Shown: piece by piece, positions 1-64,000 of the stretch
Layout: each line of letters starts with the position of its first letter
Numbering within the stretch: the stretch's first letter is position 1
Assembly (NCBI GenBank): GCA_039023545.1
Contig: JBCHKQ010000001.1
Location: 620,001 to 684,000, forward strand
Direction of reading: 5' to 3'
Origin: Spirochaetia bacterium 38H-sp
GTDB taxonomy: Bacteria > Spirochaetota > Spirochaetia > Winmispirales > Winmispiraceae
DNA: 64,000 bases
Program-made: the position numbers and the translations under genes
Notes under the pieces: generated by a model
The model's input: only the letters and a program-made list of their open reading frames with translations
What the model was told of the DNA's origin: nothing
Database searches by the model: none

Positions 1-336
1 GAGAAATAAAGATGAGCAGGGTATCTTGAAAAAAAGAGAGGAGGTTTCTGGCTGATCTATGGTAAAGTTTATCCAGGCATCCTGTGGCGAGCCTGTTAGA
101 ACTATTGTTTTGCCGATATTTATAATCTCTTCTGCTTTCCACTCGTAATAAGGACAATCTCTAAGTTCTTCTAGCCTGTGTTTCTCTATGATGTCTGTTT
201 TGGAATATATCGGGAAAAATGGAAAAAACAGTCTGGCTGTTGTTATTTTTGTTTTTTTGTATAATTTTTCTCTTAGTTTTTCTGTTTTTGCTTCTATATT
301 ACCGGGTAGCCGTATGCCCGCAAGCTGTATTTTCAT
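1..336 (-). CDS. Hypothetical protein, 3' part cut off by the window edge
   Basis: An open frame runs on the minus strand from an ATG at 334-336 to the window edge without a stop, giving the first 112 residues. A GGAG box lies 5 nt before the ATG, which supports this start. The protein begins MKIQLAGIRLPG and is rich in Lys, Phe and Ile. It has no signal peptide or membrane segment, and I do not recognise its family. It is divergent from the gene at 407, leaving a 70-bp gap that must hold both promoters. Confidence 0.6.
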   Translation of the reverse strand, partial: MKIQLAGIRLPGNIEAKTEKLREKLYKKTKITTARLFFPFFPIYSKTDIIEKHRLEELRDCPYYEWKAEEIINIGKTIVLTGSPQDAWINFTIDQPETSSLFFKIPCSSLFL

Positions 337-380
337 GGTAACTCCATTTTAAAATACTGGTTTTTATGGTAATATTGTTT

Positions 381-402
381 TATAATCTTGGCAATGAGGA
401 GG
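381..402 (+). promoter_or_regulatory. -10 box and ribosome binding site of the gene at 407
   Basis: TATAAT at 381-386 is a perfect -10 hexamer, and GAGGAGG at 396-402 is a strong ribosome binding site 4 nt before a GTG codon. The strength of this site decides the start: the nearby ATG at 403 runs into a stop after three codons. No convincing -35 box was seen. Confidence 0.5.
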
Positions 403-406
403 ATGT

Positions 407-1207
407 GTGGATAGTATTGCTGTTCTTCCGGCTTCCATATATAGAACTCTTACTATGCTAGAGGAAAAGCTCTCCGTATGGGATTGTGTGGATACTCTAT
501 GTTTTTTAAACAACGATCGTTCCGATGTATATGATCCGTATTTTTATATAAGTCTTGATGTCTATTATGATGGAGAATTGCCTCCTAGCGAAGAAAGGCT
601 CGCTCAGTTTGACTTTGCCGGTGCCTTTGAGACTTCTCCGGGTAGAAACAAGGACCGTTTTCTTGTCAGGGATATCCCTGTAAGGTTGGAATATAAGTGT
701 ATGTCCGACATAGAGGCCATGCTAAATAGCGAACCTGGTGCACTCCTTAGATATGATGAGCGTATAAGTTATATGTGTTACAGGCTTAAGAATGCGGATG
801 TGCTTTATAAAAAGAGTAATTGGATTGATGGTATAAGAGAAAAACTGGACAGTTTACCGGATTCTTTTTGGCATGCTCTTGTAGATGAGGCTCGTGCCAA
901 GATGGAGCACTACCTGTCAGACTTATGCGCCGCAAGTGAGTTGGAAGATGAGTATTATTTTCTCATATCTTCTGCCGGCTTTATAAGAAGTGCCTGTTCT
1001 GCTCTTTTTGCTATCAACAAGACTTTTGAGCCGTGGGGCAGGGAAATGCGTAAGCATGTTTTTAGGCTCAAAGAGCTTCCGTATTCCTTTAGAGGTTATT
1101 TTGATCAGTTTGTCAGATATGAGCACGATATGCCTATGGCTGTAAGACGTGAGATAGCAGAGCATCTTGCAAGCCATATAGTAAAAATGTGCATGTCAAA
1201 TATATAG
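407..1207 (+). CDS. Uncharacterised cytosolic protein, 266 aa
   Basis: The gene starts with GTG behind a strong GAGGAGG site. The protein has no signal peptide or membrane segment and its C-terminal half looks mostly helical. The C-terminal stretch around FEPWGREMRKHVF (about residues 207-219) reminds me of the helical C-terminal part of DUF4037-type nucleotidyltransferase-like proteins, but I cannot see a nucleotidyltransferase GS motif, so this is weak. The next gene starts 1 nt after its stop, so the two are almost certainly co-transcribed. Function unknown. Confidence 0.7.
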   Translation: MDSIAVLPASIYRTLTMLEEKLSVWDCVDTLCFLNNDRSDVYDPYFYISLDVYYDGELPPSEERLAQFDFAGAFETSPGRNKDRFLVRDIPVRLEYKCMSDIEAMLNSEPGALLRYDERISYMCYRLKNADVLYKKSNWIDGIREKLDSLPDSFWHALVDEARAKMEHYLSDLCAASELEDEYYFLISSAGFIRSACSALFAINKTFEPWGREMRKHVFRLKELPYSFRGYFDQFVRYEHDMPMAVRREIAEHLASHIVKMCMSNI

Positions 1208-1208
1208 C

Positions 1209-2321
1209 ATGTATACATCAAAAAAGTTTTTTGTCTTATTCTTTTTTATTCTTGGCTGTTTTTTTGTTTATACACAGGAAGAATCGCAGGATGATACCTG
1301 GATAAGGCTAAGTTACGAGACAAGTAGCCCTGCAGATACTATAAGCATACTGAGTAGCGACAGAAGCAAAATGCTTTATAAGGTCATAATGTATGAGGGC
1401 AGTCATAACATTGACTTGCCTATACCTCATGGGCTTGCAAAAGATATCTCTTCTTTTGTTATAGATTCTTCTGACTATGGGCTTGTAAAGGCTTTTATTA
1501 CAGATAGCCCCGATGATATCAGGCTCACTGATCTCTCAGTGATACTTGATTATGATAACTCATCTCCTGTTTTTATCTGCAGGTGGGCGGCTCTTCCTGA
1601 TTTTCTTGTGTTTAATTTTAAAACCTATGCTGTACAATCCTCTTATCTCAGGCGGATTGCTTTTTTTGTGGAAAAACCGGGTTTTAGAGGCCGAATTGCT
1701 TCTCCTGGGGAGGTAGCAAATCTCCATGACTGGAATGCTCATGATTATCCTGCAAGAGCACTGGCTGCTTTTTTTGATACTGCTTACAGAAACAGCATTT
1801 CTCTTCTTCCTGCGGAAGAGGAACTCCTTTCTATTCTTCTTGCCAACAAAATTATAACAAAGGCTCCGGATGGATATCTCCCTGTAAGCGGAGGACTTAT
1901 CAGCATATCCCGAGAGAGTCCGCCTGTATTGCGCCGTACGCTTCTTATTCACGAGTCGCTACATGCCCTATATTTTTCCTTGCCTTCATTGAGAGCTGAT
2001 GTGTATGACACGTGGGAAAACCTGCTTCCCGAGGCTAGAAAGACCTTTTATGGCTTTATGCAGTGGATGAGCTACGATACTAAGCACTATCCCCTTGTTG
2101 CAACAGAGTTTTTTGCCTATATGCTTCAGCAGGATATAGAGCAGCTGCGGTGGTATATCAATGCGCGCATATTACCGAGAGCAGCGAGTGCACTGGGAAG
2201 TATCCCTGCCGAGCCGGAAGAAATAGAAAACGCTTTTCTTCTTGCAGCGGAGAAGATGGAAAAAGACTTGCAAAAACATTTTCCTTTTTCTGCAGGAAAT
2301 ACAATCCTTGTTAGCCGTTAA
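1209..2321 (+). CDS. Probable exported HExxH zinc metallopeptidase, 370 aa
   Basis: The N-terminus is a signal peptide: MYTSKKFF, a hydrophobic core to about residue 20, then VYTQEE, so the protein is probably periplasmic or secreted. Residues 248-252 read HESLH, which fits the HExxH zinc site of metallopeptidases (two His ligands and the catalytic Glu249). Glu300 in ATEFFAYML lies 48 residues downstream in a helix-like stretch and could be the third ligand, as in gluzincins. The first about 200 residues match no family I recognise. The gene follows the 407 gene by 1 nt. The peptidase call rests on motif and export signal alone. Confidence 0.55.
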   Translation: MYTSKKFFVLFFFILGCFFVYTQEESQDDTWIRLSYETSSPADTISILSSDRSKMLYKVIMYEGSHNIDLPIPHGLAKDISSFVIDSSDYGLVKAFITDSPDDIRLTDLSVILDYDNSSPVFICRWAALPDFLVFNFKTYAVQSSYLRRIAFFVEKPGFRGRIASPGEVANLHDWNAHDYPARALAAFFDTAYRNSISLLPAEEELLSILLANKIITKAPDGYLPVSGGLISISRESPPVLRRTLLIHESLHALYFSLPSLRADVYDTWENLLPEARKTFYGFMQWMSYDTKHYPLVATEFFAYMLQQDIEQLRWYINARILPRAASALGSIPAEPEEIENAFLLAAEKMEKDLQKHFPFSAGNTILVSR

Positions 2322-2329
2322 TATGCTAT

Positions 2330-2473
2330 ACCGAACGTCGACTCTGGGTCATATGTAGTAAAGTGGCAAAATGGACGCAGAGACTCCTGCCTGCGGTATA
2401 TATTTAGACTGTCTTCTTTGTTGGTTCTCCGCCAGGAGGCAGCGCAGGCCGCGTAGCGGGTTGTGCGTTCGGT
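2330..2473. repeat. ACCGAAC element 1 (inverted pair of units)
   Basis: This full element has an A-type unit reading rightward (2330-2397) and a B-type unit reading leftward (about 2430-2473), bounded by ACCGAACG and its reverse complement CGTTCGGT. The A unit has a stem CTCTG.GTC (2342-2350) against GAC.CAGAG (2374-2382), a loop with GGCA, and a tail CCTGCCTGCGG. The B unit hairpin includes CCGC-GTA-GCGG (about 2449-2459). It lies between two plus-strand genes, and no gene is evident in it. Confidence 0.75.
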
Positions 2474-2561
2474 GTAAAAATATATTGCTGTCAAAAGTGA
2501 CGGAACTTGTAAAAAGCTTTTATATATTATATTCTGTATACAGAATATAATAGGAGATATC

Positions 2562-3476
2562 ATGGAAAACAGCATACACTATCCATTTTTGTTATCGCTT
2601 TTTGTAATACTCACAGGTTATGTTCTTACCAGACTCAAGGTTTTGTCGCTTGAGCTTGGCAAGGATATATCCAGACTGATAGTCAATGTCACATTACCGG
2701 CAGTGATTCTAAATACATTAACAACTATGGAGCTGGTAGGGTCTCTTTTTTTCTTTCCTCTTATATGCATAGCTGCATCGGTGATAATATTGCCTTTTGC
2801 AAAGCTTTTTTTTAATAGGCTTTCTCTGGCGGATAGGGGAAATGCTTATCTTACGGTTATTGGCTACAATATAGGTTTGTTTGCCTATCCTCTGATAGAA
2901 GGGCTGTATGGTAAGGATGGACTTGCTGGTGTTGCCATGTTTGATGTGGGAAACGCTTTTGTAGCTTTTGGTCTTCTTTATCTGGTGGCAAGACATTTCT
3001 CACCACAGGAGGATAAGAAGATAACTCCTGTGCGGATTTTAAAAGCTCTGCTTTACTCCATACCGTTTATGAGTTATGTGATAGGACTTTCTCTTAATAT
3101 TGCCGGGCTTTCTTTTCCATCTATAATTGGTGATGCCATAGCTCTAATCGCACGGGCAAATAATGCTCTTGTTCTTTTAGTGCTTGGGATGACTCTCAGA
3201 TTTACGTTTCCCAAAAAGACGGCAAAGGTTTTTGCAAGGGCTCTTGCTGTAAGATACGGTCTTGGGCTTGTTCTGGGTTTTGCTGCTTTCTTTCTTCTAC
3301 CTTTTGATATCTTTTACAGAAGGATATTGCTCATAGGTCTTCTTCTGCCTGCTCCTCTTGTTATAATCCCCTATGCGGCAGAAAACGAGCTGGATATGGA
3401 GTTTGCAGGAACTTATGCTAATGCTTCTGTTGTGATAAGTTTTGCTATCATGTGGCTTATAGCAAGCATCACATAG
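2562..3476 (+). CDS. AEC (auxin efflux carrier) family transporter, 304 aa
   Basis: This is a polytopic inner-membrane protein with about ten hydrophobic segments across its length, the usual size (about 300 aa) and layout of the AEC family. Bacterial members export or import small organic acids or amino acids; the substrate cannot be read here. Supporting features are the N-terminal LSRLIVNVTLPAVI-like stretch (residues 37-52) and the paired five-helix halves separated by a charged loop near residues 148-158. The start is fixed by AGGAGA 6 nt before ATG. The gene is monocistronic and ends in a hairpin shared with metH. Confidence 0.85.
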   Translation: MENSIHYPFLLSLFVILTGYVLTRLKVLSLELGKDISRLIVNVTLPAVILNTLTTMELVGSLFFFPLICIAASVIILPFAKLFFNRLSLADRGNAYLTVIGYNIGLFAYPLIEGLYGKDGLAGVAMFDVGNAFVAFGLLYLVARHFSPQEDKKITPVRILKALLYSIPFMSYVIGLSLNIAGLSFPSIIGDAIALIARANNALVLLVLGMTLRFTFPKKTAKVFARALAVRYGLGLVLGFAAFFLLPFDIFYRRILLIGLLLPAPLVIIPYAAENELDMEFAGTYANASVVISFAIMWLIASIT

Positions 3477-3499
3477 AAGGCTGCCTATAGCAGCCTTCT
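3475..3499. terminator. Shared hairpin between the AEC gene and metH
   Basis: AGAAGGCTGC (3475-3484), the loop CTATA and GCAGCCTTCT (3490-3499) form a perfect 10-bp stem in the 37-bp gap between two convergent genes. The flanking T-tracts are weak, so it is a plausible bidirectional terminator rather than a textbook one. Confidence 0.7.
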
Positions 3500-3513
3500 A
3501 TATCCTGTTGTAA

Positions 3514-6500
3514 TCAGCTTTCTGGTAGAATACTTCGCAGCCATTTTTCTGCTTCCGTAGTGCTCATATTGCGTCTTGTTGCGTAGTCAGCAAGCTGTTC
3601 TTCTGTTATGCGGCCTACTGCAAAATAATGGGAATCGGGATGGGCAAAGTAAAATCCGCTGACAGATGAAGAGGGCATCATCATATAGCTTTCTGTGAGT
3701 CTTATGCCCGTACGCTTCTGAGCATCCGTGATTTTCCATATATCTGCTTTGAGCGTATGGTCGGGACAGGGGGGGTAACCTGGAGCAGGTCTTATGCCTT
3801 GATAGCTTTCTGCCAGAGTTTCCTGAGGACTGAGTTTTTCATCCGGAGCATATCCCCAGAGCTTTTTTCTCACGAGCTGATGCAAAGCTTCTGCTGCGGC
3901 TTCCGCGAGTCTGTCTCCAAGGATGTTTACGAGTATATCCGAGTATTGGTCTGCATCTGTGTGCTCCTTTATAAAGGATTCTAGGTCTCTCCCGGCACCT
4001 GTTACAAAAAAGCCCATATAATCCCTCATACCGCTTTTTTCCTGTGGAAGAAAGTCCGACAGGCTAAGGTAATAAGGGGTTTTTTTCTTTTCTCTCTGTT
4101 GTCTGAGCATAGGAATTCTGTAGAATTCTTTATCTGTTTCCCAGTCATAGAGAAGGATATCATCGTTTTCTGTAGAGCATGCAGGATAGAAGGCAACAGC
4201 TGCATCTATTCTTATGTTTTCTTCCATTATATCCAGCATTCTGTTGGCATCGTCGTACAGTTTCTTTGCTTCTTCCCCCTTTTCTGCATCAGATAGGATG
4301 TCGGGAAACTTTCCCGGCATTTCCCATGCAATGTAAAAGAATCTCCAGTCTATGTATGGCCGCACTTCTTTTACAGAGAGCCTCACTGTCTGTGCTCCTT
4401 TTATCACAGGTTCTACAGGCTTATAATCCTTCCAATTCGGGATAAAGCGCTTTTTTCTTGCTTCCGACAAAGAAATATAGTTAAAATTTTTTATCTGTCC
4501 CAGTTTTTGTTCTCTTATTTTTTTCTGCTTTTCTCTATTTTCTGCGATAAAGCTTTCTTTCTTGTCCGAGCTTAGGGCGCTCATAACCTTTACTGCATCT
4601 GATGCATCGGTAGAATGTATGACAGGTCCAGAGTATTCTGGTGCTATCTTGAGTGCAGTATGCGTGGGACTGGTTGCAGCTCCACCTACCATGAGGGGCA
4701 GCTTCTTGCCCCTCCTTTCCATCTCTTCTGCTACTATTCTCATCTCTTCCAAAGAAGGTGTAATGAGTCCGGAAAGCCCTATGACATCCGCACCTTCTTT
4801 GTCTGCAGTTTCAAGGATATCCTGCATTGGTACCATAACTCCCAAGTCTATTACCCTATAATTGTTGCACTCAAGGACCACTTTTACTATGTTCTTTCCT
4901 ATATCGTGCACATCACCTTTTACTGTTGCTATCACCATGCTTGCTTTATGCTGCCCGCCTGTTTTTGCATTTTCTTTCTTTATAAGGGGGGTGAGAAAGT
5001 CAACTGCATTTTTCATAACCCGTGCGGTCTTTACGACCTGAGGCAAAAACATTTTGCCTTCGCCAAAAAGCCTTCCAACTTCGTTCATTCCTTTCATAAG
5101 AGGGCCTTCTATCACGGCAAGTGCTGAGCCTAGTCTTTTGTGTGCTTCCGGGAGGTCTTCTTCTAGATGACTGCTTATTCCCTTGAGAAGTGCATATGTC
5201 AAGCGTTCTTCTACGTCCAGCTCTCTCCACTTATTGGCATCTCCTCCAGAAGAGGACGCTCCTGATAAACCTTCGGCAGCCTCGAGCAGAAGTTCTGTTG
5301 CTTCTGGATTCCTGTTAAAAAGCAGGTCTTCTATTAGCTTGCGCACGTTTTCCGGCACCTCTTCATATGGAAGCATGCGTGCTGGGTTTACTATGCCCAT
5401 ATCAAGTCCTGCTTTTACCGCATGGTAGAGAAATACAGAATGCATTGCATCTCTAAGCGGATTGTTGCCTCTGAAGGAAAAAGATATATTGCTTACTCCG
5501 CCGGATGTCTTTGCATAGGGAAGATTTTCTTTAATCCACTTTACGGCTTCAAGGAAATCCACACCATAATTGGCGTGTTCTGCCATGCCTGTTCCTATTG
5601 CAAATATGTTAGCATCTATAACAATATCTTCTGGTGCTATTCCTGCCTTAGTTGTAAGCAGTCTGTAAGAACGTTCTGCAATCTCCATGCGTCTCTCCAG
5701 GCTGTCTGCCTGTCCGTTCTCGTCAAAGCACATAACAAGAACAGCTGCTCCCATACGCTTTACAAAGCGTGCTTTCCTTATAAACTCTTCCTCGCCGTCT
5801 TTGAGACTTATGGAGTTTACTATACCTTTACCCTGTAAGCACATAAGACCTGCTTCTATCACCTTCCAGTTGGAAGAATCCAGCATGATAGGTACTCTGC
5901 TTATCTCAGGCTCTGAGGCAATCAGGTTGAGAAAGTGCTTCATTGCAGAGGGTGCATCTATAAGCGGATCATCAACGTTGATATCTATTATCTGAGCCCC
6001 TGCCTCTACCTGTGCCCTTGCAATCTCAAGAGCTGTATCCCAGTCAGAATTTGCAATGCATTTTTTAAAACGTGCAGAACCTGCCACATTGGTTCTCTCC
6101 CCCACGTTGACAAAGAGGCTCTCCCTGCTTACACGCAAAACCTCAAGCCCGGTAAAGACAGTCTCATGTTTTTTGTCAGGAATCCTGCGTGGATTTATGT
6201 CCGATAGAGCATCAACAATTGCCTTTATATGCTCCGGTGTTGTACCGCAACAACCACCTACTATGTTGAGAAGCCCTTCCCTGGCATACATAGCTAGTGT
6301 TTTTGCCATGATTTCCGGTCCCTGGTCGTACTCTCCCATAGCATTGGGAAGCCCGGCATTGGGATGCACGCTTACTGCGCATGGTGCATGCGGGGTTATG
6401 GACATAAGATGTGGCCTCATCATATCCGGGCCAAAGGCGCAGTTAAAACCTACGGATACAGGCTCTGCATGGAGCACAGAAAAAAGAAAAGCTTCTGCTG

Positions 6501-7191
6501 TTTGTCCTGCCAGCAGCCTGCCTGCAGCATCCGTGATAGTTGCAGAGAGCATAACAGGCACATCCTTTCCAGACTCCTCGCGGTATCTCATAAGAGCGGA
6601 TAATGCTGCCTTTGCATTGAGTGTATCAAATATTGTTTCGACCAGTATGATATCAGCGCCACCATCTATGAGCCCGCATATGGAATTATGGTAGTCCTCT
6701 TCCAGTGTCTCAAAATCCAGAGCCCTAAAAGCCGGATCCTGAACATTGGGGGACAGAGAAAGGGTTTTATTGGTTGGGCCCAGCACTCCTGCCACAAAAC
6801 GCGGTTTATCCGGTGTCTTTTTGCAGAACTCGTCGGCCACGCGTCTTGCAAGACGTGCAGCCTCAAGGTTGAGCCTATAGGCAAGCTCCTCTGTTGCATA
6901 ATCTGCCTGGCTAGTACGGGTAGAATTAAAGGTATTGGTCTCTATTATATCCGCTCCGGCCTCAAGATAAGCCCTGTGAACACCCTCGATTATATCCGGT
7001 CGCGTCAGAGTGAGCATATCGTGATTGCCCTTGAGATTGATGGGCCTTCCTTTTGCATCCTTTTTATCAAAACCGGCAAACTCCTCGCCGCGGTAGTCGG
7101 CTTCTTCCAGCTTATGCCTCTGGAGCATAGTCCCCATGGCGCCGTCCAGAAAAAGAATCCGCTCGCTGAGAAGCTCTTTTATGTCAGCCAT
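3514..7191 (-). CDS. metH: Cobalamin-dependent methionine synthase, 1225 aa
   Basis: MetH transfers the methyl group of 5-methyltetrahydrofolate to homocysteine through methylcobalamin, in the cytosol. All modules are present. The homocysteine domain (about 1-330) has zinc ligands Cys251, Cys314 and Cys315 (GGCCGT). The pterin domain (about 350-620) follows. The cobalamin module has a cap near 640-735 and DVHDIGKN at 760-767, with His762 as the lower cobalt ligand. A C-terminal activation domain ends the protein, with the RLTESYMMMPSSSVSG region that binds S-adenosylmethionine. The length equals the E. coli enzyme (1227 aa). The start is supported by GGAGGAAGG next to ATG. Only 75 bp separate it from a repeat element, and I see no cobalamin or SAM riboswitch there. 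Confidence 0.97.
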   Translation of the reverse strand: MADIKELLSERILFLDGAMGTMLQRHKLEEADYRGEEFAGFDKKDAKGRPINLKGNHDMLTLTRPDIIEGVHRAYLEAGADIIETNTFNSTRTSQADYATEELAYRLNLEAARLARRVADEFCKKTPDKPRFVAGVLGPTNKTLSLSPNVQDPAFRALDFETLEEDYHNSICGLIDGGADIILVETIFDTLNAKAALSALMRYREESGKDVPVMLSATITDAAGRLLAGQTAEAFLFSVLHAEPVSVGFNCAFGPDMMRPHLMSITPHAPCAVSVHPNAGLPNAMGEYDQGPEIMAKTLAMYAREGLLNIVGGCCGTTPEHIKAIVDALSDINPRRIPDKKHETVFTGLEVLRVSRESLFVNVGERTNVAGSARFKKCIANSDWDTALEIARAQVEAGAQIIDINVDDPLIDAPSAMKHFLNLIASEPEISRVPIMLDSSNWKVIEAGLMCLQGKGIVNSISLKDGEEEFIRKARFVKRMGAAVLVMCFDENGQADSLERRMEIAERSYRLLTTKAGIAPEDIVIDANIFAIGTGMAEHANYGVDFLEAVKWIKENLPYAKTSGGVSNISFSFRGNNPLRDAMHSVFLYHAVKAGLDMGIVNPARMLPYEEVPENVRKLIEDLLFNRNPEATELLLEAAEGLSGASSSGGDANKWRELDVEERLTYALLKGISSHLEEDLPEAHKRLGSALAVIEGPLMKGMNEVGRLFGEGKMFLPQVVKTARVMKNAVDFLTPLIKKENAKTGGQHKASMVIATVKGDVHDIGKNIVKVVLECNNYRVIDLGVMVPMQDILETADKEGADVIGLSGLITPSLEEMRIVAEEMERRGKKLPLMVGGAATSPTHTALKIAPEYSGPVIHSTDASDAVKVMSALSSDKKESFIAENREKQKKIREQKLGQIKNFNYISLSEARKKRFIPNWKDYKPVEPVIKGAQTVRLSVKEVRPYIDWRFFYIAWEMPGKFPDILSDAEKGEEAKKLYDDANRMLDIMEENIRIDAAVAFYPACSTENDDILLYDWETDKEFYRIPMLRQQREKKKTPYYLSLSDFLPQEKSGMRDYMGFFVTGAGRDLESFIKEHTDADQYSDILVNILGDRLAEAAAEALHQLVRKKLWGYAPDEKLSPQETLAESYQGIRPAPGYPPCPDHTLKADIWKITDAQKRTGIRLTESYMMMPSSSVSGFYFAHPDSHYFAVGRITEEQLADYATRRNMSTTEAEKWLRSILPES

Positions 7192-7266
7192 CCTTCCTCC
7201 AAAACATTAGCAATTTTATATAGTATACATATTAAAAGCGGGATAGAACAGTATTTTATAAAATGT

Positions 7267-7416
7267 GCCGAACGCAGTAATAGCGTCCGTCCTTTGTAAA
7301 GCAGGGCAGAATGGCGCTCTTACTGCTGCCTGCGGCTCATATGGTGTAGAGTTTTCTTGTGCTTCTTCTTTTGGCCGGAGGCAGTGCGATGGCGCTTGCG
7401 TCATCGCACGTTCGGT
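7267..7416. repeat. ACCGAAC element 2 (inverted pair of units)
   Basis: The A unit (7267-7336, starting GCCGAACG) has a 12-position stem, GCAGTAATAGCG (7274-7285) against CGCTCTTACTGC (7315-7326), with 11 pairs. Its loop carries GGCAG (7305-7309) and the stem is followed by CTGCC (7326-7330) and TGCGGC. The B unit reads leftward (about 7373-7416) with a perfect stem GTGCGATG/CATCGCAC directly before GTTCGGT. The element sits in the divergent gap between metH and the gene at 7463, so it cannot serve only as a terminator. Confidence 0.8.
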
Positions 7417-7424
7417 ATGACAAA

Positions 7425-7453
7425 TTGACCTATAGCCTTGGCATCTGTATACT
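7425..7453 (+). promoter_or_regulatory. Promoter with predicted start at or next to the ATG of the 7463 gene
   Basis: TTGACC (7425-7430), a 17-nt spacer and TATACT (7448-7453) make a strong sigma-70-type promoter. The ATG begins 10 nt after the -10 box, so the mRNA would have a leader of about 0-3 nt. No Shine-Dalgarno sequence is present. Confidence 0.7.
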
Positions 7454-7462
7454 CGTACGATT

Positions 7463-8638
7463 ATGTATAAAGATGTGATTATCAAGGATAAGGGGCGTTC
7501 CTCTGTTATGAGGCAGCATCCCTGGATTTTTTCTGGTGCGATTTCTGACAACGGCGGTGCCGTGCCGGGCGATATTGTAACCGTGCGCAGCTTGTCCGGT
7601 GAGTTCCTTGCACGCGGGGTTTTTGACAGCGGAACTATCGCAGTGAGGATTCTTTCTTTTTCTGATAGACCCATAGACAGCGATTTTTGGAGAGACAGGC
7701 TCTATGCTGCTCTTTTCTACAGACAGGCTCTGGGTATTACAGAGTCTTCCAATTGTTATAGGTTGATTCATGGAGCAGGGGATGGTATTCCCGGACTTGT
7801 TCTGGATTTTTATAATGGGGTTGTGGTTTTTCAGGCACATTGTGTGGGAATTTATGCAAGAAGAGAGGATATCACCGCAGCTCTTGCAGATGTCTACGGA
7901 GAAAATCTGCTTGCTGTCTATGATAAGAGCAGCCAGAGTGTGCATACAGAGGAGAAACCCAAGGATTCTTACCTCTATATTGCCTCCAAACCTGTTCTTC
8001 CGCACAACATAGTGGAAAATAAGCTTTCTTTTTTTGTGGATTGGGAATCCGGACAGAAAACAGGCTTTTTCCTTGACCAGAGGGACAATAGGGCTCTTAT
8101 CGCATCTATAGCAAAAGAAAGGCGTGTTATAAACGCATTTTCCTACACCGGAGGTTTCTCGGTATATGCGTTTTGGGGAGGTGCAAGGGAGGTCATATCT
8201 GTTGACAGTTCTGCCTCAGCCTGCGAACTTGCTGAGAGAAACGTAAAGCACAATTATTCTGAGGCAAAGCACAGCACTGTGTGCTCCGATGTTTCTGATT
8301 TTCTTGCAGATCAGAAAAAAGATCTATATGACCTTATCATCCTTGACCCGCCTGCTTTTGCCAAGCACATAAAGCACCGTCACAAAGCATTGATTGCATA
8401 CAAAAACCTCAATAAGAAGGCAATAAGGATAGTAAAAAGTGGTGGTTTTATAGCGACCTTTTCCTGTAGTCAGGCCATAGATCTTGGCCTTTTTACCGGT
8501 GCTGTCCGCGCTGCAGCCATAGAAGAAAAGAGGACTGTTAGGATTGTAAAAACACTCCATCAGCCTGTCGACCATCCTGTCAACATTTATCAGCCTGAGG
8601 GAGAGTATCTCAAGGGACTCCTGCTCTATATAGAATAA
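7463..8638 (+). CDS. rlmI: RlmI-type rRNA (cytosine-C5) methyltransferase, 391 aa
   Basis: This class I SAM-dependent methyltransferase has the layout of RlmI, which methylates a cytosine of 23S rRNA. An N-terminal PUA RNA-binding domain (about 1-75) includes RQHPWIFSGAI. A central domain follows, and then a Rossmann methyltransferase fold from about residue 195, with FLDQRDNR, the SAM loop NAFSYTGGFSVYA, and DPPAF near 295. SCS near 330 (ATFSCSQ) is in the place of the conserved Ser-Cys-Ser motif with the catalytic Cys. Length is typical (about 395 aa). It lacks a ribosome binding site and is probably translated from a leaderless mRNA. The exact target base is inferred from family, not shown. 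Confidence 0.85.
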   Translation: MYKDVIIKDKGRSSVMRQHPWIFSGAISDNGGAVPGDIVTVRSLSGEFLARGVFDSGTIAVRILSFSDRPIDSDFWRDRLYAALFYRQALGITESSNCYRLIHGAGDGIPGLVLDFYNGVVVFQAHCVGIYARREDITAALADVYGENLLAVYDKSSQSVHTEEKPKDSYLYIASKPVLPHNIVENKLSFFVDWESGQKTGFFLDQRDNRALIASIAKERRVINAFSYTGGFSVYAFWGGAREVISVDSSASACELAERNVKHNYSEAKHSTVCSDVSDFLADQKKDLYDLIILDPPAFAKHIKHRHKALIAYKNLNKKAIRIVKSGGFIATFSCSQAIDLGLFTGAVRAAAIEEKRTVRIVKTLHQPVDHPVNIYQPEGEYLKGLLLYIE

Positions 8639-8666
8639 ATTCTGACACAATAATCATAGACAGATT

Positions 8667-8723
8667 TGTCCCTGTGCATGTTTTAAACGATACACAGATT
8701 GCGCAGGGACGCTTGCCTGCGCA
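8667..8723. repeat. Degenerate A-type element or terminator between convergent genes
   Basis: GTCCCTGTGC pairs with GCGCAGGGAC (9 of 10 Watson-Crick, one G-U) around a 23-nt loop, and the tail CTTGCCTGCGC resembles the TCCTGCCTGCGGC tail of the A-type units. An overlapping alternative hairpin, ATTGCGCAGG with CCTGCGCAAT, is perfect over 10 bp. The ACCGAAC box is missing. The two stems are mutually exclusive. It lies between convergent genes and may act as a terminator. Confidence 0.45.
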
Positions 8724-8793
8724 ATAGTGAGCAGGATAGACTCTTCTCCATTAGGTTTTCAATAAAAAAGGGATTCTTTAGTGTAATATAAAA

Positions 8794-10194
8794 CTATGAG
8801 GTTTTTTTTAGCCTTCTACTCAGGGTTGACTGAGAAACTCCCAAAATTTGCGCTGCTGCAGACTGATTATTACCTGTTCTCTTAAGTGCTTCTTTTATAA
8901 GAATATTTTCCATTTCTTCTATGGTTGGGAAATGGCCAAAACAGGAAACAATGCTGTCATAGTCAAGCTCTGCCGGAAGTCTCAGTTTTCTCATTGTCGG
9001 GACAGATGTGGATTTTTCGTAAACAGCAAAACTCTCAAGAGAGAGCATCTGCTCAGTTGTTCTTGATACCGCATCAAAAATCATAGCCTGGAGCTCACGC
9101 ACATTTCCAGGAAACTCGTATACTGTCAGGATATCAAAAAGTCTGGGAGGAACGAGAGGTTCTTCCTTTTTGAGCTCTTTTGCAGCCTGTTTGACAAAGG
9201 CATCCACAAGCAGTGGGATATCCGTCTGCCTTTCTCTAAGCGGTGGAAGATGTATGTGATGAGTCATCAATCTGTAGTATAAATCCTTTCTAAAAGAACC
9301 TTCTTCCTGCTTTTTTGTAAGATCTGCGCAGGTTGCCGTTATTATACGCGCGTTGCTTTTTCTTGGCCTGTCTTCTCCCAGAGGATAGTACTCACCTTCC
9401 TGGAGAAGTCTAAGCAGCTTTATCTGCGACTGAATACTCAGCTCTCCTATCTCGTCCAGAAAAAGTGTGCCACCCTGAGCGCGTTCTATAAGTCCTGCTC
9501 TGTCTGTCTCTGCACCAGTATATGCGCCCCGCTTATGACCGAATAGAGTATCGGAAAAAAGCGTATCGTCAAGACCGGCAACATTTACAGTTACAAGTTC
9601 GCCCTCTAGTTTGCTTGCTTTATGTATTGCTTGTGCAAGAAGTTCTTTTCCCGTACCGCTCTCGCCTGTTATTAGTACGGGTCTGGGACTCGGAGCAATC
9701 GCCTTGGCATAAGAAAATATGGAAAGCATTTTCTTATCGCGGGTTATTATATGAGAGAACTCGCTTTCTACCTCAAAACCTTTTTGTGCGTGGGAGGAAA
9801 GGCTCTCTACTTCTTTGTTTAGCTGGCGCATCTCCAGCGCATTTTTTAGCGAGGTAAAAAACCTGGTAGGATTTATGGGCTTGTTTATATAGTCAAGAGC
9901 TCCCAGTTTCATAGCCTTGACTACGTTTTGCGCGCCTTCTTCTGCTGTTGCAATTATTACAGGAATTTCCGGATGGCTTTCTTTTATTTCTTTTAATAAT
10001 GTAAAGCCGTCTTTCTTGGGCATCACAAGGTCTAAGACAACTACTTGTATATTGTTTTCTTTGAGAATATTTTCTACTTCTTCTGGTCTGCTGCACAATA
10101 TGTAGTTGGTATAGCCTTCATGTTCCAGCATAAGCTGGTATCTTGTGAGAATAGTCTCGTCATCATCTACAAGCAGTATGTATTCTTTTTCCAT
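8794..10194 (-). CDS. NtrC-family sigma-54-dependent response regulator, 466 aa
   Basis: This is a three-domain transcription activator. The receiver (1-120) has acidic residues 10-12, phospho-acceptor Asp55 in VVVLD, Thr83 and Lys105. The AAA+ domain has Walker A GESGTGKE (177-184), GAYTGA (223-228, the sigma-54 contact loop with Tyr in place of Phe) and Walker B LFLDEI (244-249). The C-terminus has a Fis-type helix-turn-helix (SAAAQILGVSQSTLSRRL). Activity should require phosphorylation and sigma-54 holoenzyme. No histidine kinase is adjacent, so it is an orphan here, and neither its signal nor its target can be named. There is no clear ribosome binding site. A 10-bp palindrome lies 15 bp upstream of its ATG. 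Confidence 0.92.
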   Translation of the reverse strand: MEKEYILLVDDDETILTRYQLMLEHEGYTNYILCSRPEEVENILKENNIQVVVLDLVMPKKDGFTLLKEIKESHPEIPVIIATAEEGAQNVVKAMKLGALDYINKPINPTRFFTSLKNALEMRQLNKEVESLSSHAQKGFEVESEFSHIITRDKKMLSIFSYAKAIAPSPRPVLITGESGTGKELLAQAIHKASKLEGELVTVNVAGLDDTLFSDTLFGHKRGAYTGAETDRAGLIERAQGGTLFLDEIGELSIQSQIKLLRLLQEGEYYPLGEDRPRKSNARIITATCADLTKKQEEGSFRKDLYYRLMTHHIHLPPLRERQTDIPLLVDAFVKQAAKELKKEEPLVPPRLFDILTVYEFPGNVRELQAMIFDAVSRTTEQMLSLESFAVYEKSTSVPTMRKLRLPAELDYDSIVSCFGHFPTIEEMENILIKEALKRTGNNQSAAAQILGVSQSTLSRRLKKTS

Positions 10195-10209
10195 AGTATT
10201 TTTATCGTC

Positions 10210-10232
10210 TTATTATGCATTTTGCATAATAA
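10210..10232. promoter_or_regulatory. Perfect 10-bp inverted repeat upstream of the NtrC-type regulator
   Basis: TTATTATGCA (10210-10219), a 3-nt TTT spacer and TGCATAATAA (10223-10232) form a perfect palindrome ending 15 bp upstream of the regulator's ATG. It is a candidate operator or autoregulatory site. The rest of the 302-bp gap to proA (10195-10496) is AT-rich and contains no gene; I saw no -24/-12 sigma-54 promoter in it. Confidence 0.5.
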
Positions 10233-10496
10233 ATAATAGGCTAATATTGTCTTGTTTTCAAGAGATTGTATATATATTTAAAGAAAATATGCGGGAATGG
10301 TAGAGCCTTTTGTCATATGTTTTTTTCTGTTAAAATATTGCGACAGGTAAATAAATAATTCTTTGGCATAGCCGTATATGTTTTTGATTTGCTCCATGTC
10401 GCAAGCTATATGAAGGCAATCATTTTATTTTTTCTGATATATTGAATAAGTTTTACAGCTTGTTTATTCTTGTTACATACTTTGACGGGGGTTTGT

Positions 10497-11798
10497 ATGA
10501 AGGTAAAGGCTCAGGCTGTTTCTGCGCGTAATGCTTCCAGGTTTTTGAGTGCGCTTTCTACTGATAAGAAGAATTCTGCTCTTAAAGCCATACGTGATGC
10601 TCTTATGGCAAGGAGCGATGAGATTGTCAGGGCTAATGAGATGGATTTACAGATTGCTGAGGAGACTAATCTTGCCGCACCTCTTAAAAAGCGTCTTTCT
10701 TTTCCCTTTTCTAAGATTGAGGATGTTTGTAAGGGGATAGACAGCCTTATTTCTCTTGATGACCCTGTAGGCAAAACGCTTTCTGCTACGGAGTTGGATA
10801 AGAATCTCGAGCTTTTTAAGGTATCATGTCCCATAGGGGTTATAGGTGTTATATTTGAATCCAGGCCAGATGCACTTGTGCAGATTTCTACCCTCTGTCT
10901 TAAGAGCGGAAATGCTGTACTGCTCAAGGGCGGGAGTGAGGCTGAGAATACTAATACTATTCTTGCTGAGATTATTGCAGATGTCTCATCCAGAGCCGGT
11001 ATTCCGGATGGATGGATTCAGCTGCTTCATACTCGTGAGGATGTCGGACAGATGTTGTCCATGGATGAGTATATTGACCTCATAATACCTCGAGGTTCCA
11101 ACGAGTTTGTAAAATATATTATGAACAATACAGCTATTCCTGTCATGGGACATGCGGACGGAATCTGTCATGCCTATGTGCATGAGGCTGCTGATATCGA
11201 TATGGCTGCCTCCCTTGTTACGGATTCTAAGACGCAGTATGTTGCTGTCTGTAATGCAGTAGAGACACTTCTTGTGGATGCAGCTTGCGCGGATAAGGCT
11301 CTGCCTGTTATAGCTGCATCTCTTACCCAAAGAGGGGTTGAGATACGCGGCTGTGAGAGAACTCGCAGAATTATAGATTGCAAAGAGGCTAGAGAGGAAG
11401 ATTGGGCTACTGAATATCTGGATTATATTATTTCTGTAAAGGTTGTAGATGGGATTGAGCAGGCTATAGAACATATCAATACTTATGGTTCTGGGCACAC
11501 TGACCTCATAATCACCTCTGATAAAAAGGCTGCTGCACTTTTTATGTCTCTTGTGGATTCTGCAGATGTCTTTTGGAACTGCAGCACAAGGTTTGCTGAT
11601 GGCTATAGATATGGTCTTGGAGCAGAGGTGGGGATAAGCACCAACAAGATTCATGCAAGAGGTCCTGTGGGACTGGAAGGGCTTGTTATATATAAGTATA
11701 TGCTTATGGGTAACGGACAGGTTGTAGCGGATTATGTGGAGGGACGTGCTGAGTTTACTCATAAAAAACTTGCTAAGGACTTTCCCCTAAGCAACTGA
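10497..11798 (+). CDS. proA: Gamma-glutamyl phosphate reductase, 433 aa
   Basis: ProA reduces gamma-glutamyl phosphate to glutamate-5-semialdehyde with NADPH, the second step of proline synthesis, in the cytosol. It belongs to the aldehyde dehydrogenase superfamily. VIFESRPDALVQIS (near residue 117) is the typical GPR segment, and the catalytic Cys lies in QYVAVCNAVETLL (about residue 247). Length is normal. I chose the ATG at 10497 because GGGGG lies 5 nt before it; an in-frame TTG at 10470 would add nine residues with no ribosome binding site. proB follows 104 nt downstream on the same strand, so the pair probably forms one unit. Confidence 0.95.
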   Translation: MKVKAQAVSARNASRFLSALSTDKKNSALKAIRDALMARSDEIVRANEMDLQIAEETNLAAPLKKRLSFPFSKIEDVCKGIDSLISLDDPVGKTLSATELDKNLELFKVSCPIGVIGVIFESRPDALVQISTLCLKSGNAVLLKGGSEAENTNTILAEIIADVSSRAGIPDGWIQLLHTREDVGQMLSMDEYIDLIIPRGSNEFVKYIMNNTAIPVMGHADGICHAYVHEAADIDMAASLVTDSKTQYVAVCNAVETLLVDAACADKALPVIAASLTQRGVEIRGCERTRRIIDCKEAREEDWATEYLDYIISVKVVDGIEQAIEHINTYGSGHTDLIITSDKKAAALFMSLVDSADVFWNCSTRFADGYRYGLGAEVGISTNKIHARGPVGLEGLVIYKYMLMGNGQVVADYVEGRAEFTHKKLAKDFPLSN

Positions 11799-11902
11799 GA
11801 AATTGCCGGATTTGTATTCTGTCTTTTATAATGCAGAATATTTTACATTTTTGAGCCGGTTGTTTTTTTAAGTTGGTAAAAGCGGTTATCAGAGGATATG
11901 CA

Positions 11903-13000
11903 ATGCGAGATTTTTCGGGTATCAAGAAGATTGTCATCAAGGTTGGCACCAATACTCTTTCTGGCCCTGATGGTATAGATGTTTTTTATATAGAAGAACT
12001 TGCGTCACAGATAAACGATATAAGGAAGCATGGCTTTATCCCCTTGCTTGTTTCTTCCGGTGCCATAGGTATGGGGTCTCGTGAGCTCGGTATAAAGCAC
12101 AAAGTAAAGAAGATAGACATGAGGCAGGCTCTTGCTGCTATAGGTCAGCCTGTTCTCATGCATACGTACAGACAGGCTTTTTTGCGCTATGATATTCCTG
12201 TAGCTCAGATACTTCTTACCCGAGATACCTTTGATAATCGTAAAGCCTATGTCAATCTCAAAAATGCAGTAGATAGCCTTCTGCACATGGGAGCTCTTCC
12301 TGTTTTTAACGAGAATGATTGTATATCTACGGATGAGATTGGAACTGCGTTTGGAGATAATGACACGCTAAGTGCCTACATAGCGAGCAAAACAGATGCT
12401 GATCTGCTTATTCTGCTTACGGATATAGACGGACTTTATACCGATGATCCCAAAAAAGACAAAAACGCAAGGATTATACGTACTGTTATCGAGATAAGTG
12501 ATGAAATGCTGAATAAAGCAGGTGGTGCAGGTAGCACTCACTCAACGGGTGGAATGAAAACCAAGCTCATGGCCGCACGGATAGCAGGACAGGCAGGCTG
12601 CCGCGTGGTAATTGCCCATGGCAGAGAAAAGAACATTCTTCCCAGAATTCTAGCTGGAGAAGAGATTGGCACATTGTTTTTGCCTTCTGGCAGACTCAAA
12701 AATCGCGAGAGGTGGATACTCCAAGCGCAGCCGCACGGCAATATCGTTGTGGATGACGGGGCTTTTCGTGCAGTAGGCAAGAAAAAAAGCCTTCTTCCTT
12801 CTGGTGTGTTAAGAGTGGAGGGAAGCTTTGAGGCAGGCGATGTTATCACTATAAACGGCACAATCAAGGCAGTATCAGCTCTCTCAAGCAAGGACATAGA
12901 GAAAGTTGCCGGGCGGCACACAAGCGAGCTTGTCGCTATACTTGGAAAAGATAAACCGGATGTTGTAGTCCGGGCCGACGACATAGTTATAGAAAAATAG
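11903..13000 (+). CDS. proB: Glutamate 5-kinase with PUA domain, 365 aa
   Basis: ProB phosphorylates glutamate to gamma-glutamyl phosphate, the first and usually proline-inhibited step of proline synthesis. The amino-acid-kinase domain (about 1-250) shows IVIKVGTNTL at the start, SSGAIGMG for substrate binding, NENDCIS and the GGMKTKL loop. A PUA domain fills the C-terminus (about 270-360), as in the E. coli enzyme (367 aa). I chose the ATG at 11903, with AGAGGA 6 nt before it; the in-frame TTG at 11873 has no such site. The order proA-proB is the reverse of the common proBA order. Confidence 0.95.
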   Translation: MRDFSGIKKIVIKVGTNTLSGPDGIDVFYIEELASQINDIRKHGFIPLLVSSGAIGMGSRELGIKHKVKKIDMRQALAAIGQPVLMHTYRQAFLRYDIPVAQILLTRDTFDNRKAYVNLKNAVDSLLHMGALPVFNENDCISTDEIGTAFGDNDTLSAYIASKTDADLLILLTDIDGLYTDDPKKDKNARIIRTVIEISDEMLNKAGGAGSTHSTGGMKTKLMAARIAGQAGCRVVIAHGREKNILPRILAGEEIGTLFLPSGRLKNRERWILQAQPHGNIVVDDGAFRAVGKKKSLLPSGVLRVEGSFEAGDVITINGTIKAVSALSSKDIEKVAGRHTSELVAILGKDKPDVVVRADDIVIEK

Positions 13001-13008
13001 CTTATTAT

Positions 13009-13158
13009 ACCGAACGCACAGCCCGCTGCGCGGTCAGTGCTGCCTCCAGGCAAAGTGGGGCAGAGGATTTCCCGCTTTTTTGCTTAGTGTGTGCCGCAGG
13101 CAGGAGGGAGCGCGCCTTCTTACTGCTTTGCCGTATAGGTGCGCTCCTGACGTTCGGT
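13009..13158. repeat. ACCGAAC element 3 (inverted pair, opposite orientation)
   Basis: Here the B unit comes first and reads rightward (13009 to about 13065), with stem arms GCAC..CCGC / GCGG..GTGC and the tail CTGCCTCC. The A unit reads leftward (about 13092-13158), with stem GGAGCGC (13107-13113) against GCGCTCC (13141-13147). Elements 1, 2 and 6 have the reverse order. It begins 9 nt after the proB stop codon and lies between two plus-strand genes. Confidence 0.75.
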
Positions 13159-13233
13159 ATAAATATAAATGGAAGGTCTTTGTCTTGATAAGTTTCTGCA
13201 GGGAGTATTCTGTTCTTGGAATTTTTATAACCC

Positions 13234-13261
13234 TTGCAAAAACTGGTTTTGTTAGTATACC
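13234..13261 (+). promoter_or_regulatory. Promoter and possible autoregulatory operator of the LacI-family gene
   Basis: TTGCAA (13234-13239), a 16-nt spacer and TATACC (13256-13261) form a promoter whose -10 box ends 7 nt before the ATG, so transcription should begin at about the start codon. The spacer contains CAAAAACTGGTTTTG (13237-13251), an imperfect palindrome with CAAAA/TTTTG arms. A LacI-family protein could bind it to control its own gene. Confidence 0.5.
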
Positions 13262-13268
13262 ATAAAAT

Positions 13269-14285
13269 ATGGCAAAAAGAGCTAGACTGGTGGATGTTGC
13301 AAAACTGGCCGGGGTTTCTCACACTACTGTTTCATGGGCACTCAAAGGTGATCCCAGAATAAGCCCAGAGACCAGAAAAAAGGTGATGGATGCAGCCAGG
13401 AAGCTCAATTATCATCCCAACTTGCTTGCAAGGGCGCTTGTCAACGGCAGGACCAATACTCTTGCTATTGTTGCGTCATTCTTTTCTTCTCATTTTGAGA
13501 TGGAGGTTTTGAAAGGTATAGAGCAGCAGCTTATGGATACCGGCAGCGAGCTTGGTGTTCTGCTTTTTACCACGCGTGGCTCCAAAAAAAGAGAAGAAGA
13601 TATCATAGCTGATGTGATAAAAAGCGGAAGAGCGGATGGTCTTATCACGCTCAATATATCTTTATCAGTCAATCTCAGCAGCCTTGCATGTGAGTACGCT
13701 TTTCCTGTTGTGCTTATAGAGGGTAAGGGACGTTGTGCGGATACCATAAGGATTGATAATCCGGGCGGCTCTTATGCTGCTGTTTCTGCTCTTGTGAAGG
13801 CAGGTGCAAAGAATATAGCAATAGTGTCGGGAGAGATACATACGGAGGAGCCCGGAAGAAGCCCTATGGAAAGGCTAATAGGTGCACGACGTTCTCTAAG
13901 GGCTCACGGTTATGGATTTGATAAAAGCCAAGTTTTCTTTATAGAGCGTTATTATTTTGAAGAAGGGTATACGCTTTTCCCGCGTATTCTGGATGCAATG
14001 CCGAATGTGGACGGCATTTTTTGTGCTGCCGGTGATATGGTTGCTCTTGGCCTCCTTGCTGCCATGAGGGACAGGGGTATATCTGTGCCGGAGGATGTAA
14101 GATTGGTGGGGTATGATGATATCCCTGCTTCTTCTCTTGTGTCTCCCACTCTTACGACAGTGCGCTACAATATGCCGCGTATGGGCGCAACTGCAGTGGA
14201 TTTTATAAGTGCGGCTCTTTCTGGAGAAAAAGAAAAAAAGCATTATATAGAGCCATCCGTGCTTATAGGAAGACAGAGTTGTTAG
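13269..14285 (+). CDS. LacI/GalR-family transcriptional regulator, 338 aa
   Basis: The N-terminal helix-turn-helix (about 6-26) reads RLVDVAKLAGVSHTTVSWAL, and the hinge helix region NLLARALVNGRTNTL follows near residues 57-71. The rest is a periplasmic-binding-protein-like sensor domain (about 65-335) that should bind a sugar or similar effector and release the DNA. Length is normal. There is no ribosome binding site, and the promoter position suggests leaderless translation. No sugar transport or catabolic gene is adjacent, so targets are unknown. A LacI-type operator does occur at the phosphorylase gene (58032), but linking the two is speculation. Confidence 0.92.
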   Translation: MAKRARLVDVAKLAGVSHTTVSWALKGDPRISPETRKKVMDAARKLNYHPNLLARALVNGRTNTLAIVASFFSSHFEMEVLKGIEQQLMDTGSELGVLLFTTRGSKKREEDIIADVIKSGRADGLITLNISLSVNLSSLACEYAFPVVLIEGKGRCADTIRIDNPGGSYAAVSALVKAGAKNIAIVSGEIHTEEPGRSPMERLIGARRSLRAHGYGFDKSQVFFIERYYFEEGYTLFPRILDAMPNVDGIFCAAGDMVALGLLAAMRDRGISVPEDVRLVGYDDIPASSLVSPTLTTVRYNMPRMGATAVDFISAALSGEKEKKHYIEPSVLIGRQSC

Positions 14286-14325
14286 TGTCCGTTTTGATTT
14301 TTATGTTGCTATAATATTTTTCTTA

Positions 14326-14370
14326 CGCCAGGAGGCAGGGGATGGGCGCACAGCGCCATCCCCGTTCGGT
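14326..14370 (-). repeat. ACCGAAC element 4 (single B-type unit)
   Basis: Read on the minus strand, this is ACCGAAC, then a stem GGGGATGGCGC with a 3-nt loop and GCGCCCATCCCC (one bulged base), then CTGCCTCCTGGCG. Only half of the paired element is present. It lies between convergent genes (the LacI-family gene and acnA), just after the 3' end of acnA. Confidence 0.75.
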
Positions 14371-14376
14371 ATAAAA

Positions 14377-16992
14377 TTATGAGAGTTTTTTTGCAACGTA
14401 TGGCAGGATTCCACCTGCGCGGAGGTATTCTAGCTCTATGCCGGAGAAGACCATGACGTCCATGGTAAAGCTTGTTGTGCGTCCGTCTAGTGTGGCTGTG
14501 ACGGTGCATTCTCCGTAGGGTTTGAGTTTATCCAGGTCTTCTATTGTGATTGTTTCGTGTCCAGAAAGTCCTAGTGTGTCTGCGTTTTGGCCGTCTTTGA
14601 AACAAAGGGGCAGAACGCCCATGCCTACCAGGTTGCTGCGGTGTATCCTCTCAAATGATTCTGCAAGTACTGCGCGTACGCCCAAGAGTCTCGTGCCTTT
14701 TGCCGCCCAGTCTCGTGAGGACCCTGTGCCGTATTCTTTGCCTGCAATTATTACAAGGTCTGTGCCGCGCTTTGCATACTCCATTGCTGCATCGTAGGTA
14801 AAAACTTGTTTCCCTTCCGGAAGCAGCATCGTATATCCGCCAGGTGCGTCTGGGGTGAGACGGTTCTTGAGTCTTATGTTGGCAAATGTTCCACGCATCA
14901 TGACTTGATGATTTCCGCGTCTTGAGCCGTAGGAGTTAAAGTCAGCGGGTTTTACACCTTTTTCCTGCAGGTATTTTCCTGCAGGATAATCGGGCGGTAT
15001 TGCACCTGCAGGTGATATATGGTCTGTTGTAACAGAGTCATAAAAAAAGCCCAAAATACGTGCGTCTTTTATCTGTGCAGGCAGGCCTTTCAGCTTATAG
15101 AATGGAGGGTTTTGGATGTATGTGGATGACTCATCCCAGTTATAGCAGAGTCCTTCTCCACCGGATAGCTCCTGCCATCTCTTGTCGCCTGCAAATATGT
15201 TAGCGTATGTTTTTTTATAATCTGCACTTATTACAGCCTGTTTTTCCAGCTCTGCTATTTCTTCTGCAGAGGGAAGTATGTCTGCAAGGTAGATTTCTTT
15301 TCCGTCCTTGCCTCGGCCTAGTGGTTCTTTTTCTAGGTCTTTAAGCAGGCTGCCTGCCAGTGCGTATGCGACTACATAGATGGGCGATGCAAGTATATTA
15401 AAGCGTACCTTCTGGTGTATTCTTGCCTCAAAATTTCTGTTGCCTGAACCAACGGAGCCTAGTATCAGCCCCTGGTCAGCTGCCTTTTCCATCGCTGCAG
15501 GTAGAGGACCGCTGTTTCCTATACAGGTTGCGCAGCCGTAGGCTACTACGCCAAAGCCCAGCTTCTCAAGATATGGCATGACTCCTGCACGCTCAAGATA
15601 ATCCGTAACAACGCGTGATCCAGGGGCAAGGCTTGTTTTTACCCATACGGGTACACTAAGTCCGTGTTCTACAGCTTTCTTTGCAAGAAGCCCTGCTCCA
15701 AGAAGAACGGTAGGGTTGGATGTATTGGTACATGATGTTATGGATGCAATGGCAACTGCGCCCTGAGGCACTCTCACAGGAGAGCCGTTAAGCTCAACTT
15801 CTCTTGAGTCGTCCTTTATAGCAAGCTCCTGCAGCCCTTTCTCTATCCTGCGAGGCAGACTCGATGGTGTAAGCCTGTCCTGTGGCCGGGAAGGTCCTGC
15901 CAGAGACGGCTCTACAGTTGCAAGATCAAGCTCAAGGACATCGGAGTAAACTGGCTGACAGGACGGGTCAAACCACATACCAGTCTTTTTGAGATACCAT
16001 TCTGCTCTATCAGCCTCTTTCTCCCTTCCTGTAAAGCGCAGAAACTCGGTTGTCACCTCATCTACCGGGAAGAAGCCCATAGTTGCTCCATACTCCGGAG
16101 ACATGTTGGCAATAGTTATCCTATCAGGCAGAGAGAGCGCTTTGACCCCTGGGCCAAAATACTCTACAAACTTACCCACAACCCCCTTTTTGCGCAGAAG
16201 CTCGGTCAGAGTAAGAACAGCATCAGTTGCCGTAACACCATCTCTTAGCCTGCCAGTAAGTCTCACACCAATTACCTCTGGAAGAGGCATGATATAAGCC
16301 TCGCCAAGCATGACAGCCTCAGCCTCTATGCCTCCTACCCCCCAGCCCATAACACCGAGACCATTAATCATAGTAGTATGAGAATCCGTACCCACAAGAG
16401 AATCGGGAAAAACAACAGTCCTACCATCTACTACATCCTCACGCACAACCTGCGCAAGATACTCTGCATTGATCTGGTGACAAATACCAGAATTGGGAGG
16501 CACAGTACGAAACTTATCAAGACTCTGGCCTGCCCATTTTAGCAGCTTATAACGCTCTGTATTTCTCTCATACTCCTTGGCAACATTCTTCTCAAGCGCA
16601 TCAGAAGCCGCCCAAAAATCTATCTGTACCGAATGGTCTATTACAAGATCCACGGGAATCCCGGGATTTACACGCCTTACATTCCCGCCCGCAGCAGCCA
16701 CTGCATCACGCATAGCCGCAAGATCCACGACAGCCGGGACACCAGTAAAATCCTGCATAAGCACACGAGAAGGAAAATAAGACAGCTCCCTGCCCGTATT
16801 GGCATGCCAATCAGAAAAATGCTCAAGCCCACAGGCACCCGGCCTGGAAAAAAACACAGCCCTGGCAACATTCTCCAAAAGCACACGTATGGAATAAGGC
16901 AGAGAAGAAAAACCACCCTTTACATCAACAGAAGAAGGCTCAAAAACAAAAACACTCCTGCCATCAAAAGAACACTCTCTAAAAGACATCAC
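14377..16992 (-). CDS. acnA: Aconitate hydratase, AcnA/IRP type, 871 aa
   Basis: AcnA interconverts citrate and isocitrate in the cytosol through a [4Fe-4S] cluster. The cluster ligands are visible: Cys421 in SCTNTSNP, and Cys487 and Cys490 in GCATCIGNSGPL. The swivel domain follows a linker (about 600-640), with YGTGSSRDWAAKG near residue 750 forming the substrate Arg-Ser site. Length and domain order match monomeric AcnA/IRP1. No other TCA-cycle gene is in the window; in organisms with an incomplete cycle, aconitase usually supplies 2-oxoglutarate for glutamate, which would fit the nearby proline genes (inference). Confidence 0.96.
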   Translation of the reverse strand: MMSFRECSFDGRSVFVFEPSSVDVKGGFSSLPYSIRVLLENVARAVFFSRPGACGLEHFSDWHANTGRELSYFPSRVLMQDFTGVPAVVDLAAMRDAVAAAGGNVRRVNPGIPVDLVIDHSVQIDFWAASDALEKNVAKEYERNTERYKLLKWAGQSLDKFRTVPPNSGICHQINAEYLAQVVREDVVDGRTVVFPDSLVGTDSHTTMINGLGVMGWGVGGIEAEAVMLGEAYIMPLPEVIGVRLTGRLRDGVTATDAVLTLTELLRKKGVVGKFVEYFGPGVKALSLPDRITIANMSPEYGATMGFFPVDEVTTEFLRFTGREKEADRAEWYLKKTGMWFDPSCQPVYSDVLELDLATVEPSLAGPSRPQDRLTPSSLPRRIEKGLQELAIKDDSREVELNGSPVRVPQGAVAIASITSCTNTSNPTVLLGAGLLAKKAVEHGLSVPVWVKTSLAPGSRVVTDYLERAGVMPYLEKLGFGVVAYGCATCIGNSGPLPAAMEKAADQGLILGSVGSGNRNFEARIHQKVRFNILASPIYVVAYALAGSLLKDLEKEPLGRGKDGKEIYLADILPSAEEIAELEKQAVISADYKKTYANIFAGDKRWQELSGGEGLCYNWDESSTYIQNPPFYKLKGLPAQIKDARILGFFYDSVTTDHISPAGAIPPDYPAGKYLQEKGVKPADFNSYGSRRGNHQVMMRGTFANIRLKNRLTPDAPGGYTMLLPEGKQVFTYDAAMEYAKRGTDLVIIAGKEYGTGSSRDWAAKGTRLLGVRAVLAESFERIHRSNLVGMGVLPLCFKDGQNADTLGLSGHETITIEDLDKLKPYGECTVTATLDGRTTSFTMDVMVFSGIELEYLRAGGILPYVAKKLS

Positions 16993-17062
16993 AAACTCCT
17001 TGCAAGAAAATCGCTAACAGAATAACCAAAAACAGCATAAAAAAAAAGCCATCAAAAAAAAG

Positions 17063-17130
17063 ACCGAACGTCGTCCCTGCGCCCAAAGTTGCAAAACAGG
17101 CAGAAAGGCGCAGTTACTCCTGCCTACGGC
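17063..17130 (+). repeat. ACCGAAC element 5 (single A-type unit)
   Basis: ACCGAACG (17063-17070) is followed by stem CTGCGCC (17077-17083) against GGCGCAG (17107-17113). The loop contains GGCAG (17099-17103), and CTGCC (17120-17124) with TACGGC follows. It lies in the divergent gap between acnA and the DUF554 gene, where a terminator would have no purpose. Confidence 0.75.
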
Positions 17131-17148
17131 AAATATGAGGAAAAATAC

Positions 17149-17177
17149 TTTAAAAAAGACAGGATTAATAGCATAAT
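17149..17177 (+). promoter_or_regulatory. Promoter of the DUF554 gene, predicted leaderless
   Basis: TTTAAA (17149-17154), a 17-nt spacer and CATAAT (17172-17177) precede the ATG at 17184 by 6 nt. No Shine-Dalgarno sequence is present, so the mRNA probably starts at the ATG. Confidence 0.45.
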
Positions 17178-17183
17178 AGCAGC

Positions 17184-17858
17184 ATGATAGCAGTAGCAAT
17201 AAACACACTCACAGTCATAGTAGGAGCGATAGCAGGCAACATCCTACATAGCCGTATAGGAGAAGACTATCAGCAGGTAATATATAAAGCCATAGGAGTC
17301 TTTACCCTGCTCATAGGTATTCAGATGGGACTGGAAGGTATAAGCGTATACGTGGCAATAGCCTTGGTAATAGGAGGGCTTGCTGGTACATACATGGACA
17401 TAGAAGGTGCAATCTACAGCTGGGGAGACAAACTCAAGAAAAAGTTTAGCAAAAAAAACGACACAACCTTTGCCCAAGGCTTTCTTGATGCATCCATACT
17501 ATTCTGTGTAGGACCTATGACAATTCTTGGCGCATTCAAATCAGGAGCAATGGGCGACCACACACTTCTCCTTACAAAATCCATGATGGATGGCTTTATG
17601 GCACTGCTATTATCCTCTGCATTGGGAATAGGAGTCGCATTCTCTGCCATAGTAGTGCTTATTTACCAGGGCGCACTGGTCATGCTTGCTTCTCTGCTTG
17701 GAAACATAGAAAACCCCGTGCTCATATCGCTCATATCCGGAACAGGAGGAGCAATAGTCATAATGATAGCGCTCAGCCTCCTGGGAATATGCAAGATAAA
17801 GACAGGCAATTTTTTCCCGGCACTTCTTGTTGTCCTAGCCTTTCTTCCAGTAGCATAA
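17184..17858 (+). CDS. DUF554 family inner-membrane protein, 224 aa
   Basis: This polytopic membrane protein has about six to seven hydrophobic segments and the DUF554 layout. The N-terminus NTLTVIVGAIAGNIL, the central FCVGPMTILGAF (about residues 110-121) and the closing glycine-rich segments near 155-200 are typical. The family is widespread in bacteria and may be a transporter, but no function is established. It is divergent from acnA and just upstream of the polysaccharide cluster, to which it probably does not belong. Confidence 0.85.
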   Translation: MIAVAINTLTVIVGAIAGNILHSRIGEDYQQVIYKAIGVFTLLIGIQMGLEGISVYVAIALVIGGLAGTYMDIEGAIYSWGDKLKKKFSKKNDTTFAQGFLDASILFCVGPMTILGAFKSGAMGDHTLLLTKSMMDGFMALLLSSALGIGVAFSAIVVLIYQGALVMLASLLGNIENPVLISLISGTGGAIVIMIALSLLGICKIKTGNFFPALLVVLAFLPVA

Positions 17859-17878
17859 CAGGGAGGATAACTTGTAAG

Positions 17879-17926
17879 ATATATCATAATGTGATAAGAA
17901 ATAAACTGTGATATATTATGATATAT
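17879..17926. promoter_or_regulatory. 12-bp inverted repeat upstream of the polysaccharide cluster
   Basis: ATATATCATAAT (17879-17890) and ATTATGATATAT (17915-17926) are perfect inverted copies separated by 24 nt, which also contain two GTGATA words. The site lies 26 bp before the first cluster gene. It could be an operator or a cruciform-forming AT-rich promoter region. Confidence 0.4.
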
Positions 17927-17952
17927 ATAAATATACATAATACGGGGAAAAG

Positions 17953-19026
17953 ATGATTTCATATATTGCTGCGGCTTTTGTAGGACTTGTGCTTGCCTTT
18001 ATTATTTCTGTGGGTATTATACCATATATTATAAGAATATCGCATAAAAAAGGATGGTTTGATCCAAAGGATTCAAGAAAACTTCATTCTGGTGATATCT
18101 CCAGATTGGGAGGAATAGGCATCTTCTTGGGCTTCTTTATTGCCTTTATTGTGGTCTACATAGCTTTTGGATTTAATGGCTCAGAAAAATTCTCATATGA
18201 CAAAATACTACTCATATCAGGTGTCATTATAATGTTTATAACAGGAGTTCTTGATGATTTTTTCTTTTTAAAAGCAAGAATAAAACTAGCAGGCCAGATA
18301 ATTGCAGCCATTATTATCGTATTTCTTGCAGGATATTATATTAAAAGTTTTATAGTACCTATTCTCAATGTAGAAATATCCCTTGGCCTAGCAGGGCAGT
18401 TTATTACTGTTTTTTGGATACTTGCGGTTGTAAATGCAGTCAATCTCATAGATGGAATGGACGGACTTGCTTCCAGCATAGTGATAACCGCAATATTTTT
18501 CCTTAACATCATATCTTTTTTACAGAGCAATTATGTTGCAATGCTTATAGGATTAACATACCTGGGATCGATGCTTGGTTTTTTGCGCTATAATTTTCCT
18601 CCTGCAAAGATCTTTATGGGAGACGGAGGCAGCCACTTTATAGGAACAATGCTTGCAATAATGCCCTTTATTATTTATGGCAGAGAAGTTAGTTCTTTTG
18701 CCCTTATTCCTGTTTTGTTACTTCTTAGTATTCCTGTATTTGATACATTCTTTGCTATACTGAGAAGAGTAAGAAAAAACGTATCCATAGGCATTGCTGA
18801 TAAAGAACATATACATCATAAGCTCATAGCTCTGGGGCTTACGGATAAAAAAATACTTTTCTGGATGTCCTTTTATACCGCAGTCATGGGGGTAATCTCT
18901 GTCTATTGGGTACTCACACAGAGCACAGCAGGAATGCTCATCGCATTGTTGGGAGGAGCAGCAGGAGGAGTCTTCTTTATTATAATATCCTCCGCATATC
19001 ATAAGATGCAGGATAAAACTCGATGA
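17953..19026 (+). CDS. WecA-like undecaprenyl-phosphate sugar-1-phosphate transferase, 357 aa
   Basis: This enzyme of the MraY/WecA superfamily should move a HexNAc-1-phosphate from its UDP-sugar to undecaprenyl phosphate at the inner membrane, starting the repeat unit of the surface polysaccharide. It has about ten membrane segments. Conserved cytoplasmic motifs are VNLIDGMDGLA (about 160-170), FMGDGGSHF (about 216-224) and the family signature DKEHIHHKL near residue 280. GGGGA precedes the ATG. It opens the cluster, and its stop overlaps the start of a 30-codon ORF. The sugar donor cannot be fixed from sequence. Confidence 0.88.
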   Translation: MISYIAAAFVGLVLAFIISVGIIPYIIRISHKKGWFDPKDSRKLHSGDISRLGGIGIFLGFFIAFIVVYIAFGFNGSEKFSYDKILLISGVIIMFITGVLDDFFFLKARIKLAGQIIAAIIIVFLAGYYIKSFIVPILNVEISLGLAGQFITVFWILAVVNAVNLIDGMDGLASSIVITAIFFLNIISFLQSNYVAMLIGLTYLGSMLGFLRYNFPPAKIFMGDGGSHFIGTMLAIMPFIIYGREVSSFALIPVLLLLSIPVFDTFFAILRRVRKNVSIGIADKEHIHHKLIALGLTDKKILFWMSFYTAVMGVISVYWVLTQSTAGMLIALLGGAAGGVFFIIISSAYHKMQDKTR

Positions 19027-19115
19027 TTATAACTCTATATAGTGGTGGACTATTGGTAGACGGAGACAAGATATCTAGATTATATAAAACAACAGGAGAA
19101 AATATCCTTAATTAG
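19023..19115 (+). CDS. Possible 30-residue peptide overlapping the WecA-like stop
   Basis: The ATG overlaps the preceding TGA (ATGA, 19023-19026), and 30 codons run to TAG at 19113. The peptide begins MIITLYSGGLLVDG and ends TTGENILN. The overlap is typical of translational coupling, and the next gene starts 2 nt after its stop. I recognise no family. It may be a real small protein, a remnant of an insertion, or chance. Confidence 0.3.
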   Translation: MIITLYSGGLLVDGDKISRLYKTTGENILN

Positions 19116-19117
19116 GG

Positions 19118-20242
19118 ATGCAAAAATCAAGTATGAAAACAATAGCCTTTAGTGGAAATACAGCATGGTCAATGTATAATTTTAGAATAGAAGTTATGCG
19201 AGCTTTTAAGGCCCAAGGTTATAGGGTTATTGTTGTTGCCCCCTATGATATTTATATAGATAAGTTAAAAAAGGAGTTTGAAGTCTATTCTGTTACTATG
19301 GATAATGACGGAACAAATCCGTTTGTAGAAATAAGAACATTATTTGATTATTATAAACTCTATAAAAAAATAAGACCTGATTTTATATTCCATTATACAA
19401 TAAAACCTAACATCTACGGTTCTGTGGCAGCACATTTGTTAAAGATACCAAGTCTCTCTGTTGTCACAGGACTTGGGTATGCTTTTACCAGAGATAGGTT
19501 TATAAAAAGTGTTGTAAAAAGAATGTACAAATGGGGATTAAAATATCCCGAAAAAGTATGGTTTCTTAACTCTGATGATAAAAAACTGTTTATAGATAAT
19601 GGGCTTATAGACGTAGAAAAAGCGGATATTTTACCAGGAGAGGGAATTGACCCCAGCAGGTTTTTCCCAGGAGAAAACGAAAAAAAAGATAAAACTTTTA
19701 ACTTTCTGTTTATTGCAAGGCTGCTATGGGACAAGGGGGTGTTGGAGTATGTTTCTGCGGCAAGGGAGTTAAAGAAAAAATATAAAAACATTAACTTCCT
19801 TGTTCTTGGTCCTCTGGGGGTAGCAAACCCCACAGCCGTGCCCCAAGAAAATTTACAGCAGTGGATTGATGAGGGACTTATCAACTATCTTGGCACAACA
19901 GATGATGTAAGAGAAAAAATTCTCATTGCGGATTGTGTTGTTTTACCAACTTTTTACAGAGAAGGATTGCCAAGAGTCTTGCTAGAGGCCCTTAGTATGA
20001 AAAAACCGGTAATAGCGACAGATGCTCCAGGATGCAGAGATATAGTGGAAGATGGTAAGAATGGGTATATCTGTAAATTACGCGATATAGATGACTTAGC
20101 TGATAAGATGGAGAAGATGTTGGCACTTACACAAGAAGAAAGATATATGATGGGAGAATATGGTAGAAAGAAAATTTTGGAAAACTTCAGTATCTCCCAT
20201 ATTATTAATATCTATTTTGATTTTATTTCTTCGGTTCTATAG
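19118..20242 (+). CDS. Glycosyltransferase family 4 (GT-B), 374 aa
   Basis: The N-terminal acceptor domain begins AFSGNTAWSMYNFR and resembles PglA/CapM-type HexNAc transferases. The C-terminal nucleotide-sugar domain carries FIARLLWDKG (near 193) and the EX7E motif EGLPRVLLE near 285. It should add the second sugar to the lipid-linked primer at the cytoplasmic face. An in-frame ATG at 19133 is an alternative start, giving MKTIAFSGN; neither has a strong ribosome binding site. Confidence 0.85.
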   Translation: MQKSSMKTIAFSGNTAWSMYNFRIEVMRAFKAQGYRVIVVAPYDIYIDKLKKEFEVYSVTMDNDGTNPFVEIRTLFDYYKLYKKIRPDFIFHYTIKPNIYGSVAAHLLKIPSLSVVTGLGYAFTRDRFIKSVVKRMYKWGLKYPEKVWFLNSDDKKLFIDNGLIDVEKADILPGEGIDPSRFFPGENEKKDKTFNFLFIARLLWDKGVLEYVSAARELKKKYKNINFLVLGPLGVANPTAVPQENLQQWIDEGLINYLGTTDDVREKILIADCVVLPTFYREGLPRVLLEALSMKKPVIATDAPGCRDIVEDGKNGYICKLRDIDDLADKMEKMLALTQEERYMMGEYGRKKILENFSISHIINIYFDFISSVL

Positions 20243-20300
20243 TCTGCTTTCATTTTATTGCACTTTAATTTACAAAAATACTTTATTTTTTATTCCTTTG

Positions 20301-20309
20301 TGTTAAAAT
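20301..20309 (+). promoter_or_regulatory. Extended -10 promoter of fcl, predicted leaderless
   Basis: TGTTAAAAT (20301-20309) is an extended -10 element (TG, one base, TAAAAT). The ATG of fcl begins 6 nt after it, with no ribosome binding site. The -35 region is weak. An internal promoter here would let the GDP-fucose genes be transcribed separately from the two upstream genes. Confidence 0.5.
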
Positions 20310-20315
20310 CTTGGC

Positions 20316-21278
20316 ATGCAAAAATATTCTATAGACAAAGAATCTAGGATATATATAGCCGGACACAGGGGGCTTGTAGGTTCTGCTGTTTTAAAAAAAC
20401 TACAGCAGGAGGGGTATGGCAATATCATTACTCGTACTCACAGTGAGCTTGATCTCACACAGCAGTCTGCTGTAGAAGAATTTTTTGAGTCCGAGAAGCC
20501 GGATGTTGTAATCCTATGTGCTGCCAAGGTTGGAGGCATCCTTGCCAATGACAAAGCAAAATCTGACTTTTTTTATATCAATTCTATGATTGCTAATAAT
20601 GTCATACATTCTGCTTATAAATATGGTGTAAAAAAGTTGATAAATCTTGGCTCATCTTGCATATATCCCAGAGAATGTCCTCAGCCAATAAAGGAAGAAT
20701 ATCTCTTGTCTGGTCCTCTTGAGAAGACCAATGAGGGCTATGCACTTGCCAAAATTGGAGCGCTTAAGATGTGCTGGTATTATGCTCAGGAGAAAGGATG
20801 TGATTTTATATCTGCCATGCCTACCAATCTATATGGACCCAATGATAATTTTGACCTTGAGAGTTCTCATGTTCTTCCTGCTCTCATAAGAAAATTCTAT
20901 GAGGCAAAGCAGAAAAATGCAGATGTCATTCTATGGGGAGACGGTTCCCCCTACAGAGAGTTCTTATTTGTTGATGACCTTGCAGATGCAATAGTATTTC
21001 TTATGGAAAATGTAGCACCTGCTGATATAGGAGAATGTGTAAATATAGGTACGGGAGAAGATATCACAATAAAAGAACTTGCAAATCAAGTAGCGGATAT
21101 AGTAGGTTTTAAGGGCTCTATAGTTTGGGATAAATCTAAGCCCAATGGCACGCCAAGAAAACTCTTGGATGTAAGCAGGATTAACTCTCTAGGATGGTAT
21201 GCACGTACTTCTCTAATAGAGGGCATAGAAATTACATATAAGTGGTTTATTGACAATATGGACAAAATAACGAGGTAG
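20316..21278 (+). CDS. fcl: GDP-L-fucose synthase, 320 aa
   Basis: Fcl is the NADPH-dependent epimerase/reductase that turns GDP-4-keto-6-deoxymannose into GDP-L-fucose. It is an extended short-chain dehydrogenase. The nucleotide site is AGHRGLVGS (about 15-23), the catalytic Ser is in LGSSCIYP, and Tyr-x3-Lys is in YALAK near 143. The segment PLEKTNEGYA is characteristic of the family. It is followed 6 nt later by gmd, which makes its substrate. Together with the GT11 enzyme at 25216, it shows that the polymer contains fucose. Confidence 0.95.
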   Translation: MQKYSIDKESRIYIAGHRGLVGSAVLKKLQQEGYGNIITRTHSELDLTQQSAVEEFFESEKPDVVILCAAKVGGILANDKAKSDFFYINSMIANNVIHSAYKYGVKKLINLGSSCIYPRECPQPIKEEYLLSGPLEKTNEGYALAKIGALKMCWYYAQEKGCDFISAMPTNLYGPNDNFDLESSHVLPALIRKFYEAKQKNADVILWGDGSPYREFLFVDDLADAIVFLMENVAPADIGECVNIGTGEDITIKELANQVADIVGFKGSIVWDKSKPNGTPRKLLDVSRINSLGWYARTSLIEGIEITYKWFIDNMDKITR

Positions 21279-21284
21279 TTATAT

Positions 21285-22316
21285 ATGAAAAAAGCACTTA
21301 TAACAGGTATTACAGGACAGGACGGTTCTTATCTTGCAGAACTACTGTTGGAGAAAGGCTATGAGGTACACGGCCTTATAAGGCGTTCTTCTGTTTTTAC
21401 AACAGAAAGAATAGAGCACTTATATCATGACCCTCATGATAAGAATAAAAAAGTACCACTATATTTACACTATTGCGATATGACTGATTCCAGTAGTCTT
21501 AACAGGGTTTTAGAAAAAATAAGACCGAACGAGATATACAATCTTGCGGCTCAGTCCCATGTCAAGGTGTCTTTTGAAGTACCGGAGTATACCGCAGAAG
21601 TCGATGCTCTGGGTGTTCTCAGATTGTTGGATGCAATAAAAGAGACAGAAATACCATGCAGATTTTATCAGGCTTCCACATCAGAGCTGTATGGTAAGGT
21701 GCAGGAAATACCGCAGAGGGAAACCACGCCTTTTTATCCGCGTTCTCCCTATGCTGCAGCCAAGCTGTATGCATACTGGATAACCGTAAATTACAGAGAG
21801 GCGTATAACCTATATGCCTGTAACGGCATACTCTTTAACCACGAGTCGCCCAGAAGGGGCAGGACCTTTGTTACAAAAAAAATAACAACAGCAGTTGCAC
21901 GTATAAAAAAGGGAAAGCAGGAAAAACTGTATCTTGGTAATCTTGATGCCAAGAGAGACTGGGGGTACGCACCGGATTATGTATATGGTATGTGGCTAAT
22001 GCTGCAGCAGGATAACCCAGACGACTATGTGCTTGCAACCGGCGAGACACATACTGTGAGGGAATTTTGTGAGAAGGCTTTTATGCGAGCTGGCTTTGAG
22101 CTTGTATGGGAAGGAGCAGGGGTAGAAGAAAAAGGTATAGATAAAAATACAGGAAAGGTTCTTATTGAAATAGACCCAAGATATTTTAGGCCTACAGAAG
22201 TGGATTTGCTTATAGGAGATGCTTCCAAGGCCAGAGAGAAATTGGGATGGGAGCCTGGGGTAGGTTTTTCTGATCTTGTTGATATCATGGTGGATTATGA
22301 TCTTGAGAACGAATAG
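21285..22316 (+). CDS. gmd: GDP-mannose 4,6-dehydratase, 343 aa
   Basis: Gmd makes GDP-4-keto-6-deoxymannose from GDP-mannose with bound NADP. It shows the Rossmann motif [13 protein letters not shown] at the N-terminus, RRSS for NADP phosphate binding, the catalytic STSELYG and SPYAAAK segments, and NHESPRRG near 190. Length matches E. coli Gmd less its C-terminal extension. GDP-mannose-forming genes (manB/manC) are not in this window and must lie elsewhere. Confidence 0.96.
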
Positions 22317-23652
22317 GTTTATTAGAAAAATAAAAAACAAAATAATATCATTATTTTCTCATGCTGGTTTTTTAAGGTATGCCAAGAATACATCATGGCT
22401 TATGATTGAGAAAATTCTAAGAATGTTTGTTGGCCTTTTTGTAGGGGCATGGGTTGCAAGGTATCTTGGGCCTGATCAGTATGGCCTTTTAAGTTATGCT
22501 CAAAGTTTTGTAGGGCTTTTTACAGCTATAGCCACTCTTGGCCTTGACGGCATTGTAGTAAGAGAGATAGTAAAATACCCAGAAAAAGAAAATGAGATAT
22601 TAGGAACTGCTTTTGTATTAAAACTAATTGGTGCCATTACAACTTTTATAATTTTATACATTGCTATTCATTTTACATCTAATAACGAATATACAAATAT
22701 ATTAATTTTCATCATTGCTTCTGCTGCCATTTTTCAAGCTTTTAATGTTATAGATATGTATTTCCAAGCAAAAGTCATGGGTAAATATGCTGTTATTGCA
22801 AATACGTTTTCTCTGTTTATTTCTTCAGCACTAAAAATAATTCTTATATTAATGAGAGCTCCTTTAGTAGCTTTTGCTTTAGTTGTTATCTTTGATAGTC
22901 TTATTTTGGCAAGTGGATACGTTTATTGTTATCTCAAAGTTAGAAAAAAGTTTTTTATAAAGCAGATAAAATTTGAGTTTGGTCTTGCTAAAGAACTATT
23001 AAAAGATAGTAAATTCTTATTTTTTAGCAGTATGGTTTTGATGATACAAGCAAGAATTGATCAAGTAATGTTAAAAAGTTTTTTAGGAAATGAAGAGGTG
23101 GGATATTATAGTGTTGCTATGAGATTGATTGAGAGTTTTGGATTTCTTCCTATGGTATTAAAAAATTCTTTATATCCGGCTGTGCAAAATGCTAAAGCTA
23201 TTTCAGAACAAATTTATAAGTCAAGATTATTAAATCTGTATCGAATGAGTTTTTTTTTATTTTTAATAATAGCAATTCCGATATTTTCCTTTTCTGAAAA
23301 TATAGTGGTTATTTTATTTGGGCAAGAGTATCAACCTGCTGGTATCTTATTGTCGTTAATGGTGATTAGATTGTTTTTTGCTAACATGGGAGTAGGAAGA
23401 GGCCATTTTATATTAAGTGAGAATTTATTATATTTTTCTTTTATAACTATGGTTATTGGCACAACAACAAATATAGTTTTAAACTATTTATGGATTCCAT
23501 TTTATGGTTCAATGGGTGCGGTTTTTGCTAGTATTGTTTCTTTTTTTGTTACTATATTCTTAGTCGATATCTTTTATAATAAGACAAGAGAAAATGTCTT
23601 TATTATGTTGAAAGCTGTATTAACATTCTATAAAATGAGAATAAATGAATAA
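22297..23652 (+). CDS. Wzx-type polysaccharide flippase, about 451 aa
   Basis: This inner-membrane protein of the MOP superfamily (RfbX/Wzx) has about 12-14 hydrophobic helices. It should flip the undecaprenyl-linked repeat unit to the periplasm. The typical opening is [10 protein letters not shown] followed by [19 protein letters not shown]. The start overlaps the end of gmd; I prefer the ATG at 22297, while a TTG at 22276 is also in frame. From here on the sequence becomes markedly AT-richer, with A/T third positions, than gmd and fcl. A second flippase is at 37431. Confidence 0.85.
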
Positions 23653-23661
23653 TAAATATAT

Positions 23662-24423
23662 ATGAGAAAGATATTAAAAAAAATTAGAATTTTATATTTT
23701 TTACTTTTACCTCTCAGTCAATTTTTTAGATTAAATATCATACTATTCTTTAGACAATATCTATGGTTTTTTAATCAAATCATGCAGTTTAAAAGAACAA
23801 AAAATGAAAATTTCTCAAAAATAGAATTTTATCCGTGTTTGTTTGATAATTTGTCTTATACACCGGTAGATCCTGTATATTTCTATCAAGATACTTGGGC
23901 AGCAAAAAAAATATTTGAGTTGAAACCAAAGCACCATATTGATGTTGGAAGTTCTGCTAAAACTGTTGGAATCTTGTCGCAATTTGTTCCAGTTACAATG
24001 GTAGATATTAGACCAATTCAACTTAAATTAGAAGGTTTAAATTTTATAAAGGGATCTATTTTAGATCTACCTTTTGATGATTATTCAGTGGAGAGTATTT
24101 CATCATTATGTGTAGTAGAGCATATTGGACTTGGGAGATATGGAGACGAAATAGATGCTTATGGAAGTGAAAAAGCAATAAAAGAGCTAAAAAGAGTTAT
24201 TAAGGTGGGTGGGATAATTTTATTTAGTGTTCCAGTTGATCAGGAAAATAAAATATATTTTAATGCTCATAGAGCATTTACTAGAGATTATATTTTAAAA
24301 TTATTTAAAGATGATTGTGAACTTATTGAAGAAAAATATCAGTACGGAACTTCACTATATGATAAATATGATCCAAATAAAGGTTTTGGAACAGGTCTAT
24401 ATTACTTTAGAAAGGTTAAATGA
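23662..24423 (+). CDS. DUF268 family methyltransferase-like protein, 253 aa
   Basis: After a hydrophobic N-terminal segment (about 8-35), the rest resembles the DUF268 family, which has a SAM-dependent methyltransferase-like fold. Characteristic pieces are HIDVGSSAKTVG (about 93-104), TMVDIRP (112-118), VVEHIGLGRYGDEIDAYGS (about 152-170) and FNAHRAFT near 207. Such genes are common in O-antigen and capsule clusters and probably methylate a sugar. The substrate is unknown. It has no clear ribosome binding site and is followed directly by the FkbM gene. Confidence 0.7.
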   Translation: MRKILKKIRILYFLLLPLSQFFRLNIILFFRQYLWFFNQIMQFKRTKNENFSKIEFYPCLFDNLSYTPVDPVYFYQDTWAAKKIFELKPKHHIDVGSSAKTVGILSQFVPVTMVDIRPIQLKLEGLNFIKGSILDLPFDDYSVESISSLCVVEHIGLGRYGDEIDAYGSEKAIKELKRVIKVGGIILFSVPVDQENKIYFNAHRAFTRDYILKLFKDDCELIEEKYQYGTSLYDKYDPNKGFGTGLYYFRKVK

Positions 24424-25211
24424 TGTTTGTGAAAATGGCATATATAAAAAGAAAAATTAGGGGATTAGCTTGGAGAGTATTTAATATGCTCGAAAATAAT
24501 GGAAATTGTAATTTTGAACAAAATGGTGAAAAATTATTTATTGAAAATTTATTTGAACATTTTAAAAATAAAGATGGGAGGGAGAAAATTGTATTTGATA
24601 TAGGTGCAAATATTGGTGAATACTCTTCTATGCTTAGTGAGTATTCATTAAAAAATAATATAGATATAGAGTTGCATCTTTTTGAACCTACTAAAAGTTG
24701 TTTTCAAGTTCTTGAGAAAAAATTTAAAGATAAAGATAATGTTCACTTAAATCATTTTGGAGTTTCAAATAAAAGTGAAATGGCAACTATTTTTTATGAT
24801 AAGGAAACAAGCGGATTTGCATCACTTTATAAAAGAAATTTATATGTCTATAACGTAGACTTGGGAAAAAAAGAGGATGTTTTTCTGAAAAGAATGGATG
24901 AGTATATTGAACAGAATAATATTTTGCATATTGATTTTGTTAAAATTGATATAGAAGGACATGAATTAAGAGCTTTTGAAGGTTTTGGTAAATATTTAAG
25001 TGGTGATTACATTGATTTTATACAATTTGAGTATGGTGGTGCAAATCTAGATTCACATACTAGTCTGATGGAAATATATGACTTTCTAGAAAGTAGAAAA
25101 TTTGAAATAGCCAAAGTAATGCCAAAAGGCTTGGAATTTAGGAAATATGAGCCTTTTATGGAAAACTTTCAATATGCAAATTATGTTGCTGTTTCAAAAG
25201 CGAAGTTTTAA
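24420..25211 (+). CDS. FkbM family methyltransferase, 263 aa
   Basis: The SAM-binding motif VFDIGANIGEYSS (about 57-69) and the FkbM signature VKIDIEGHELRAFEGF (about 175-190) identify the family, which O-methylates sugars in many surface glycans. The ATG overlaps the stop of the preceding gene, indicating coupling. It probably methylates one residue of the repeat unit; which one cannot be told. Confidence 0.85.
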   Translation: MMFVKMAYIKRKIRGLAWRVFNMLENNGNCNFEQNGEKLFIENLFEHFKNKDGREKIVFDIGANIGEYSSMLSEYSLKNNIDIELHLFEPTKSCFQVLEKKFKDKDNVHLNHFGVSNKSEMATIFYDKETSGFASLYKRNLYVYNVDLGKKEDVFLKRMDEYIEQNNILHIDFVKIDIEGHELRAFEGFGKYLSGDYIDFIQFEYGGANLDSHTSLMEIYDFLESRKFEIAKVMPKGLEFRKYEPFMENFQYANYVAVSKAKF

Positions 25212-25215
25212 GAAA

Positions 25216-26082
25216 ATGATTATATTCTTTGCTGATGGCCGTTTAGGAAATCAAATTTTTCAGTATGTTTTTCTCAAAACTATTCAGAAAAATAATGAAA
25301 GGATCCTAGTTTCTGGTTTTGATGAATTTTTAACTCTCTTTAGTATAGATGATAAAACTTTATTGCATTTTAGTAGAAAGAACAGAATACAAAGGAATTT
25401 ACTATATAGAATAATAAAACCTTTTTTATACAAAGTAGCAGATGTGAAACTTATTAATTCTCTTACTATAAAATATGAAAAAATTTTAAATAATTATAGA
25501 AGAGAAAGCACTTCTTATATTAGATCTAAAGGTTTAGTTAATAGAATAACACTTGTTAAAACAGCTTTTTTTCAAAGTGAAAGCCTCTTTAATAAAGAAT
25601 TAGTAAATAATCTAAAAATAAAAAATGTTTATTTAAAAAAAGCAAAGACCTTTTTATCTCCTCTTAAAAATAACTATTTAGTGTTTGCTCATATAAGAAA
25701 AGGGGATTATAAAAATGTAAGAGTTTACGGTAAAGATGTTTTACTTCCTATGAAGTATTTTCATTATTGTATAAAGTGGTTTTTAGAAAATAGAAAAAAT
25801 TGCTATTTTGTGTTTTTAAGTGACGAACCTGAGTTTATTGAGAAAGAATTTGAATATTTAAATAATAAGATAATATCAAAAAACAGCTATGAAGTTGATT
25901 TTGCGATTATGACCATGTGTAATGGAGCAATTTTAAGTCCAAGCAGTTTTGGATGGTGGGGAAGTTATTTAATGAAGAATAGAGATGTTGTTTTTGTCCC
26001 TATGTTTTGGTTGGGTTGGAGTAGTAAAATAGAGTATCATAAAGGAGCTGTAGCAGGATATATGAGAGAGGTGGAAATATGA
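25216..26082 (+). CDS. Alpha-1,2-fucosyltransferase, GT11 family, about 288 aa
   Basis: GT11 enzymes transfer L-fucose from GDP-L-fucose to a galactose or similar acceptor. The N-terminus shows the family opening GRLGNQIFQY. HIRKGDY matches the HxRRGDY donor-binding motif, and SPSSFGWWGSYL is the conserved C-terminal motif. I placed the start at 25216, 4 nt after the preceding stop; upstream in-frame ATG codons inside the FkbM gene would add a basic tail unlike the family. The donor is made by gmd and fcl in the same cluster. Confidence 0.88.
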   Translation: MIIFFADGRLGNQIFQYVFLKTIQKNNERILVSGFDEFLTLFSIDDKTLLHFSRKNRIQRNLLYRIIKPFLYKVADVKLINSLTIKYEKILNNYRRESTSYIRSKGLVNRITLVKTAFFQSESLFNKELVNNLKIKNVYLKKAKTFLSPLKNNYLVFAHIRKGDYKNVRVYGKDVLLPMKYFHYCIKWFLENRKNCYFVFLSDEPEFIEKEFEYLNNKIISKNSYEVDFAIMTMCNGAILSPSSFGWWGSYLMKNRDVVFVPMFWLGWSSKIEYHKGAVAGYMREVEI

Positions 26083-26990
26083 ATCTGGCTCCTATTGTCT
26101 TGTTTGTATACAACCGCCCTTGGCATACAAAGCAAACAGTAGAAGCATTACAAAAAAATGAGTTAGCAAGTGATAGTGAGCTTTTTATTTTTAGTGATAG
26201 CTGGAAAAATGATAATGATAAGTCTAAAGTTTTGGAAGTTAGAGAATATTTAAAAACAATCTATGGATTTAAAAAGGTTACCATCATTGAGCGAGATAAA
26301 AACTGGGGACTTGCAAATAATATAATTGATGGAGTTACTAAAATAGTCAATGAATATGGAAAAATAATTGTACTTGAAGATGATATAGTTGCTAGTCCGT
26401 ATTTTCTGAGATTTATGAATGCTGCTCTTGATAGTTATGAAAAAGAAAAAAAAATCTGGCATATTAGTGGATGGACATATCCAATTGATCCTGATGGTCT
26501 TGGTGATGTTTTTTTATGGAGAGTTATGAATTGTTGGGGCTGGGCAACATGGGCTGATAGATGGAATTTTTTTGAGAAAAAACCTCATGAACTTATAGCA
26601 AAATTTTCTAAAAGAGATATTTATAGATTTAATCTCGATGGAACTGAGGATTTTTGGGCTCAGGTTAAAGATAATCTTTGTGAAAAAATAGACACATGGG
26701 CTATTTTTTGGTATGCAACTATATTTATAAACAATGGCTTATGCCTTAATCCAACTGTTTCTCTTGTCTCCAATGTTGGTTTGGATGGTTCTGGTGTAAA
26801 TTGTTGTTCTACTGATGAATTTAATATGGAGTCTTTTCCACGAGAGAAACCTGTTTATATTGATTTAAATATGGAAAGGATAGAAGAAAATACAGAAGCA
26901 TTAAGAAGGATAAAAAGATTTATAAGAAAAAGAAATTCTTTTCTCTCTCGTATTTCTAAAAAAATAAATAAATATTTAAAACCTATTTAA
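26079..26990 (+). CDS. Glycosyltransferase with GT-A-like fold, 303 aa
   Basis: The protein opens APIVLFVYNRPWHTKQTVEAL, the form seen in capsule-cluster sugar transferases related to GT2. An acidic metal-binding motif LEDDIVASP follows near residue 102, and CWGWATWADRW near 153. The conserved Trp-rich region resembles GNT-I-like transferases. It overlaps the preceding gene by 4 nt, and GGTGG precedes its ATG. Donor and acceptor are unknown. Confidence 0.75.
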   Translation: MNLAPIVLFVYNRPWHTKQTVEALQKNELASDSELFIFSDSWKNDNDKSKVLEVREYLKTIYGFKKVTIIERDKNWGLANNIIDGVTKIVNEYGKIIVLEDDIVASPYFLRFMNAALDSYEKEKKIWHISGWTYPIDPDGLGDVFLWRVMNCWGWATWADRWNFFEKKPHELIAKFSKRDIYRFNLDGTEDFWAQVKDNLCEKIDTWAIFWYATIFINNGLCLNPTVSLVSNVGLDGSGVNCCSTDEFNMESFPREKPVYIDLNMERIEENTEALRRIKRFIRKRNSFLSRISKKINKYLKPI

Positions 26991-27010
26991 AAGAAAGCAA
27001 TGGAGATATT

Positions 27011-27844
27011 ATGATGGAGATTGATTTAGATAAATTAGATATTGATAATAATAATAAGGAAGAGATTGCTAAACTTCTGAAAAAGCAGAATCCTGCTATA
27101 TCGGATGATCTGGAGCAAATGTGGTATCTTATGGATCTTGTTTGGGATCAATATGGATGTAATAACAAAAAGTTAGATTGGGAAAAAGTTGCACAGTTTT
27201 ATTCTGACCCCGTATGGATTTTAAATGGACTTTTTATTGAGCATCATGAGCTTTCTATGCGACACAGAAATTATATCAGCGACTGGATTGTTGATAATGG
27301 TTTTAGAAAAGTCATTGATTATGGTGGAGGTTTTGGCACTCTTGCAAGATTGATAGCAGAAAAAGATAGGCATATAACTGTTGATGTTTTTGAGCCTCAT
27401 CCCTCTGAATATTCATTGAAAAGAATAAAAAGTTATACAAATATAAATTTTATAGATAAAATCATTGATGTTTATGATTGTTTGATAAGTACAGATGTTC
27501 TGGAGCATGTAAATGATCCTCTTGAAATTTTCTATATTATGATAAAAAATGTCAAAAGAGGTGGATACCTTATCATTGCTAATAACTTTTTCCCCGTGAT
27601 AAAATGCCATTTGCCTCATACTTTTCACTTTAGATATACTTTTAACATGTTTGCAAAACTAATGGGACTAGAGGTTGTAGGATTGTTGCAAGGCAGTCAT
27701 GCAACAATTTTTAAAAAAATTAATGATATAAAACCCAATTGGGCAACAATACGATTTTACGAAATGCTTTCAAAACTTATTTTCCCTTTGATAGAAATAT
27801 CAAAGCGTGTTTTAAAACCAATTAAAAGGCTGCTTAGAATATGA
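27011..27844 (+). CDS. Class I SAM-dependent methyltransferase, 277 aa
   Basis: The SAM-binding motif VIDYGGGFGTLA is near residue 101, the acidic loop VFEPHPSE near 128, and STDVLEHVNDP near 160, followed by GGYLIIANN. This is the layout of small-molecule methyltransferases of polysaccharide clusters. The first about 85 residues are an acidic extension of unknown role. Its stop overlaps the next ATG (ATGA). Confidence 0.78.
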   Translation: MMEIDLDKLDIDNNNKEEIAKLLKKQNPAISDDLEQMWYLMDLVWDQYGCNNKKLDWEKVAQFYSDPVWILNGLFIEHHELSMRHRNYISDWIVDNGFRKVIDYGGGFGTLARLIAEKDRHITVDVFEPHPSEYSLKRIKSYTNINFIDKIIDVYDCLISTDVLEHVNDPLEIFYIMIKNVKRGGYLIIANNFFPVIKCHLPHTFHFRYTFNMFAKLMGLEVVGLLQGSHATIFKKINDIKPNWATIRFYEMLSKLIFPLIEISKRVLKPIKRLLRI

Positions 27845-29097
27845 AACTTCTACATGTGAGTACGTGGGATATATCAGGTGGTGCAGCTAGGGCAGCTTAT
27901 AGATTACATAAGGCTCTCCTGTATGAGGGCATTGATAGCAAAATGCTTGTGCAAGATAAAAAAAGTGATGATTATACTGTGCTTGGCTTGGCAAATAATA
28001 AGATACAGAAAACTTTAAACATCTTGCGACCCATAGTTGATACTCTTCCTGTAAAATTTTTCTATAAAAATAGAACAAAAACACTTTTTTCCCCATCTTG
28101 GGTTGGTTCTGGTAAAATAATAGATAAAATTGATGAGATAAATCCGGATATTGTACATCTACATTGGATTTGTGGAGGAATGTTAAAGATAGAGGATTTA
28201 GCAAAAATAAAAAAACCCATAGTTTGGAGTTTGCATGATATGTGGGCATTTACAGGCGGATGCCACTATGATGAGGAATGTGAGGGATATAAAAAAAAAT
28301 GTGGATACTGCAAAGTTCTTTCTAGTAATATAAGTACAGATTTAAGTAGAAAGGGGTGGGATAGGAAAAGGAAAGTTTTTGAAAAGATGGATAATATAAC
28401 AATAGTCGGATTGAGCAGATGGCTTATGACTTGTTCTAAAAAAAGCAGCTTGTTACAAGATAAAAAACATATAAATCTGCCCAATCCTATAGATACTGCA
28501 CTATATAAACCTCTTGATAGGCTGATCGCAAGAAGAATATGGAATTTGCCAGAGGATAAGAAATTGGTTTTATTTGGAGCTATGAATGCCACTTCTGATC
28601 CAAGAAAGGGGTTTTATCAGTTAGGCACTGCTTTGGAAAAAATTGATAATAAAAATTTGGAATTAGTAGTATTTGGCAGTTCTAAACCCAAGAGTGCTTA
28701 TGACTATGGATTTTACACCCATTATGTTGGTCAGCTTTATGATGATATAAGTCTTGCTGCTTTATACAGTGCTGTTGATGTAATGATTGTGCCAAGTTTG
28801 CAGGAAGCTTTTGGTCTGACAGCAGTGGAAGCTATGGCTTGTGGTACTCCTGTTGTAGCTTTTAATGCTACTGGTCTACAGGATATTGTAGAACATGACT
28901 ATACCGGTTATCTTGCGCAACCCTATGACACTAATGACTTGGCAAAGGGTATTGACTGGATATTAAATCTTGATGAGGCTGGGTATAATTATATGTGTAA
29001 AAATGCCAGAGAAAAAGTTTTGCAAGAGTTTGACAGCCGCATTGTGGCAAAAAAATATATAGAACTTTATAAATCTATATTATCAGGGAGTATATGA
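27841..29097 (+). CDS. Glycosyltransferase family 4 (GT-B), 418 aa
   Basis: The N-terminal domain starts with STWDISGGAARAAYRLHKAL, typical of WcaC/CapH-like enzymes. HDMWAFTGGCHY near 137 is the conserved active-site segment of this subgroup. The C-terminal domain carries EAFGLTAVE (EX7E) near 321. It lies in a run of overlapping genes, with ATG overlaps at both ends, so expression is coupled. The sugar transferred is unknown. Confidence 0.85.
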   Translation: MKLLHVSTWDISGGAARAAYRLHKALLYEGIDSKMLVQDKKSDDYTVLGLANNKIQKTLNILRPIVDTLPVKFFYKNRTKTLFSPSWVGSGKIIDKIDEINPDIVHLHWICGGMLKIEDLAKIKKPIVWSLHDMWAFTGGCHYDEECEGYKKKCGYCKVLSSNISTDLSRKGWDRKRKVFEKMDNITIVGLSRWLMTCSKKSSLLQDKKHINLPNPIDTALYKPLDRLIARRIWNLPEDKKLVLFGAMNATSDPRKGFYQLGTALEKIDNKNLELVVFGSSKPKSAYDYGFYTHYVGQLYDDISLAALYSAVDVMIVPSLQEAFGLTAVEAMACGTPVVAFNATGLQDIVEHDYTGYLAQPYDTNDLAKGIDWILNLDEAGYNYMCKNAREKVLQEFDSRIVAKKYIELYKSILSGSI

Positions 29098-29888
29098 GTA
29101 AAAAAAATGATCTTCCATTGGTTTCTGTTATAACAGTTTCTTATAATGCCGCATCTACAATAGAAGATACTATAAGAAGCGTGATTAGTCAGACTTATCC
29201 CAATATAGAGTATATAATAATAGATGGTGCTTCCACTGATGGTACTGTTGATATCATAAAAAAATATGAGAAACATATTTCTTATTGGGTAAGCGAGCCG
29301 GATAATGGCATCTATGATGCAATGAATAAGGGATTAAAGGTTGCGAGGGGAGAATATATAGGGATACTCAATGCCGATGATGTTTATATACCTATGGCCA
29401 TTGAGATAAGCATTGATAAGATTAAGGAGTCTTCGGTTGACTATAGCATTGCTAATGTAGAGCTTGTAGATAAGAACCTCATTTTAAGACCCATTATTCC
29501 CCTCAAAAATAAAATATATCAAGAGATGCCATATCCTCATGTAACTGCTATTATTGCAAGGTATGTTTATGATGATGTAGGTTATTTTGATACTTCTTTT
29601 AACATAGCAGGAGATCATGATATGGCTTTAAGAATACTCAAAAAAAATTATAGATATGTTTATATTGATCAAGTAATAGGATTCCTTAAGAGTGGCGGTA
29701 TAAGTGATAGTTTTAATTCTAGTAGAGAAAGTTTAAGAGTGGCTATAAAAAATGGCAAACATTGGTTAACTGCATATATTACTTTTATTTATCATAAAAT
29801 AAACTTTGTGCTTAGGAATAATCTTCCCCATCCTATAGTGAGGATAATAAGACTTATAAAGAGAAGTAGATGTGAATCTAAGGAATAA
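29094..29888 (+). CDS. Glycosyltransferase family 2 (GT-A), 264 aa
   Basis: VSVITVSYNAASTIEDTI opens a GT-A fold. DGASTDGT binds the nucleotide and NADDVY supplies the metal-binding DxD-like motif; GDHDMALRI near 181 is the acceptor-side motif of WcaA-like enzymes. GGGAG precedes the start, which overlaps the upstream stop. Confidence 0.85.
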   Translation: MSKKNDLPLVSVITVSYNAASTIEDTIRSVISQTYPNIEYIIIDGASTDGTVDIIKKYEKHISYWVSEPDNGIYDAMNKGLKVARGEYIGILNADDVYIPMAIEISIDKIKESSVDYSIANVELVDKNLILRPIIPLKNKIYQEMPYPHVTAIIARYVYDDVGYFDTSFNIAGDHDMALRILKKNYRYVYIDQVIGFLKSGGISDSFNSSRESLRVAIKNGKHWLTAYITFIYHKINFVLRNNLPHPIVRIIRLIKRSRCESKE

Positions 29889-29898
29889 CGAGGTATTT

Positions 29899-30828
29899 AT
29901 GATTAGAATTTCTGTGGTAATCCCATTATATAATAAAGAGAAAGAAATTTCGGATACATTAAAGTCAGTTATTAATCAGTCCTATCCTGCTGATGAGATA
30001 ATAGTAGTTGATGATGGGTCTACTGATAATAGTGCTGATATTGTTAAAGGATTTTCTGATAATAGAATAAAGCTTATACAGCAAAAAAATTCCGGGGAAT
30101 CACAAGCAAGGAATACCGGAATAGCTGCTGCTTCCAATGAGTATATTGCTCTAATAGATGCTGATGATTTATGGGAAGAAGATTTTTTATTAGAAATAAA
30201 GGCTCTTATAGAGAGATTTCCCAATGCTGTCTTTTATTCTACTGGTACTTATCGTATAGATGAGTATGGGCGCAAAATAAAAAATAAAACCCCCTTATCT
30301 TCTGATTTTTTTGGGATAGTTAATAATTTTTATAAAGCCTTTTCTTTTTCTAATTATGGATTGGTTTTTTCTTCTTCTGTGTGTATTAGAAAGAGTATTT
30401 TCCTAAGGGGATATCGTTTCCCCGTAGGTGAAAAGCGAGGAGCAGATCTCTATTATTGGCTTGTTTTATCTACCCTTGGGGATTTGGCTTTTTCTGGTCG
30501 AAATCTATCTATTTACAAGATGAATGCCACTAATAGGAGCATATCTCCCTCTACTGAGGGAATAATTGCTTATAACATAAAATGGTTTTATACAACACCA
30601 TCTTTGAAGGAGTTGCAAAACTATAAGGGAATTAAAAAATTTATTAGGAAAAATTCTCTTATCAATGCATATTATCTTGCTTTAAATAAAGATATTGCGA
30701 GTCTTAAGAAGACTATTTATTTCATAAAACAGTATGATTTTTTATTGTTCCTAATGTTACTGCCTGCTTTTTTTATGCCTAGATTTTTTTTAAGAATAAT
30801 AAAACATATTAGACGGAAATTTAGATAA
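29899..30828 (+). CDS. Glycosyltransferase family 2 (GT-A), 309 aa
   Basis: ISVVIPLYNKEKEISDTL, DDGSTDNS and DADDLW define a GT2 catalytic domain (about 1-210). The C-terminal about 60 residues are hydrophobic and basic and may anchor it to the membrane. I chose the ATG at 29899, with AGGT just upstream; an in-frame ATG at 29872 overlaps the previous gene and would add nine residues. Confidence 0.83.
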   Translation: MIRISVVIPLYNKEKEISDTLKSVINQSYPADEIIVVDDGSTDNSADIVKGFSDNRIKLIQQKNSGESQARNTGIAAASNEYIALIDADDLWEEDFLLEIKALIERFPNAVFYSTGTYRIDEYGRKIKNKTPLSSDFFGIVNNFYKAFSFSNYGLVFSSSVCIRKSIFLRGYRFPVGEKRGADLYYWLVLSTLGDLAFSGRNLSIYKMNATNRSISPSTEGIIAYNIKWFYTTPSLKELQNYKGIKKFIRKNSLINAYYLALNKDIASLKKTIYFIKQYDFLLFLMLLPAFFMPRFFLRIIKHIRRKFR

Positions 30829-30906
30829 TATAATAATTTTGGGGTATTGTTTTTCTATGTTATTGTGCTGTATCATTGTTTTGCATATTAGAAATGGAGA
30901 ATTCTA

Positions 30907-31653
30907 ATGTCTGATAAATTGGTTAGTATTGTTATGCCTGTATATAATTCTTCTCGCTTTATTGAAGACACTCTGAATTCTGTTCTTGCTCAAACGTATA
31001 GCAACTGGGAACTGATTGCTGTAGATGATTGTTCTACTGATGATAGCTATGAGATATTAAAAAAATATGCAGATAAAGATAAACGTATTACAGTTTTGAG
31101 ATTGGAAAAAAATTCCGGAGCAGCTGTAGCCAGAAACAGGGCTATTGATGTCGCAAGGGGTGATTATATAGCTTTTATTGACAGCGATGACCTATGGGTA
31201 CCAGAAAAACTATCTGTGCAGGTTAACTTTATGCAGAAAAATAATGTTTACTTCTCTTTTTCCAGCTATAAGAAGATAAGAGATTCTGGCGAGCTGATAA
31301 AAATAGTAAGAGCTCCTTTTAAAGTAAATTATACTAAGAATCTATGGTTTAATAGAATAACTACACCTTCTGTCATGTATAATGCAGTTTTTTTTGGAAA
31401 GCAATACATGCCAGATATAAGAGCAAGGCAGGATTATGGTATGTGGCTTAAATTGTTAAAGAAGGCTGATGCTTTTGGAATAGAAACTCCGTTGGTAATG
31501 GTCATAAAAAGACATAATTCTTTATCTAGCAACAAACTCAAGATGATAAAATATAACTGGAAACTGTATAGAGAAATAGAGAATCTTCCCCTTCCGGTTT
31601 CTCTATGGGCACTTATTGGCGATATTTTATCCAGATTGTTGTTTATTAAGTAA
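30907..31653 (+). CDS. Glycosyltransferase family 2 (GT-A), 248 aa
   Basis: VSIVMPVYNSSRFIEDTL, DDCSTDDS and DSDDLW are the GT2 nucleotide and metal motifs. The conserved RQDYGMWLKLLK near residue 175 is characteristic of WfgS/WcaA-like O-antigen transferases. GGAGA precedes the ATG. A 78-bp AT-rich gap separates it from the preceding transferase. Confidence 0.84.
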   Translation: MSDKLVSIVMPVYNSSRFIEDTLNSVLAQTYSNWELIAVDDCSTDDSYEILKKYADKDKRITVLRLEKNSGAAVARNRAIDVARGDYIAFIDSDDLWVPEKLSVQVNFMQKNNVYFSFSSYKKIRDSGELIKIVRAPFKVNYTKNLWFNRITTPSVMYNAVFFGKQYMPDIRARQDYGMWLKLLKKADAFGIETPLVMVIKRHNSLSSNKLKMIKYNWKLYREIENLPLPVSLWALIGDILSRLLFIK

Positions 31654-31671
31654 TATTTACAGGAGAACATC

Positions 31672-32730
31672 TTGGCGTTGTTGATCAGAATATTATGGGT
31701 TTTGCAGCATTTTTTTTCTGTTGTTACCTTATCAAAAAAATATTGGCGCCATTTTATTATTTTTTCAATACTAATATTTGTATTTATATATATAATAAAA
31801 CCTGATACAGCAGACATTCCTGTATATGTACAAGTAGTAAATAATCCGCATGCTTTTCTAGAACCAGCATATAATTTGTTAGCAAGTATTGCCTTTTTTT
31901 TAACTCAAAATAATAGGTTTGCTGTATTTATCATTCAGGTTGTCTTATCTTTGCTATTTGTAAGTGTTCTGAGATATTATAAATTATCTTCTATTGAGTA
32001 TATTGTTGGATTGATTTTTATTATTAGTGGGCTTGCGTTTTCTCTTGGGGTTAATAATGGCTTGAGACAGGCTTTTTCTTCTGTATTCATTTTATTTTCT
32101 CTATTGGCTCTTATTTGTAAGAAAAGATTTTCTATGTTGTTATATGCTATTTTGTCTATTTTTTTTCATAAAAGTGGATTTTTGTTTTTGTTTCTCACAT
32201 TCTCTGTAGCTTTGCTTATAAAAAGGATGTATTTTGGTGATATCTATAGGCAAAAGATGACCTTGTCCTCTTCTTTGTTGTATTCCGTAATGGTTTTATC
32301 AGGTATTATAGGTGTTATTCTTATGATGCTAATAATCCCCAAAATACCTTTTCTTGGAGGGTATTTCCAAAAATCATATATTGGTTTGGGTTCTCGTGTG
32401 GCTGGTTATATTAAGATAATACCTATTTTTTTTATTTTTATTGTTTCTGAAATTTTTTGGGGCAAATATTGTAAGATTATAACAAATTTTTCTTTTCTCA
32501 GAATGATTAGAGGATTCTATATTGTGTTTCTACTTGCTTTATCTGCTTTTTCTTATATATCCGGTTTTTTTGATGAAGCAATTGCTAGGATTTTGTACTT
32601 TTATTATGTGATAGAGATGGGATTAGTATTAGCGGCAATAGAAGAGAAAAAACTTTTGGGTTCTGTGTCTATATCCATAGGGTATGCTTTTGCCATAAAT
32701 GCTATGAATATCTTGGGAGGGCCTCTATAA
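31672..32730 (+). CDS. EpsG/Wzy-like polysaccharide polymerase, 352 aa
   Basis: This protein has about nine to ten hydrophobic helices. LGVNNGLRQAFS near residue 124 fits the EpsG family motif (N-G-x-R-Q), and IFFHKSGFLF near 164 is its conserved His-containing motif. It would join flipped repeat units in the periplasm. It starts with TTG behind AGGAGA (31661-31666); no better ATG exists. It is the only polymerase candidate in the cluster. Confidence 0.75.
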   Translation: MALLIRILWVLQHFFSVVTLSKKYWRHFIIFSILIFVFIYIIKPDTADIPVYVQVVNNPHAFLEPAYNLLASIAFFLTQNNRFAVFIIQVVLSLLFVSVLRYYKLSSIEYIVGLIFIISGLAFSLGVNNGLRQAFSSVFILFSLLALICKKRFSMLLYAILSIFFHKSGFLFLFLTFSVALLIKRMYFGDIYRQKMTLSSSLLYSVMVLSGIIGVILMMLIIPKIPFLGGYFQKSYIGLGSRVAGYIKIIPIFFIFIVSEIFWGKYCKIITNFSFLRMIRGFYIVFLLALSAFSYISGFFDEAIARILYFYYVIEMGLVLAAIEEKKLLGSVSISIGYAFAINAMNILGGPL

Positions 32731-33851
32731 TGTCTTATGGTATGCACCACATGAATATTATGATTATCAACTCCTGTCTTAGCCATGGTGGTGTGGAAAA
32801 ACAAATTTTCTATTTGTTAGAGCATTTGTATAAAAAAGGTCTTCTCTGTAATCTGGTAACTTATCAAAGTGAAAATCCTTCTTATAATATACTTCTACCT
32901 GATGGAGTATCTCATAGAAAGATTTCTTTTACTTTTTATAATCGGAAAGGGTTTTTTAAGATTCTGTTTTTCCCCATATGGGTTCTCAGACTTATTTCTT
33001 TTTGTTTAAAGAACAAGGTAAAACTAATACATTCTTGGGGCCCTTTTGATAATATTGCTGGTAGTTTTGTTTCTCTTATTTTAGGTATCCCTCATATTGC
33101 TTCTGTGAGAAGCATAAACAAATGGGCTTTCAAAGGGCTTTCTATATGGGGTAAGGTTGCAAAAAAGATAGTTTCTAACTCTTTGTCTGCTAAGAATATT
33201 CTTGTTGATAAGAATGTACAGCCGGAAAAGATAGAAGTTATCAATAATGGAGTTGATTTAAATAATTTTAAATATAATAAAAAAAATATTAATTCTGATT
33301 TTATTTTTTTGTGTATTGGAAGAATAAGTCCTGTAAAAAATCAATTAACTCTCCTGGAAGCTTTTTATGAGCTTGTTTCCCTTAAAAATTATAAAAACAT
33401 GTTTATGGTTTTATGTGGTAAAATAGAGAATGAAGATTATTATAATAAAATACTCAATTTTATAGAAAAAAAGAAGTTAAGTTCTTATGTAGAAGTGTTG
33501 CCTTATGTTAAGGATGTTGTTTCTCTTTATAATAGAGCATCATGTGTTGTATTGCCTTCTTTTGCGGAAGGGACACCCAATGTTATTCTGGAATCAATGG
33601 CCTTAGGAGTGCCGTGGATTGCCAGTCCTGTATCCGACATTCCGATGCTAAGTGGTGATGAAAAAAGAGGATTACTCTTTTCCTCTCTTGATAAGAAAGG
33701 AGTTATGGAAGGATTGATAAGAATTTCTTCTCACTATAATGAAAAAATGCTTCTTGATGCAAGAAAATATATTGAAGAAAATTTTTCTATGGATAAAATG
33801 GTAGAACGTTTTATTTCTCTTTATGATGAGGTTGTTTTTGAATCCCAATAG
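32730..33851 (+). CDS. Glycosyltransferase family 4 (GT-B), 373 aa
   Basis: SCLSHGGVEKQIFYLL is the acceptor-domain glycine loop, CIGRISPVKNQ opens the donor domain near 188, and EGTPNVILE is the EX7E motif near 276. The start overlaps the stop of the polymerase by one base (TAATG), with GAGGG upstream. Substrates are unknown. Confidence 0.86.
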   Translation: MSYGMHHMNIMIINSCLSHGGVEKQIFYLLEHLYKKGLLCNLVTYQSENPSYNILLPDGVSHRKISFTFYNRKGFFKILFFPIWVLRLISFCLKNKVKLIHSWGPFDNIAGSFVSLILGIPHIASVRSINKWAFKGLSIWGKVAKKIVSNSLSAKNILVDKNVQPEKIEVINNGVDLNNFKYNKKNINSDFIFLCIGRISPVKNQLTLLEAFYELVSLKNYKNMFMVLCGKIENEDYYNKILNFIEKKKLSSYVEVLPYVKDVVSLYNRASCVVLPSFAEGTPNVILESMALGVPWIASPVSDIPMLSGDEKRGLLFSSLDKKGVMEGLIRISSHYNEKMLLDARKYIEENFSMDKMVERFISLYDEVVFESQ

Positions 33852-35004
33852 AAGATTAAAGATATTGATGATATCATATGAGTTTCCGCCTGTTGTTTCT
33901 GGCGGTATAGGCAAGTTGACTTATGATAAGTATCAAGCTTATAAAGAGTCAGGACATGATATTGTTCTGATAGCTCCTGTATCTCATAACAGAAAAAAAG
34001 GTCAGTTATATATTCCCGCTAAAGGTAATATATTAAAATTTTTCTTGACATTTTTTTATTCTTTTTTTTCTGTGATGATAAGAAAGCCAGATATTATTTA
34101 TGCCTTATCAGGTACCTATGTGGGATTTGTATCTTTTATAATTTCCAAAATATTTTCTATCCCCTATGTGGTTCTTGCTCATGGTAATGAATTTATAAGA
34201 TTTTATAATAAATCTGATATAAGAAAGGTGTTAAATATTATATATAATAATTCTCTGATTGTTCTGGCAGTGAGCAGCTTTACAAAAAAGCTCTTAATTG
34301 ATTTTGGTGTTGATAAAAATAAAATAGAGGTTGTTAATAACTATATTGATAGTGATAATTGGATTGTTCCTGCTGCAAATCAGATTGTTGAGGTTAGAGA
34401 AAAATATGATCTGAAACCTCAGGATTTTGTATTGATTACTGTTTCTAGGCTTGATAAGCGGAAAGGGCATGATAAAATTATAAAGGCGTTAGCATTAATG
34501 ATATTGAATTTCCCTGAGTTCCGTGGAAGGATAAAGTATATTATTGTAGGGAATGGCAAAGAATACGACAGACTTAAAAACATGGTATGTGAATGTAATC
34601 TTAATGATAGTGTGTTGTTTTTTGGCTATGTGCCTTATCGTGACTTATCTCTGTTATATGCGATTTCCGATTTATTTGTTATGCCAAGTAGTTTCCTACG
34701 TAATGATGGGAGTGTAGAGGGGTTCGGTCTTTCTTATATAGAAGCTGCGATTTACGGTCTTCCTTCTGTCGCAGGAATAGAGAGTGGGGCCATCGATATA
34801 ATAGATGATGATAAAACAGGTTTTCTTGTCAATCCTGATGATATATATAAAATACAAGAGGTGTTGTTGTATTGTGTTAAAAATAAAGAGAGAGTAAAAG
34901 ACATGGGTGTTGCTGCAAGAAATAGTGTTTTATCCAGGTTTTCTAAGGATAAGTTATATCCTAGAGAATTATCTCTTATCTTAAGATGGCTTGATAATAT
35001 GTAA
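33823..35004 (+). CDS. Glycosyltransferase family 4 (GT-B), up to 393 aa
   Basis: SYEFPPVVSGGIGKLTYD is typical of the GT4 acceptor domain, VSRLDKRKGHD begins the donor domain near 207, and EGFGLSYIE is the EX7E motif. The start is uncertain: the ATG at 33823 overlaps the previous gene by 29 nt, and ATG 33868 (MISYEFPP) would remove the overlap but cut the first strand short. The end overlaps the next gene by one base. Confidence 0.85.
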   Translation: MMRLFLNPNRRLKILMISYEFPPVVSGGIGKLTYDKYQAYKESGHDIVLIAPVSHNRKKGQLYIPAKGNILKFFLTFFYSFFSVMIRKPDIIYALSGTYVGFVSFIISKIFSIPYVVLAHGNEFIRFYNKSDIRKVLNIIYNNSLIVLAVSSFTKKLLIDFGVDKNKIEVVNNYIDSDNWIVPAANQIVEVREKYDLKPQDFVLITVSRLDKRKGHDKIIKALALMILNFPEFRGRIKYIIVGNGKEYDRLKNMVCECNLNDSVLFFGYVPYRDLSLLYAISDLFVMPSSFLRNDGSVEGFGLSYIEAAIYGLPSVAGIESGAIDIIDDDKTGFLVNPDDIYKIQEVLLYCVKNKERVKDMGVAARNSVLSRFSKDKLYPRELSLILRWLDNM

Positions 35005-36236
35005 TGCGAGATTTTATGAAAATTAATTTTTTGTATGATTTTTTTTCTGCACAGCCATATGGGAATGTCTTGTATCATGGCGGTGGTGCCTATGGTGTTG
35101 CCGTAGCAAAGATTTTGTTGAAAAGGAAGAATTTATATACCAAAGTAAAATATTTTTTTGCTGTAAATAAAAGATATATTATATCTGATAATGAGCTTCT
35201 TGAGCTTTTCAAAGATGCTAATGTTGAGATTATTCCTATATTAGATCAGAAAGAAATAGTTAATATAATTATAGAGAAACAAATAGATATTTTTTTCTCT
35301 CCTGTTCCCTATTATTTAGCAGATATAATTACGGATGCTAACGTATTATCGTCTGTAAAGATAAAAGGTACTCTGCATGGCTTAAGGAATCTGGAAATAT
35401 ACAGGGATTCTAAAGAAATCTATTATAGAAAAGGTTTAATAAATCAAGCAAAAGCAGTATATAAATATGTAAATCCTAAGAAAGTTATTAATCGAGAAAG
35501 AAAAAAAATAGAAAAGTTGCTTAGAATACTGGATTATTCTTTTTTGACACAGACAGTACATACAAAATATAGTGTTATTTCTCATTTCCCTTATATAGAT
35601 AGAAATCGCATTTTTGTTGATACTGTATTCCCTGATTATCTTTTTAGAGATTATTCTATCAATATAGAGGCATCTTATTATAATGAGTTCCCCAGCCTTA
35701 AGAGGAACAGGTATTTCCTTCTGGTAGGAGGGGGGAGGAGAGAAAAAAATCTTGTTAGAGCTTGTGAAGCTATGACAACTGCTGATTATATTTTGCCGGA
35801 TGATGTTTCTCTTGTTGCTACGGGTGTTCCGGATTACTTAAAAAACAGGTTATTAAGGAATAAATCAGTGCAGAAACGATGTTTCCTTCTGGGATATGTT
35901 GACAGTAATAGCTTAGATGAGCTTTATAAAAATTGTTATGCACTTTTATACCCTTCTCTTAGCGAGGGGTTGGGATATCCTCCTTTGGAAGCTTTTAAAT
36001 ATAAGAAACCTGTCCTTGCTTCTGCTGTAACAGCTATCCCAGTATTCTACGGGGAATCTGTAATATATTTTAACCCCTATGATATATACGAGATGGCAAA
36101 CAGGTTGTGTTATATAATGGACAAAAAAGATTATAATGAATATTCCAGAAGAGGGTATGTCTTTTACAATAAAATATTGAAATATGTTGAGCATCATAAT
36201 TATGATGACTTATTTAAATATCTAGAGTTGTCGTAG
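35004..36236 (+). CDS. GT-B glycosyltransferase of GT4 type, 410 aa
   Basis: The C-terminal half is a recognisable GT4 donor domain, with LVGGGRREKN near residue 240 and EGLGYPPLEAF (EX7E) near 317. The N-terminal half is unusual but begins NFLYDFFSAQPYGNVLYHGGG, a possible acceptor loop. A second in-frame ATG at 35016 (MKINFLYD) is equally possible as a start. The acceptor cannot be inferred. Confidence 0.78.
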   Translation: MRDFMKINFLYDFFSAQPYGNVLYHGGGAYGVAVAKILLKRKNLYTKVKYFFAVNKRYIISDNELLELFKDANVEIIPILDQKEIVNIIIEKQIDIFFSPVPYYLADIITDANVLSSVKIKGTLHGLRNLEIYRDSKEIYYRKGLINQAKAVYKYVNPKKVINRERKKIEKLLRILDYSFLTQTVHTKYSVISHFPYIDRNRIFVDTVFPDYLFRDYSINIEASYYNEFPSLKRNRYFLLVGGGRREKNLVRACEAMTTADYILPDDVSLVATGVPDYLKNRLLRNKSVQKRCFLLGYVDSNSLDELYKNCYALLYPSLSEGLGYPPLEAFKYKKPVLASAVTAIPVFYGESVIYFNPYDIYEMANRLCYIMDKKDYNEYSRRGYVFYNKILKYVEHHNYDDLFKYLELS

Positions 36237-36257
36237 CAATAGGAGAATATATATATA

Positions 36258-37427
36258 ATGAATATACTTTATTCTTATGCTTCTTTTAGGTTTACTGATA
36301 AAGAAGAGGTTGGCGGAGAGGAAAAGGTTGCCTGGGGTACTGTATATGGTATGGCAAAAAGAGGCCATATCTGTTATGTGATGTCCCCAGAAATAGAGCT
36401 GTCACGTGATTATGAAAATATAATCCCTATTTTTATAAAGAGGTGTGCGTTTAGAAAGGAAAAAAATAAGGTTATGAGAAAAATAAAGGCATATGTTTTC
36501 TTGCTAGAATCATATAAACAGGCAAAGAAACTCATAAAAAAGAAGAAGATAGATGTAATACATCATATAAGGCCTTCTTATCCCGGATTTTTTTCTCCTG
36601 TTTCGGGATTGGGTGTCCCTTTTGTTTTGGGTGGTATTACTGTGCCATATCGAGAATGGAATAATCAGAATAAAAGAATATCAGAAAGGATAAAGATATA
36701 TCTCTGGAACAAAATGCTATCTAACTCTTCTGCTGTGTTGTTTGAAGTTAAGGAGGCTTTTAAGTATGTTCCTGATAAATATAGAAACGAATCTTATTTA
36801 TTTTATAATGGAGTGGATACACAATTTTTCTATCCGTCTTCTGATAAAAACATGACTAAGGATTATCTTAATATATTGTTTGTTGGTAGGCTCATGCCTT
36901 TAAAGGGTATTGATGTGTTCTTAGAAGCGGTCTCTATATTGAGTAAAAAGCTAGATAGGAATTTTAGGGTAAAGATTGCTGGATGGGGAGAGATTGACCG
37001 ATATAAAGCTCTATGTGTTGATAAGAAGATAGATAAAATTGTTGATTTTTGCGGTGTTTTGGATAGAGATAAGTTAAGAAAGCTTTATCAGTCTTCCGAT
37101 ATTTTTGTTCTCCCTTCAAGAAAGGATAACGGTCCTAATTCTCTCCTCGAAGCGATGAGCTGCGGATTGCCGGTTATTGCTTCCAATGTAATGGGAATTC
37201 CAGAGATAGTTTCTCACGATACCAATGGGCTACTTGTACCGCCATCAGACCCTGTAGCTCTTGCTGATGCTATTGAAGTATTGATGCTTGATGATAAAAG
37301 AAGACAGTTAATGTCTGAGAATAATAGGCAACTCATGGTTTCTAGATTTGATTGGAATGTTTATGTGGATAGACTAGAAAAGGTATATAGAGATGTACAA
37401 AAAAGTTTTTCTTATAGCAGGAAGTAG
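36258..37427 (+). CDS. Glycosyltransferase family 4 (GT-B), 389 aa
   Basis: The donor domain has FVGRLMPLKGID near 214, and the EX7E region reads DNGPNSLLE near 292, with Asp in place of the first Glu. DRLEKVYRDV closes the protein. AGGAGA lies before the ATG. The Asp substitution occurs in some active GT4 enzymes, so I do not take it as a defect. Confidence 0.84.
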   Translation: MNILYSYASFRFTDKEEVGGEEKVAWGTVYGMAKRGHICYVMSPEIELSRDYENIIPIFIKRCAFRKEKNKVMRKIKAYVFLLESYKQAKKLIKKKKIDVIHHIRPSYPGFFSPVSGLGVPFVLGGITVPYREWNNQNKRISERIKIYLWNKMLSNSSAVLFEVKEAFKYVPDKYRNESYLFYNGVDTQFFYPSSDKNMTKDYLNILFVGRLMPLKGIDVFLEAVSILSKKLDRNFRVKIAGWGEIDRYKALCVDKKIDKIVDFCGVLDRDKLRKLYQSSDIFVLPSRKDNGPNSLLEAMSCGLPVIASNVMGIPEIVSHDTNGLLVPPSDPVALADAIEVLMLDDKRRQLMSENNRQLMVSRFDWNVYVDRLEKVYRDVQKSFSYSRK

Positions 37428-37430
37428 TCT

Positions 37431-38855
37431 ATGGCATTGCGTGATTCTGTATTAGAAGGACTTGGCTGGACTGGGGCAAGGAGTCTTGGAGTAAATATAT
37501 TAAGGATATTATTTTCTGTTATTCTTGCAAGGATCTTAGGCCCATCTATTTTTGGTTTGATGGCAATGGTTATTCTTGTCAGAAACTTTGTTGCTCTTGT
37601 AAGAGATGCAGGATTATCCAGTGCTATAGTTGTATATGATGGACTTGATAACAGGGATGTTTCATCCTTATTCTGGTTAAATTTGTTGTTTAATTTTCTC
37701 CTATACATTATTGTATTCTTCATTGCACCATTTGTAAGTTTATGGTTTGATAAACCTATTGTTACTTCTCTTATACGAGTTTCTATTCTAGGTTTCCTTA
37801 TCGATTCTTCTTCTGCTGCCAATTTTGGATTGCTAAGAAAAGAGTTAAAATATAAAGAGATTTTTTTTGTATCTTTTCTATCTCAGTGTTTATATGGAGT
37901 AGTTGCCATCTTAATGGCGGTATGTGGGTATGGTGTATGGAGTTTGGTTCTTGCCGATCTTTTTATGCGATTTTTTACTTCTGTTTATTATTGGTTCATA
38001 AGACCCATAAAATTGCACCTTATAGTTGATATAAAAAAACTTATTCACATTGTAAAATTCTCTCTTCACATCATGGGAGGAAATGTTCTTAATTATGTAA
38101 AAGGGAATATTGATACGTTTTTTATTGGTAGGTTTATGGGGGATATTGTCTTGGGGTATTATTCTTTTTCCTTTAGAATAATAGTCAGGCCTATAACAGA
38201 AATAGGGATTATTTTATATGATACCTTTTTACCTATTTTTGCTAGATTATCAAATGTAGAATCCAAAAAGCATTATCTAAAGTTATTGGAAGTCCTGAGT
38301 GTTTTTTCCATTCCTGTGTTCTGGATGATAATGCTAACTTCGCCTTACTTTGTTCCTCTTTTGTTTGGCATAAATTGGGAGCCCGCTATTCCCTTTTTTG
38401 TTGTAAGAAGCGCTGTGGGAGCTTTTTACATGCTCATGTCTACTTTTAGATCTATATTCTATACTTATAAAAAACCTCAATATCTCAATTATGCATATCT
38501 TGCTGTTATTCCCTTTTATGCTATTTCGTTTTTTATAGGTTCAAATGCAGGTGTAAATGGAGTTTTGATAGCAATTTTATTGTCTTCTTTCTTTGATGTT
38601 GTGATTAATTTTATAGCTTTGGGATGGCTTTTGATTATAACATTATCCGATTATATAAGACTTTTTTTAAGAGGAGTAATATATGGCTTAGTTATGGTAA
38701 TAATTGGTTTTCTCTTGAAATTGGTTTTTCCTTTTACTCCCATAGTCTTTATCATCATATATTTATTATTTTTTATCTTTATGTTTGCCTTATTTTTTAT
38801 TTTCTTGGATAGGTCTTTTTGGGATGATCTTATTGGCATTCTTAAGAGAAAGTAA
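37431..38855 (+). CDS. Second Wzx/MOP-type flippase, 474 aa
   Basis: This multi-pass protein (about 13-14 helices) is of the WzxC/Polysacc_synt_3 type, opening LGWTGARSLGVNILRILFSVILARILGPSIFG. It is distinct from the flippase at 22297, which is of the RfbX type. It starts 3 nt after the preceding stop, with AGGAAG upstream. Two flippases in one cluster suggest two export routes, two repeat units, or a cluster assembled from two sources. Confidence 0.85.
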   Translation: MALRDSVLEGLGWTGARSLGVNILRILFSVILARILGPSIFGLMAMVILVRNFVALVRDAGLSSAIVVYDGLDNRDVSSLFWLNLLFNFLLYIIVFFIAPFVSLWFDKPIVTSLIRVSILGFLIDSSSAANFGLLRKELKYKEIFFVSFLSQCLYGVVAILMAVCGYGVWSLVLADLFMRFFTSVYYWFIRPIKLHLIVDIKKLIHIVKFSLHIMGGNVLNYVKGNIDTFFIGRFMGDIVLGYYSFSFRIIVRPITEIGIILYDTFLPIFARLSNVESKKHYLKLLEVLSVFSIPVFWMIMLTSPYFVPLLFGINWEPAIPFFVVRSAVGAFYMLMSTFRSIFYTYKKPQYLNYAYLAVIPFYAISFFIGSNAGVNGVLIAILLSSFFDVVINFIALGWLLIITLSDYIRLFLRGVIYGLVMVIIGFLLKLVFPFTPIVFIIIYLLFFIFMFALFFIFLDRSFWDDLIGILKRK

Positions 38856-40142
38856 TTATGAGTCTTGTTCTATCATCTTTGTATAATATTCTGTTAGTTT
38901 GTGTGTTGTGTTCTGCCATGTGAATTTCCTGCTTTGCTCTAAGGATTTTTGAGATAATTTCTTACATAGTTTAGAATCCTTTAAAATGATATTAAGTTTA
39001 TTGGCAATATCCGACACATCATTGGGGTCTATTAATAGTCCAGATTCTCCAACAACCTCCGGTATTGATGATGTGTTGGATGCTACAACCGGTAAGCCGC
39101 AAGCCATTGCTTCTAGTGGCGGTAGGCCAAATCCCTCATAAAAAGATGTAAACAGAAATATTCTCGCCATTGAGTATAGAGCTCTGATGTCCTCATCGGG
39201 AATATGTCCCAATAGGATTATGTGATTATTGAGTTTATATTTATTTATAAGTTCTTTTACCTGTAAATATGAGTCAGAAAAATATCCTACTATGATATAT
39301 TTTAAATCTGGATAATTGGAATGTATATTGTGAAAGGCTTTTATTGCATTTTCTATGTTTTTACGTTTTTGTATTGTTGACAATGTTATTATATAGTCGT
39401 TTGTTATATTATATTTATCTAATATTTTTTTTGCGTTTTCTTTATCAATCTTGTAAAAGAAATCAGATACACCGTTGGGGACCACAAACACTTTCTGCGG
39501 GTCAATATCCAGGTTTAGCTTTAATAGATCTTTTCTTGTTGATTCTGATATACAGTGTATCCAATGTCTTGGTGTTAATTCTTTTAATTTTGCTTCTATG
39601 AATTGGGTTAACTCGATATGTTCTGGTGTAGGATATAATATTGGTATAAGATCGTGTATTGTTATTAATGTACGAAAAGGGATTTCTTTTATATTGGTTT
39701 TTACAAAAAAGGGTAGATGAATAATATCATAATTTAACATACTAGGGTTTTTTATTTCTATTCCGGAGTATTGGTGTGTGGTTTTAGAAGTTGAATGTAT
39801 ATTAAGGATTCTTTTAAATTGTAGTTTGGATTGGAGTTTGGTATATTTCTTATAAATCTGTGCAAAACGGGCAAGAATGTATTGAGAATATGATAAAGAA
39901 GGTGGTACAAATGAAATATCTCGCAAGTCTGATTTTTTATGATATATTTGGCTTGCCCCACATATTTTTTTGTCTGATAGAGATGTAAAGGCTAAGTCCA
40001 AAGACTCTTCTTTTGACAGGTTTTTTGCCAATTCTAATACTACCCTGTAAATGCCCCGTATATCTTTCTTTGAACCATCAATCCAGACTGATCCAAATCT
40101 TGATATGTCGAAAAGCAATTTTATTTTCTCATAGTTACGCAT
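38856..40142 (-). CDS. Glycosyltransferase family 4 (GT-B) on the opposite strand, 428 aa
   Basis: It has the WbdA-like opening [11 protein letters not shown] and [26 protein letters not shown] near 165, [15 protein letters not shown] near 254 and the EX7E motif EGFGLPPLE near 340. It is the only minus-strand gene of the cluster, and its stop abuts the stop of the second flippase. Its own promoter must lie in the 170-bp divergent gap 40143-40312, which is AT-rich and shows no strong box. Possibly a mannosyl- or rhamnosyltransferase, but this is not shown. Confidence 0.86.
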
Positions 40143-40312
40143 GATTATGCTCTCTATTAAAATGGTTTGTTAAGAATATTTAATTATATAAGCTATTGTA
40201 ATAAAGGACAATACTTTGGATTTTGCAAGATTACATTATTATTTACTTTTGACTAGATTTTTTGATAGAAAAATGTTAATTTTTTTAATATTTTTAGGAG
40301 GGTAATATATAT

Positions 40313-41575
40313 ATGAATAAGATAGGTATTATAGGACTTGGGTATGTAGGTTTACCTCTTGCTGTGGAGTTTGCAAGAGCCGGGTTCTTTGTACTTGGAT
40401 TTGATAAAGATATAAACAAGGTAGAAAGTATTAATTGTGGTAAAAGCTATATAAAGCATATATCAAGTGAAAGTATAATTGCAGCAAAAGATAGGTTTAC
40501 TGCTACCAATGATTTCTCGAAATTATCAGATGTGGATTACATAATTATCTGTGTTCCTACTCCTCTTAATGAGTATGGGCAACCTGATCTTAGTTATGTT
40601 CTTTCTGCTGGCGAAACCATAGCCAAATATATGAAGAGGGGTCAGACTATTGTACTGGAGTCTACTACCTATCCTGGAACCACGGACGAGGACTTAAAGG
40701 CTGTTCTTGAAAAATCAGGGTTAAAAGCTGGTATTGATTTTTATCTTGCTTTTTCTCCAGAGAGAGAAGACCCGGGTAATAAGGTATTTACTACTAAAAT
40801 GATTCCTAAAGTAATAGGCGGATATACGGAATCTTGTCTTAGTAAGGTCGTAGAAGTGTATAGACAAGTTTTTGAAACTGTTGTTCCGGTTTCTTCTACG
40901 CGAGTGGCAGAGGCTGCAAAGCTATTGGAGAATATATATAGAGCTGTAAATATTTCTCTTGTTAACGAGCTTAAAATGCTCTTTGATAGAATGGATATAG
41001 ATATCTGGGAGGTGATAGATGCTGCAAGTACCAAGCCTTTTGGTTTTCATGCTTTTTATCCTGGGCCTGGTGTAGGGGGGCATTGCATTCCCGTTGATCC
41101 GTTTTATCTTGTATGGAAAGCAAAGGAATATGATTTTAATCCAAGGTTTATAAATATTGCTGGCGAAATAAACATATCAATGCCTTACTATGTTGTTGAA
41201 AAGATAACTGAGGCTTTAAACAGTGTTAAAAAAGCAATAAATGGTTCTAATATTTTGATACTTGGAGTGGCATATAAAAAAGATATCGATGACTTAAGAG
41301 AATCTCCAGCGATAGCGATAGTTAAAAGACTTTTGGAAAAGGGGGCATGTGTTGATTTTCATGATCCTTATGTTAATGAACTCAATATAAAATCCGTTAA
41401 TTATTATAAGAGATCAAAGGCCTTGACTGATAAAACACTTGGAGAATACGATTGTGTGGTTATTATAACAGATCATTCTTTTTATGATCCAGAAGTTATA
41501 TACAATAATTCCAATCTCATAGTGGATACTAGAAATATGATCAAGATAAAGAGTCAGAAAGTGGTAAAGGCATGA
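40313..41575 (+). CDS. UDP-HexNAc 6-dehydrogenase (WbpA/WecC-like), 420 aa
   Basis: This NAD-dependent nucleotide-sugar dehydrogenase oxidises C6 of a UDP-N-acetylhexosamine to the uronic acid. It shows IGLGYVGLPLAVEFARAG at the N-terminus and AFSPEREDPGN near 145, typical of the WbpA branch. The catalytic Cys is in GPGVGGHCIPVDPF near 254, and the C-terminal domain carries LGVAYKKDIDDLRESP. AGGAGG precedes the ATG. It implies a HexNAcA residue, giving the polymer negative charge. Choice between GlcNAc and ManNAc substrates is open. Confidence 0.88.
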   Translation: MNKIGIIGLGYVGLPLAVEFARAGFFVLGFDKDINKVESINCGKSYIKHISSESIIAAKDRFTATNDFSKLSDVDYIIICVPTPLNEYGQPDLSYVLSAGETIAKYMKRGQTIVLESTTYPGTTDEDLKAVLEKSGLKAGIDFYLAFSPEREDPGNKVFTTKMIPKVIGGYTESCLSKVVEVYRQVFETVVPVSSTRVAEAAKLLENIYRAVNISLVNELKMLFDRMDIDIWEVIDAASTKPFGFHAFYPGPGVGGHCIPVDPFYLVWKAKEYDFNPRFINIAGEINISMPYYVVEKITEALNSVKKAINGSNILILGVAYKKDIDDLRESPAIAIVKRLLEKGACVDFHDPYVNELNIKSVNYYKRSKALTDKTLGEYDCVVIITDHSFYDPEVIYNNSNLIVDTRNMIKIKSQKVVKA

Positions 41576-42696
41576 GCAAAAGAGATGTGATGAATTCCGG
41601 TAGTGAGGAGATCACTTTTTCAGATCTTGTAATGGTTTTTATTAAAAATATTAGAGTATTTTTGAGTTTTTCTTTTTTAGTTATATTAGGAGCACTTTTC
41701 TATGCTATTATAACGCCAGAGGTTTATACTGCGAAGGCCATAATTTTGAATAATCAAACTAGTAGTAATAGTTCTATATCTAAAATTCTTTCTGTTGCTA
41801 ATAGCGGAGATATTGCAAGTCTTCTTTCAGGGACTTCTGTATCCAGCATATATCCTGTTGTTCTCAAAAGTGATAGCGCTGCGTTGTATGTAATAGATAG
41901 TCTCAATTTAAGGAATACAGATTTATTAAAGAATGCCAAATCAGTTGATGAGATGATAGGAGTGATGACTGATAACTTAAAAATAGGTATGGGAACTTCT
42001 GGTGAAATAACTATTTCTTTTTCTCATAAGTCTCCTTCTTTGGCTGCTGATATAGTCAATACTTATATAGAGGCTTTAGAAGTACTGACAGCAAAAATTA
42101 CATCGACACCTGCAAAGAGAAAGCAGATTTATCTCGAGAACAAGATAAATACCATAAGAGAAGAGTTGGATTCTGCTCAAAAGAAATTAGTAACTTTCCA
42201 GAATAATAATAATATTTGGGATGCTGATAATCAGATAAAGAGTATAATAAATGAGATATCCAGACTTACAATAGAAAAGGAAAAGGTCCTTCTTGATCAT
42301 AGAGCTAATGCCAATTTTGGTATAAAGGAGATGACCCCTGTCGATAGGGGTCATCTCCTTGCGATTGATGCAACCATAAATAAATATAAGCAGGAATTAA
42401 ACAGGCTTGGTGGGATGTATCTGGATTATCTGGATCTTTATAGAATGGTAAAGGTCAAAGAGTCTGTTTATAATTTTTTATCAACTCAGTATGAACAGAC
42501 AAAGCTGGAAGAACTTGATGAGGTTTCTGTTGTTTCTGTTCTTGAATATGCCAGAGTGCCTGATAGGCGTAGCTGGCCCAAACGCAAAAATATAGTGTTA
42601 CTTGGTGTTTTGGGCGGAGTTTTTCTTGGTATATTTATGGTTTTTTTAATTGATTTTATAAGGCGTATAAAGAAAGAAGTGGCTGAAAAATATTAA
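41572..42696 (+). CDS. wzz: Wzz-type chain-length determinant, 374 aa
   Basis: A polysaccharide co-polymerase with one membrane helix near each end (about 28-48 and 342-362) and a long helical periplasmic part. PEVYTAKAII follows the first helix, and the proline-containing PDRRSWPKRKN precedes the second, as in Wzz proteins. There is no C-terminal tyrosine kinase. It sets polymer length together with the Wzy-like protein. The ATG overlaps the preceding stop. The gene contains a perfect 14-bp inverted repeat at 42325-42360, described separately. Confidence 0.86.
   Translation: MSKRDVMNSGSEEITFSDLVMVFIKNIRVFLSFSFLVILGALFYAIITPEVYTAKAIILNNQTSSNSSISKILSVANSGDIASLLSGTSVSSIYPVVLKSDSAALYVIDSLNLRNTDLLKNAKSVDEMIGVMTDNLKIGMGTSGEITISFSHKSPSLAADIVNTYIEALEVLTAKITSTPAKRKQIYLENKINTIREELDSAQKKLVTFQNNNNIWDADNQIKSIINEISRLTIEKEKVLLDHRANANFGIKEMTPVDRGHLLAIDATINKYKQELNRLGGMYLDYLDLYRMVKVKESVYNFLSTQYEQTKLEELDEVSVVSVLEYARVPDRRSWPKRKNIVLLGVLGGVFLGIFMVFLIDFIRRIKKEVAEKY
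42325..42360. repeat. Perfect 14-bp inverted repeat inside wzz
   Basis: AAGGAGATGACCCC (42325-42338) and its exact reverse complement (42347-42360) flank an 8-nt loop, TGTCGATA. In frame it encodes KEMTPVDRGHLL. The left arm contains AAGGAGATG, so it would hide a Shine-Dalgarno-like sequence. The block is much more GC-rich than the surrounding gene. Confidence 0.9.
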
Positions 42697-42707
42697 TGTA
42701 TTGCAAC

Positions 42708-42736
42708 AAAAAAGCCTCCCATTGGGGAGGCTTTTT
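42708..42736. terminator. Bidirectional intrinsic terminator between wzz and hom
   Basis: Six A residues, GCCTCCC, the loop ATTG, GGGAGGC and five T residues form a symmetrical terminator that serves both convergent genes and closes the polysaccharide cluster. Confidence 0.93.
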
Positions 42737-42755
42737 CTTAATTCTATCCCTGTTC

Positions 42756-44075
42756 CTACAAGTTCTCAGGGTACTCATCCACTATGCTTATCCAGACTGG
42801 CCTGCCGGATACAAAATCCAGACCCTCCATTCTCTTTACTGAGTCTTCTATATCCGATTCTTTTACCGTATGGGTTGTTATGATTATTGGTACGTGGTTT
42901 GTCTTGCTGCCTTCTGGCACTTCTTTTTGTAGTACGCTGGATATGCTTATATTGTGTTCTCCCAGGATGCTGGTAATTTTTGCCATAACTCCGGGTCTGT
43001 CCTCTACCATTATGCGGAGATAGTACCTTGCGCTGTTTTCTCTGAGCGGGACCATTGTAGCCTTCTGTGTCTTGTCCTGCCATAGAGGAAGTGTGTTAAA
43101 AAGCACAGGATATGTATTGTTTGCAATGGCAATGATATCCGCAACAACAGCTGATGCGGTAGGCATATCGCCTGCGCCGCGGCCATAGTACATAGTGTGT
43201 CCGGTAGAATGCCCGTAAACACTAACTGCATTAAAAGAATCAGAGACCCATGCAAGAGGATGCTCCACTGATATAAAAGCCGGCCTTACCCTCATGCAGA
43301 GACCGTTGTCCTGTCTGTGTGTTACTGCAAGGAGCTTTATAACATAGCCTAGCTCCTCTCCATATTTGACATCAAGCAGCTCAAGCTCATCAATGCCTTT
43401 TACAGGGATGGAGTCAAAGTCCACGCTGACTCCAAATGCCATAGAAGTCATGATGGCAAGCTTGTGAGCAGAATCCGTACCGGATACGTCCAAAAACGGA
43501 TCAGCCTCGGCGTAGCCTTTTTGCTGTGCCTCTGCAAGGGCATCCTTATAGGATGTACCCTCCTTTATCATCTTGGTAAGAATATAATTGCATGTACCGT
43601 TTACAATCCCGTATATTGCATCTATCCTGTTAGCAATAAGTCCGTCATAAATCGCTCGTATAATGGGAATCCCGCCGCCGCAGCTTGCTTCAAAAGCAAT
43701 GCTCACGCCGTTCTTTCTTGCCAGAGAAAGCAACTCCCGTCCATGGTGTGCAAGCAGTGCCTTATTGGCCGTAACAACATGCTTGCCTGCACGCAGTGCG
43801 TCCTCAATAATCTTCTTGGCAATAGTGGTTCCGCCTACAAGCTCTATTACAAGTCCCACATTGGGGTCAGAAAGTGCAACCGTATAATCATCTGTAAAGA
43901 GCCTCTCATCCAGTCCCAGAGAGCGCGCATGCTCTAGATTTTTATCTGCAACATAAGCAAGCTCCAAATCCACACCTGAGCGTTCTCTGAGAATATCAGC
44001 ATCGCGCGTAAGCAGTCTTGCAACACCTCCGCCGACAGTCCCGCAACCTATAAGTGCAACCTTGTATTTATTCAT
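42756..44075 (-). CDS. hom: Homoserine dehydrogenase with ACT domain, 439 aa
   Basis: Hom reduces aspartate-4-semialdehyde to homoserine with NAD(P)H, the branch point to methionine and threonine. The nucleotide site is ALIGCGTVGGGVARLL at the N-terminus, NGTCNYIL near 174 and DVSGTDSAHKLAI near 204 form the catalytic part, and a C-terminal ACT domain (about 350-425, RIMVEDRPGVMAKIT) suggests feedback control by threonine. I chose the ATG at 44075 because GGAG lies 5 nt upstream; an in-frame ATG at 44108 lacks a site. Its product feeds metH in the same window. Confidence 0.95.
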   Translation of the reverse strand: MNKYKVALIGCGTVGGGVARLLTRDADILRERSGVDLELAYVADKNLEHARSLGLDERLFTDDYTVALSDPNVGLVIELVGGTTIAKKIIEDALRAGKHVVTANKALLAHHGRELLSLARKNGVSIAFEASCGGGIPIIRAIYDGLIANRIDAIYGIVNGTCNYILTKMIKEGTSYKDALAEAQQKGYAEADPFLDVSGTDSAHKLAIMTSMAFGVSVDFDSIPVKGIDELELLDVKYGEELGYVIKLLAVTHRQDNGLCMRVRPAFISVEHPLAWVSDSFNAVSVYGHSTGHTMYYGRGAGDMPTASAVVADIIAIANNTYPVLFNTLPLWQDKTQKATMVPLRENSARYYLRIMVEDRPGVMAKITSILGEHNISISSVLQKEVPEGSKTNHVPIIITTHTVKESDIEDSVKRMEGLDFVSGRPVWISIVDEYPENL

Positions 44076-44163
44076 AAGAACTCCTTGGATAGCGTATGGT
44101 AAAGACAAAAAAAGCAGTCTGTCAATACCACGACAATCTGCCCAATTTACAAAAAAGTTTTAA

Positions 44164-44304
44164 ACCGAACGGACTGCCCGCATCTCATATAGCAAAAACA
44201 GGCAGAAAATAATGCAGGCAGTCCTGCCTGCGGCGCAAAATAACCTGCTTTTCTTCTTTGCTGTAGGCAGGCATAGCGCGCTCTGCGCGTCTATGCCGTT
44301 CGGT
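44164..44304. repeat. ACCGAAC element 6 (inverted pair of units)
   Basis: The A unit (44164-44234) has the clearest structure: stem GGACTGCCCGCAT (44171-44183) against ATGCAGGCAGTCC (44212-44224), with 12 of 13 pairs. The loop carries GGCAG (44201-44205), and CTGCC (44224-44228) with TGCGGC follows. The B unit reads leftward (about 44270-44304) with stem GGCATAG.CGCG against CGCG.CTATGCC. It lies between mnmA and hom, both on the minus strand. Confidence 0.8.
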
Positions 44305-44323
44305 ATAAAGTAAAAGGAGCTGT

Positions 44324-45418
44324 TTACTCGGTATGAGAGATAAAACCGCTTACAGCTACTCTGTCACTGTCGTATACCACAAGAAGCTGTCCAGGTGTGA
44401 TTGCCCTTTGTGGCTCGTCAAAAACAAGCTTTATACTGTTTCCAGTATGCTCAACAGTGGCAGGTGATGGCTTATGTGCATAGCGTATCTTGGCTGTAAC
44501 ACGCTCAGGCAATTTCTCCGGGGGCATGAGCCAGTTGAGCTCCTCGGCAACAACTGTTCTGCTAAGGAGCCTATCAGGATTGTCCGTAACAATCACGCGG
44601 TTGGTATCTGCATCCACTGCCTTGACATATATGGGTTTTCCGGAAGCAATGCCTATTCCTCGGCGCTGACCGACGGTAAATGTGTGTATACCCTCATGAC
44701 GACCCAACACATTACCCTCTTCATCCACTATATCGCCCGGTACAGTCTTCTTGTCAAAGAAGCTTTCAAGAAAAGAGCCAAACCTGAGCCCCGTTGTATT
44801 AAAACATACATCTTGGCTTTCTTTTCTGTCTGCTGTGGCTAGGCGCATTTTTTTTGCATATTCTCTTACGTCCTTCTTTATCATGCTGCCAAGCGGAAAG
44901 TATGCACGCGCAAGGTCCTCTTTTTTTGTCTGTGCAAGAAAATATGTCTGGTCCTTTGTGGTATCCTCGCCTCTACGCAGGAAAACCTCGCTGGAGTCAG
45001 ATACGGATAGCTTGGCATAGTGTCCGGTAGCAAGTCCGTCTGCACCTAGATTTTCTGTTGCATACTTTACAAGAAAGCCAAACTTGAGGTTTCTGTTGCA
45101 CAGAACACAGGGATTGGGAGTGCGTCCTGTGCTGTATTCTTGCCATGCACGGGATAGTACCTTGTCTGAGTATAGGTCGTGCAGGTTGAGGACTATGTGC
45201 TGTATGCCAAGTTGGTCTGCTACTTGTTTTGCAGCTTTTGCCTCGTCACTGAGTCCTTCTGCATCCACCTCGCTGGGAGCATCTATGCGTATAAAAGTAA
45301 GCCCTATCACCTCCATGCCCTTTTCTTTGAGCATGCAGGCAACGGCAGATGAGTCTATACCGCCGCTCATTGCGACTACTATTTTTGAGGGATTTCTGCT
45401 GTCCTGCATATTATTCAC
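44324..45418 (-). CDS. mnmA: tRNA-specific 2-thiouridylase, 364 aa
   Basis: MnmA makes 2-thiouridine at the wobble position of tRNA for Lys, Glu and Gln. The ATP pyrophosphatase loop AMSGGIDSSA is near residue 17. The two catalytic cysteines lie in NPCVLCNRNLKFG (about 102-114) and SQDVCFNTTG (about 198-207). The central tRNA-binding and C-terminal beta-barrel domains are present (HEGIHTFTVGQRRGIG, ITPGQLLVVYD). Length is normal. Confidence 0.95.
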   Translation of the reverse strand: MNNMQDSRNPSKIVVAMSGGIDSSAVACMLKEKGMEVIGLTFIRIDAPSEVDAEGLSDEAKAAKQVADQLGIQHIVLNLHDLYSDKVLSRAWQEYSTGRTPNPCVLCNRNLKFGFLVKYATENLGADGLATGHYAKLSVSDSSEVFLRRGEDTTKDQTYFLAQTKKEDLARAYFPLGSMIKKDVREYAKKMRLATADRKESQDVCFNTTGLRFGSFLESFFDKKTVPGDIVDEEGNVLGRHEGIHTFTVGQRRGIGIASGKPIYVKAVDADTNRVIVTDNPDRLLSRTVVAEELNWLMPPEKLPERVTAKIRYAHKPSPATVEHTGNSIKLVFDEPQRAITPGQLLVVYDSDRVAVSGFISHTE

Positions 45419-45498
45419 CTGTTAGCTTAAGAATTTTTTGGATTATATATGATTTTTTTTGTTAATAAAAGAAGTCAAAAAGGCAGATAATCATAAAT

Positions 45499-46719
45499 TT
45501 ATGTGTAATTAATATATTTTATTACAAGGCCTTCTTTTGTATATTTTTTTCCTATGATTGTGCCGTTGATATTACTTTGCAATGATTTTTCATCAGGTAT
45601 ATCTGGATGGGAAAAAAAAGCAGTTTCTATAGAATAATGTTTTTCCAGAGTATGTGTTACCAAAGCTGATAGTTCATCCAATCCTGTTTTTTTGACTGCA
45701 GAAACGGATGTGTATGGGAAATCAGAGCTGTCAAAGACCATAGTGTTTTCTGTTTTGTCTGCTTTGTTGTATACGCGTATTCTAGGTATTGTCTCTGCTC
45801 CTATTTCTCTTAAAACCTGCTGTGTTGTTTGTATGTGGCTTAGATAGTTATCATCGGAGGAGTCTATCACTTCCAAAAGGAGATGTGCCTGACATACTTC
45901 CCTTAGAGTTGCCTTAAAGGCTTCTACAAGGGTGTGCGGCAGGTTTTGTATAAAACCTACTGTATCGCTAAGAACTATTTTGCCCCAATCTTCTATAAAC
46001 CATATCCTTGTGGTGGTATCCAAGGTTACAAAGGGTCTGTCGTCGGATGGTTTATCCGTACCTGTTAGAGCCTTAAACAAGGCGCTTTTTCCTGCATTGG
46101 TGTAGCCTACAATGGCTGCTCTTATCACACCTGCATCCATCCTGCGCTCTCGCCTTGTACTGTCCTGCTTTTCTAGCTCTGCAAGCTCTTTTTTTATCCT
46201 TGCAAGCCTCGCAAGAATACTGCGTCTGTCCATCTCAAGCTGAGTCTCACCTTCTCCCCTTGTGCCATATCTGCCTCCTCTTTGCCGTCCAAGGTGCAGC
46301 CAAGCACGCCTGAGTCGCGGAAGCTGGTACTCCAGTCTGGCCTTTTCTGTCTGCAGACTTGCTTGCCTTGTTCGTGCATGAATTGCAAATATATCAAGTA
46401 TTATCTCTGTTCTGTCTTTTACGGGTATTTTTGTAAGATTCTCCCAGTTTCTCTGTTGGGCGGGGCTTAAGTCTGTGTCTATTATAAGTACGTCTGGTTC
46501 TTTTTCAAGACAGATTGCAGCAATTTCTTCTGCCTGTCCTGTTCCAAGAAATAGCTTTTTGCCAGGTTCTCTTACTTTGTAAGATAGGGTAGCGCTTATG
46601 TCATATCCCAGCTCAATTACAAGAGCACTTATCTCAGAAAGGGAAGAGGTATCATTCCTCCTCCCTTGGTTTATTCCTATTATCATGCAGGAAATTTTTT
46701 CTTTATCTGTGTAGTACAT
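45499..46719 (-). CDS. hflX: GTPase HflX, 406 aa
   Basis: HflX is a ribosome-associated GTPase that splits stalled 70S ribosomes under stress. It has the N-terminal HflX domain with the GxGQxEEI segment (LGTGQAEEIA), the helical linker LPRLRRAWLHLGRQRGGRYG, and a G domain with Walker A GYTNAGKSALF near 207, switch II DTVGFIQNLPH near 255 and NKAD near 322. The start overlaps closely with the upstream gene (stop 46723); an in-frame ATG at 46686 is an alternative. It is probably co-transcribed with the gene at 46723. Confidence 0.93.
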   Translation of the reverse strand: MYYTDKEKISCMIIGINQGRRNDTSSLSEISALVIELGYDISATLSYKVREPGKKLFLGTGQAEEIAAICLEKEPDVLIIDTDLSPAQQRNWENLTKIPVKDRTEIILDIFAIHARTRQASLQTEKARLEYQLPRLRRAWLHLGRQRGGRYGTRGEGETQLEMDRRSILARLARIKKELAELEKQDSTRRERRMDAGVIRAAIVGYTNAGKSALFKALTGTDKPSDDRPFVTLDTTTRIWFIEDWGKIVLSDTVGFIQNLPHTLVEAFKATLREVCQAHLLLEVIDSSDDNYLSHIQTTQQVLREIGAETIPRIRVYNKADKTENTMVFDSSDFPYTSVSAVKKTGLDELSALVTHTLEKHYSIETAFFSHPDIPDEKSLQSNINGTIIGKKYTKEGLVIKYINYT

Positions 46720-46722
46720 ATC

Positions 46723-47487
46723 CTATATTATCATGGCCGAGCGTGCCCAGTCATAATGATTTTTTCTAAGCTCCTCTATTGTTTTCATAGGATAATACAC
46801 CAGAGCGTCCTTGTTGCCAATGTATATGCCACTGTTAATTATCTGATAGGAAAAAGCTCCTATATGCGATCTCTCTATGGTTTTTGTTGGTTTTTCTTTA
46901 TTTGTTGTGACGGCTGCTATGCATTCTTTGAGATGCTCTATGTTTCTGTCGTATATTGCTCCTATATTGCCAGAGTCCTCCGGGTGGTCAAAATCTATTG
47001 TCTTTATATCGCAGAAGGCTATGGTAGGAACATATATTTTGCTGGAACCATTGGATATATTGGCAGCAAATTCAATGGGCTCAAGAGAGCTTACAACAAG
47101 AGGATTGATAGGACATAACTCTTGATATAGGTAATAATTTTTCTTCTGAGGCGCTTTATAATCGCTTTTCTCAAGCTCAAGTGTTCTACCGTCTCTTGTG
47201 GTAAGATAGATGTTCTTTAACTTATCCACAGGTATGTTCTCAAGTACTCTGTAGACGGCAAGGTATACTGAGTGTTTTGGTTCCCCGTTGGGATGAGAAA
47301 CACATTTTTTCTTTGCATATTCCCAGTCAAAAAAATTGCCAAAGCCTTCTTCTACCTCTGCAAAGATGATGCCTTCATACGCACCCTTCTTGGCTCCTAT
47401 CGCCATGTAAGAGCCAAAATCCTCCGGAGAAAGCTCCGATGCAATAAGTCCCTCTGTGGGAAAAATAGAAAGATAATAGTGTCTCAT
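46723..47487 (-). CDS. Uncharacterised protein, 254 aa
   Basis: The protein opens MRHYYLSIFPTEGLIASEL and has a central YYLYQELCPINPLVVSSLEPIEFA. It has no signal peptide, no membrane segment and no motif I recognise. GGAG precedes its ATG, and it is followed 3 nt later by hflX, so it is a genuine gene co-transcribed with hflX. Its Tyr- and acid-rich composition suggests a globular cytosolic protein. Confidence 0.75.
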   Translation of the reverse strand: MRHYYLSIFPTEGLIASELSPEDFGSYMAIGAKKGAYEGIIFAEVEEGFGNFFDWEYAKKKCVSHPNGEPKHSVYLAVYRVLENIPVDKLKNIYLTTRDGRTLELEKSDYKAPQKKNYYLYQELCPINPLVVSSLEPIEFAANISNGSSKIYVPTIAFCDIKTIDFDHPEDSGNIGAIYDRNIEHLKECIAAVTTNKEKPTKTIERSHIGAFSYQIINSGIYIGNKDALVYYPMKTIEELRKNHYDWARSAMII

Positions 47488-47629
47488 AGCAGCTCCTTTC
47501 TTATGGTCTACTTATAGTTTAGAAGACGCGAAGCCAAAAGTAAAGTAAAAAAAATATTGACCTCTGGCCGAAACAAACAAAATAATACTTTTTAAAATAA
47601 AAAATAGAACATGTTTATAAACCAAACAG

Positions 47630-47657
47630 TTGTACAAAAGCACTTGAATACTTTATA
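47630..47657 (+). promoter_or_regulatory. Likely promoter of hppA
   Basis: TTGTAC (47630-47635), a 16-nt spacer and TTTATA (47652-47657) lie about 50 bp before the hppA ATG. GGAG is the ribosome binding site. Confidence 0.5.
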
Positions 47658-47706
47658 GGAAACATGCTAAAACATATACGCATATTTATACATAAGGAGC
47701 TGTATA

Positions 47707-49746
47707 ATGTCCCAGAGTTTATTGCTTTTGTTTCCGCTTGGAGCTGCGATTCTCGCGCTTCTTGTGGCATTTGCTCGATATTTCTGGATAAAAAAACAGG
47801 AAGCCGGAGCAGAAAATCTCAGAGAAATTTCTAAAGCTATCAGAGACGGTGCTATGGCGTTTCTGATACGTGAGTACAAGGTAATTGTTATTTTTGCCAT
47901 AGCGGTTGTTCTTATTTTTTCTTTTCTTGAACAGGGAGCTGAGCGGCTTGTTGCCGTATCTTTTGTAGTGGGTGCTCTTATGTCAGCTCTCGCAGGGTTT
48001 CTTGGTATGCGTGCCGCAACACTTGCCAATGTGAGAACAGCTAATGCGGCAAAAAAAGGGCTTGCTGAGGCTCTGCTTGTTGCTTTTAATGGTGGAAGTG
48101 TTATGGGCCTTGGTGTTACCGGTTTTGGTATGCTGGGGCTTTCTGGGCTTTTTCTTATTTATGGCTCGGTGCTTGGTACGGATATCAATGTACTCAATCA
48201 GCTTGTAATACCTATTCTTTCTGGTTACTCCATGGGTGCAAGCTCCATTGCGCTTTTTGCTCGTGTAGGTGGTGGTATTTTTACCAAGGGTGCCGATGTA
48301 GGTGCAGACCTCGTAGGTAAGGTAGAGGCTGGAATCCCTGAGGATGATCCGCGCAACCCTGCTGTTATTGCCGATAATGTAGGTGATAATGTAGGTGATG
48401 TTGCAGGTCTGGGGTCTGACCTCACGGAGTCCTATATAGGTGCTGTAATCGGAGCTGTGGTTTTGGGCGGTGCGCTTAATTCTTACGTCCTTGCGGTTTT
48501 GCCTCTTCTTGTGGCTGCAGTGGGAATAGTTTCTTCCATAATAGGTACTTTCTTTGTAAGAACCAAGGAAGGTGGACATCCCCAGGCTGCTCTCAATACC
48601 GGAAGCTTTGTTGCTGCAGGAGTTATGCTTGTGGCAACCTTGCCTGTTCTCAATCTGCTTATGCCATCCGGCTCTATTGCCCACCTTACACCTTTTGGTA
48701 TCTTCCTTTCTATGGTATCTGGTCTTATATCTGGTGTTCTTGTTGGAATCGTTACAGAGATGTACACAGGTGATGGCAAGAGAGCAGTTATAGCTGTTGC
48801 TAAGTCATCCATGACAGGAACCGCAACCAATATCATTGCTGGAATAGAAGTGGGAATGCAGTCTACAGGAATTCCTGTTATAATACTTTCTCTTGCAACA
48901 TATCTTTCTTACCTTTCTGGCGGACTTTATGGCATAGCAATAGCAGCGGTTGGAATGCTTGCAACTGTAGGCTATCAGGTATCTGTAGATGCGTACGGTC
49001 CCATTGCGGACAATGCCGGCGGGCTTGCTGAGATGGCCAAGCTTGATCCGGAGGTAAGAATGCGTACAGACAAGCTGGATGCTGTAGGAAACACTACCGC
49101 GGCAATAGGAAAAGGCTTTGCCATAGGTTCTGCAGTTTTTACGGCTCTTTCCCTATTTATCGCTTTTGAAGAGGCCTCAGGTCTCAAGGGTATAGACGTA
49201 ACAGAGCCCAAGGTTATAGTTGGACTTCTTATGGGAGCCATGCTTCCCTATGTCTTTTCTTCTTTTGTAATCGGTGCTGTTGGACGTGCAGCCTTTGCTA
49301 TGATAGAAGAGGTTCGCAGACAGTTCCACGAAATCAAGGGCATACTGGAAGGCAAAGAAAAGCCTGATTATGTTGCTTGTGTGGATATTGCAACCAAGGC
49401 GGCTATCCGCGAGATGATAATCCCTGGACTTTCTGCTGTTGTTATTCCTGTTCTTGTTGGATACCTTGGCGGAGCAGAGATGCTTGGAGGCGTTCTTGTA
49501 GGAGCCATGGTTTCTGCGGTTATGCTTGCCCTCTTTATGGCAAACTCCGGTGGTGCATGGGATAACGCTAAGAAGCACATAGAAGGCGGTGCGTTTGGTG
49601 GTAAGGGTTCTGAGGCACATAAGGCAGCTGTTATAGGAGATACGGTAGGTGATCCCTTTAAAGACACAGCAGGTCCTGCAATGGACATAGTCATCAAGCT
49701 TATGAGCGTTGTAGCCCTTGTTATAGCGCCCAACCTCAAAATGTAA
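47707..49746 (+). CDS. hppA: Membrane ion-pumping pyrophosphatase, 679 aa
   Basis: This enzyme hydrolyses pyrophosphate and pumps H+ or Na+ across the inner membrane. It has about 16 hydrophobic helices. The pyrophosphate-binding motif [18 protein letters not shown] (about 197-214) and the acidic motif DNVGDNVGD are intact, and the C-terminal acidic region [13 protein letters not shown] is present. GNTTAA near residue 461 has Ala where potassium-independent enzymes have Lys, so this is the potassium-dependent subclass. That subclass contains both Na+ and H+ pumps, and the ion cannot be settled here. Confidence 0.95.
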
Positions 49747-49756
49747 AATAAAATAT

Positions 49757-49799
49757 ACCGAACGGGGCTGCAAGCTAAAGCAAGCAGCCCCTTTTTTTT
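49757..49799 (+). terminator. ACCGAAC-linked intrinsic terminator of hppA (element 7)
   Basis: ACCGAAC is directly followed by GGGGCTGC (49764-49771), a 12-nt loop, GCAGCCCC (49784-49791) and eight T residues. It begins 10 nt after the hppA stop codon. It shares the ACCGAAC box with the repeat family but not the GGCAG loop or the CTGCC tail. Confidence 0.93.
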
Positions 49800-49830
49800 A
49801 GTAAAAAATAGAACAATGTAAAATCTTTGC

Positions 49831-49858
49831 TTGAAACTGGCGTAAAAAACAGTATCAT
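49831..49858 (+). promoter_or_regulatory. Promoter of the Cys4-Nudix-chorismate mutase operon, predicted leaderless
   Basis: TTGAAA (49831-49836), a 16-nt spacer and TATCAT (49853-49858) end 7 nt before the ATG at 49866. No ribosome binding site is present. Confidence 0.55.
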
Positions 49859-49865
49859 AAAAGTC

Positions 49866-50078
49866 ATGCATGGAAAAAAAGCCCCCAACTGCCTGTCATG
49901 TAAACATTTTTTTGTCACTTGGGATAGGAACTTTCCTAGGGGTTGTAAGATATTTGGCATAAAGAGCATAGAACTCCCCTCGATAGAAGTACACAGAGCC
50001 ACAGGTCTACACTGTCCTGTTTATAAGAAATCGGATAAAATAAAGGATAATGATAAGTCTGGAGGTTGGTATGCCTGA
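49866..50078 (+). CDS. Small four-cysteine protein, 70 aa
   Basis: The protein has Cys9 and Cys12 in CLSC, Cys27 in PRGCK and Cys50 in LHCPVY, a spacing suited to one zinc site. CKHFFVTWD and FPRGCKIFG are typical of a small conserved uncharacterised bacterial family. I set the start at 49866, since the reading frame upstream (from 49827) runs through the promoter. Its end overlaps the Nudix gene by 8 nt, so the two are translationally coupled. Function unknown. Confidence 0.7.
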
Positions 50079-50598
50079 TACAGAAAAATGTGTGCTTGTG
50101 GATGAGTATGACAGAGTTCTCGGAGAGGTTGACAGAAGTCTGTGCCATAAAGACCCCTCTCTGATACACAGAACCTCACATGTTGTTGTCATAGACAGAG
50201 ACGATAGATTGCTTCTACAGAAACGCAGCCTTAGCAAGGATATGGAGCCAGGTAAATGGGATACGGCTGTGGGAGGACATCTTAGCCCCGGTGAGAACTA
50301 CGAGGATGCTGCAATGAGAGAATATGCAGAGGAACTTGGGCATTTCCCTCCTGTGCCACTCAAAAAGCTTTTTGATATGAGAGTAAGAACGGACAGAGAA
50401 TCGGAGAATGTAAGGGTTTTTTTATGTACTGACAACGGTCCTTTTTCTCCGGACAAGAAGGAAATAAGCGAGCTTAGGTTCTTTTCTTCTTCTGAGCTTG
50501 CTAGTCTGGAAAAAGAAGATATGACTCCAGGGCTTGCCATAGAACTGAAGCTACTGGAAGAAAAAGGAATCATTCTTATAAAAAGGAGAGATTTATGA
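50071..50598 (+). CDS. Nudix hydrolase, 175 aa
   Basis: The Nudix box fits GX5EX7REUXEEXGU: GGHLSPGENYEDAAMREYAE (from residue 68) then ELG. The upstream segment HRTSHVVVIDRDDRLLLQKRS resembles the isopentenyl-diphosphate-isomerase-like and YfcD-like branch. It should hydrolyse a nucleoside diphosphate derivative; the substrate is unknown. GGAGG precedes the ATG at 50071, which I prefer to the in-frame ATG at 50050. Its stop overlaps the next ATG. Confidence 0.88.
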   Translation: MPDTEKCVLVDEYDRVLGEVDRSLCHKDPSLIHRTSHVVVIDRDDRLLLQKRSLSKDMEPGKWDTAVGGHLSPGENYEDAAMREYAEELGHFPPVPLKKLFDMRVRTDRESENVRVFLCTDNGPFSPDKKEISELRFFSSSELASLEKEDMTPGLAIELKLLEEKGIILIKRRDL

Positions 50599-51344
50599 GT
50601 CATGATGATTTTAATCTGGATATAATTGCAGCAAGGCTCTCCGCTCTGGAAGAAAGTATTATAGTAAGACTTCTTGAGAGAGCACAGTTTTGTCATAATC
50701 CAGTTGTATATCTTCCTGGGCACAGCGGCTTTTCCGGTGGAGAGCATCAGTCGCTTTTTGAGATACGGTTGAGATATCAGGAGGAGATGGATGCTGTTTT
50801 TGGTCGTTTTTGTGTACCGGAAGAGAGGCCTTTTTACAGGGATTTGCCTGCCCCAAGGAGAATTGTAAGCGTGGATGTGTCCTGTCTGGGACTGGATGAT
50901 TTTGAGCGTATCAATCTTATGCCGCGTATTGTTGAGTCTTATCTTGCTCTTTTGCCTGAAATATGTCCCAAAGGAGACGATGGACAGTATGGTTCCAGTG
51001 TGGAGCATGATGTTATGGCTCTCCAGGCACTGGGTAGACGGATACATTATGGTTCTATCATGGTTGCAGAGTCTAAGTTTCGGATGAACAGGGAAGGTTA
51101 TACTGCTCTTATAAAGGCAGAGGATAGGGATGGACTTCTTTCTCTTTTGTCCAGGCCAGAGGTGGAGGAGACTATACTTGCGAGGGTAAGGGAAAAGACT
51201 TCTACTATACAGTCCGGCGTGGACAGGCGCATAAGGCGTGTTGTTGAGCCGGATGTTATCGTGTCTTTTTACAGGGATACTATTATTCCTCTTACAAAAG
51301 AGGGGGAGGTTCTTTATCTTCTCAATCGCAGGATTGAGAATTAG
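50595..51344 (+). CDS. Eukaryotic-type (ARO7-like) chorismate mutase, 249 aa
   Basis: Chorismate mutase converts chorismate to prephenate for Phe and Tyr synthesis. The protein follows the all-helical plant and fungal ARO7 type, not the short bacterial AroQ type (about 90 aa). Matching segments are LEESIIVRLLERAQF (Arg29 equals yeast Arg16), LQALGRRIHYG (148-149 around yeast Arg157), VAESKF (Lys161, yeast Lys168) and IPLTKEGEVLYLLNRR near the C-terminus, which holds the Glu246 region. There is one extra residue between the Arg and Lys motifs. The ATG overlaps the Nudix stop by 4 nt. No other aromatic-pathway gene is in the window. Confidence 0.87.
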   Translation: MSHDDFNLDIIAARLSALEESIIVRLLERAQFCHNPVVYLPGHSGFSGGEHQSLFEIRLRYQEEMDAVFGRFCVPEERPFYRDLPAPRRIVSVDVSCLGLDDFERINLMPRIVESYLALLPEICPKGDDGQYGSSVEHDVMALQALGRRIHYGSIMVAESKFRMNREGYTALIKAEDRDGLLSLLSRPEVEETILARVREKTSTIQSGVDRRIRRVVEPDVIVSFYRDTIIPLTKEGEVLYLLNRRIEN

Positions 51345-51357
51345 TTTTCTCTACGAT

Positions 51358-51394
51358 AAAAAAAGCCGTACCGCGGTGCGGTACGGCGTTCGGT
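51358..51394 (-). terminator. ACCGAAC-linked intrinsic terminator of the SPT-like gene (element 8)
   Basis: Read on the minus strand: ACCGAAC, then GCCGTACCGC, a 3-nt loop, GCGGTACGGC and seven T residues. The 10-bp stem is perfect. It lies 19 nt after the stop of the SPT-like gene and also close behind the chorismate mutase gene coming from the other side. Confidence 0.92.
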
Positions 51395-51412
51395 ATATGA
51401 TATCTTTATTTA

Positions 51413-52621
51413 TTAGGGAATTATGTCCAGTTTTTTTGCAACGTTTCCTGCTATTTCTATTGCTTTGTCCAGTTCTTCATCTGTGTGTGTTGCCATGTAG
51501 GATGTTCTTATGAGTGCGTTCTTGGGCGGGACTGCAGGTGATATTACTGGGTTTGTGTAGAGTCCCTGCTGGTACATCTTATACCAGAAGTTAAAGGTTT
51601 TTTCATCGTCGCCTATTATTAGCGGGACAATCGGGGTTTCTGCTGTGCCAATGTTAAAGCCTAGGTCTGTAAAGGCTTTGCGCATTTTGTCGCCTATTTG
51701 CTGGAGCCGTCTTACACGCTCAGGTTCTTGGCGGATGATTTCCAGTGACTTGAGTGCCGCAGCAAGTTGTGCCGGAGACATACTGGCGCTGAAGATTAGT
51801 GGCCTGGAGTGGTGCTTGATATAGTCTATGACACGGGCTTCTCCTGCAACAAAGCCGCCTATGGAGCCAAATGATTTTGAGAATGTGCACATAACTAGGT
51901 CTGCCAGACTGTTGTCTCCGTAGTGTTCCATTGTGCCTTTCCCATGCTCGCCCAGTACGCCAAGTGCATGTGCTTCGTCCAGATATACGCGTGCGCCAAA
52001 CTCATCCGCAAGTTTGCGTATTTCCGGTAGTTTTGTGATGTCGCCTTCCATGCTAAATACGCCGTCTGTTACTATTATGATGGGCTCATTGTCATCTATG
52101 TTCTCAAGTGTGCGTCTTAGATCGTTCATGTCGTTGTGTTTGTATCTGTGGATATTGCGGCAGCGGGTAAATGCAGAGCCCAGCATTATTCCGTCCATTA
52201 TGGATGCATGGTTAAGTTTATCCGTTACGATATGAGCTTTTGTTTCCATTATGGCTGAGATGGAACCTAGGTTGGTCTGATAGCCTGTTGTAAAGCATAC
52301 AGCAGCTTCTTTCCCTACAAAGTCTGCAATATTGGCCTCAAGCTCCTCGTGCAGAGCAAGTGTGCCGTTCATAAAGCGTGAGCCAGAGCAGCTTGTTCCA
52401 TAGCGGGCTACGGCTTCTCTTGCGGCTTCAATAACACGCGGGTCTTGGGAGAGCCCCAGATAGTTGTTGGAGCCGGCCATGATAAAAGGTTTGCCTTCTA
52501 TTATAACGGTGTTACCATGGTTCTCGTTGATGGGTCTGAAGTACGGGTACCAGCCTTCTTTTCTGGCTTCCTCTGCAGCTGTAAACTCATAGCACTTTGC
52601 AAAGATATCCTTTCTGCTCAT
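51413..52621 (-). CDS. Serine palmitoyltransferase-like alpha-oxoamine synthase, 402 aa
   Basis: This PLP-dependent fold-type I enzyme belongs to the family joining an amino acid to an acyl-CoA (SPT, KBL, BioF, HemA). The PLP lysine is Lys249 in TFSKSFGS, Asp215 and His218 lie in LDEAHAL, and His138 in LNHAS stacks on PLP. The opening GWYPYFRPI, GSNNYLGL, CSGSRFMNG and the C-terminal NPVISPAVPPKNALIRTSYMA match bacterial serine palmitoyltransferase (Bacteroides type) best. Such an enzyme makes 3-ketosphinganine from serine and palmitoyl-CoA. The reductase for that product is encoded just upstream, which supports SPT over glycine C-acetyltransferase. GGAGG precedes the ATG. Confidence 0.82.
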   Translation of the reverse strand: MSRKDIFAKCYEFTAAEEARKEGWYPYFRPINENHGNTVIIEGKPFIMAGSNNYLGLSQDPRVIEAAREAVARYGTSCSGSRFMNGTLALHEELEANIADFVGKEAAVCFTTGYQTNLGSISAIMETKAHIVTDKLNHASIMDGIMLGSAFTRCRNIHRYKHNDMNDLRRTLENIDDNEPIIIVTDGVFSMEGDITKLPEIRKLADEFGARVYLDEAHALGVLGEHGKGTMEHYGDNSLADLVMCTFSKSFGSIGGFVAGEARVIDYIKHHSRPLIFSASMSPAQLAAALKSLEIIRQEPERVRRLQQIGDKMRKAFTDLGFNIGTAETPIVPLIIGDDEKTFNFWYKMYQQGLYTNPVISPAVPPKNALIRTSYMATHTDEELDKAIEIAGNVAKKLDIIP

Positions 52622-52723
52622 AAAAATTCCTCCGATTTGGTCAGTGTTATCAATCTCATAGTGTCAGTGCAGATCATAACTGCCTGTCTGCTGATATAAG
52701 AATTGACAGAAGACACTATATTA

Positions 52724-53557
52724 TCAGACAGATTTCCCTCTCTTTCTTGCAGCTTTTTTTACTGCGGACTGATTTATTTTGTATACGAGATTGGGAAAAT
52801 GCCTGTTTATTTTTTCTATTATCGAACCTTCAAGTCCAGGAGTTATAAGGAAGCGTTTTTTTCTCATGCCTTTGAGAAGCCCCTCAGCCACAAAATCTGC
52901 ACTTACCGGTTTTACAGTGCCGCTTACAGCCTTTGTCTCCTCTGGCTTTGTTTTATTCTCTTCTGCAAGCTGCGGTGTATCCGTATCTGGAGGACATAAT
53001 ACGCTGACTGCTATATTGTCAAGCTCGGCCTCGCTCCTAAGGCAGGAAGCCATACCAATTATACCGTACTTGGACGCACTATAAGCCGTATAGCCAAATA
53101 CGCCTATATAACCCGCCATGGACGATACAAGAACAATATATCCACCTCCTGTGGCACGCATATGTGGATACAGCGTATGGATCACATACCAGTTACCCTT
53201 GAGATTGACATCTATGGTTTTGTCAAATATCTCATCCGGAATCTTCTCAAAATAATTGGGATACGCCATACCTGCAGAAGTTATAAGAACATCTGGTGCT
53301 GGATGATTCTCAAGCCATCCAGAAAAAGCCTCGCGCACATCTTCCCCTCTGGAAACATCTACTGACAACGACAGAACCCTCTGGTCCTCTCTGGTCCTTT
53401 CCTTCTCAAGCTCAAGCAGAGCAGATTCCAGCTTTTCGCTATCCCTTGAAATTATAAGAACATTGGCTCCCTCGCGCAGAAAAGCGCGAGCACAGGCCTT
53501 ACCAATACCGCTGGAGCCCCCGGTTATATACACCCATTTCCCAGCATATTGTTTCAT
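52724..53557 (-). CDS. 3-ketosphinganine (3-dehydrosphinganine) reductase-like SDR, 277 aa
   Basis: This classical short-chain dehydrogenase has the NADPH motif TGGSSGIG (12-19) and the catalytic set Ser146, Tyr159 and Lys163 (YSASK). PPDTDTP (189-195) followed by AEENKTKPEET is the hallmark of the eukaryotic KDSR/TSC10 family, as is PGLEGSIIEKINRHFP near the end. It would reduce 3-ketosphinganine to dihydrosphingosine. The SPT-like gene follows 102 nt downstream on the same strand. The gap between them holds an 8-bp inverted repeat (52658-52665 and 52712-52719) and a strong GGAGG site. Confidence 0.83.
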   Translation of the reverse strand: MKQYAGKWVYITGGSSGIGKACARAFLREGANVLIISRDSEKLESALLELEKERTREDQRVLSLSVDVSRGEDVREAFSGWLENHPAPDVLITSAGMAYPNYFEKIPDEIFDKTIDVNLKGNWYVIHTLYPHMRATGGGYIVLVSSMAGYIGVFGYTAYSASKYGIIGMASCLRSEAELDNIAVSVLCPPDTDTPQLAEENKTKPEETKAVSGTVKPVSADFVAEGLLKGMRKKRFLITPGLEGSIIEKINRHFPNLVYKINQSAVKKAARKRGKSV

Positions 53558-53646
53558 AAGCCAATACTAGCATGTAAAAAAAAGTATATCCAGTACAAAA
53601 AACAGAGTTTCTTTTCACATTTTAACCTGTTTTTTTTCAAAACAAA

Positions 53647-53686
53647 CCGAACGCAGCCCTGCCGATAAGGCAGAGCTGCTTTTTTG
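53647..53686 (+). terminator. ACCGAAC-linked terminator-like hairpin (element 9)
   Basis: ACCGAAC (53647-53653) is followed by GCAGCCCTGCC, loop GATAA, GGCAGAGCTGC (one mismatch) and six T residues on the plus strand. Both neighbours are on the minus strand, so this orientation would stop only antisense transcription. Read on the minus strand, the stem is followed by a T-rich GTTCGGTTTGTTTTG, which could end the TRAP operon. Confidence 0.7.
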
Positions 53687-53710
53687 TAAACAGATTGAGA
53701 AGTACAATGC

Positions 53711-55594
53711 TCATCCACCTATGATAGATGGAAGCCATGTGGAAAGAGCAGGAATATAAGTGATTAGTAACACAGTTATAATTAGCACAATAAAAAATGG
53801 AATAACATTTTTATAAATATCAAGAAGGTCGGCATTAAATCTGTAGGAAGCTATAAATAGATTGAGCCCTACTGGAGGTGTGAGATATCCTACTGCCAGG
53901 TTAGCAAGAAAAAGTATTCCCATATGCACGGGATTTATAGAGTAGAGCTCTGCCATAGGCACTATGAGAGGAGCCACTATCATAATTGCAGAAAAAATAT
54001 CCATGAGACAGCCTGTTATAAGAAGCACAACCGTTACCAGAAGCAAAAAAATAAAAGGAGAAGATATGTGAGCTTTCATCCAGGCTGTAAGAATAAGAGG
54101 AAACTCGCTGTCCACAATATAAAAGGACAGAGCCTTGGCAGAACCCAGAAGAAGCAATATTCCGCCTATGATTGGGATGGATTTTAATATTACAGCCGGG
54201 AGCCTTTTAAAAGGTATTTCTTTTTTTATAAAGACCTCGATAAACATGACATAAAGAGCAGAAAAAGCAGCTGTCTCCGTAAGATTAAAAAGCCCGGAGA
54301 AAAAACCAGCAATAATAAAAACAGGGAGAAGACTTTCCCACACTACATCGTAAAACGCAAGAAGCTTATCCTTTGCAGACAGTTTGGGGAGATCTGGCGT
54401 TTTCTTTTTTTCGCGTATTGCTCTTATCAGTGTGTATACAACCAATGAGCCAACCATAAGAAAGCCTGGGATCAATCCTCCTATGAAAAGGTCTTTGATA
54501 CTTATCTGAGCGACAGAACCATAGATTATGATGGGTAGGCTCGGAGGGAAAAGTAGCCCTATTGTTCCAGAGGCCGTGAGAAGGCCATATGTAAATTTCT
54601 TTGAATATTCTCCGCTTTTTATCATAACATATGAGAGAACGCCCCCCAGAGCAAGGATAGCAACCCCCGATGCACCTGTAAAAGTGGTAAAAAATGCAGA
54701 AACAAGTATGGCTATGATAGCCATACTGCCTGGTAGGTTGCCTATAATACTTTTAAAAAATTTTATAAACCTATCTCCGGCCTTACTCTCGGACAAAACA
54801 AAACCTGTCAGAGTAAAAAGTGCTATAGGCGGAATAGGTATATCAGTAAGGAGGCTGTATATCTCATCAGTAACAACCTCTGCCGTACCATAGTTTCCCA
54901 TGAGAAGAAACATTGCAATGGTACCTATTGCTATAAAAAGGGGAAGCCCTGCAAAGGCAAAAAAGATTATCAGAAGAATTATCAGCCATCCTGCAGACCT
55001 GGCAATATTGGCTATAAAGTCTGCAGTATCAAGCATAAAGACAGGCGGATCCTGAGAGAAGGAAAAGAGCAGATTATTTACAGAAGACAGAGAAATGAAA
55101 ACAGCAAGAACAAAAGAAAGTATAAAAAGGAAAAGCTTTATAGTTCTTTTTGCTTTAATACCCTGTAAAAAATATATGGAGATGACAAAAAATCCCACAG
55201 GCATAACCCAGGTTATAAAACGAGTAGGGATAAAGCCTACTCTTGTAACCTCCTCAAAAGCTATAAAAAAGTGGCTCACTGATATTATTGTAAATACAAG
55301 AGAAAAAAAACTGCTCAGAAAGTATATTGTGTTGAGCAGATATTCTCTGGCATTACCTGTAAGCAGGTTTTCCAATAATGCTATGGACAAATGCTGTCTT
55401 TTTTTTGCGGCATACATTGCGCCAAAAAAAGCAACAAGAAGCACAAGATGTTTTATATAATCGTAGCTTCCTGGTATCCCTGTAGAAAAGATACTCCTTA
55501 ACAACATCTCTATAATAGGGAGGCTTGCAAGTATAAGAAGAAATACAGAAGCGATAAGACCATCTATGCTTCTGAAAATCTTATTTCTACTCAT
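53711..55594 (-). CDS. TRAP transporter fused small and large permease (DctQ-DctM), 627 aa
   Basis: The first about 165 residues form the four-helix DctQ domain (GSYDYIKHLVLLVAFFGAMYAAKK, then FIPTRFITWVMPVG). The rest is the DctM domain with about 12 helices (GFVLSESKAGDRF, TGASGVAILALGG, GLLFPPSLPIIIYG, ATSYLTPPVGLN-like YLTPPVGLN near 577). It uses an ion gradient to import a substrate delivered by DctP, usually an organic acid. Its start overlaps the stop of the dctP gene by 4 nt. Substrate unknown. Confidence 0.92.
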   Translation of the reverse strand: MSRNKIFRSIDGLIASVFLLILASLPIIEMLLRSIFSTGIPGSYDYIKHLVLLVAFFGAMYAAKKRQHLSIALLENLLTGNAREYLLNTIYFLSSFFSLVFTIISVSHFFIAFEEVTRVGFIPTRFITWVMPVGFFVISIYFLQGIKAKRTIKLFLFILSFVLAVFISLSSVNNLLFSFSQDPPVFMLDTADFIANIARSAGWLIILLIIFFAFAGLPLFIAIGTIAMFLLMGNYGTAEVVTDEIYSLLTDIPIPPIALFTLTGFVLSESKAGDRFIKFFKSIIGNLPGSMAIIAILVSAFFTTFTGASGVAILALGGVLSYVMIKSGEYSKKFTYGLLTASGTIGLLFPPSLPIIIYGSVAQISIKDLFIGGLIPGFLMVGSLVVYTLIRAIREKKKTPDLPKLSAKDKLLAFYDVVWESLLPVFIIAGFFSGLFNLTETAAFSALYVMFIEVFIKKEIPFKRLPAVILKSIPIIGGILLLLGSAKALSFYIVDSEFPLILTAWMKAHISSPFIFLLLVTVVLLITGCLMDIFSAIMIVAPLIVPMAELYSINPVHMGILFLANLAVGYLTPPVGLNLFIASYRFNADLLDIYKNVIPFFIVLIITVLLITYIPALSTWLPSIIGG

Positions 55595-56586
55595 TTCTTT
55601 TCCCTGTATTCTTTGATAACAGCAAGAACCTCTTCGTAAAGTTCTCTGGAAAATAGGTTGTCTGCTAATCTGTCAAGGCCTTTTTTTGCAAGGCTTTGCC
55701 ACTCTTGTATCTCTTTCTCAGTTGCTTCGTGGACTATCAGGCCGTTTTGTTTCATTATTTCTATTGCTTTTTTATCCACCTCTATTACCTTATCATTAAG
55801 GTCTTTTGCGACTTCAGAGGCAGCCTTTATAAAATCTTCTCTGTATTCTTGAGGAATCCTGTTCCATGTTCTTTTATCTATGACCAGTCCTCCCACAACA
55901 GGGGCAAATCTGAGAGTATTATAGTGGTTTGCAATGCCAAACCACTGCAGGGTAGCTGCAAGCACGGGAGGAGCATAAGCCGCATCCACCATGCCTGTCT
56001 GTAGAGCAGAAAGAACCTCGTTTTGTGGGATTGGTACTACATTAAAACCAAACTCTTTAAAAGTCTGATTCATCTCTGGCTCATCGGGATAGCTTCTCAA
56101 TTTGAGAGCCCTTAACTCCTCCGGACTGTATGCTGGTGTTCTTGTAAAAAAAGATACCCATCCTGCCAATTGCCAGGCTACAGGAACCATACCCTTATCT
56201 TCAAGAAGTTTGCTCCACCTTGGACCCATCCTTTCTAGAAGATATATTACTTCCTCATCTGTTTGAGTTATTAGAGGAAGTCCCATTGTCATAAGCTCCG
56301 GTTCTATCTTATTGAGACCAACAGAACTGAGTACAGCGCCCTGAAGTTGTCCTAGTCTCATCTTTCTTATGACATCTATCTCATCCCCGGCTATGCCTCC
56401 CGGATATATCTTTACCACAATCTTTCCATCAGATATCTCATACCATTTTTTTGCTATCTGTCGCATAGCATCGTCCCAAGGAGTATTTGCAGGCGCAAGA
56501 CTTGCTATCTTTATGGTAAGCCCCCATGAAGGGAGTAACATAACAAACAGGAGAAGAAAGACAATCGAATACTTTATTCTTTTCAT
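55591..56586 (-). CDS. TRAP transporter substrate-binding protein (DctP family), 331 aa
   Basis: A signal peptide (MKRIKYSIVFLLLFVMLLPSWG) leads to a periplasmic binding protein opening IKIASLAPANTPWDDAM. KIYPGGIAGDEIDVIRKMRLGQLQ is the typical DctP lobe-1 motif, and LKLRSYPDEPEMNQTFKEFG near 145-165 contains the conserved Arg (LRSYP) that binds a substrate carboxylate. Length is normal. It is the middle gene of the TatT-DctP-DctQM operon, 12 nt after the TatT-like gene. Confidence 0.93.
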   Translation of the reverse strand: MKRIKYSIVFLLLFVMLLPSWGLTIKIASLAPANTPWDDAMRQIAKKWYEISDGKIVVKIYPGGIAGDEIDVIRKMRLGQLQGAVLSSVGLNKIEPELMTMGLPLITQTDEEVIYLLERMGPRWSKLLEDKGMVPVAWQLAGWVSFFTRTPAYSPEELRALKLRSYPDEPEMNQTFKEFGFNVVPIPQNEVLSALQTGMVDAAYAPPVLAATLQWFGIANHYNTLRFAPVVGGLVIDKRTWNRIPQEYREDFIKAASEVAKDLNDKVIEVDKKAIEIMKQNGLIVHEATEKEIQEWQSLAKKGLDRLADNLFSRELYEEVLAVIKEYREKK

Positions 56587-56598
56587 ATGAGAAACTCC

Positions 56599-57600
56599 TT
56601 ATATAAATATATCATCAACAGTCTTTATCAGCCATATAGCTGTTTCTCTTGCAACCTCATTCTCCAGTCTGTATTCTGGATACTTTTCCGTATCAATTTC
56701 CAGCGCTTTTTTTAATATAGAAATATATCCCTCTCTATCCTGCAGAGGGACCATCACAGCCTGTGCATATGCAATGTAGGGGGAGAGCTTTTTGCCTTCA
56801 TCAAGTGTTATTGCTTGTTTAAAGTGGAATTCTATCAATTCTCTCGTGGATTTGCCTTCCATTCTGTTTTTTCTGTAGTATTCTACGAGCCATTTTCTTA
56901 CTATGTCATCTTCTTGAGGAATGGCTCTCCACCACAGAGATACGTCCAGACTTCCATAAAGTCGTATAAACATCTCATGTATTGCACCATCTGAATAATA
57001 CGGGTTGAGCCTGAGCACAGCTGTGCATGCTCCCACTGCTTGGGGGATTTTTATGCTCATTGCAGGATCAGACGGCTGTATTGCTATTGCTGCAAGCAGA
57101 CTTGTGCCCAGCCAGTAAAGATAGTCCACATCATCTCTATCTATATTTTCAAAAGCAAGTTCTAGATTTTGAGCATCCCATGCCTTAGAAAAGCCTTTGT
57201 GTCTTATTTCCATCGATTTCAGAGCATATCTGTATGCTCTGAGATAAAAAGCCTTTGCTCTGGCAAACTCTTTCTGCTGTTTATCGTATTCATTTATCTC
57301 TAGCCTTTTGGCCGGTGCTTCGACAAAGGCATTGGAATAAGAAGTGAAACCCTGTGCAAGCATGAGCAGCAGCTGGGTGTTCTGAGGATCTTGCTGCAAT
57401 AAAGTCTCGTACAACTTAAGAGCAAACGGTAAACTTTGTTTTGCAAACTCAGGGTCTTCCTCTGTGAGAAAAGGAGACGGCTCTCCTGTTGCCGACATAG
57501 AAGAAGTAAGGCTATCTATGGCAAGTTGCTTTATAGAACAAGAAGAAAAAATTATTACACTTACTACGATTAAAAAAACAAGGCTTTTTTTATCCATCAT
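56599..57600 (-). CDS. TatT-like TPR lipoprotein associated with the TRAP system, 333 aa
   Basis: A lipoprotein signal ends in FSSCSIKQ, with the lipobox Cys near residue 21. The mature protein is all-helical with TPR-like repeats (ALKLYETLLQQDPQNTQLLLMLAQG; FYLRAYRYALKSMEIR). This is the layout of Treponema pallidum TatT (Tp0956), which forms trimers with its DctP partner TatP and may pass hydrophobic ligands to it. I chose the ATG at 57600, because the longer frame from 57639 only adds an Ile/Tyr-rich stretch from the AT repeat. No ribosome binding site is visible. It is the first gene of the operon. Confidence 0.87.
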   Translation of the reverse strand: MMDKKSLVFLIVVSVIIFSSCSIKQLAIDSLTSSMSATGEPSPFLTEEDPEFAKQSLPFALKLYETLLQQDPQNTQLLLMLAQGFTSYSNAFVEAPAKRLEINEYDKQQKEFARAKAFYLRAYRYALKSMEIRHKGFSKAWDAQNLELAFENIDRDDVDYLYWLGTSLLAAIAIQPSDPAMSIKIPQAVGACTAVLRLNPYYSDGAIHEMFIRLYGSLDVSLWWRAIPQEDDIVRKWLVEYYRKNRMEGKSTRELIEFHFKQAITLDEGKKLSPYIAYAQAVMVPLQDREGYISILKKALEIDTEKYPEYRLENEVARETAIWLIKTVDDIFI

Positions 57601-57706
57601 ATATATATATATACTGATATATATTTTTGATATTAGCAAGATTTACAGAAGACTTTTATTAATAATAAGTTTTGCAAGTGATATGATTTATTGTTTAATA
57701 AAGATA

Positions 57707-57778
57707 AGGCGCCGGCCGGATTCGAACCGGCGAATGAAGGCTTTGCAGGCCTCTCCCTTACCACTTGGGTACGGCGCC
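57707..57778 (-). tRNA. tRNA-Cys (anticodon GCA)
   Basis: The cloverleaf is complete: acceptor stem GGCGCCG/CGGCGCC, anticodon arm GAGGC-CTGCAAA-GCCTT with anticodon GCA, T arm CCGGTTCGAATCCGG, and discriminator U73, which is the identity base of tRNA-Cys. The 3' CCA is not encoded and must be added. Confidence 0.97.
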
Positions 57779-58031
57779 AATTTGTAGAAGTAAATTACTA
57801 AAAAATGTTTTTTTTGTCCAGTCGGTAGAGGGAAAAGCCGCAAATATGCTTTATCCTGAAGGCAGGTTAAGAAAACTTAGCAGATACCGTGCTGTTTTGC
57901 CTTATGCTTGGTTTTTAGATAAAGTAAAGAAATATAACATCAAGTCCTGCTATATCTGTATACTGTTGGCTTGTGCATTAGAAATAAAATTGCGGCTATG
58001 GGTTTTGAAAAAGTAGTGAGGAAAAAAAACA

Positions 58032-58070
58032 ATGCAAACGCTTGCATGATTAACAATACGGGTTTATAAT
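58032..58070 (+). promoter_or_regulatory. Phosphorylase promoter with a LacI-type operator over the -35 box
   Basis: TTGCAT (58042-58047), a 17-nt spacer and a perfect TATAAT (58065-58070) form a strong promoter. ATGCAAACGCTTGCAT (58032-58047) fits the AANCGNTT core of LacI/GalR-family operators with palindromic ATGCAA/TTGCAT arms, and its right arm is the -35 box, so a bound repressor would block RNA polymerase. The remainder of the 316-bp gap 57779-58094 contains no supported gene; an 83-codon frame there starts inside the tRNA. Confidence 0.72.
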
Positions 58071-58094
58071 ATAAAAAAACTTTTTGGAGGAACT

Positions 58095-59705
58095 ATGACA
58101 GATAAGATGCCCAGTGTGGCCTATTTTTGTATGGAATACGGATTGGACACATCCTTTAAAATCTATGCTGGAGGATTGGGAATCCTTGCTGGAGATTACC
58201 TTAAAGGGGCAAAAGATACCGGTTATCCCATAGTAGGTATAGGAATAAAGTGGAAGCAGGGATACACTGACCAGCTTATAGACGAGGAAGGAAGACCTTT
58301 CGACTCGTATAAAAATTATCACTACGATTTTCTAAAAGATACAGGAGTAACGGTAAAAGTAAAGATAAGACAGAGGGACGTATACTGCAAAGTTTGGCTT
58401 GTTGATGAGTTTGGCAACGCTCCTCTATATCTTCTGGATACGGACATCCCGCAGAACGAGGATCGCTGGATATGCGGACAGCTTTATGGCTGGTTTGGAG
58501 AAGAGCGCATAGCACAGGAAATGGTACTAGGAATAGCAGGCGTGAGAGCACTCAGATCGCTTGGCATAAAAACGGATGTCTATCACTTTAACGAAGGGCA
58601 TGCTGTCTTTGCCGCATTTGAGCTGATACGAGAAAAAATGCAGGAAGGACTTTCCTTTGAAGAAGCCGTAAGAAAAACACGGGAAGAAGTGGTTTTCACT
58701 ACGCATACACCCATAAAGGAAGGCAACGAATCCCATTACATAGACAGACTAATGTATATGGGAGCTAACAACGGACTTACCGTAGAGCAGCTTGTAAAAC
58801 TTGGTGGAGCCCCCTTTAATATGACAGTAGCCGCACTAAGATTATCAAGAATTTCCAATGCAGTAGCACAACTGCACTGTGAAACCTCCAACAAAATGTG
58901 GCAAGACATAAAAGACCGCTCAGAAATAATAGGCATAACCAACGCAATACACCTGCCCACCTGGGTTGACAGCAGAATGCTGGATGCAGCGGAAGGTAAA
59001 GGCGATCTGTGGGAAACCCACATGGACAACAAAAGAAAACTCATAGAATTTGTAAAAGAAAGAACAAGCATAGAACTTGACGAGAACGCCCTCCTCATAG
59101 GCTTTTCAAGAAGAGCTGCACCCTACAAAAGAAGCGATCTCATCTTTACAGACACAAACATAATAGAACCACTGCTAAAAGAAAGAAAAATTCAGATAGT
59201 ATTCTCAGGAAAAGCACACCCTCTTGATGACACAGGCAAAAAAATAGTAGAAAATATAGTAAAAATAGGTAAAAAATATCCGCAATCTGTAGTTTTCCTG
59301 GAAAACTACGACATGACAATCGGAAAAATGCTCACTCGCGGCTCTGACATCTGGCTCAATAACCCCCGCAGACCCAAAGAAGCCAGCGGAACATCCGGCA
59401 TGAAAGCAGCGATGAACGGCGTACTCAACCTCAGCACACTTGATGGCTGGTGGCCGGAAGCATGCCGCCACGGAGAAAACGGCTGGCAATTTGGTGACGG
59501 CTTTGTAAGCCCCAACGAAGCAGAACACGATGCACATGACGTAAAAGCACTCTATAAAGTCCTCCTGGAAGAAGTCCTGCCAACATACTATGATAACAGG
59601 AAAAAATGGAAGGAAATGATGAAAAACAGCATAACAAGCACCAGGAAATACTTTGCAGTAGAAAGAATGCTGCAGGAATACTATGAAAAAATGTATATAA
59701 AATAA
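58095..59705 (+). CDS. Alpha-glucan phosphorylase, short form (GT35), 536 aa
   Basis: This enzyme releases glucose-1-phosphate from glycogen or maltodextrin in the cytosol. It is the short GlgP branch (about 550 aa; E. coli enzymes have about 800). It opens VAYFCMEYGLDTSFKIYAGGLGILAGDYLK, with HFNEGHAVFA near 154, TTHTPIKEGNE near 200 and the PLP region EASGTSGMKAAMNG near 433, which holds the cofactor lysine. GGAGG precedes the ATG. The gene is monocistronic and probably repressed through the operator at 58032; the alpha-amylase gene nearby would supply substrate. Confidence 0.93.
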   Translation: MTDKMPSVAYFCMEYGLDTSFKIYAGGLGILAGDYLKGAKDTGYPIVGIGIKWKQGYTDQLIDEEGRPFDSYKNYHYDFLKDTGVTVKVKIRQRDVYCKVWLVDEFGNAPLYLLDTDIPQNEDRWICGQLYGWFGEERIAQEMVLGIAGVRALRSLGIKTDVYHFNEGHAVFAAFELIREKMQEGLSFEEAVRKTREEVVFTTHTPIKEGNESHYIDRLMYMGANNGLTVEQLVKLGGAPFNMTVAALRLSRISNAVAQLHCETSNKMWQDIKDRSEIIGITNAIHLPTWVDSRMLDAAEGKGDLWETHMDNKRKLIEFVKERTSIELDENALLIGFSRRAAPYKRSDLIFTDTNIIEPLLKERKIQIVFSGKAHPLDDTGKKIVENIVKIGKKYPQSVVFLENYDMTIGKMLTRGSDIWLNNPRRPKEASGTSGMKAAMNGVLNLSTLDGWWPEACRHGENGWQFGDGFVSPNEAEHDAHDVKALYKVLLEEVLPTYYDNRKKWKEMMKNSITSTRKYFAVERMLQEYYEKMYIK

Positions 59706-59711
59706 AAAAAT

Positions 59712-59780
59712 ACCGAACGGCCCTGACGCAGCCGAATAAAGCTTCCCCGGCAGTACGGCTGCTCAGGGCCTGCCCTTGGC
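59712..59780 (+). repeat. ACCGAAC element 10 (single A-type unit)
   Basis: ACCGAAC is followed by a 15-bp stem with one bulge: GGCCCTGA.GCAGCCG (59719-59734) against CGGCTGCTCAGGGCC (59756-59770). The loop carries GGCAG (59749-59753), and CTGCC (59770-59774) follows the stem. It starts 6 nt after the phosphorylase stop and could also act as a terminator, though no T-run follows. Confidence 0.78.
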
Positions 59781-59901
59781 AAATATACTGCAAAAGTACT
59801 AAAAACACAGCCACCAGTATACCAAACCTTTAGAATCTTTTTTGCTATGCACAATCCCGATAACATATTAAAATAAAAAAAACAATGCAGGAGAAGAACA
59901 T

Positions 59902-60333
59902 ATGATCCTTGACATAGCCATATATTTTTTTGTTGCAATGGAGCTTGCCAACACAATAATACTATATCTAAAACCGGAGTTTAAATATGGAAACAGCATG
60001 AGAGCCTTTTGTGCATGGGAGGATTCAAAAAAAGAAGAAAAAACAAAGCTTTTTGCAAAATACCTTGTCAACTGGGTAGCAAACTGCAAGCTTATATTCA
60101 TAGCACTTCTTATCGTAGTAGCAAACACAGGAAGCGAGCAGACAAAAATATACACAATCATAGTGACAATATTTTCCATAGCAGTATACTTTATAACACT
60201 CCACCCAATAATAAGAAAACTGGACAGAATGGGCGAGATAAGACCCAAGGGCTATTCTGTGACACTTGCAATAACAATAGCAGCATTTATAGTGGTATTT
60301 TCTTTGGCCCTTGTTTTACATATTCTTACCTGA
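59902..60333 (+). CDS. Small membrane protein of unknown function, 143 aa
   Basis: It has four predicted membrane helices (about 3-23, 58-80, 83-103 and 118-141) and a charged cytoplasmic loop with CAWEDSKKEEK. GGAGA precedes the ATG. I recognise no family. It lies alone between the phosphorylase gene and the convergent chemoreceptor gene. Confidence 0.7.
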   Translation: MILDIAIYFFVAMELANTIILYLKPEFKYGNSMRAFCAWEDSKKEEKTKLFAKYLVNWVANCKLIFIALLIVVANTGSEQTKIYTIIVTIFSIAVYFITLHPIIRKLDRMGEIRPKGYSVTLAITIAAFIVVFSLALVLHILT

Positions 60334-60358
60334 TTTGCTCAGTTGTAAAAGCGCAAAA

Positions 60359-62254
60359 TTATTCTGATTCCGACTCTTCAAGAGAAAAGGCCTCTACGGT
60401 ATCCCTTAGAACATCCATCCTGTTTTTACTCTCCTGTGCAAGCCTGTCTATATCCGTAAGAGCATTGGATATCTCTTTTATGCCATTTTCAATCTCTATG
60501 ATATTCTTGTTGACATTGAGAGCAAGCTCCTTTGTTTTCTCGGATACATTGTGTATATCAGCAGTCTTATTAGAAATCTCTACAGACTCCTCTTTTACCC
60601 GTGTTGTAATAACATTGATATTCTGAATATTCTCAAGAATACTATTGCTATTTTGGGATAGGGTTGTCATCAGTTTGGTGATCTCTTCCAAAGAAATATA
60701 AAATTTTTCCATTGATTTCTGAATATGTTCAAAAGATTCTGCACTGTCGGAGCTGACTTCGCTTGCTGTACTTATCTGCTCAAGCATATTTCTCAAAGAT
60801 TGATTTATCTTTGTTGCGTGCTCCTCTGTAGATTCTGCCAGCTTACGTATTTCCTCCGCAACAACAGCAAACCCCCGGCCGGCATCGCCAGCATGAGCAC
60901 TCTCTATTGCGGCATTCATAGAAAGAAGATTAGTTTGCTCGGCAACGGCATCTATTATGTCTATTATCTCCTTTACATTTGAAATCTCTCTGGAAATATT
61001 ATTTACTATATAGTTTGTATTATTTATCTTTTCTCCACTGCTTTTTAGCAGCTCCATTATTTCACTCAGATTTTCTCTCTCTTTTTCTGCAAGGTTGCTT
61101 GCACGCCTTATGGAGGAGTTTATCTCTTCTATTGCCTCAGAGCTTTCTTCTATATTTTCTGCCTGTATAGATATATCTCTTTCTATCTCTTCTGTCCCTG
61201 TTACAATCTGTGTAATAGCTGCAGAAGTTTGTTCTATGGAAGCATCAAGGGTTTTCAGCACCTGTTTGAATACATCCATATTCTTTGTAATCTGATTACT
61301 GGATGCAGAGGACTCTCTTACACCCGAAGCGAGAGACTCTTTGAGAACATCCACCTGCATAGAAGCCTTTTTTACGTTGAGCAGAAAATTGCGCAACATA
61401 TCAAATGCGATGGCATTATGCTCTCCAATTTCTCCCAGCTCATCCTTTGCCATCCTGGACATAGTCTGTAACTTTTCTATTGTACCTCTCGTGAGTTTTT
61501 TCTCTTTAATCTCGCCTATTATCCTGCTTAAAGAGCTTATTCTGTCGGTCAATGTTCTGTTTACTCTAAAAACGAGAAAGGAGGAGAACACAATTGTCAT
61601 AAGAACAAGCACGATTACAAGAAACTGAATAATCTGCTCTGTTTTTCTTACACTGGTCTTAAGCTTTTCTATCAATGACAAAACCTTTGAAGAAAGAAAC
61701 TCCTCCGATATGTTAATAGTGCTGTACAGAGAACCCATGGCCTCATTTATATAGAAAGAAGCTATTGTTGCTTTATCATAACTTTCTCGTATATTGAGTT
61801 TTATCTGGAGAAGTCCTCTTCTTTGGTTGTCCGGCAGATCTATGTTTTCTAGCAAATCCGATATAAAAGTCTCTGTTTTATTAAAATTAGCATTATTTAG
61901 TGTCCATAATTTTTCCAGACTTTTTATTTCTTCTTTTAAATCTTTTGATAGAAAGGCAACACCTTTGTGAGAATAGAGTTCCTTTAAGTCGGTGTCAAGT
62001 TCTGATACAGCAAGCTTCCACTTATCAAAGACATCTTCCAGTTGTTCTGTAGCTCTTCTTGTTGTATCATAAGCAATCATATCCTTGCTTGCGGATACCA
62101 GTTTTTGGGAAGAGACAACAAAATCCCATGCTTTATCCATAAAATCGCCGAGTATATAAGATACATAGTTTTGTACCATTATCCCCAAAAGACCTACAAA
62201 CAAAATTACTGCTGTCAGAAACACAATAAACCGCAACCTGGAACGGAGTGTCAT
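60359..62254 (-). CDS. Methyl-accepting chemotaxis protein, 631 aa
   Basis: This is a chemoreceptor. It has a membrane helix at about 8-28, a helical ligand-binding region (29-205), a second helix at 207-230 and a HAMP region at about 231-285. The signalling domain has the conserved hairpin tip at about 432-472 ([21 protein letters not shown], continuing [12 protein letters not shown]). Heptad-rich methylation helices flank the tip. It should pass a periplasmic signal to CheA/CheW and flagellar motors. No CheB/CheR docking pentapeptide is seen at the C-terminus. The ligand is unknown. Confidence 0.95.
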
Positions 62255-62302
62255 AAATCCATCCTAAAATAAAATACTATTATCTACCTTGTATTCTAAT
62301 AT

Positions 62303-62333
62303 AAAGAAAAGCTCGTGGCAAATGCCGCGAGCT
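62303..62333 (-). terminator. Intrinsic terminator of the alpha-amylase gene
   Basis: Read on the minus strand, AGCTCGCGGC, loop ATTT, GCCACGAGCT (one G-T pair) and TTTCTTT form a terminator 7 nt after the amylase stop codon. Confidence 0.85.
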
Positions 62334-62340
62334 GATAATA

Positions 62341-63618
62341 TTATTTTGTCCAGATAGCCCAGTTGGTCGGAGGGCTGTATGTGGTATCCGGGCCTATTTT
62401 TATGATAAGTCTGCCATTGACTTCTGCTACATATTTGTTGTTATCTGCAGCAATAATATTAAGACTGGCGGATGAGGTTATTCCTGTTTCTCTTCTTATG
62501 CTTATAAGCGTTTTTATCTTGTTTCTCAGATCTGGACTCCAGTCAAAAAAATGAGGCCAATAAACGCAGGGAGTGCCGGGATGGGTAAGGATATATGCAT
62601 AGCCTTCCTCAACCTTGTCGGAGGGGAAAGGCCAATGGTTTTGACCACCTCCTGGAGAAGGGCCTGTATCATGATTATCTATAAATGTTACGGACATTGT
62701 CGGCCACCAGCCAATGGCTCCTATAGCCTTTCCTTCCTTATCTCTCAGTCTCCAATACTCAGACCTGTCAACAGCAAGCTGAAGCTGCCACTTGGTAGTA
62801 AAGTCAAATACCATGGAGTTTCCACCTGTGCCGTCTATCCAATCCATAAGCTTTTGTCTGTGGTAGTTTACGTTGTTTCCGGATGCATAATAATCACCCG
62901 TTATATCAGGCCACAATTCTCCTACGGAAAGATATGGGGAAGTGTATATGTTGTAAAGCCCTGTATAATAAGGAGAATATCCTTTTACATAATCATATCT
63001 CCATCCGTCAAAGCCAATATCATTTTTTAACCAGAGAAGCCAATTTTTTATTTTGTTTTGGACGTCATAATAGGTATGGTCCAAGTCTCTAGCTGCAGCG
63101 TAGCCGTCTCCGGTATCATAGTCCCCTGTGCCTTGGCTCCATTCATCGTCCCGTGTGACAGCCTTAGAATTGTTGTCAAAGGCTGGGTTAGAAAAGTCCG
63201 CCCAGTTGTAAGTTCCTACACGATGGTTGATGACGATATCTGCGATTGCTTTAACGCCTCTATTGTGCAGAGCTGTGATTGCGTTTTTAAGTTCCTCCTT
63301 TGTACCGTACTTTGAGTTTAGATTATACCACTGTCTTGGCAGATAACCCTCGTCCGAGGCTGCATCAGATGGTGGAGGAAACCATACTGCAGAAAACCCT
63401 GCATCTGCAATAACAGATGAGTTTTGTGATATAATATCCCACCAATGCATAGTGCTATTATGTGATGTCCAATGGAATCCTTGAAGCAGTACGGCATCTA
63501 GGTCGCCATGATATGCTGCCAGATTGCTATTTGGTTTCCCATCTACGGAAAGCATCTGGGTACAGCCGGGAAGTAAAATAAGCAAAGCCAATAAGCATAA
63601 ATAGAATAAATATCTCAT
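62341..63618 (-). CDS. Alpha-amylase lipoprotein, GH13 family, 425 aa
   Basis: A lipoprotein signal (LLILLPGC, Cys19) anchors the enzyme to the cell surface or periplasmic membrane. The GH13 barrel is complete: DIVINHRVG (about 127-135), the nucleophile Asp209 in GFDGWRYDYVKG, the acid/base Glu234 in SVGELW and the transition-state Asp317 in FIDNHD. It resembles plant-type and bacterial alpha-amylases of about 420 aa (LLQGFHW opening). It would cleave starch or glycogen outside the cytoplasm to feed maltodextrin metabolism. GGAGA precedes the ATG. Confidence 0.94.
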   Translation of the reverse strand: MRYLFYLCLLALLILLPGCTQMLSVDGKPNSNLAAYHGDLDAVLLQGFHWTSHNSTMHWWDIISQNSSVIADAGFSAVWFPPPSDAASDEGYLPRQWYNLNSKYGTKEELKNAITALHNRGVKAIADIVINHRVGTYNWADFSNPAFDNNSKAVTRDDEWSQGTGDYDTGDGYAAARDLDHTYYDVQNKIKNWLLWLKNDIGFDGWRYDYVKGYSPYYTGLYNIYTSPYLSVGELWPDITGDYYASGNNVNYHRQKLMDWIDGTGGNSMVFDFTTKWQLQLAVDRSEYWRLRDKEGKAIGAIGWWPTMSVTFIDNHDTGPSPGGGQNHWPFPSDKVEEGYAYILTHPGTPCVYWPHFFDWSPDLRNKIKTLISIRRETGITSSASLNIIAADNNKYVAEVNGRLIIKIGPDTTYSPPTNWAIWTK

Positions 63619-63643
63619 AGCTTCTCCTTAATATAGAATATTA

Positions 63644-63651
63644 AAACGATT
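63644..63651. promoter_or_regulatory. Possible LacI-type half-conserved operator upstream of the amylase gene
   Basis: AAACGATT fits AANCGNTT and resembles AAACGCTT at the phosphorylase promoter. On the minus strand it lies between TTAATA and TATATT, which are plausible -35 and -10 boxes 17 nt apart. The arms are only partly palindromic, so this is weaker than the 58032 site. Confidence 0.35.
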
Positions 63652-63835
63652 GTATTAATAATTGTGTCATAATAATTTGTTATTTGTAGATCGTGTTTTA
63701 TTTATATGTAAAATAAAAAAATAAATATAGATATAGGTTTAAGCTTTTGCACTACTACTTATTTAAAAAAAGAAACTTGCTAGCTCAAAAATATCATGGT
63801 ACTATAATTAAAACCTTTGCATTAATGTTTACTTT

Positions 63836-63901
63836 TTGAGATGTTTTATTTGGTTTTTATAAAGAAATAAAACGCAAGATGATATCTTGTGCAATTTTTT
63901 T
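63836..63901 (+). promoter_or_regulatory. Promoter followed at once by a terminator-like hairpin (possible attenuator)
   Basis: TTGAGA (63836-63841), a 16-nt spacer and TATAAA (63858-63863) form a promoter for the partial gene at 63961. About 10 nt after the -10 box, CGCAAGAT (63873-63880), loop GAT and ATCTTGTG (63884-63891) form an 8-bp stem followed by a run of seven T (63895-63901). Transcription could end here before the gene. Apart from this and the amylase promoter, the 342-bp gap 63619-63960 is AT-rich and holds no gene. Confidence 0.45.
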
Positions 63902-63960
63902 GCATAAGATTATGTTAAACAGGCCGTGATAGTCCATAACATTTTTGGAAGGATTTTATT

Positions 63961-64000
63961 TTGAAAAAGGGAATTTTTTCCTTGATTTTGGCAGTATCCC
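63961..64000 (+). CDS. Start of an exported protein, cut by the window edge
   Basis: GGAAGGA (63947-63953) lies 7 nt before a TTG codon that opens MKKGIFSLILAVS, the beginning of a signal peptide. The frame stays open to the window edge, so only 13 codons are visible. The product cannot be identified. Confidence 0.5.
   Translation, partial: MKKGIFSLILAVS

Follow-up and report, generated by a model that had tools for sequence, protein, structure and literature searches.

REP-like repeats, usually attributed to a transposase that knows their sequence, and integron attC sites, with their consensus RYYYAAC/GTTRRRY, are the described systems closest to the dispersed hairpins analysed here. As in attC sites, a folded single strand (here a putative one) is kept by its shape with a variable sequence, and the tag ends in AAC or begins with GTT, with one mismatch to that consensus; unlike attC sites, the family comes with no integron integrase, no cassette array was seen, and most units have no partner end. 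With GTAG REPs and REPINs, it shares short tagged intergenic hairpins in hundreds of copies. REPINs are inverted dimers with tags outside, termed HH, including heterodimers with different loops, both of which are also encountered here as pairs of short-loop and long-loop units (PMC3733652), REP hairpins undergo compensatory changes, as do the present ones (PMC3116915), and REPs are subject to strand-specific recognition in the single-stranded state (PMC8266576), a feature that is putative here.

Compared with GTAG REPs, there is no GTAG at the 5' foot, the tag being ACCGAACG, the genome gives no Y1 transposase match, stems mostly differ between copies, and the strand presumed to be selected has its tag 3' of the hairpin. 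Besides, singlets predominate rather than doublets, in contrast to REPINs (145 single vs. 63 paired units, exact tags only), although for 11 single units in C1 a partner tag differing at one position is present. While REP singlets are presented as decaying remnants in PMC3116915 and PMC8049555, single units here are no more decayed than paired ones, since stem pairing among exact-tag units is 0.853 in single and 0.769 in paired S units (p=0.026, the reverse of the decayed-singlet expectation), and 0.831 and 0.878, respectively, in L units (p=0.37).

Regarding CGTC REPs, they have no dedicated transposase, occur in five phyla including Spirochaetes and form mostly HH dimers with frequent heterodimers, with stems of 8-9 bp nearly always starting with two A/T pairs, loops of 4-5 nt and tails that are mostly CCA (PMC3733652). 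Long-loop units with a GTC foot recall them by reading ...AACGTC ahead of the stem. Measured against that description, the present family differs, as an A/T pair at stem position 2 is rare (6 of 57 S, 2 of 62 L and 3 of 55 T units, position 1 being G.C by construction of this count) and L loops average 23 nt. Moreover, the GTC/TCC foot, i.e. tandem G.A/A.G on the complementary strand, is nearly confined to L units (27/62 and 16/38, that is 43/100), with one occurrence in 57 S and one in 55 T units.

Sites in the window and organisation of the units

In the window, namely the whole 64-kb stretch of DNA analysed, the ten hairpin sites listed by an earlier note are all present and fold as it described. 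Its description calls for small corrections: the site at 7267 begins with the variant tag GCCGAACG instead of ACCGAAC, the start it placed at 53647 is at 53646, and at 14326-14370 and 51358-51394 the tag is on the minus strand. Four sites are indeed inverted pairs, each associating one long-loop and one short-loop unit: 2330..2473 (L unit on +, tag at 2330; S unit on -, tag ending at 2473), 7267..7416 (L unit on + with the variant tag; S unit on -, tag ending at 7416), 13009..13158 (S unit on +, L unit on -) and 44164..44304 (L unit on +, S unit on -). The others are single, i.e. an S unit in a convergent gap (14326..14370, -), an L unit with a GTC/TCC foot in a divergent gap (17063..17130, +), three T units, and an L-like unit with a long stem, the end of which was misplaced by the script (59712..59780, +). 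As for the T units, the one at 49757..49799 (+) consists of a stem then a T-run 10 bp past the stop of a H+-pyrophosphatase gene, that at 51358..51394 (-) lies in a convergent gap and that at 53646..53686 (+) opposes both flanking genes. The ACCGAAC heptamer has two extra matches in the window, both inside long ORFs, at 21524 (+), without a good stem, and at 34722 (-). Searching the window with Rfam at gathering threshold returned just one tRNA.

The family extends genome-wide, in line with the dispersed family of the earlier note. Over 2.35 Mb, ACCGAACG has 490 copies (246+244) against 50+33 for the reversed pattern, its paired form occurs 19 times against none, and in the stretch tested it is the most enriched intergenic 8-mer (111 seen vs. 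0.7 expected). It constitutes the hairpin foot, with an A two bases upstream in 93-98%. The tags sampled, from an examined half of the genome, number 284; of these, 263 stand at the head of a classified hairpin, mostly in intergenic DNA, and the unclassified ones (10/184 and 11/100) were omitted from the mismatch counts. A few errors of the automatic class assignment, e.g. misplaced stem ends at C1 679712 and 797473, are kept in the counts. Once 13 short tag-containing ORFs are removed, only 10 tags out of 134 are located elsewhere than in gaps, and a DNA uptake signal sequence, which needs frequent copies inside genes, was rejected on that account. A replication-strand signal was also rejected, tag orientation not tracking GC skew by eye.

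Stems are mostly 8-14 bp long, and the units fall into three classes, namely S with a short loop, L with a long A-rich loop, and T with a T-run directly 3' of the stem, the latter accounting for 69 of the 263 classified units (55 in 184 and 14 in 100 tags). Both S and L units terminate in TGCCTNCGGCA. Read 5' to 3' on the complementary strand, a unit comprises the mini-hairpin TGCC-GNA-GGCA (an A-run in class T), the stem and CGTTCGGTNT, with a GNA loop in 66/91 and 42/65 intact tails. On the side of loops, GGCAG, complementary to CTGCC of the tail, is found in 12 of 100 L loops vs. 1.1 after shuffling. A tag-blind search for stem plus tail yielded 121 units, 97 with the exact tag and 119 with at most two mismatches, and 19 of the 24 tag changes fall at tag positions 1-2. 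Compared with random intergenic positions chosen away from tags, 110 of 134 units have a stem score above the 95th percentile and 53 above the 99th. The likeness of the inverted pairs to REP dimers, already pointed out for the window, holds more broadly: neighbour pairs are inverted with tags outward in 23 of 24 cases under 600 bp in C1, the sole exception being a same-strand pair including a stemless tag, and in all 17 cases closer than 250 bp in C2, and 32 of the 34 N-N pairs are S-L heterodimers with tags outward.

Among 393 other genomes of the class, seven have one match each, approximately the chance level, and no relative of the genus was found among the genomes searched, nor did a search of genome contigs with the pyrophosphatase return a near relative. 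In 2.9 million viral contigs, 113 stretches combine tag and tail; the 80 listed contain a single match apiece, by our arithmetic about the chance level, and a plasmid search with 8 kb gave no match.

Covarying arms and strand asymmetry of mismatches

In S and L units, the two arms are complementary at 68-94% of positions 2-9, counted from the stem base; exchanging arms among copies lowers this to 27-34%. In the 16 equal-length S units (of 57), two-sided changes affect 10 of 11 stem pairs, and the covariation score reaches 0.574 vs. 0.179 after shuffling, with none of 500 shuffles as high, which bears out the covarying stems of the earlier note; a covariance model was built on 21 hand-picked L units (of 39) and covers 10 pairs only. 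Five-prime arms are mostly distinct (84/94 in S, 84/100 in L and 69/69 in T units). Arm subfamilies do exist, with 4.3% of S arm pairs identical at 8/10 positions or more vs. 0.5% when shuffled, and related copies share up to 80% identity over 106 nt, the best alignments beginning no farther than some 8 nt from the tag and the similarity ending near it on the upstream side.

A new feature of the family is the asymmetry of its isolated stem mismatches, which on the tag strand are A.C in 45 cases and G.T in 7 (p=7e-8, 174 units). It was replicated in C2, with an expectation written down before the data were seen, as 18 A.C and 4 G.T (p=0.004, 89 classified of 100 new tags). An A.C mismatch on the tag strand corresponds to a G.T wobble on the complementary strand, and the excess suggests selection keeping the latter foldable. 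Predicted stability likewise favours the complementary strand in S, L and T stem-loops, using DNA as well as RNA parameters (p 6e-5 to 7e-11); because the two sets agree on the strand, energy does not tell DNA and RNA apart. The mini-hairpin alone, under DNA parameters, has no significant strand preference (34 vs. 22, p=0.07). In E. coli GTAG REPs, the recognised strand of which is known, a similar count of mismatches gave 6 G.T and 6 A.C (42 automatic matches, at least two of them spurious); as these show no asymmetry, the latter is no proven marker of transposase recognition.

With a GC-rich stem and a T-run, T units are akin to intrinsic terminators, from which S and L units differ by lacking the T-run and tagged T-run hairpins by a mismatch bias opposite to that of headless ones: without the tag (n=50), 7 G.T and 2 A.C were counted vs. 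1 and 8 with it (n=44; Fisher p=0.015). The exact tag is present on just 34 of 84 detected T-run hairpins and single units in co-directional gaps are evenly oriented (36 same, 32 opposite), in agreement with the earlier view that the units are not simply terminators. Of the single T units in co-directional gaps, which do have the T-run, 13 are in the same orientation as transcription and 9 opposite to it.

Partner proteins and competing explanations

The transposase of RAYT or IS200/IS605 type envisaged in the earlier note, sharing these termini, is not supported, the genome having no match to PF01797 (Y1, RAYT) at E 0.001, in a search that was positive in 5 of 14 control genomes, nor to PF07282 (TnpB zinc ribbon). 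PF00078 (RVT_1; reverse transcriptase/group II intron) and PF01609 (DDE_Tnp_1; one DDE transposase family) gave no genome match either, so that four family searches of the genome provided no partner transposase for an insertion-sequence MITE. Outward tags delimit 27 listed intervals of 0.3-3.5 kb, and an autonomous copy, i.e. a gene between outward tags, was rejected, the 10 proteins from 9 of these intervals being nine ordinary ones and one unmatched. The three Phage_integrase matches are XerD-like, XerC-like and a short fragment with a stop; an integron integrase was rejected, since the two full tyrosine recombinases best match XerD/XerC and score 121-122 bits with TIGR02249, the cut-off being 265.

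It is on balance probable that these dispersed tagged hairpins act like REPs and REPINs, with the complementary strand folded as single-stranded DNA and a protein reading the tag and the shape rather than the stem sequence. An RNA function, by which hairpins at gene ends would terminate transcription, stabilise mRNA or be processed, proteins binding a box formed by ACCGAAC or by its complement, is unlikely, even if T-runs directly follow the stem in T units, tags frequently stand 0-15 bp downstream of a stop codon, convergent gaps are the richest in units (59/117, vs. 86/297 for co-directional ones) and the complementary strand is the more stable one with RNA parameters too. Against it stand the even orientation of single units, the opposite mismatch bias of headless T-run hairpins and the units found in 32 of 135 divergent gaps. 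The asymmetry also keeps to the complementary strand irrespective of the direction of reading, G.T:A.C being 5:12 for units read on the tag strand (weak by itself), 3:20 for those read on the other one, 2:8 for convergent gaps and 1:10 for divergent ones. In orientation, T-run hairpins with and without the tag do not differ significantly (14:7 vs. 18:3, p=0.28). The choice between RNA and single-stranded DNA left by the earlier note is thus narrowed, the same-strand bias favouring DNA without proof.

Continued mobility as REPIN-like transposons, through a transposase missed by family searches, accounts for the S-L heterodimers with outward tags, the similarity stopping near the tag in related copies and the arm subfamilies, and is nonetheless rather improbable given the fruitless profile searches, the mostly distinct arms and the presence of only two gene pairs with at least 60% identity among the 1084 ORFs of the fetched stretches. 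Quasipalindrome correction, in which template switching during replication keeps arms complementary, would dispense with structural selection altogether, the covariation being mutational. Two-sided changes without G.T intermediates, which copying would produce, are in fact the rule (one one-sided cell in helix 1); such a process, however, should favour neither A.C nor G.T, whereas the bias is strong and recurred in the replicate, it would be expected to wipe out the foot mismatch maintained in 43 of 100 L units, and it leaves the intact tag and tail unexplained, which makes it a very improbable account.

Folded single-stranded DNA as a putative genomic signal

From the mismatch asymmetry together with the even orientation to transcription, we infer selection on the complementary strand folded as single-stranded DNA. 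The selected form would be this folded DNA strand rather than an RNA, and a putative protein would recognise 5'-CGTTCGGT on it, in combination with the hairpin shape; such recognition stays conditional, the searches having turned up neither a transposase nor a candidate protein. The family may have spread as a non-autonomous single-strand element, the units now being presumably held for the most part by purifying selection, as suggested by tags that are near-intact while stems are mostly dissimilar. A more demanding version, that the hairpins, in their hundreds and with stems for the most part unrelated, are each maintained by selection at their own locus, on one strand only, and read by a putative protein recognising CGTTCGGT beside any stable stem, is a tentative possibility that we regard as somewhat doubtful. 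If true, the family would parallel, at the DNA level, a family of structured RNAs, independent of transcription, and more than a transposon scar.

Besides, counting A.C vs. G.T mismatches provides a simple test for the selected strand of a hairpin family, which is usable on other families. What is kept here is the tag, the tail and one-strand foldability, with arms largely free and no match in the genome to the transposase families looked for, and this makes the family a clear-cut system in which to ask if folded single-stranded DNA serves bacteria as a durable signal in their genomes.

Abundance and range of the tagged hairpins

At each of the ten sites of the window listed in the earlier note, ACCGAAC or GTTCGGT was confirmed next to a hairpin, after small corrections of coordinates and first base. 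In the whole draft genome of Spirochaetia bacterium 38H-sp (2,346,581 bases, 25 contigs), the eight-letter word ACCGAACG, hereafter the tag, was counted 246 times forward and 244 times in reverse, the reversed pattern serving as control with 50 and 33 matches. It is the top enriched intergenic 8-mer of C1:220001-884000, C1 being the contig whose bases 620001-684000 form the window (111 occurrences vs 0.70 expected in 56,262 intergenic bases). When a stem directly followed by TGCCTNYGGC was searched over 1.08 Mb regardless of the tag, 121 units were retrieved, of which 97 carry the exact tag at their foot and 119 a tag with at most two mismatches, 19 of the 24 tag changes affecting tag positions 1 and 2. 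Between genes, one-mismatch words number 37 vs 20 by chance, the exact word 111 (C1 only). Decayed tags are rare, while the arms are mostly dissimilar between units.

That the family extends genome-wide was borne out by a covariance model of the short-loop units, with at least 104 matches in this genome (105 candidates scored) and none in 59 genomes of relatives under strict filters. The tag combined with the tail (ACCGAACGN20-50TGCCTNCGGC) was matched 79 and 67 times on the two strands, the reversed control giving 0; among the remaining 393 genomes of the class, a single match was obtained in each of 7, and 4 of these 7 also match the reversed control once. No enrichment of the tag was found in two genomes of the same family (6 per genome, 200 kb each, 62% GC). 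As a separate observation, the membrane H+-pyrophosphatase at 47707-49746 of the window finds its best relatives within genome_contigs in Calditrichia and Chitinispirillaceae (62-63%), spirochaete relatives reaching at most 57% in this collection, from which near relatives are possibly absent.

Anatomy of units and inverted pairs

The first set (C1 and other stretches) comprises 184 tags. Of these, 119 belong to class N, in which the stem runs into the tail TGCCTNCGGCA or a sequence close to it, and 55 to class T, in which a T-run follows the stem, while 10 show neither by the patterns used; the 100 tags of the replicate from a second contig, C2, were divided into 75, 14 and 11. Class T is unevenly shared out, with 45 of 134 tags in C1:220001-884000 vs 14 of 100 in C2:224001-644000. 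Class N is bimodal in length, comprising S units with short loops (bodies of 19-33 nt) and L units with long loops (bodies of 39-54 nt), the L loop being rich in A (51%) and sharing words such as GCAAA and GGCAG above shuffles. Words resembling AAAGCAAAA as well as AGGCAG are also common there above shuffles, e.g. at 17084-17106 of the window, and pairing of the L-loop GGCAG with CTGCC in the tail is conceivable. The conserved block reaches upstream, S, L and T units having an A two bases ahead of the tag in 93-98% of cases. On the complementary strand, the tail mini-hairpin has a GNA loop in 66 of the 91 tails that are intact in the first set and in 42 of the 65 in the replicate (28 of 119 and 10 of 75 non-intact tails being excluded), C-GNA-G loops being very stable DNA mini-hairpins. 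Besides, 43 of 100 L units have a GTC/TCC foot, that is T.C/C.T on the tag strand and tandem G.A/A.G on the complementary one.

Neighbouring tags on opposite strands face outward: 23 such pairs lie in C1, 82-174 bp apart, and 17 of 17 within 250 bp in C2, none in either contig having its tags inside. A single same-strand neighbour pair was seen in C1, one of its tags lacking a stem. Of 34 pairs of class N units, all spanning 129-174 bp, 32 associate S with L. Single units outnumber paired ones (145 vs 63) and are not more decayed, a comparison limited to exact-tag units.

Arm covariation, copying and strand asymmetry

In class N, Watson-Crick pairing at positions 2-9 amounts to 68-94% within a unit vs 27-34% with swapped arms; arms are complementary inside a unit and mostly not across units. 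Among 16 equal-length S units (of 57), two-sided changes occur at 10 of 11 stem pairs, with a covariation score of 0.574 vs 0.179 shuffled and at most 0.153 slid. Comparison of the five-prime arms over 10 nt showed 84 of 94 to be distinct in class S, 84 of 100 in class L and 69 of 69 in class T. Kinship between some copies is plain over the span compared (98 nt from the tag onward plus 60 nt of upstream flank), for example between C1:797473 and 805757 (80% over 106 nt), C1:502787 and 637063 (80% over 90 nt), and C1:495791 and 547906 (94% over 51 nt); these alignments start no more than about 8 nt from the tag, weaker others extending into the A-rich upstream flank. Units have thus been copied to new places.

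Isolated stem mismatches flanked by Watson-Crick pairs are strongly biased on the tag strand, with 45 A.C and 7 G.T in 174 units (p=7e-8), and likewise in 400 kb of new C2 sequence for which the expectation was fixed beforehand (18 vs 4, p=0.004). Read on the complementary strand, each such A.C mismatch becomes a G.T wobble. By the same count, T-run hairpins of this genome without tag (headless) have 7 G.T and 2 A.C (n=50) and tagged ones 1 and 8 (n=44; Fisher p=0.015). Folding with DNA parameters makes the complementary strand the stabler in S (56 vs 15), L (68 vs 30) and T (40 vs 12), RNA parameters likewise favouring it in these stem-loops; for the mini-hairpin alone, the preference is not significant with DNA parameters (34 vs 22, p=0.07) and present with RNA parameters (34 vs 8). 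GTAG REPs of E. coli, counted in much the same way, gave 6 G.T and 6 A.C (42 automatic hits in 450 kb, at least 2 spurious); this test may be underpowered given the few sequence types among copies and provides no positive control for asymmetry.

Whether DNA or RNA is the selected form can be weighed from transcription context, gene positions for gap and orientation counts deriving from a simple longest-ORF script and no curated annotation. Units occur in 59 of 117 convergent, 86 of 297 co-directional and 32 of 135 divergent gaps, and singles in co-directional gaps are evenly oriented (36 vs 32, p=0.72). The asymmetry holds in every context: G.T and A.C number 5 and 12 where the tag strand is read, 3 and 20 where the other is, 2 and 8 in convergent and 1 and 10 in divergent gaps. 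Because orientation is even and the asymmetry constant whichever strand is read, DNA is favoured over RNA, this constancy being taken as evidence for DNA; unrecognised antisense transcription is a possible alternative. Of the T-run hairpins detected, 84 in all, no more than 34 carry the exact tag, which is therefore not needed for a terminator, and the difference in orientation between tagged and headless ones is not significant. Tag orientation showed no visible correspondence with GC skew, whose sign in C1, followed in 40-kb bins, switches from the bin at 340 kb to that at 380 kb, a likely replication origin or terminus.

Recognising protein and kinship with REP elements

The RAYT or IS200/IS605-type transposase envisaged in the earlier note did not materialise, neither PF01797 (Y1_Tnp) nor PF07282 (TnpB zinc ribbon) being matched in the genome, nor were PF00078 (RVT_1) and PF01609 (DDE_Tnp_1). 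Tyrosine recombinases amount to one XerD-like, one XerC-like and one fragment, and these four family searches and the recombinase check brought up no candidate binding protein or transposase for the tagged hairpins in the genome. The fragment, at C7:36939-37046 on a third contig, is short, tyrosine-recombinase-like and holds one stop. Two ORF pairs at least 60% identical were found among 1084 ORFs of the stretches examined. As judged from these four families, all unmatched, the genome (99.87% complete) may be poor in insertion sequences.

GTAG and CGTC repeats are reported to form HH dimers and heterodimers, CGTC occurring in Spirochaetes and having no dedicated transposase (PMC3733652); TnpA_REP is strand specific and reads GTAG together with stem or loop irregularities (PMC8266576); REPINs show compensatory changes, singlets being remnants (PMC3116915, PMC8049555); and an automatic REP survey takes in S. 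thermophila DSM 6578 (PMC12306157). The tagged hairpins work in the REP/REPIN manner, but differ in tag, transposase, singlet frequency and singlet decay; the family thus resembles REP/REPIN in its working and is not a member. No description of it was found among the titles listed by a text search for ACCGAACG and by topic searches. What is new here is the strand-specific signature, together with the freedom of the stem sequences.
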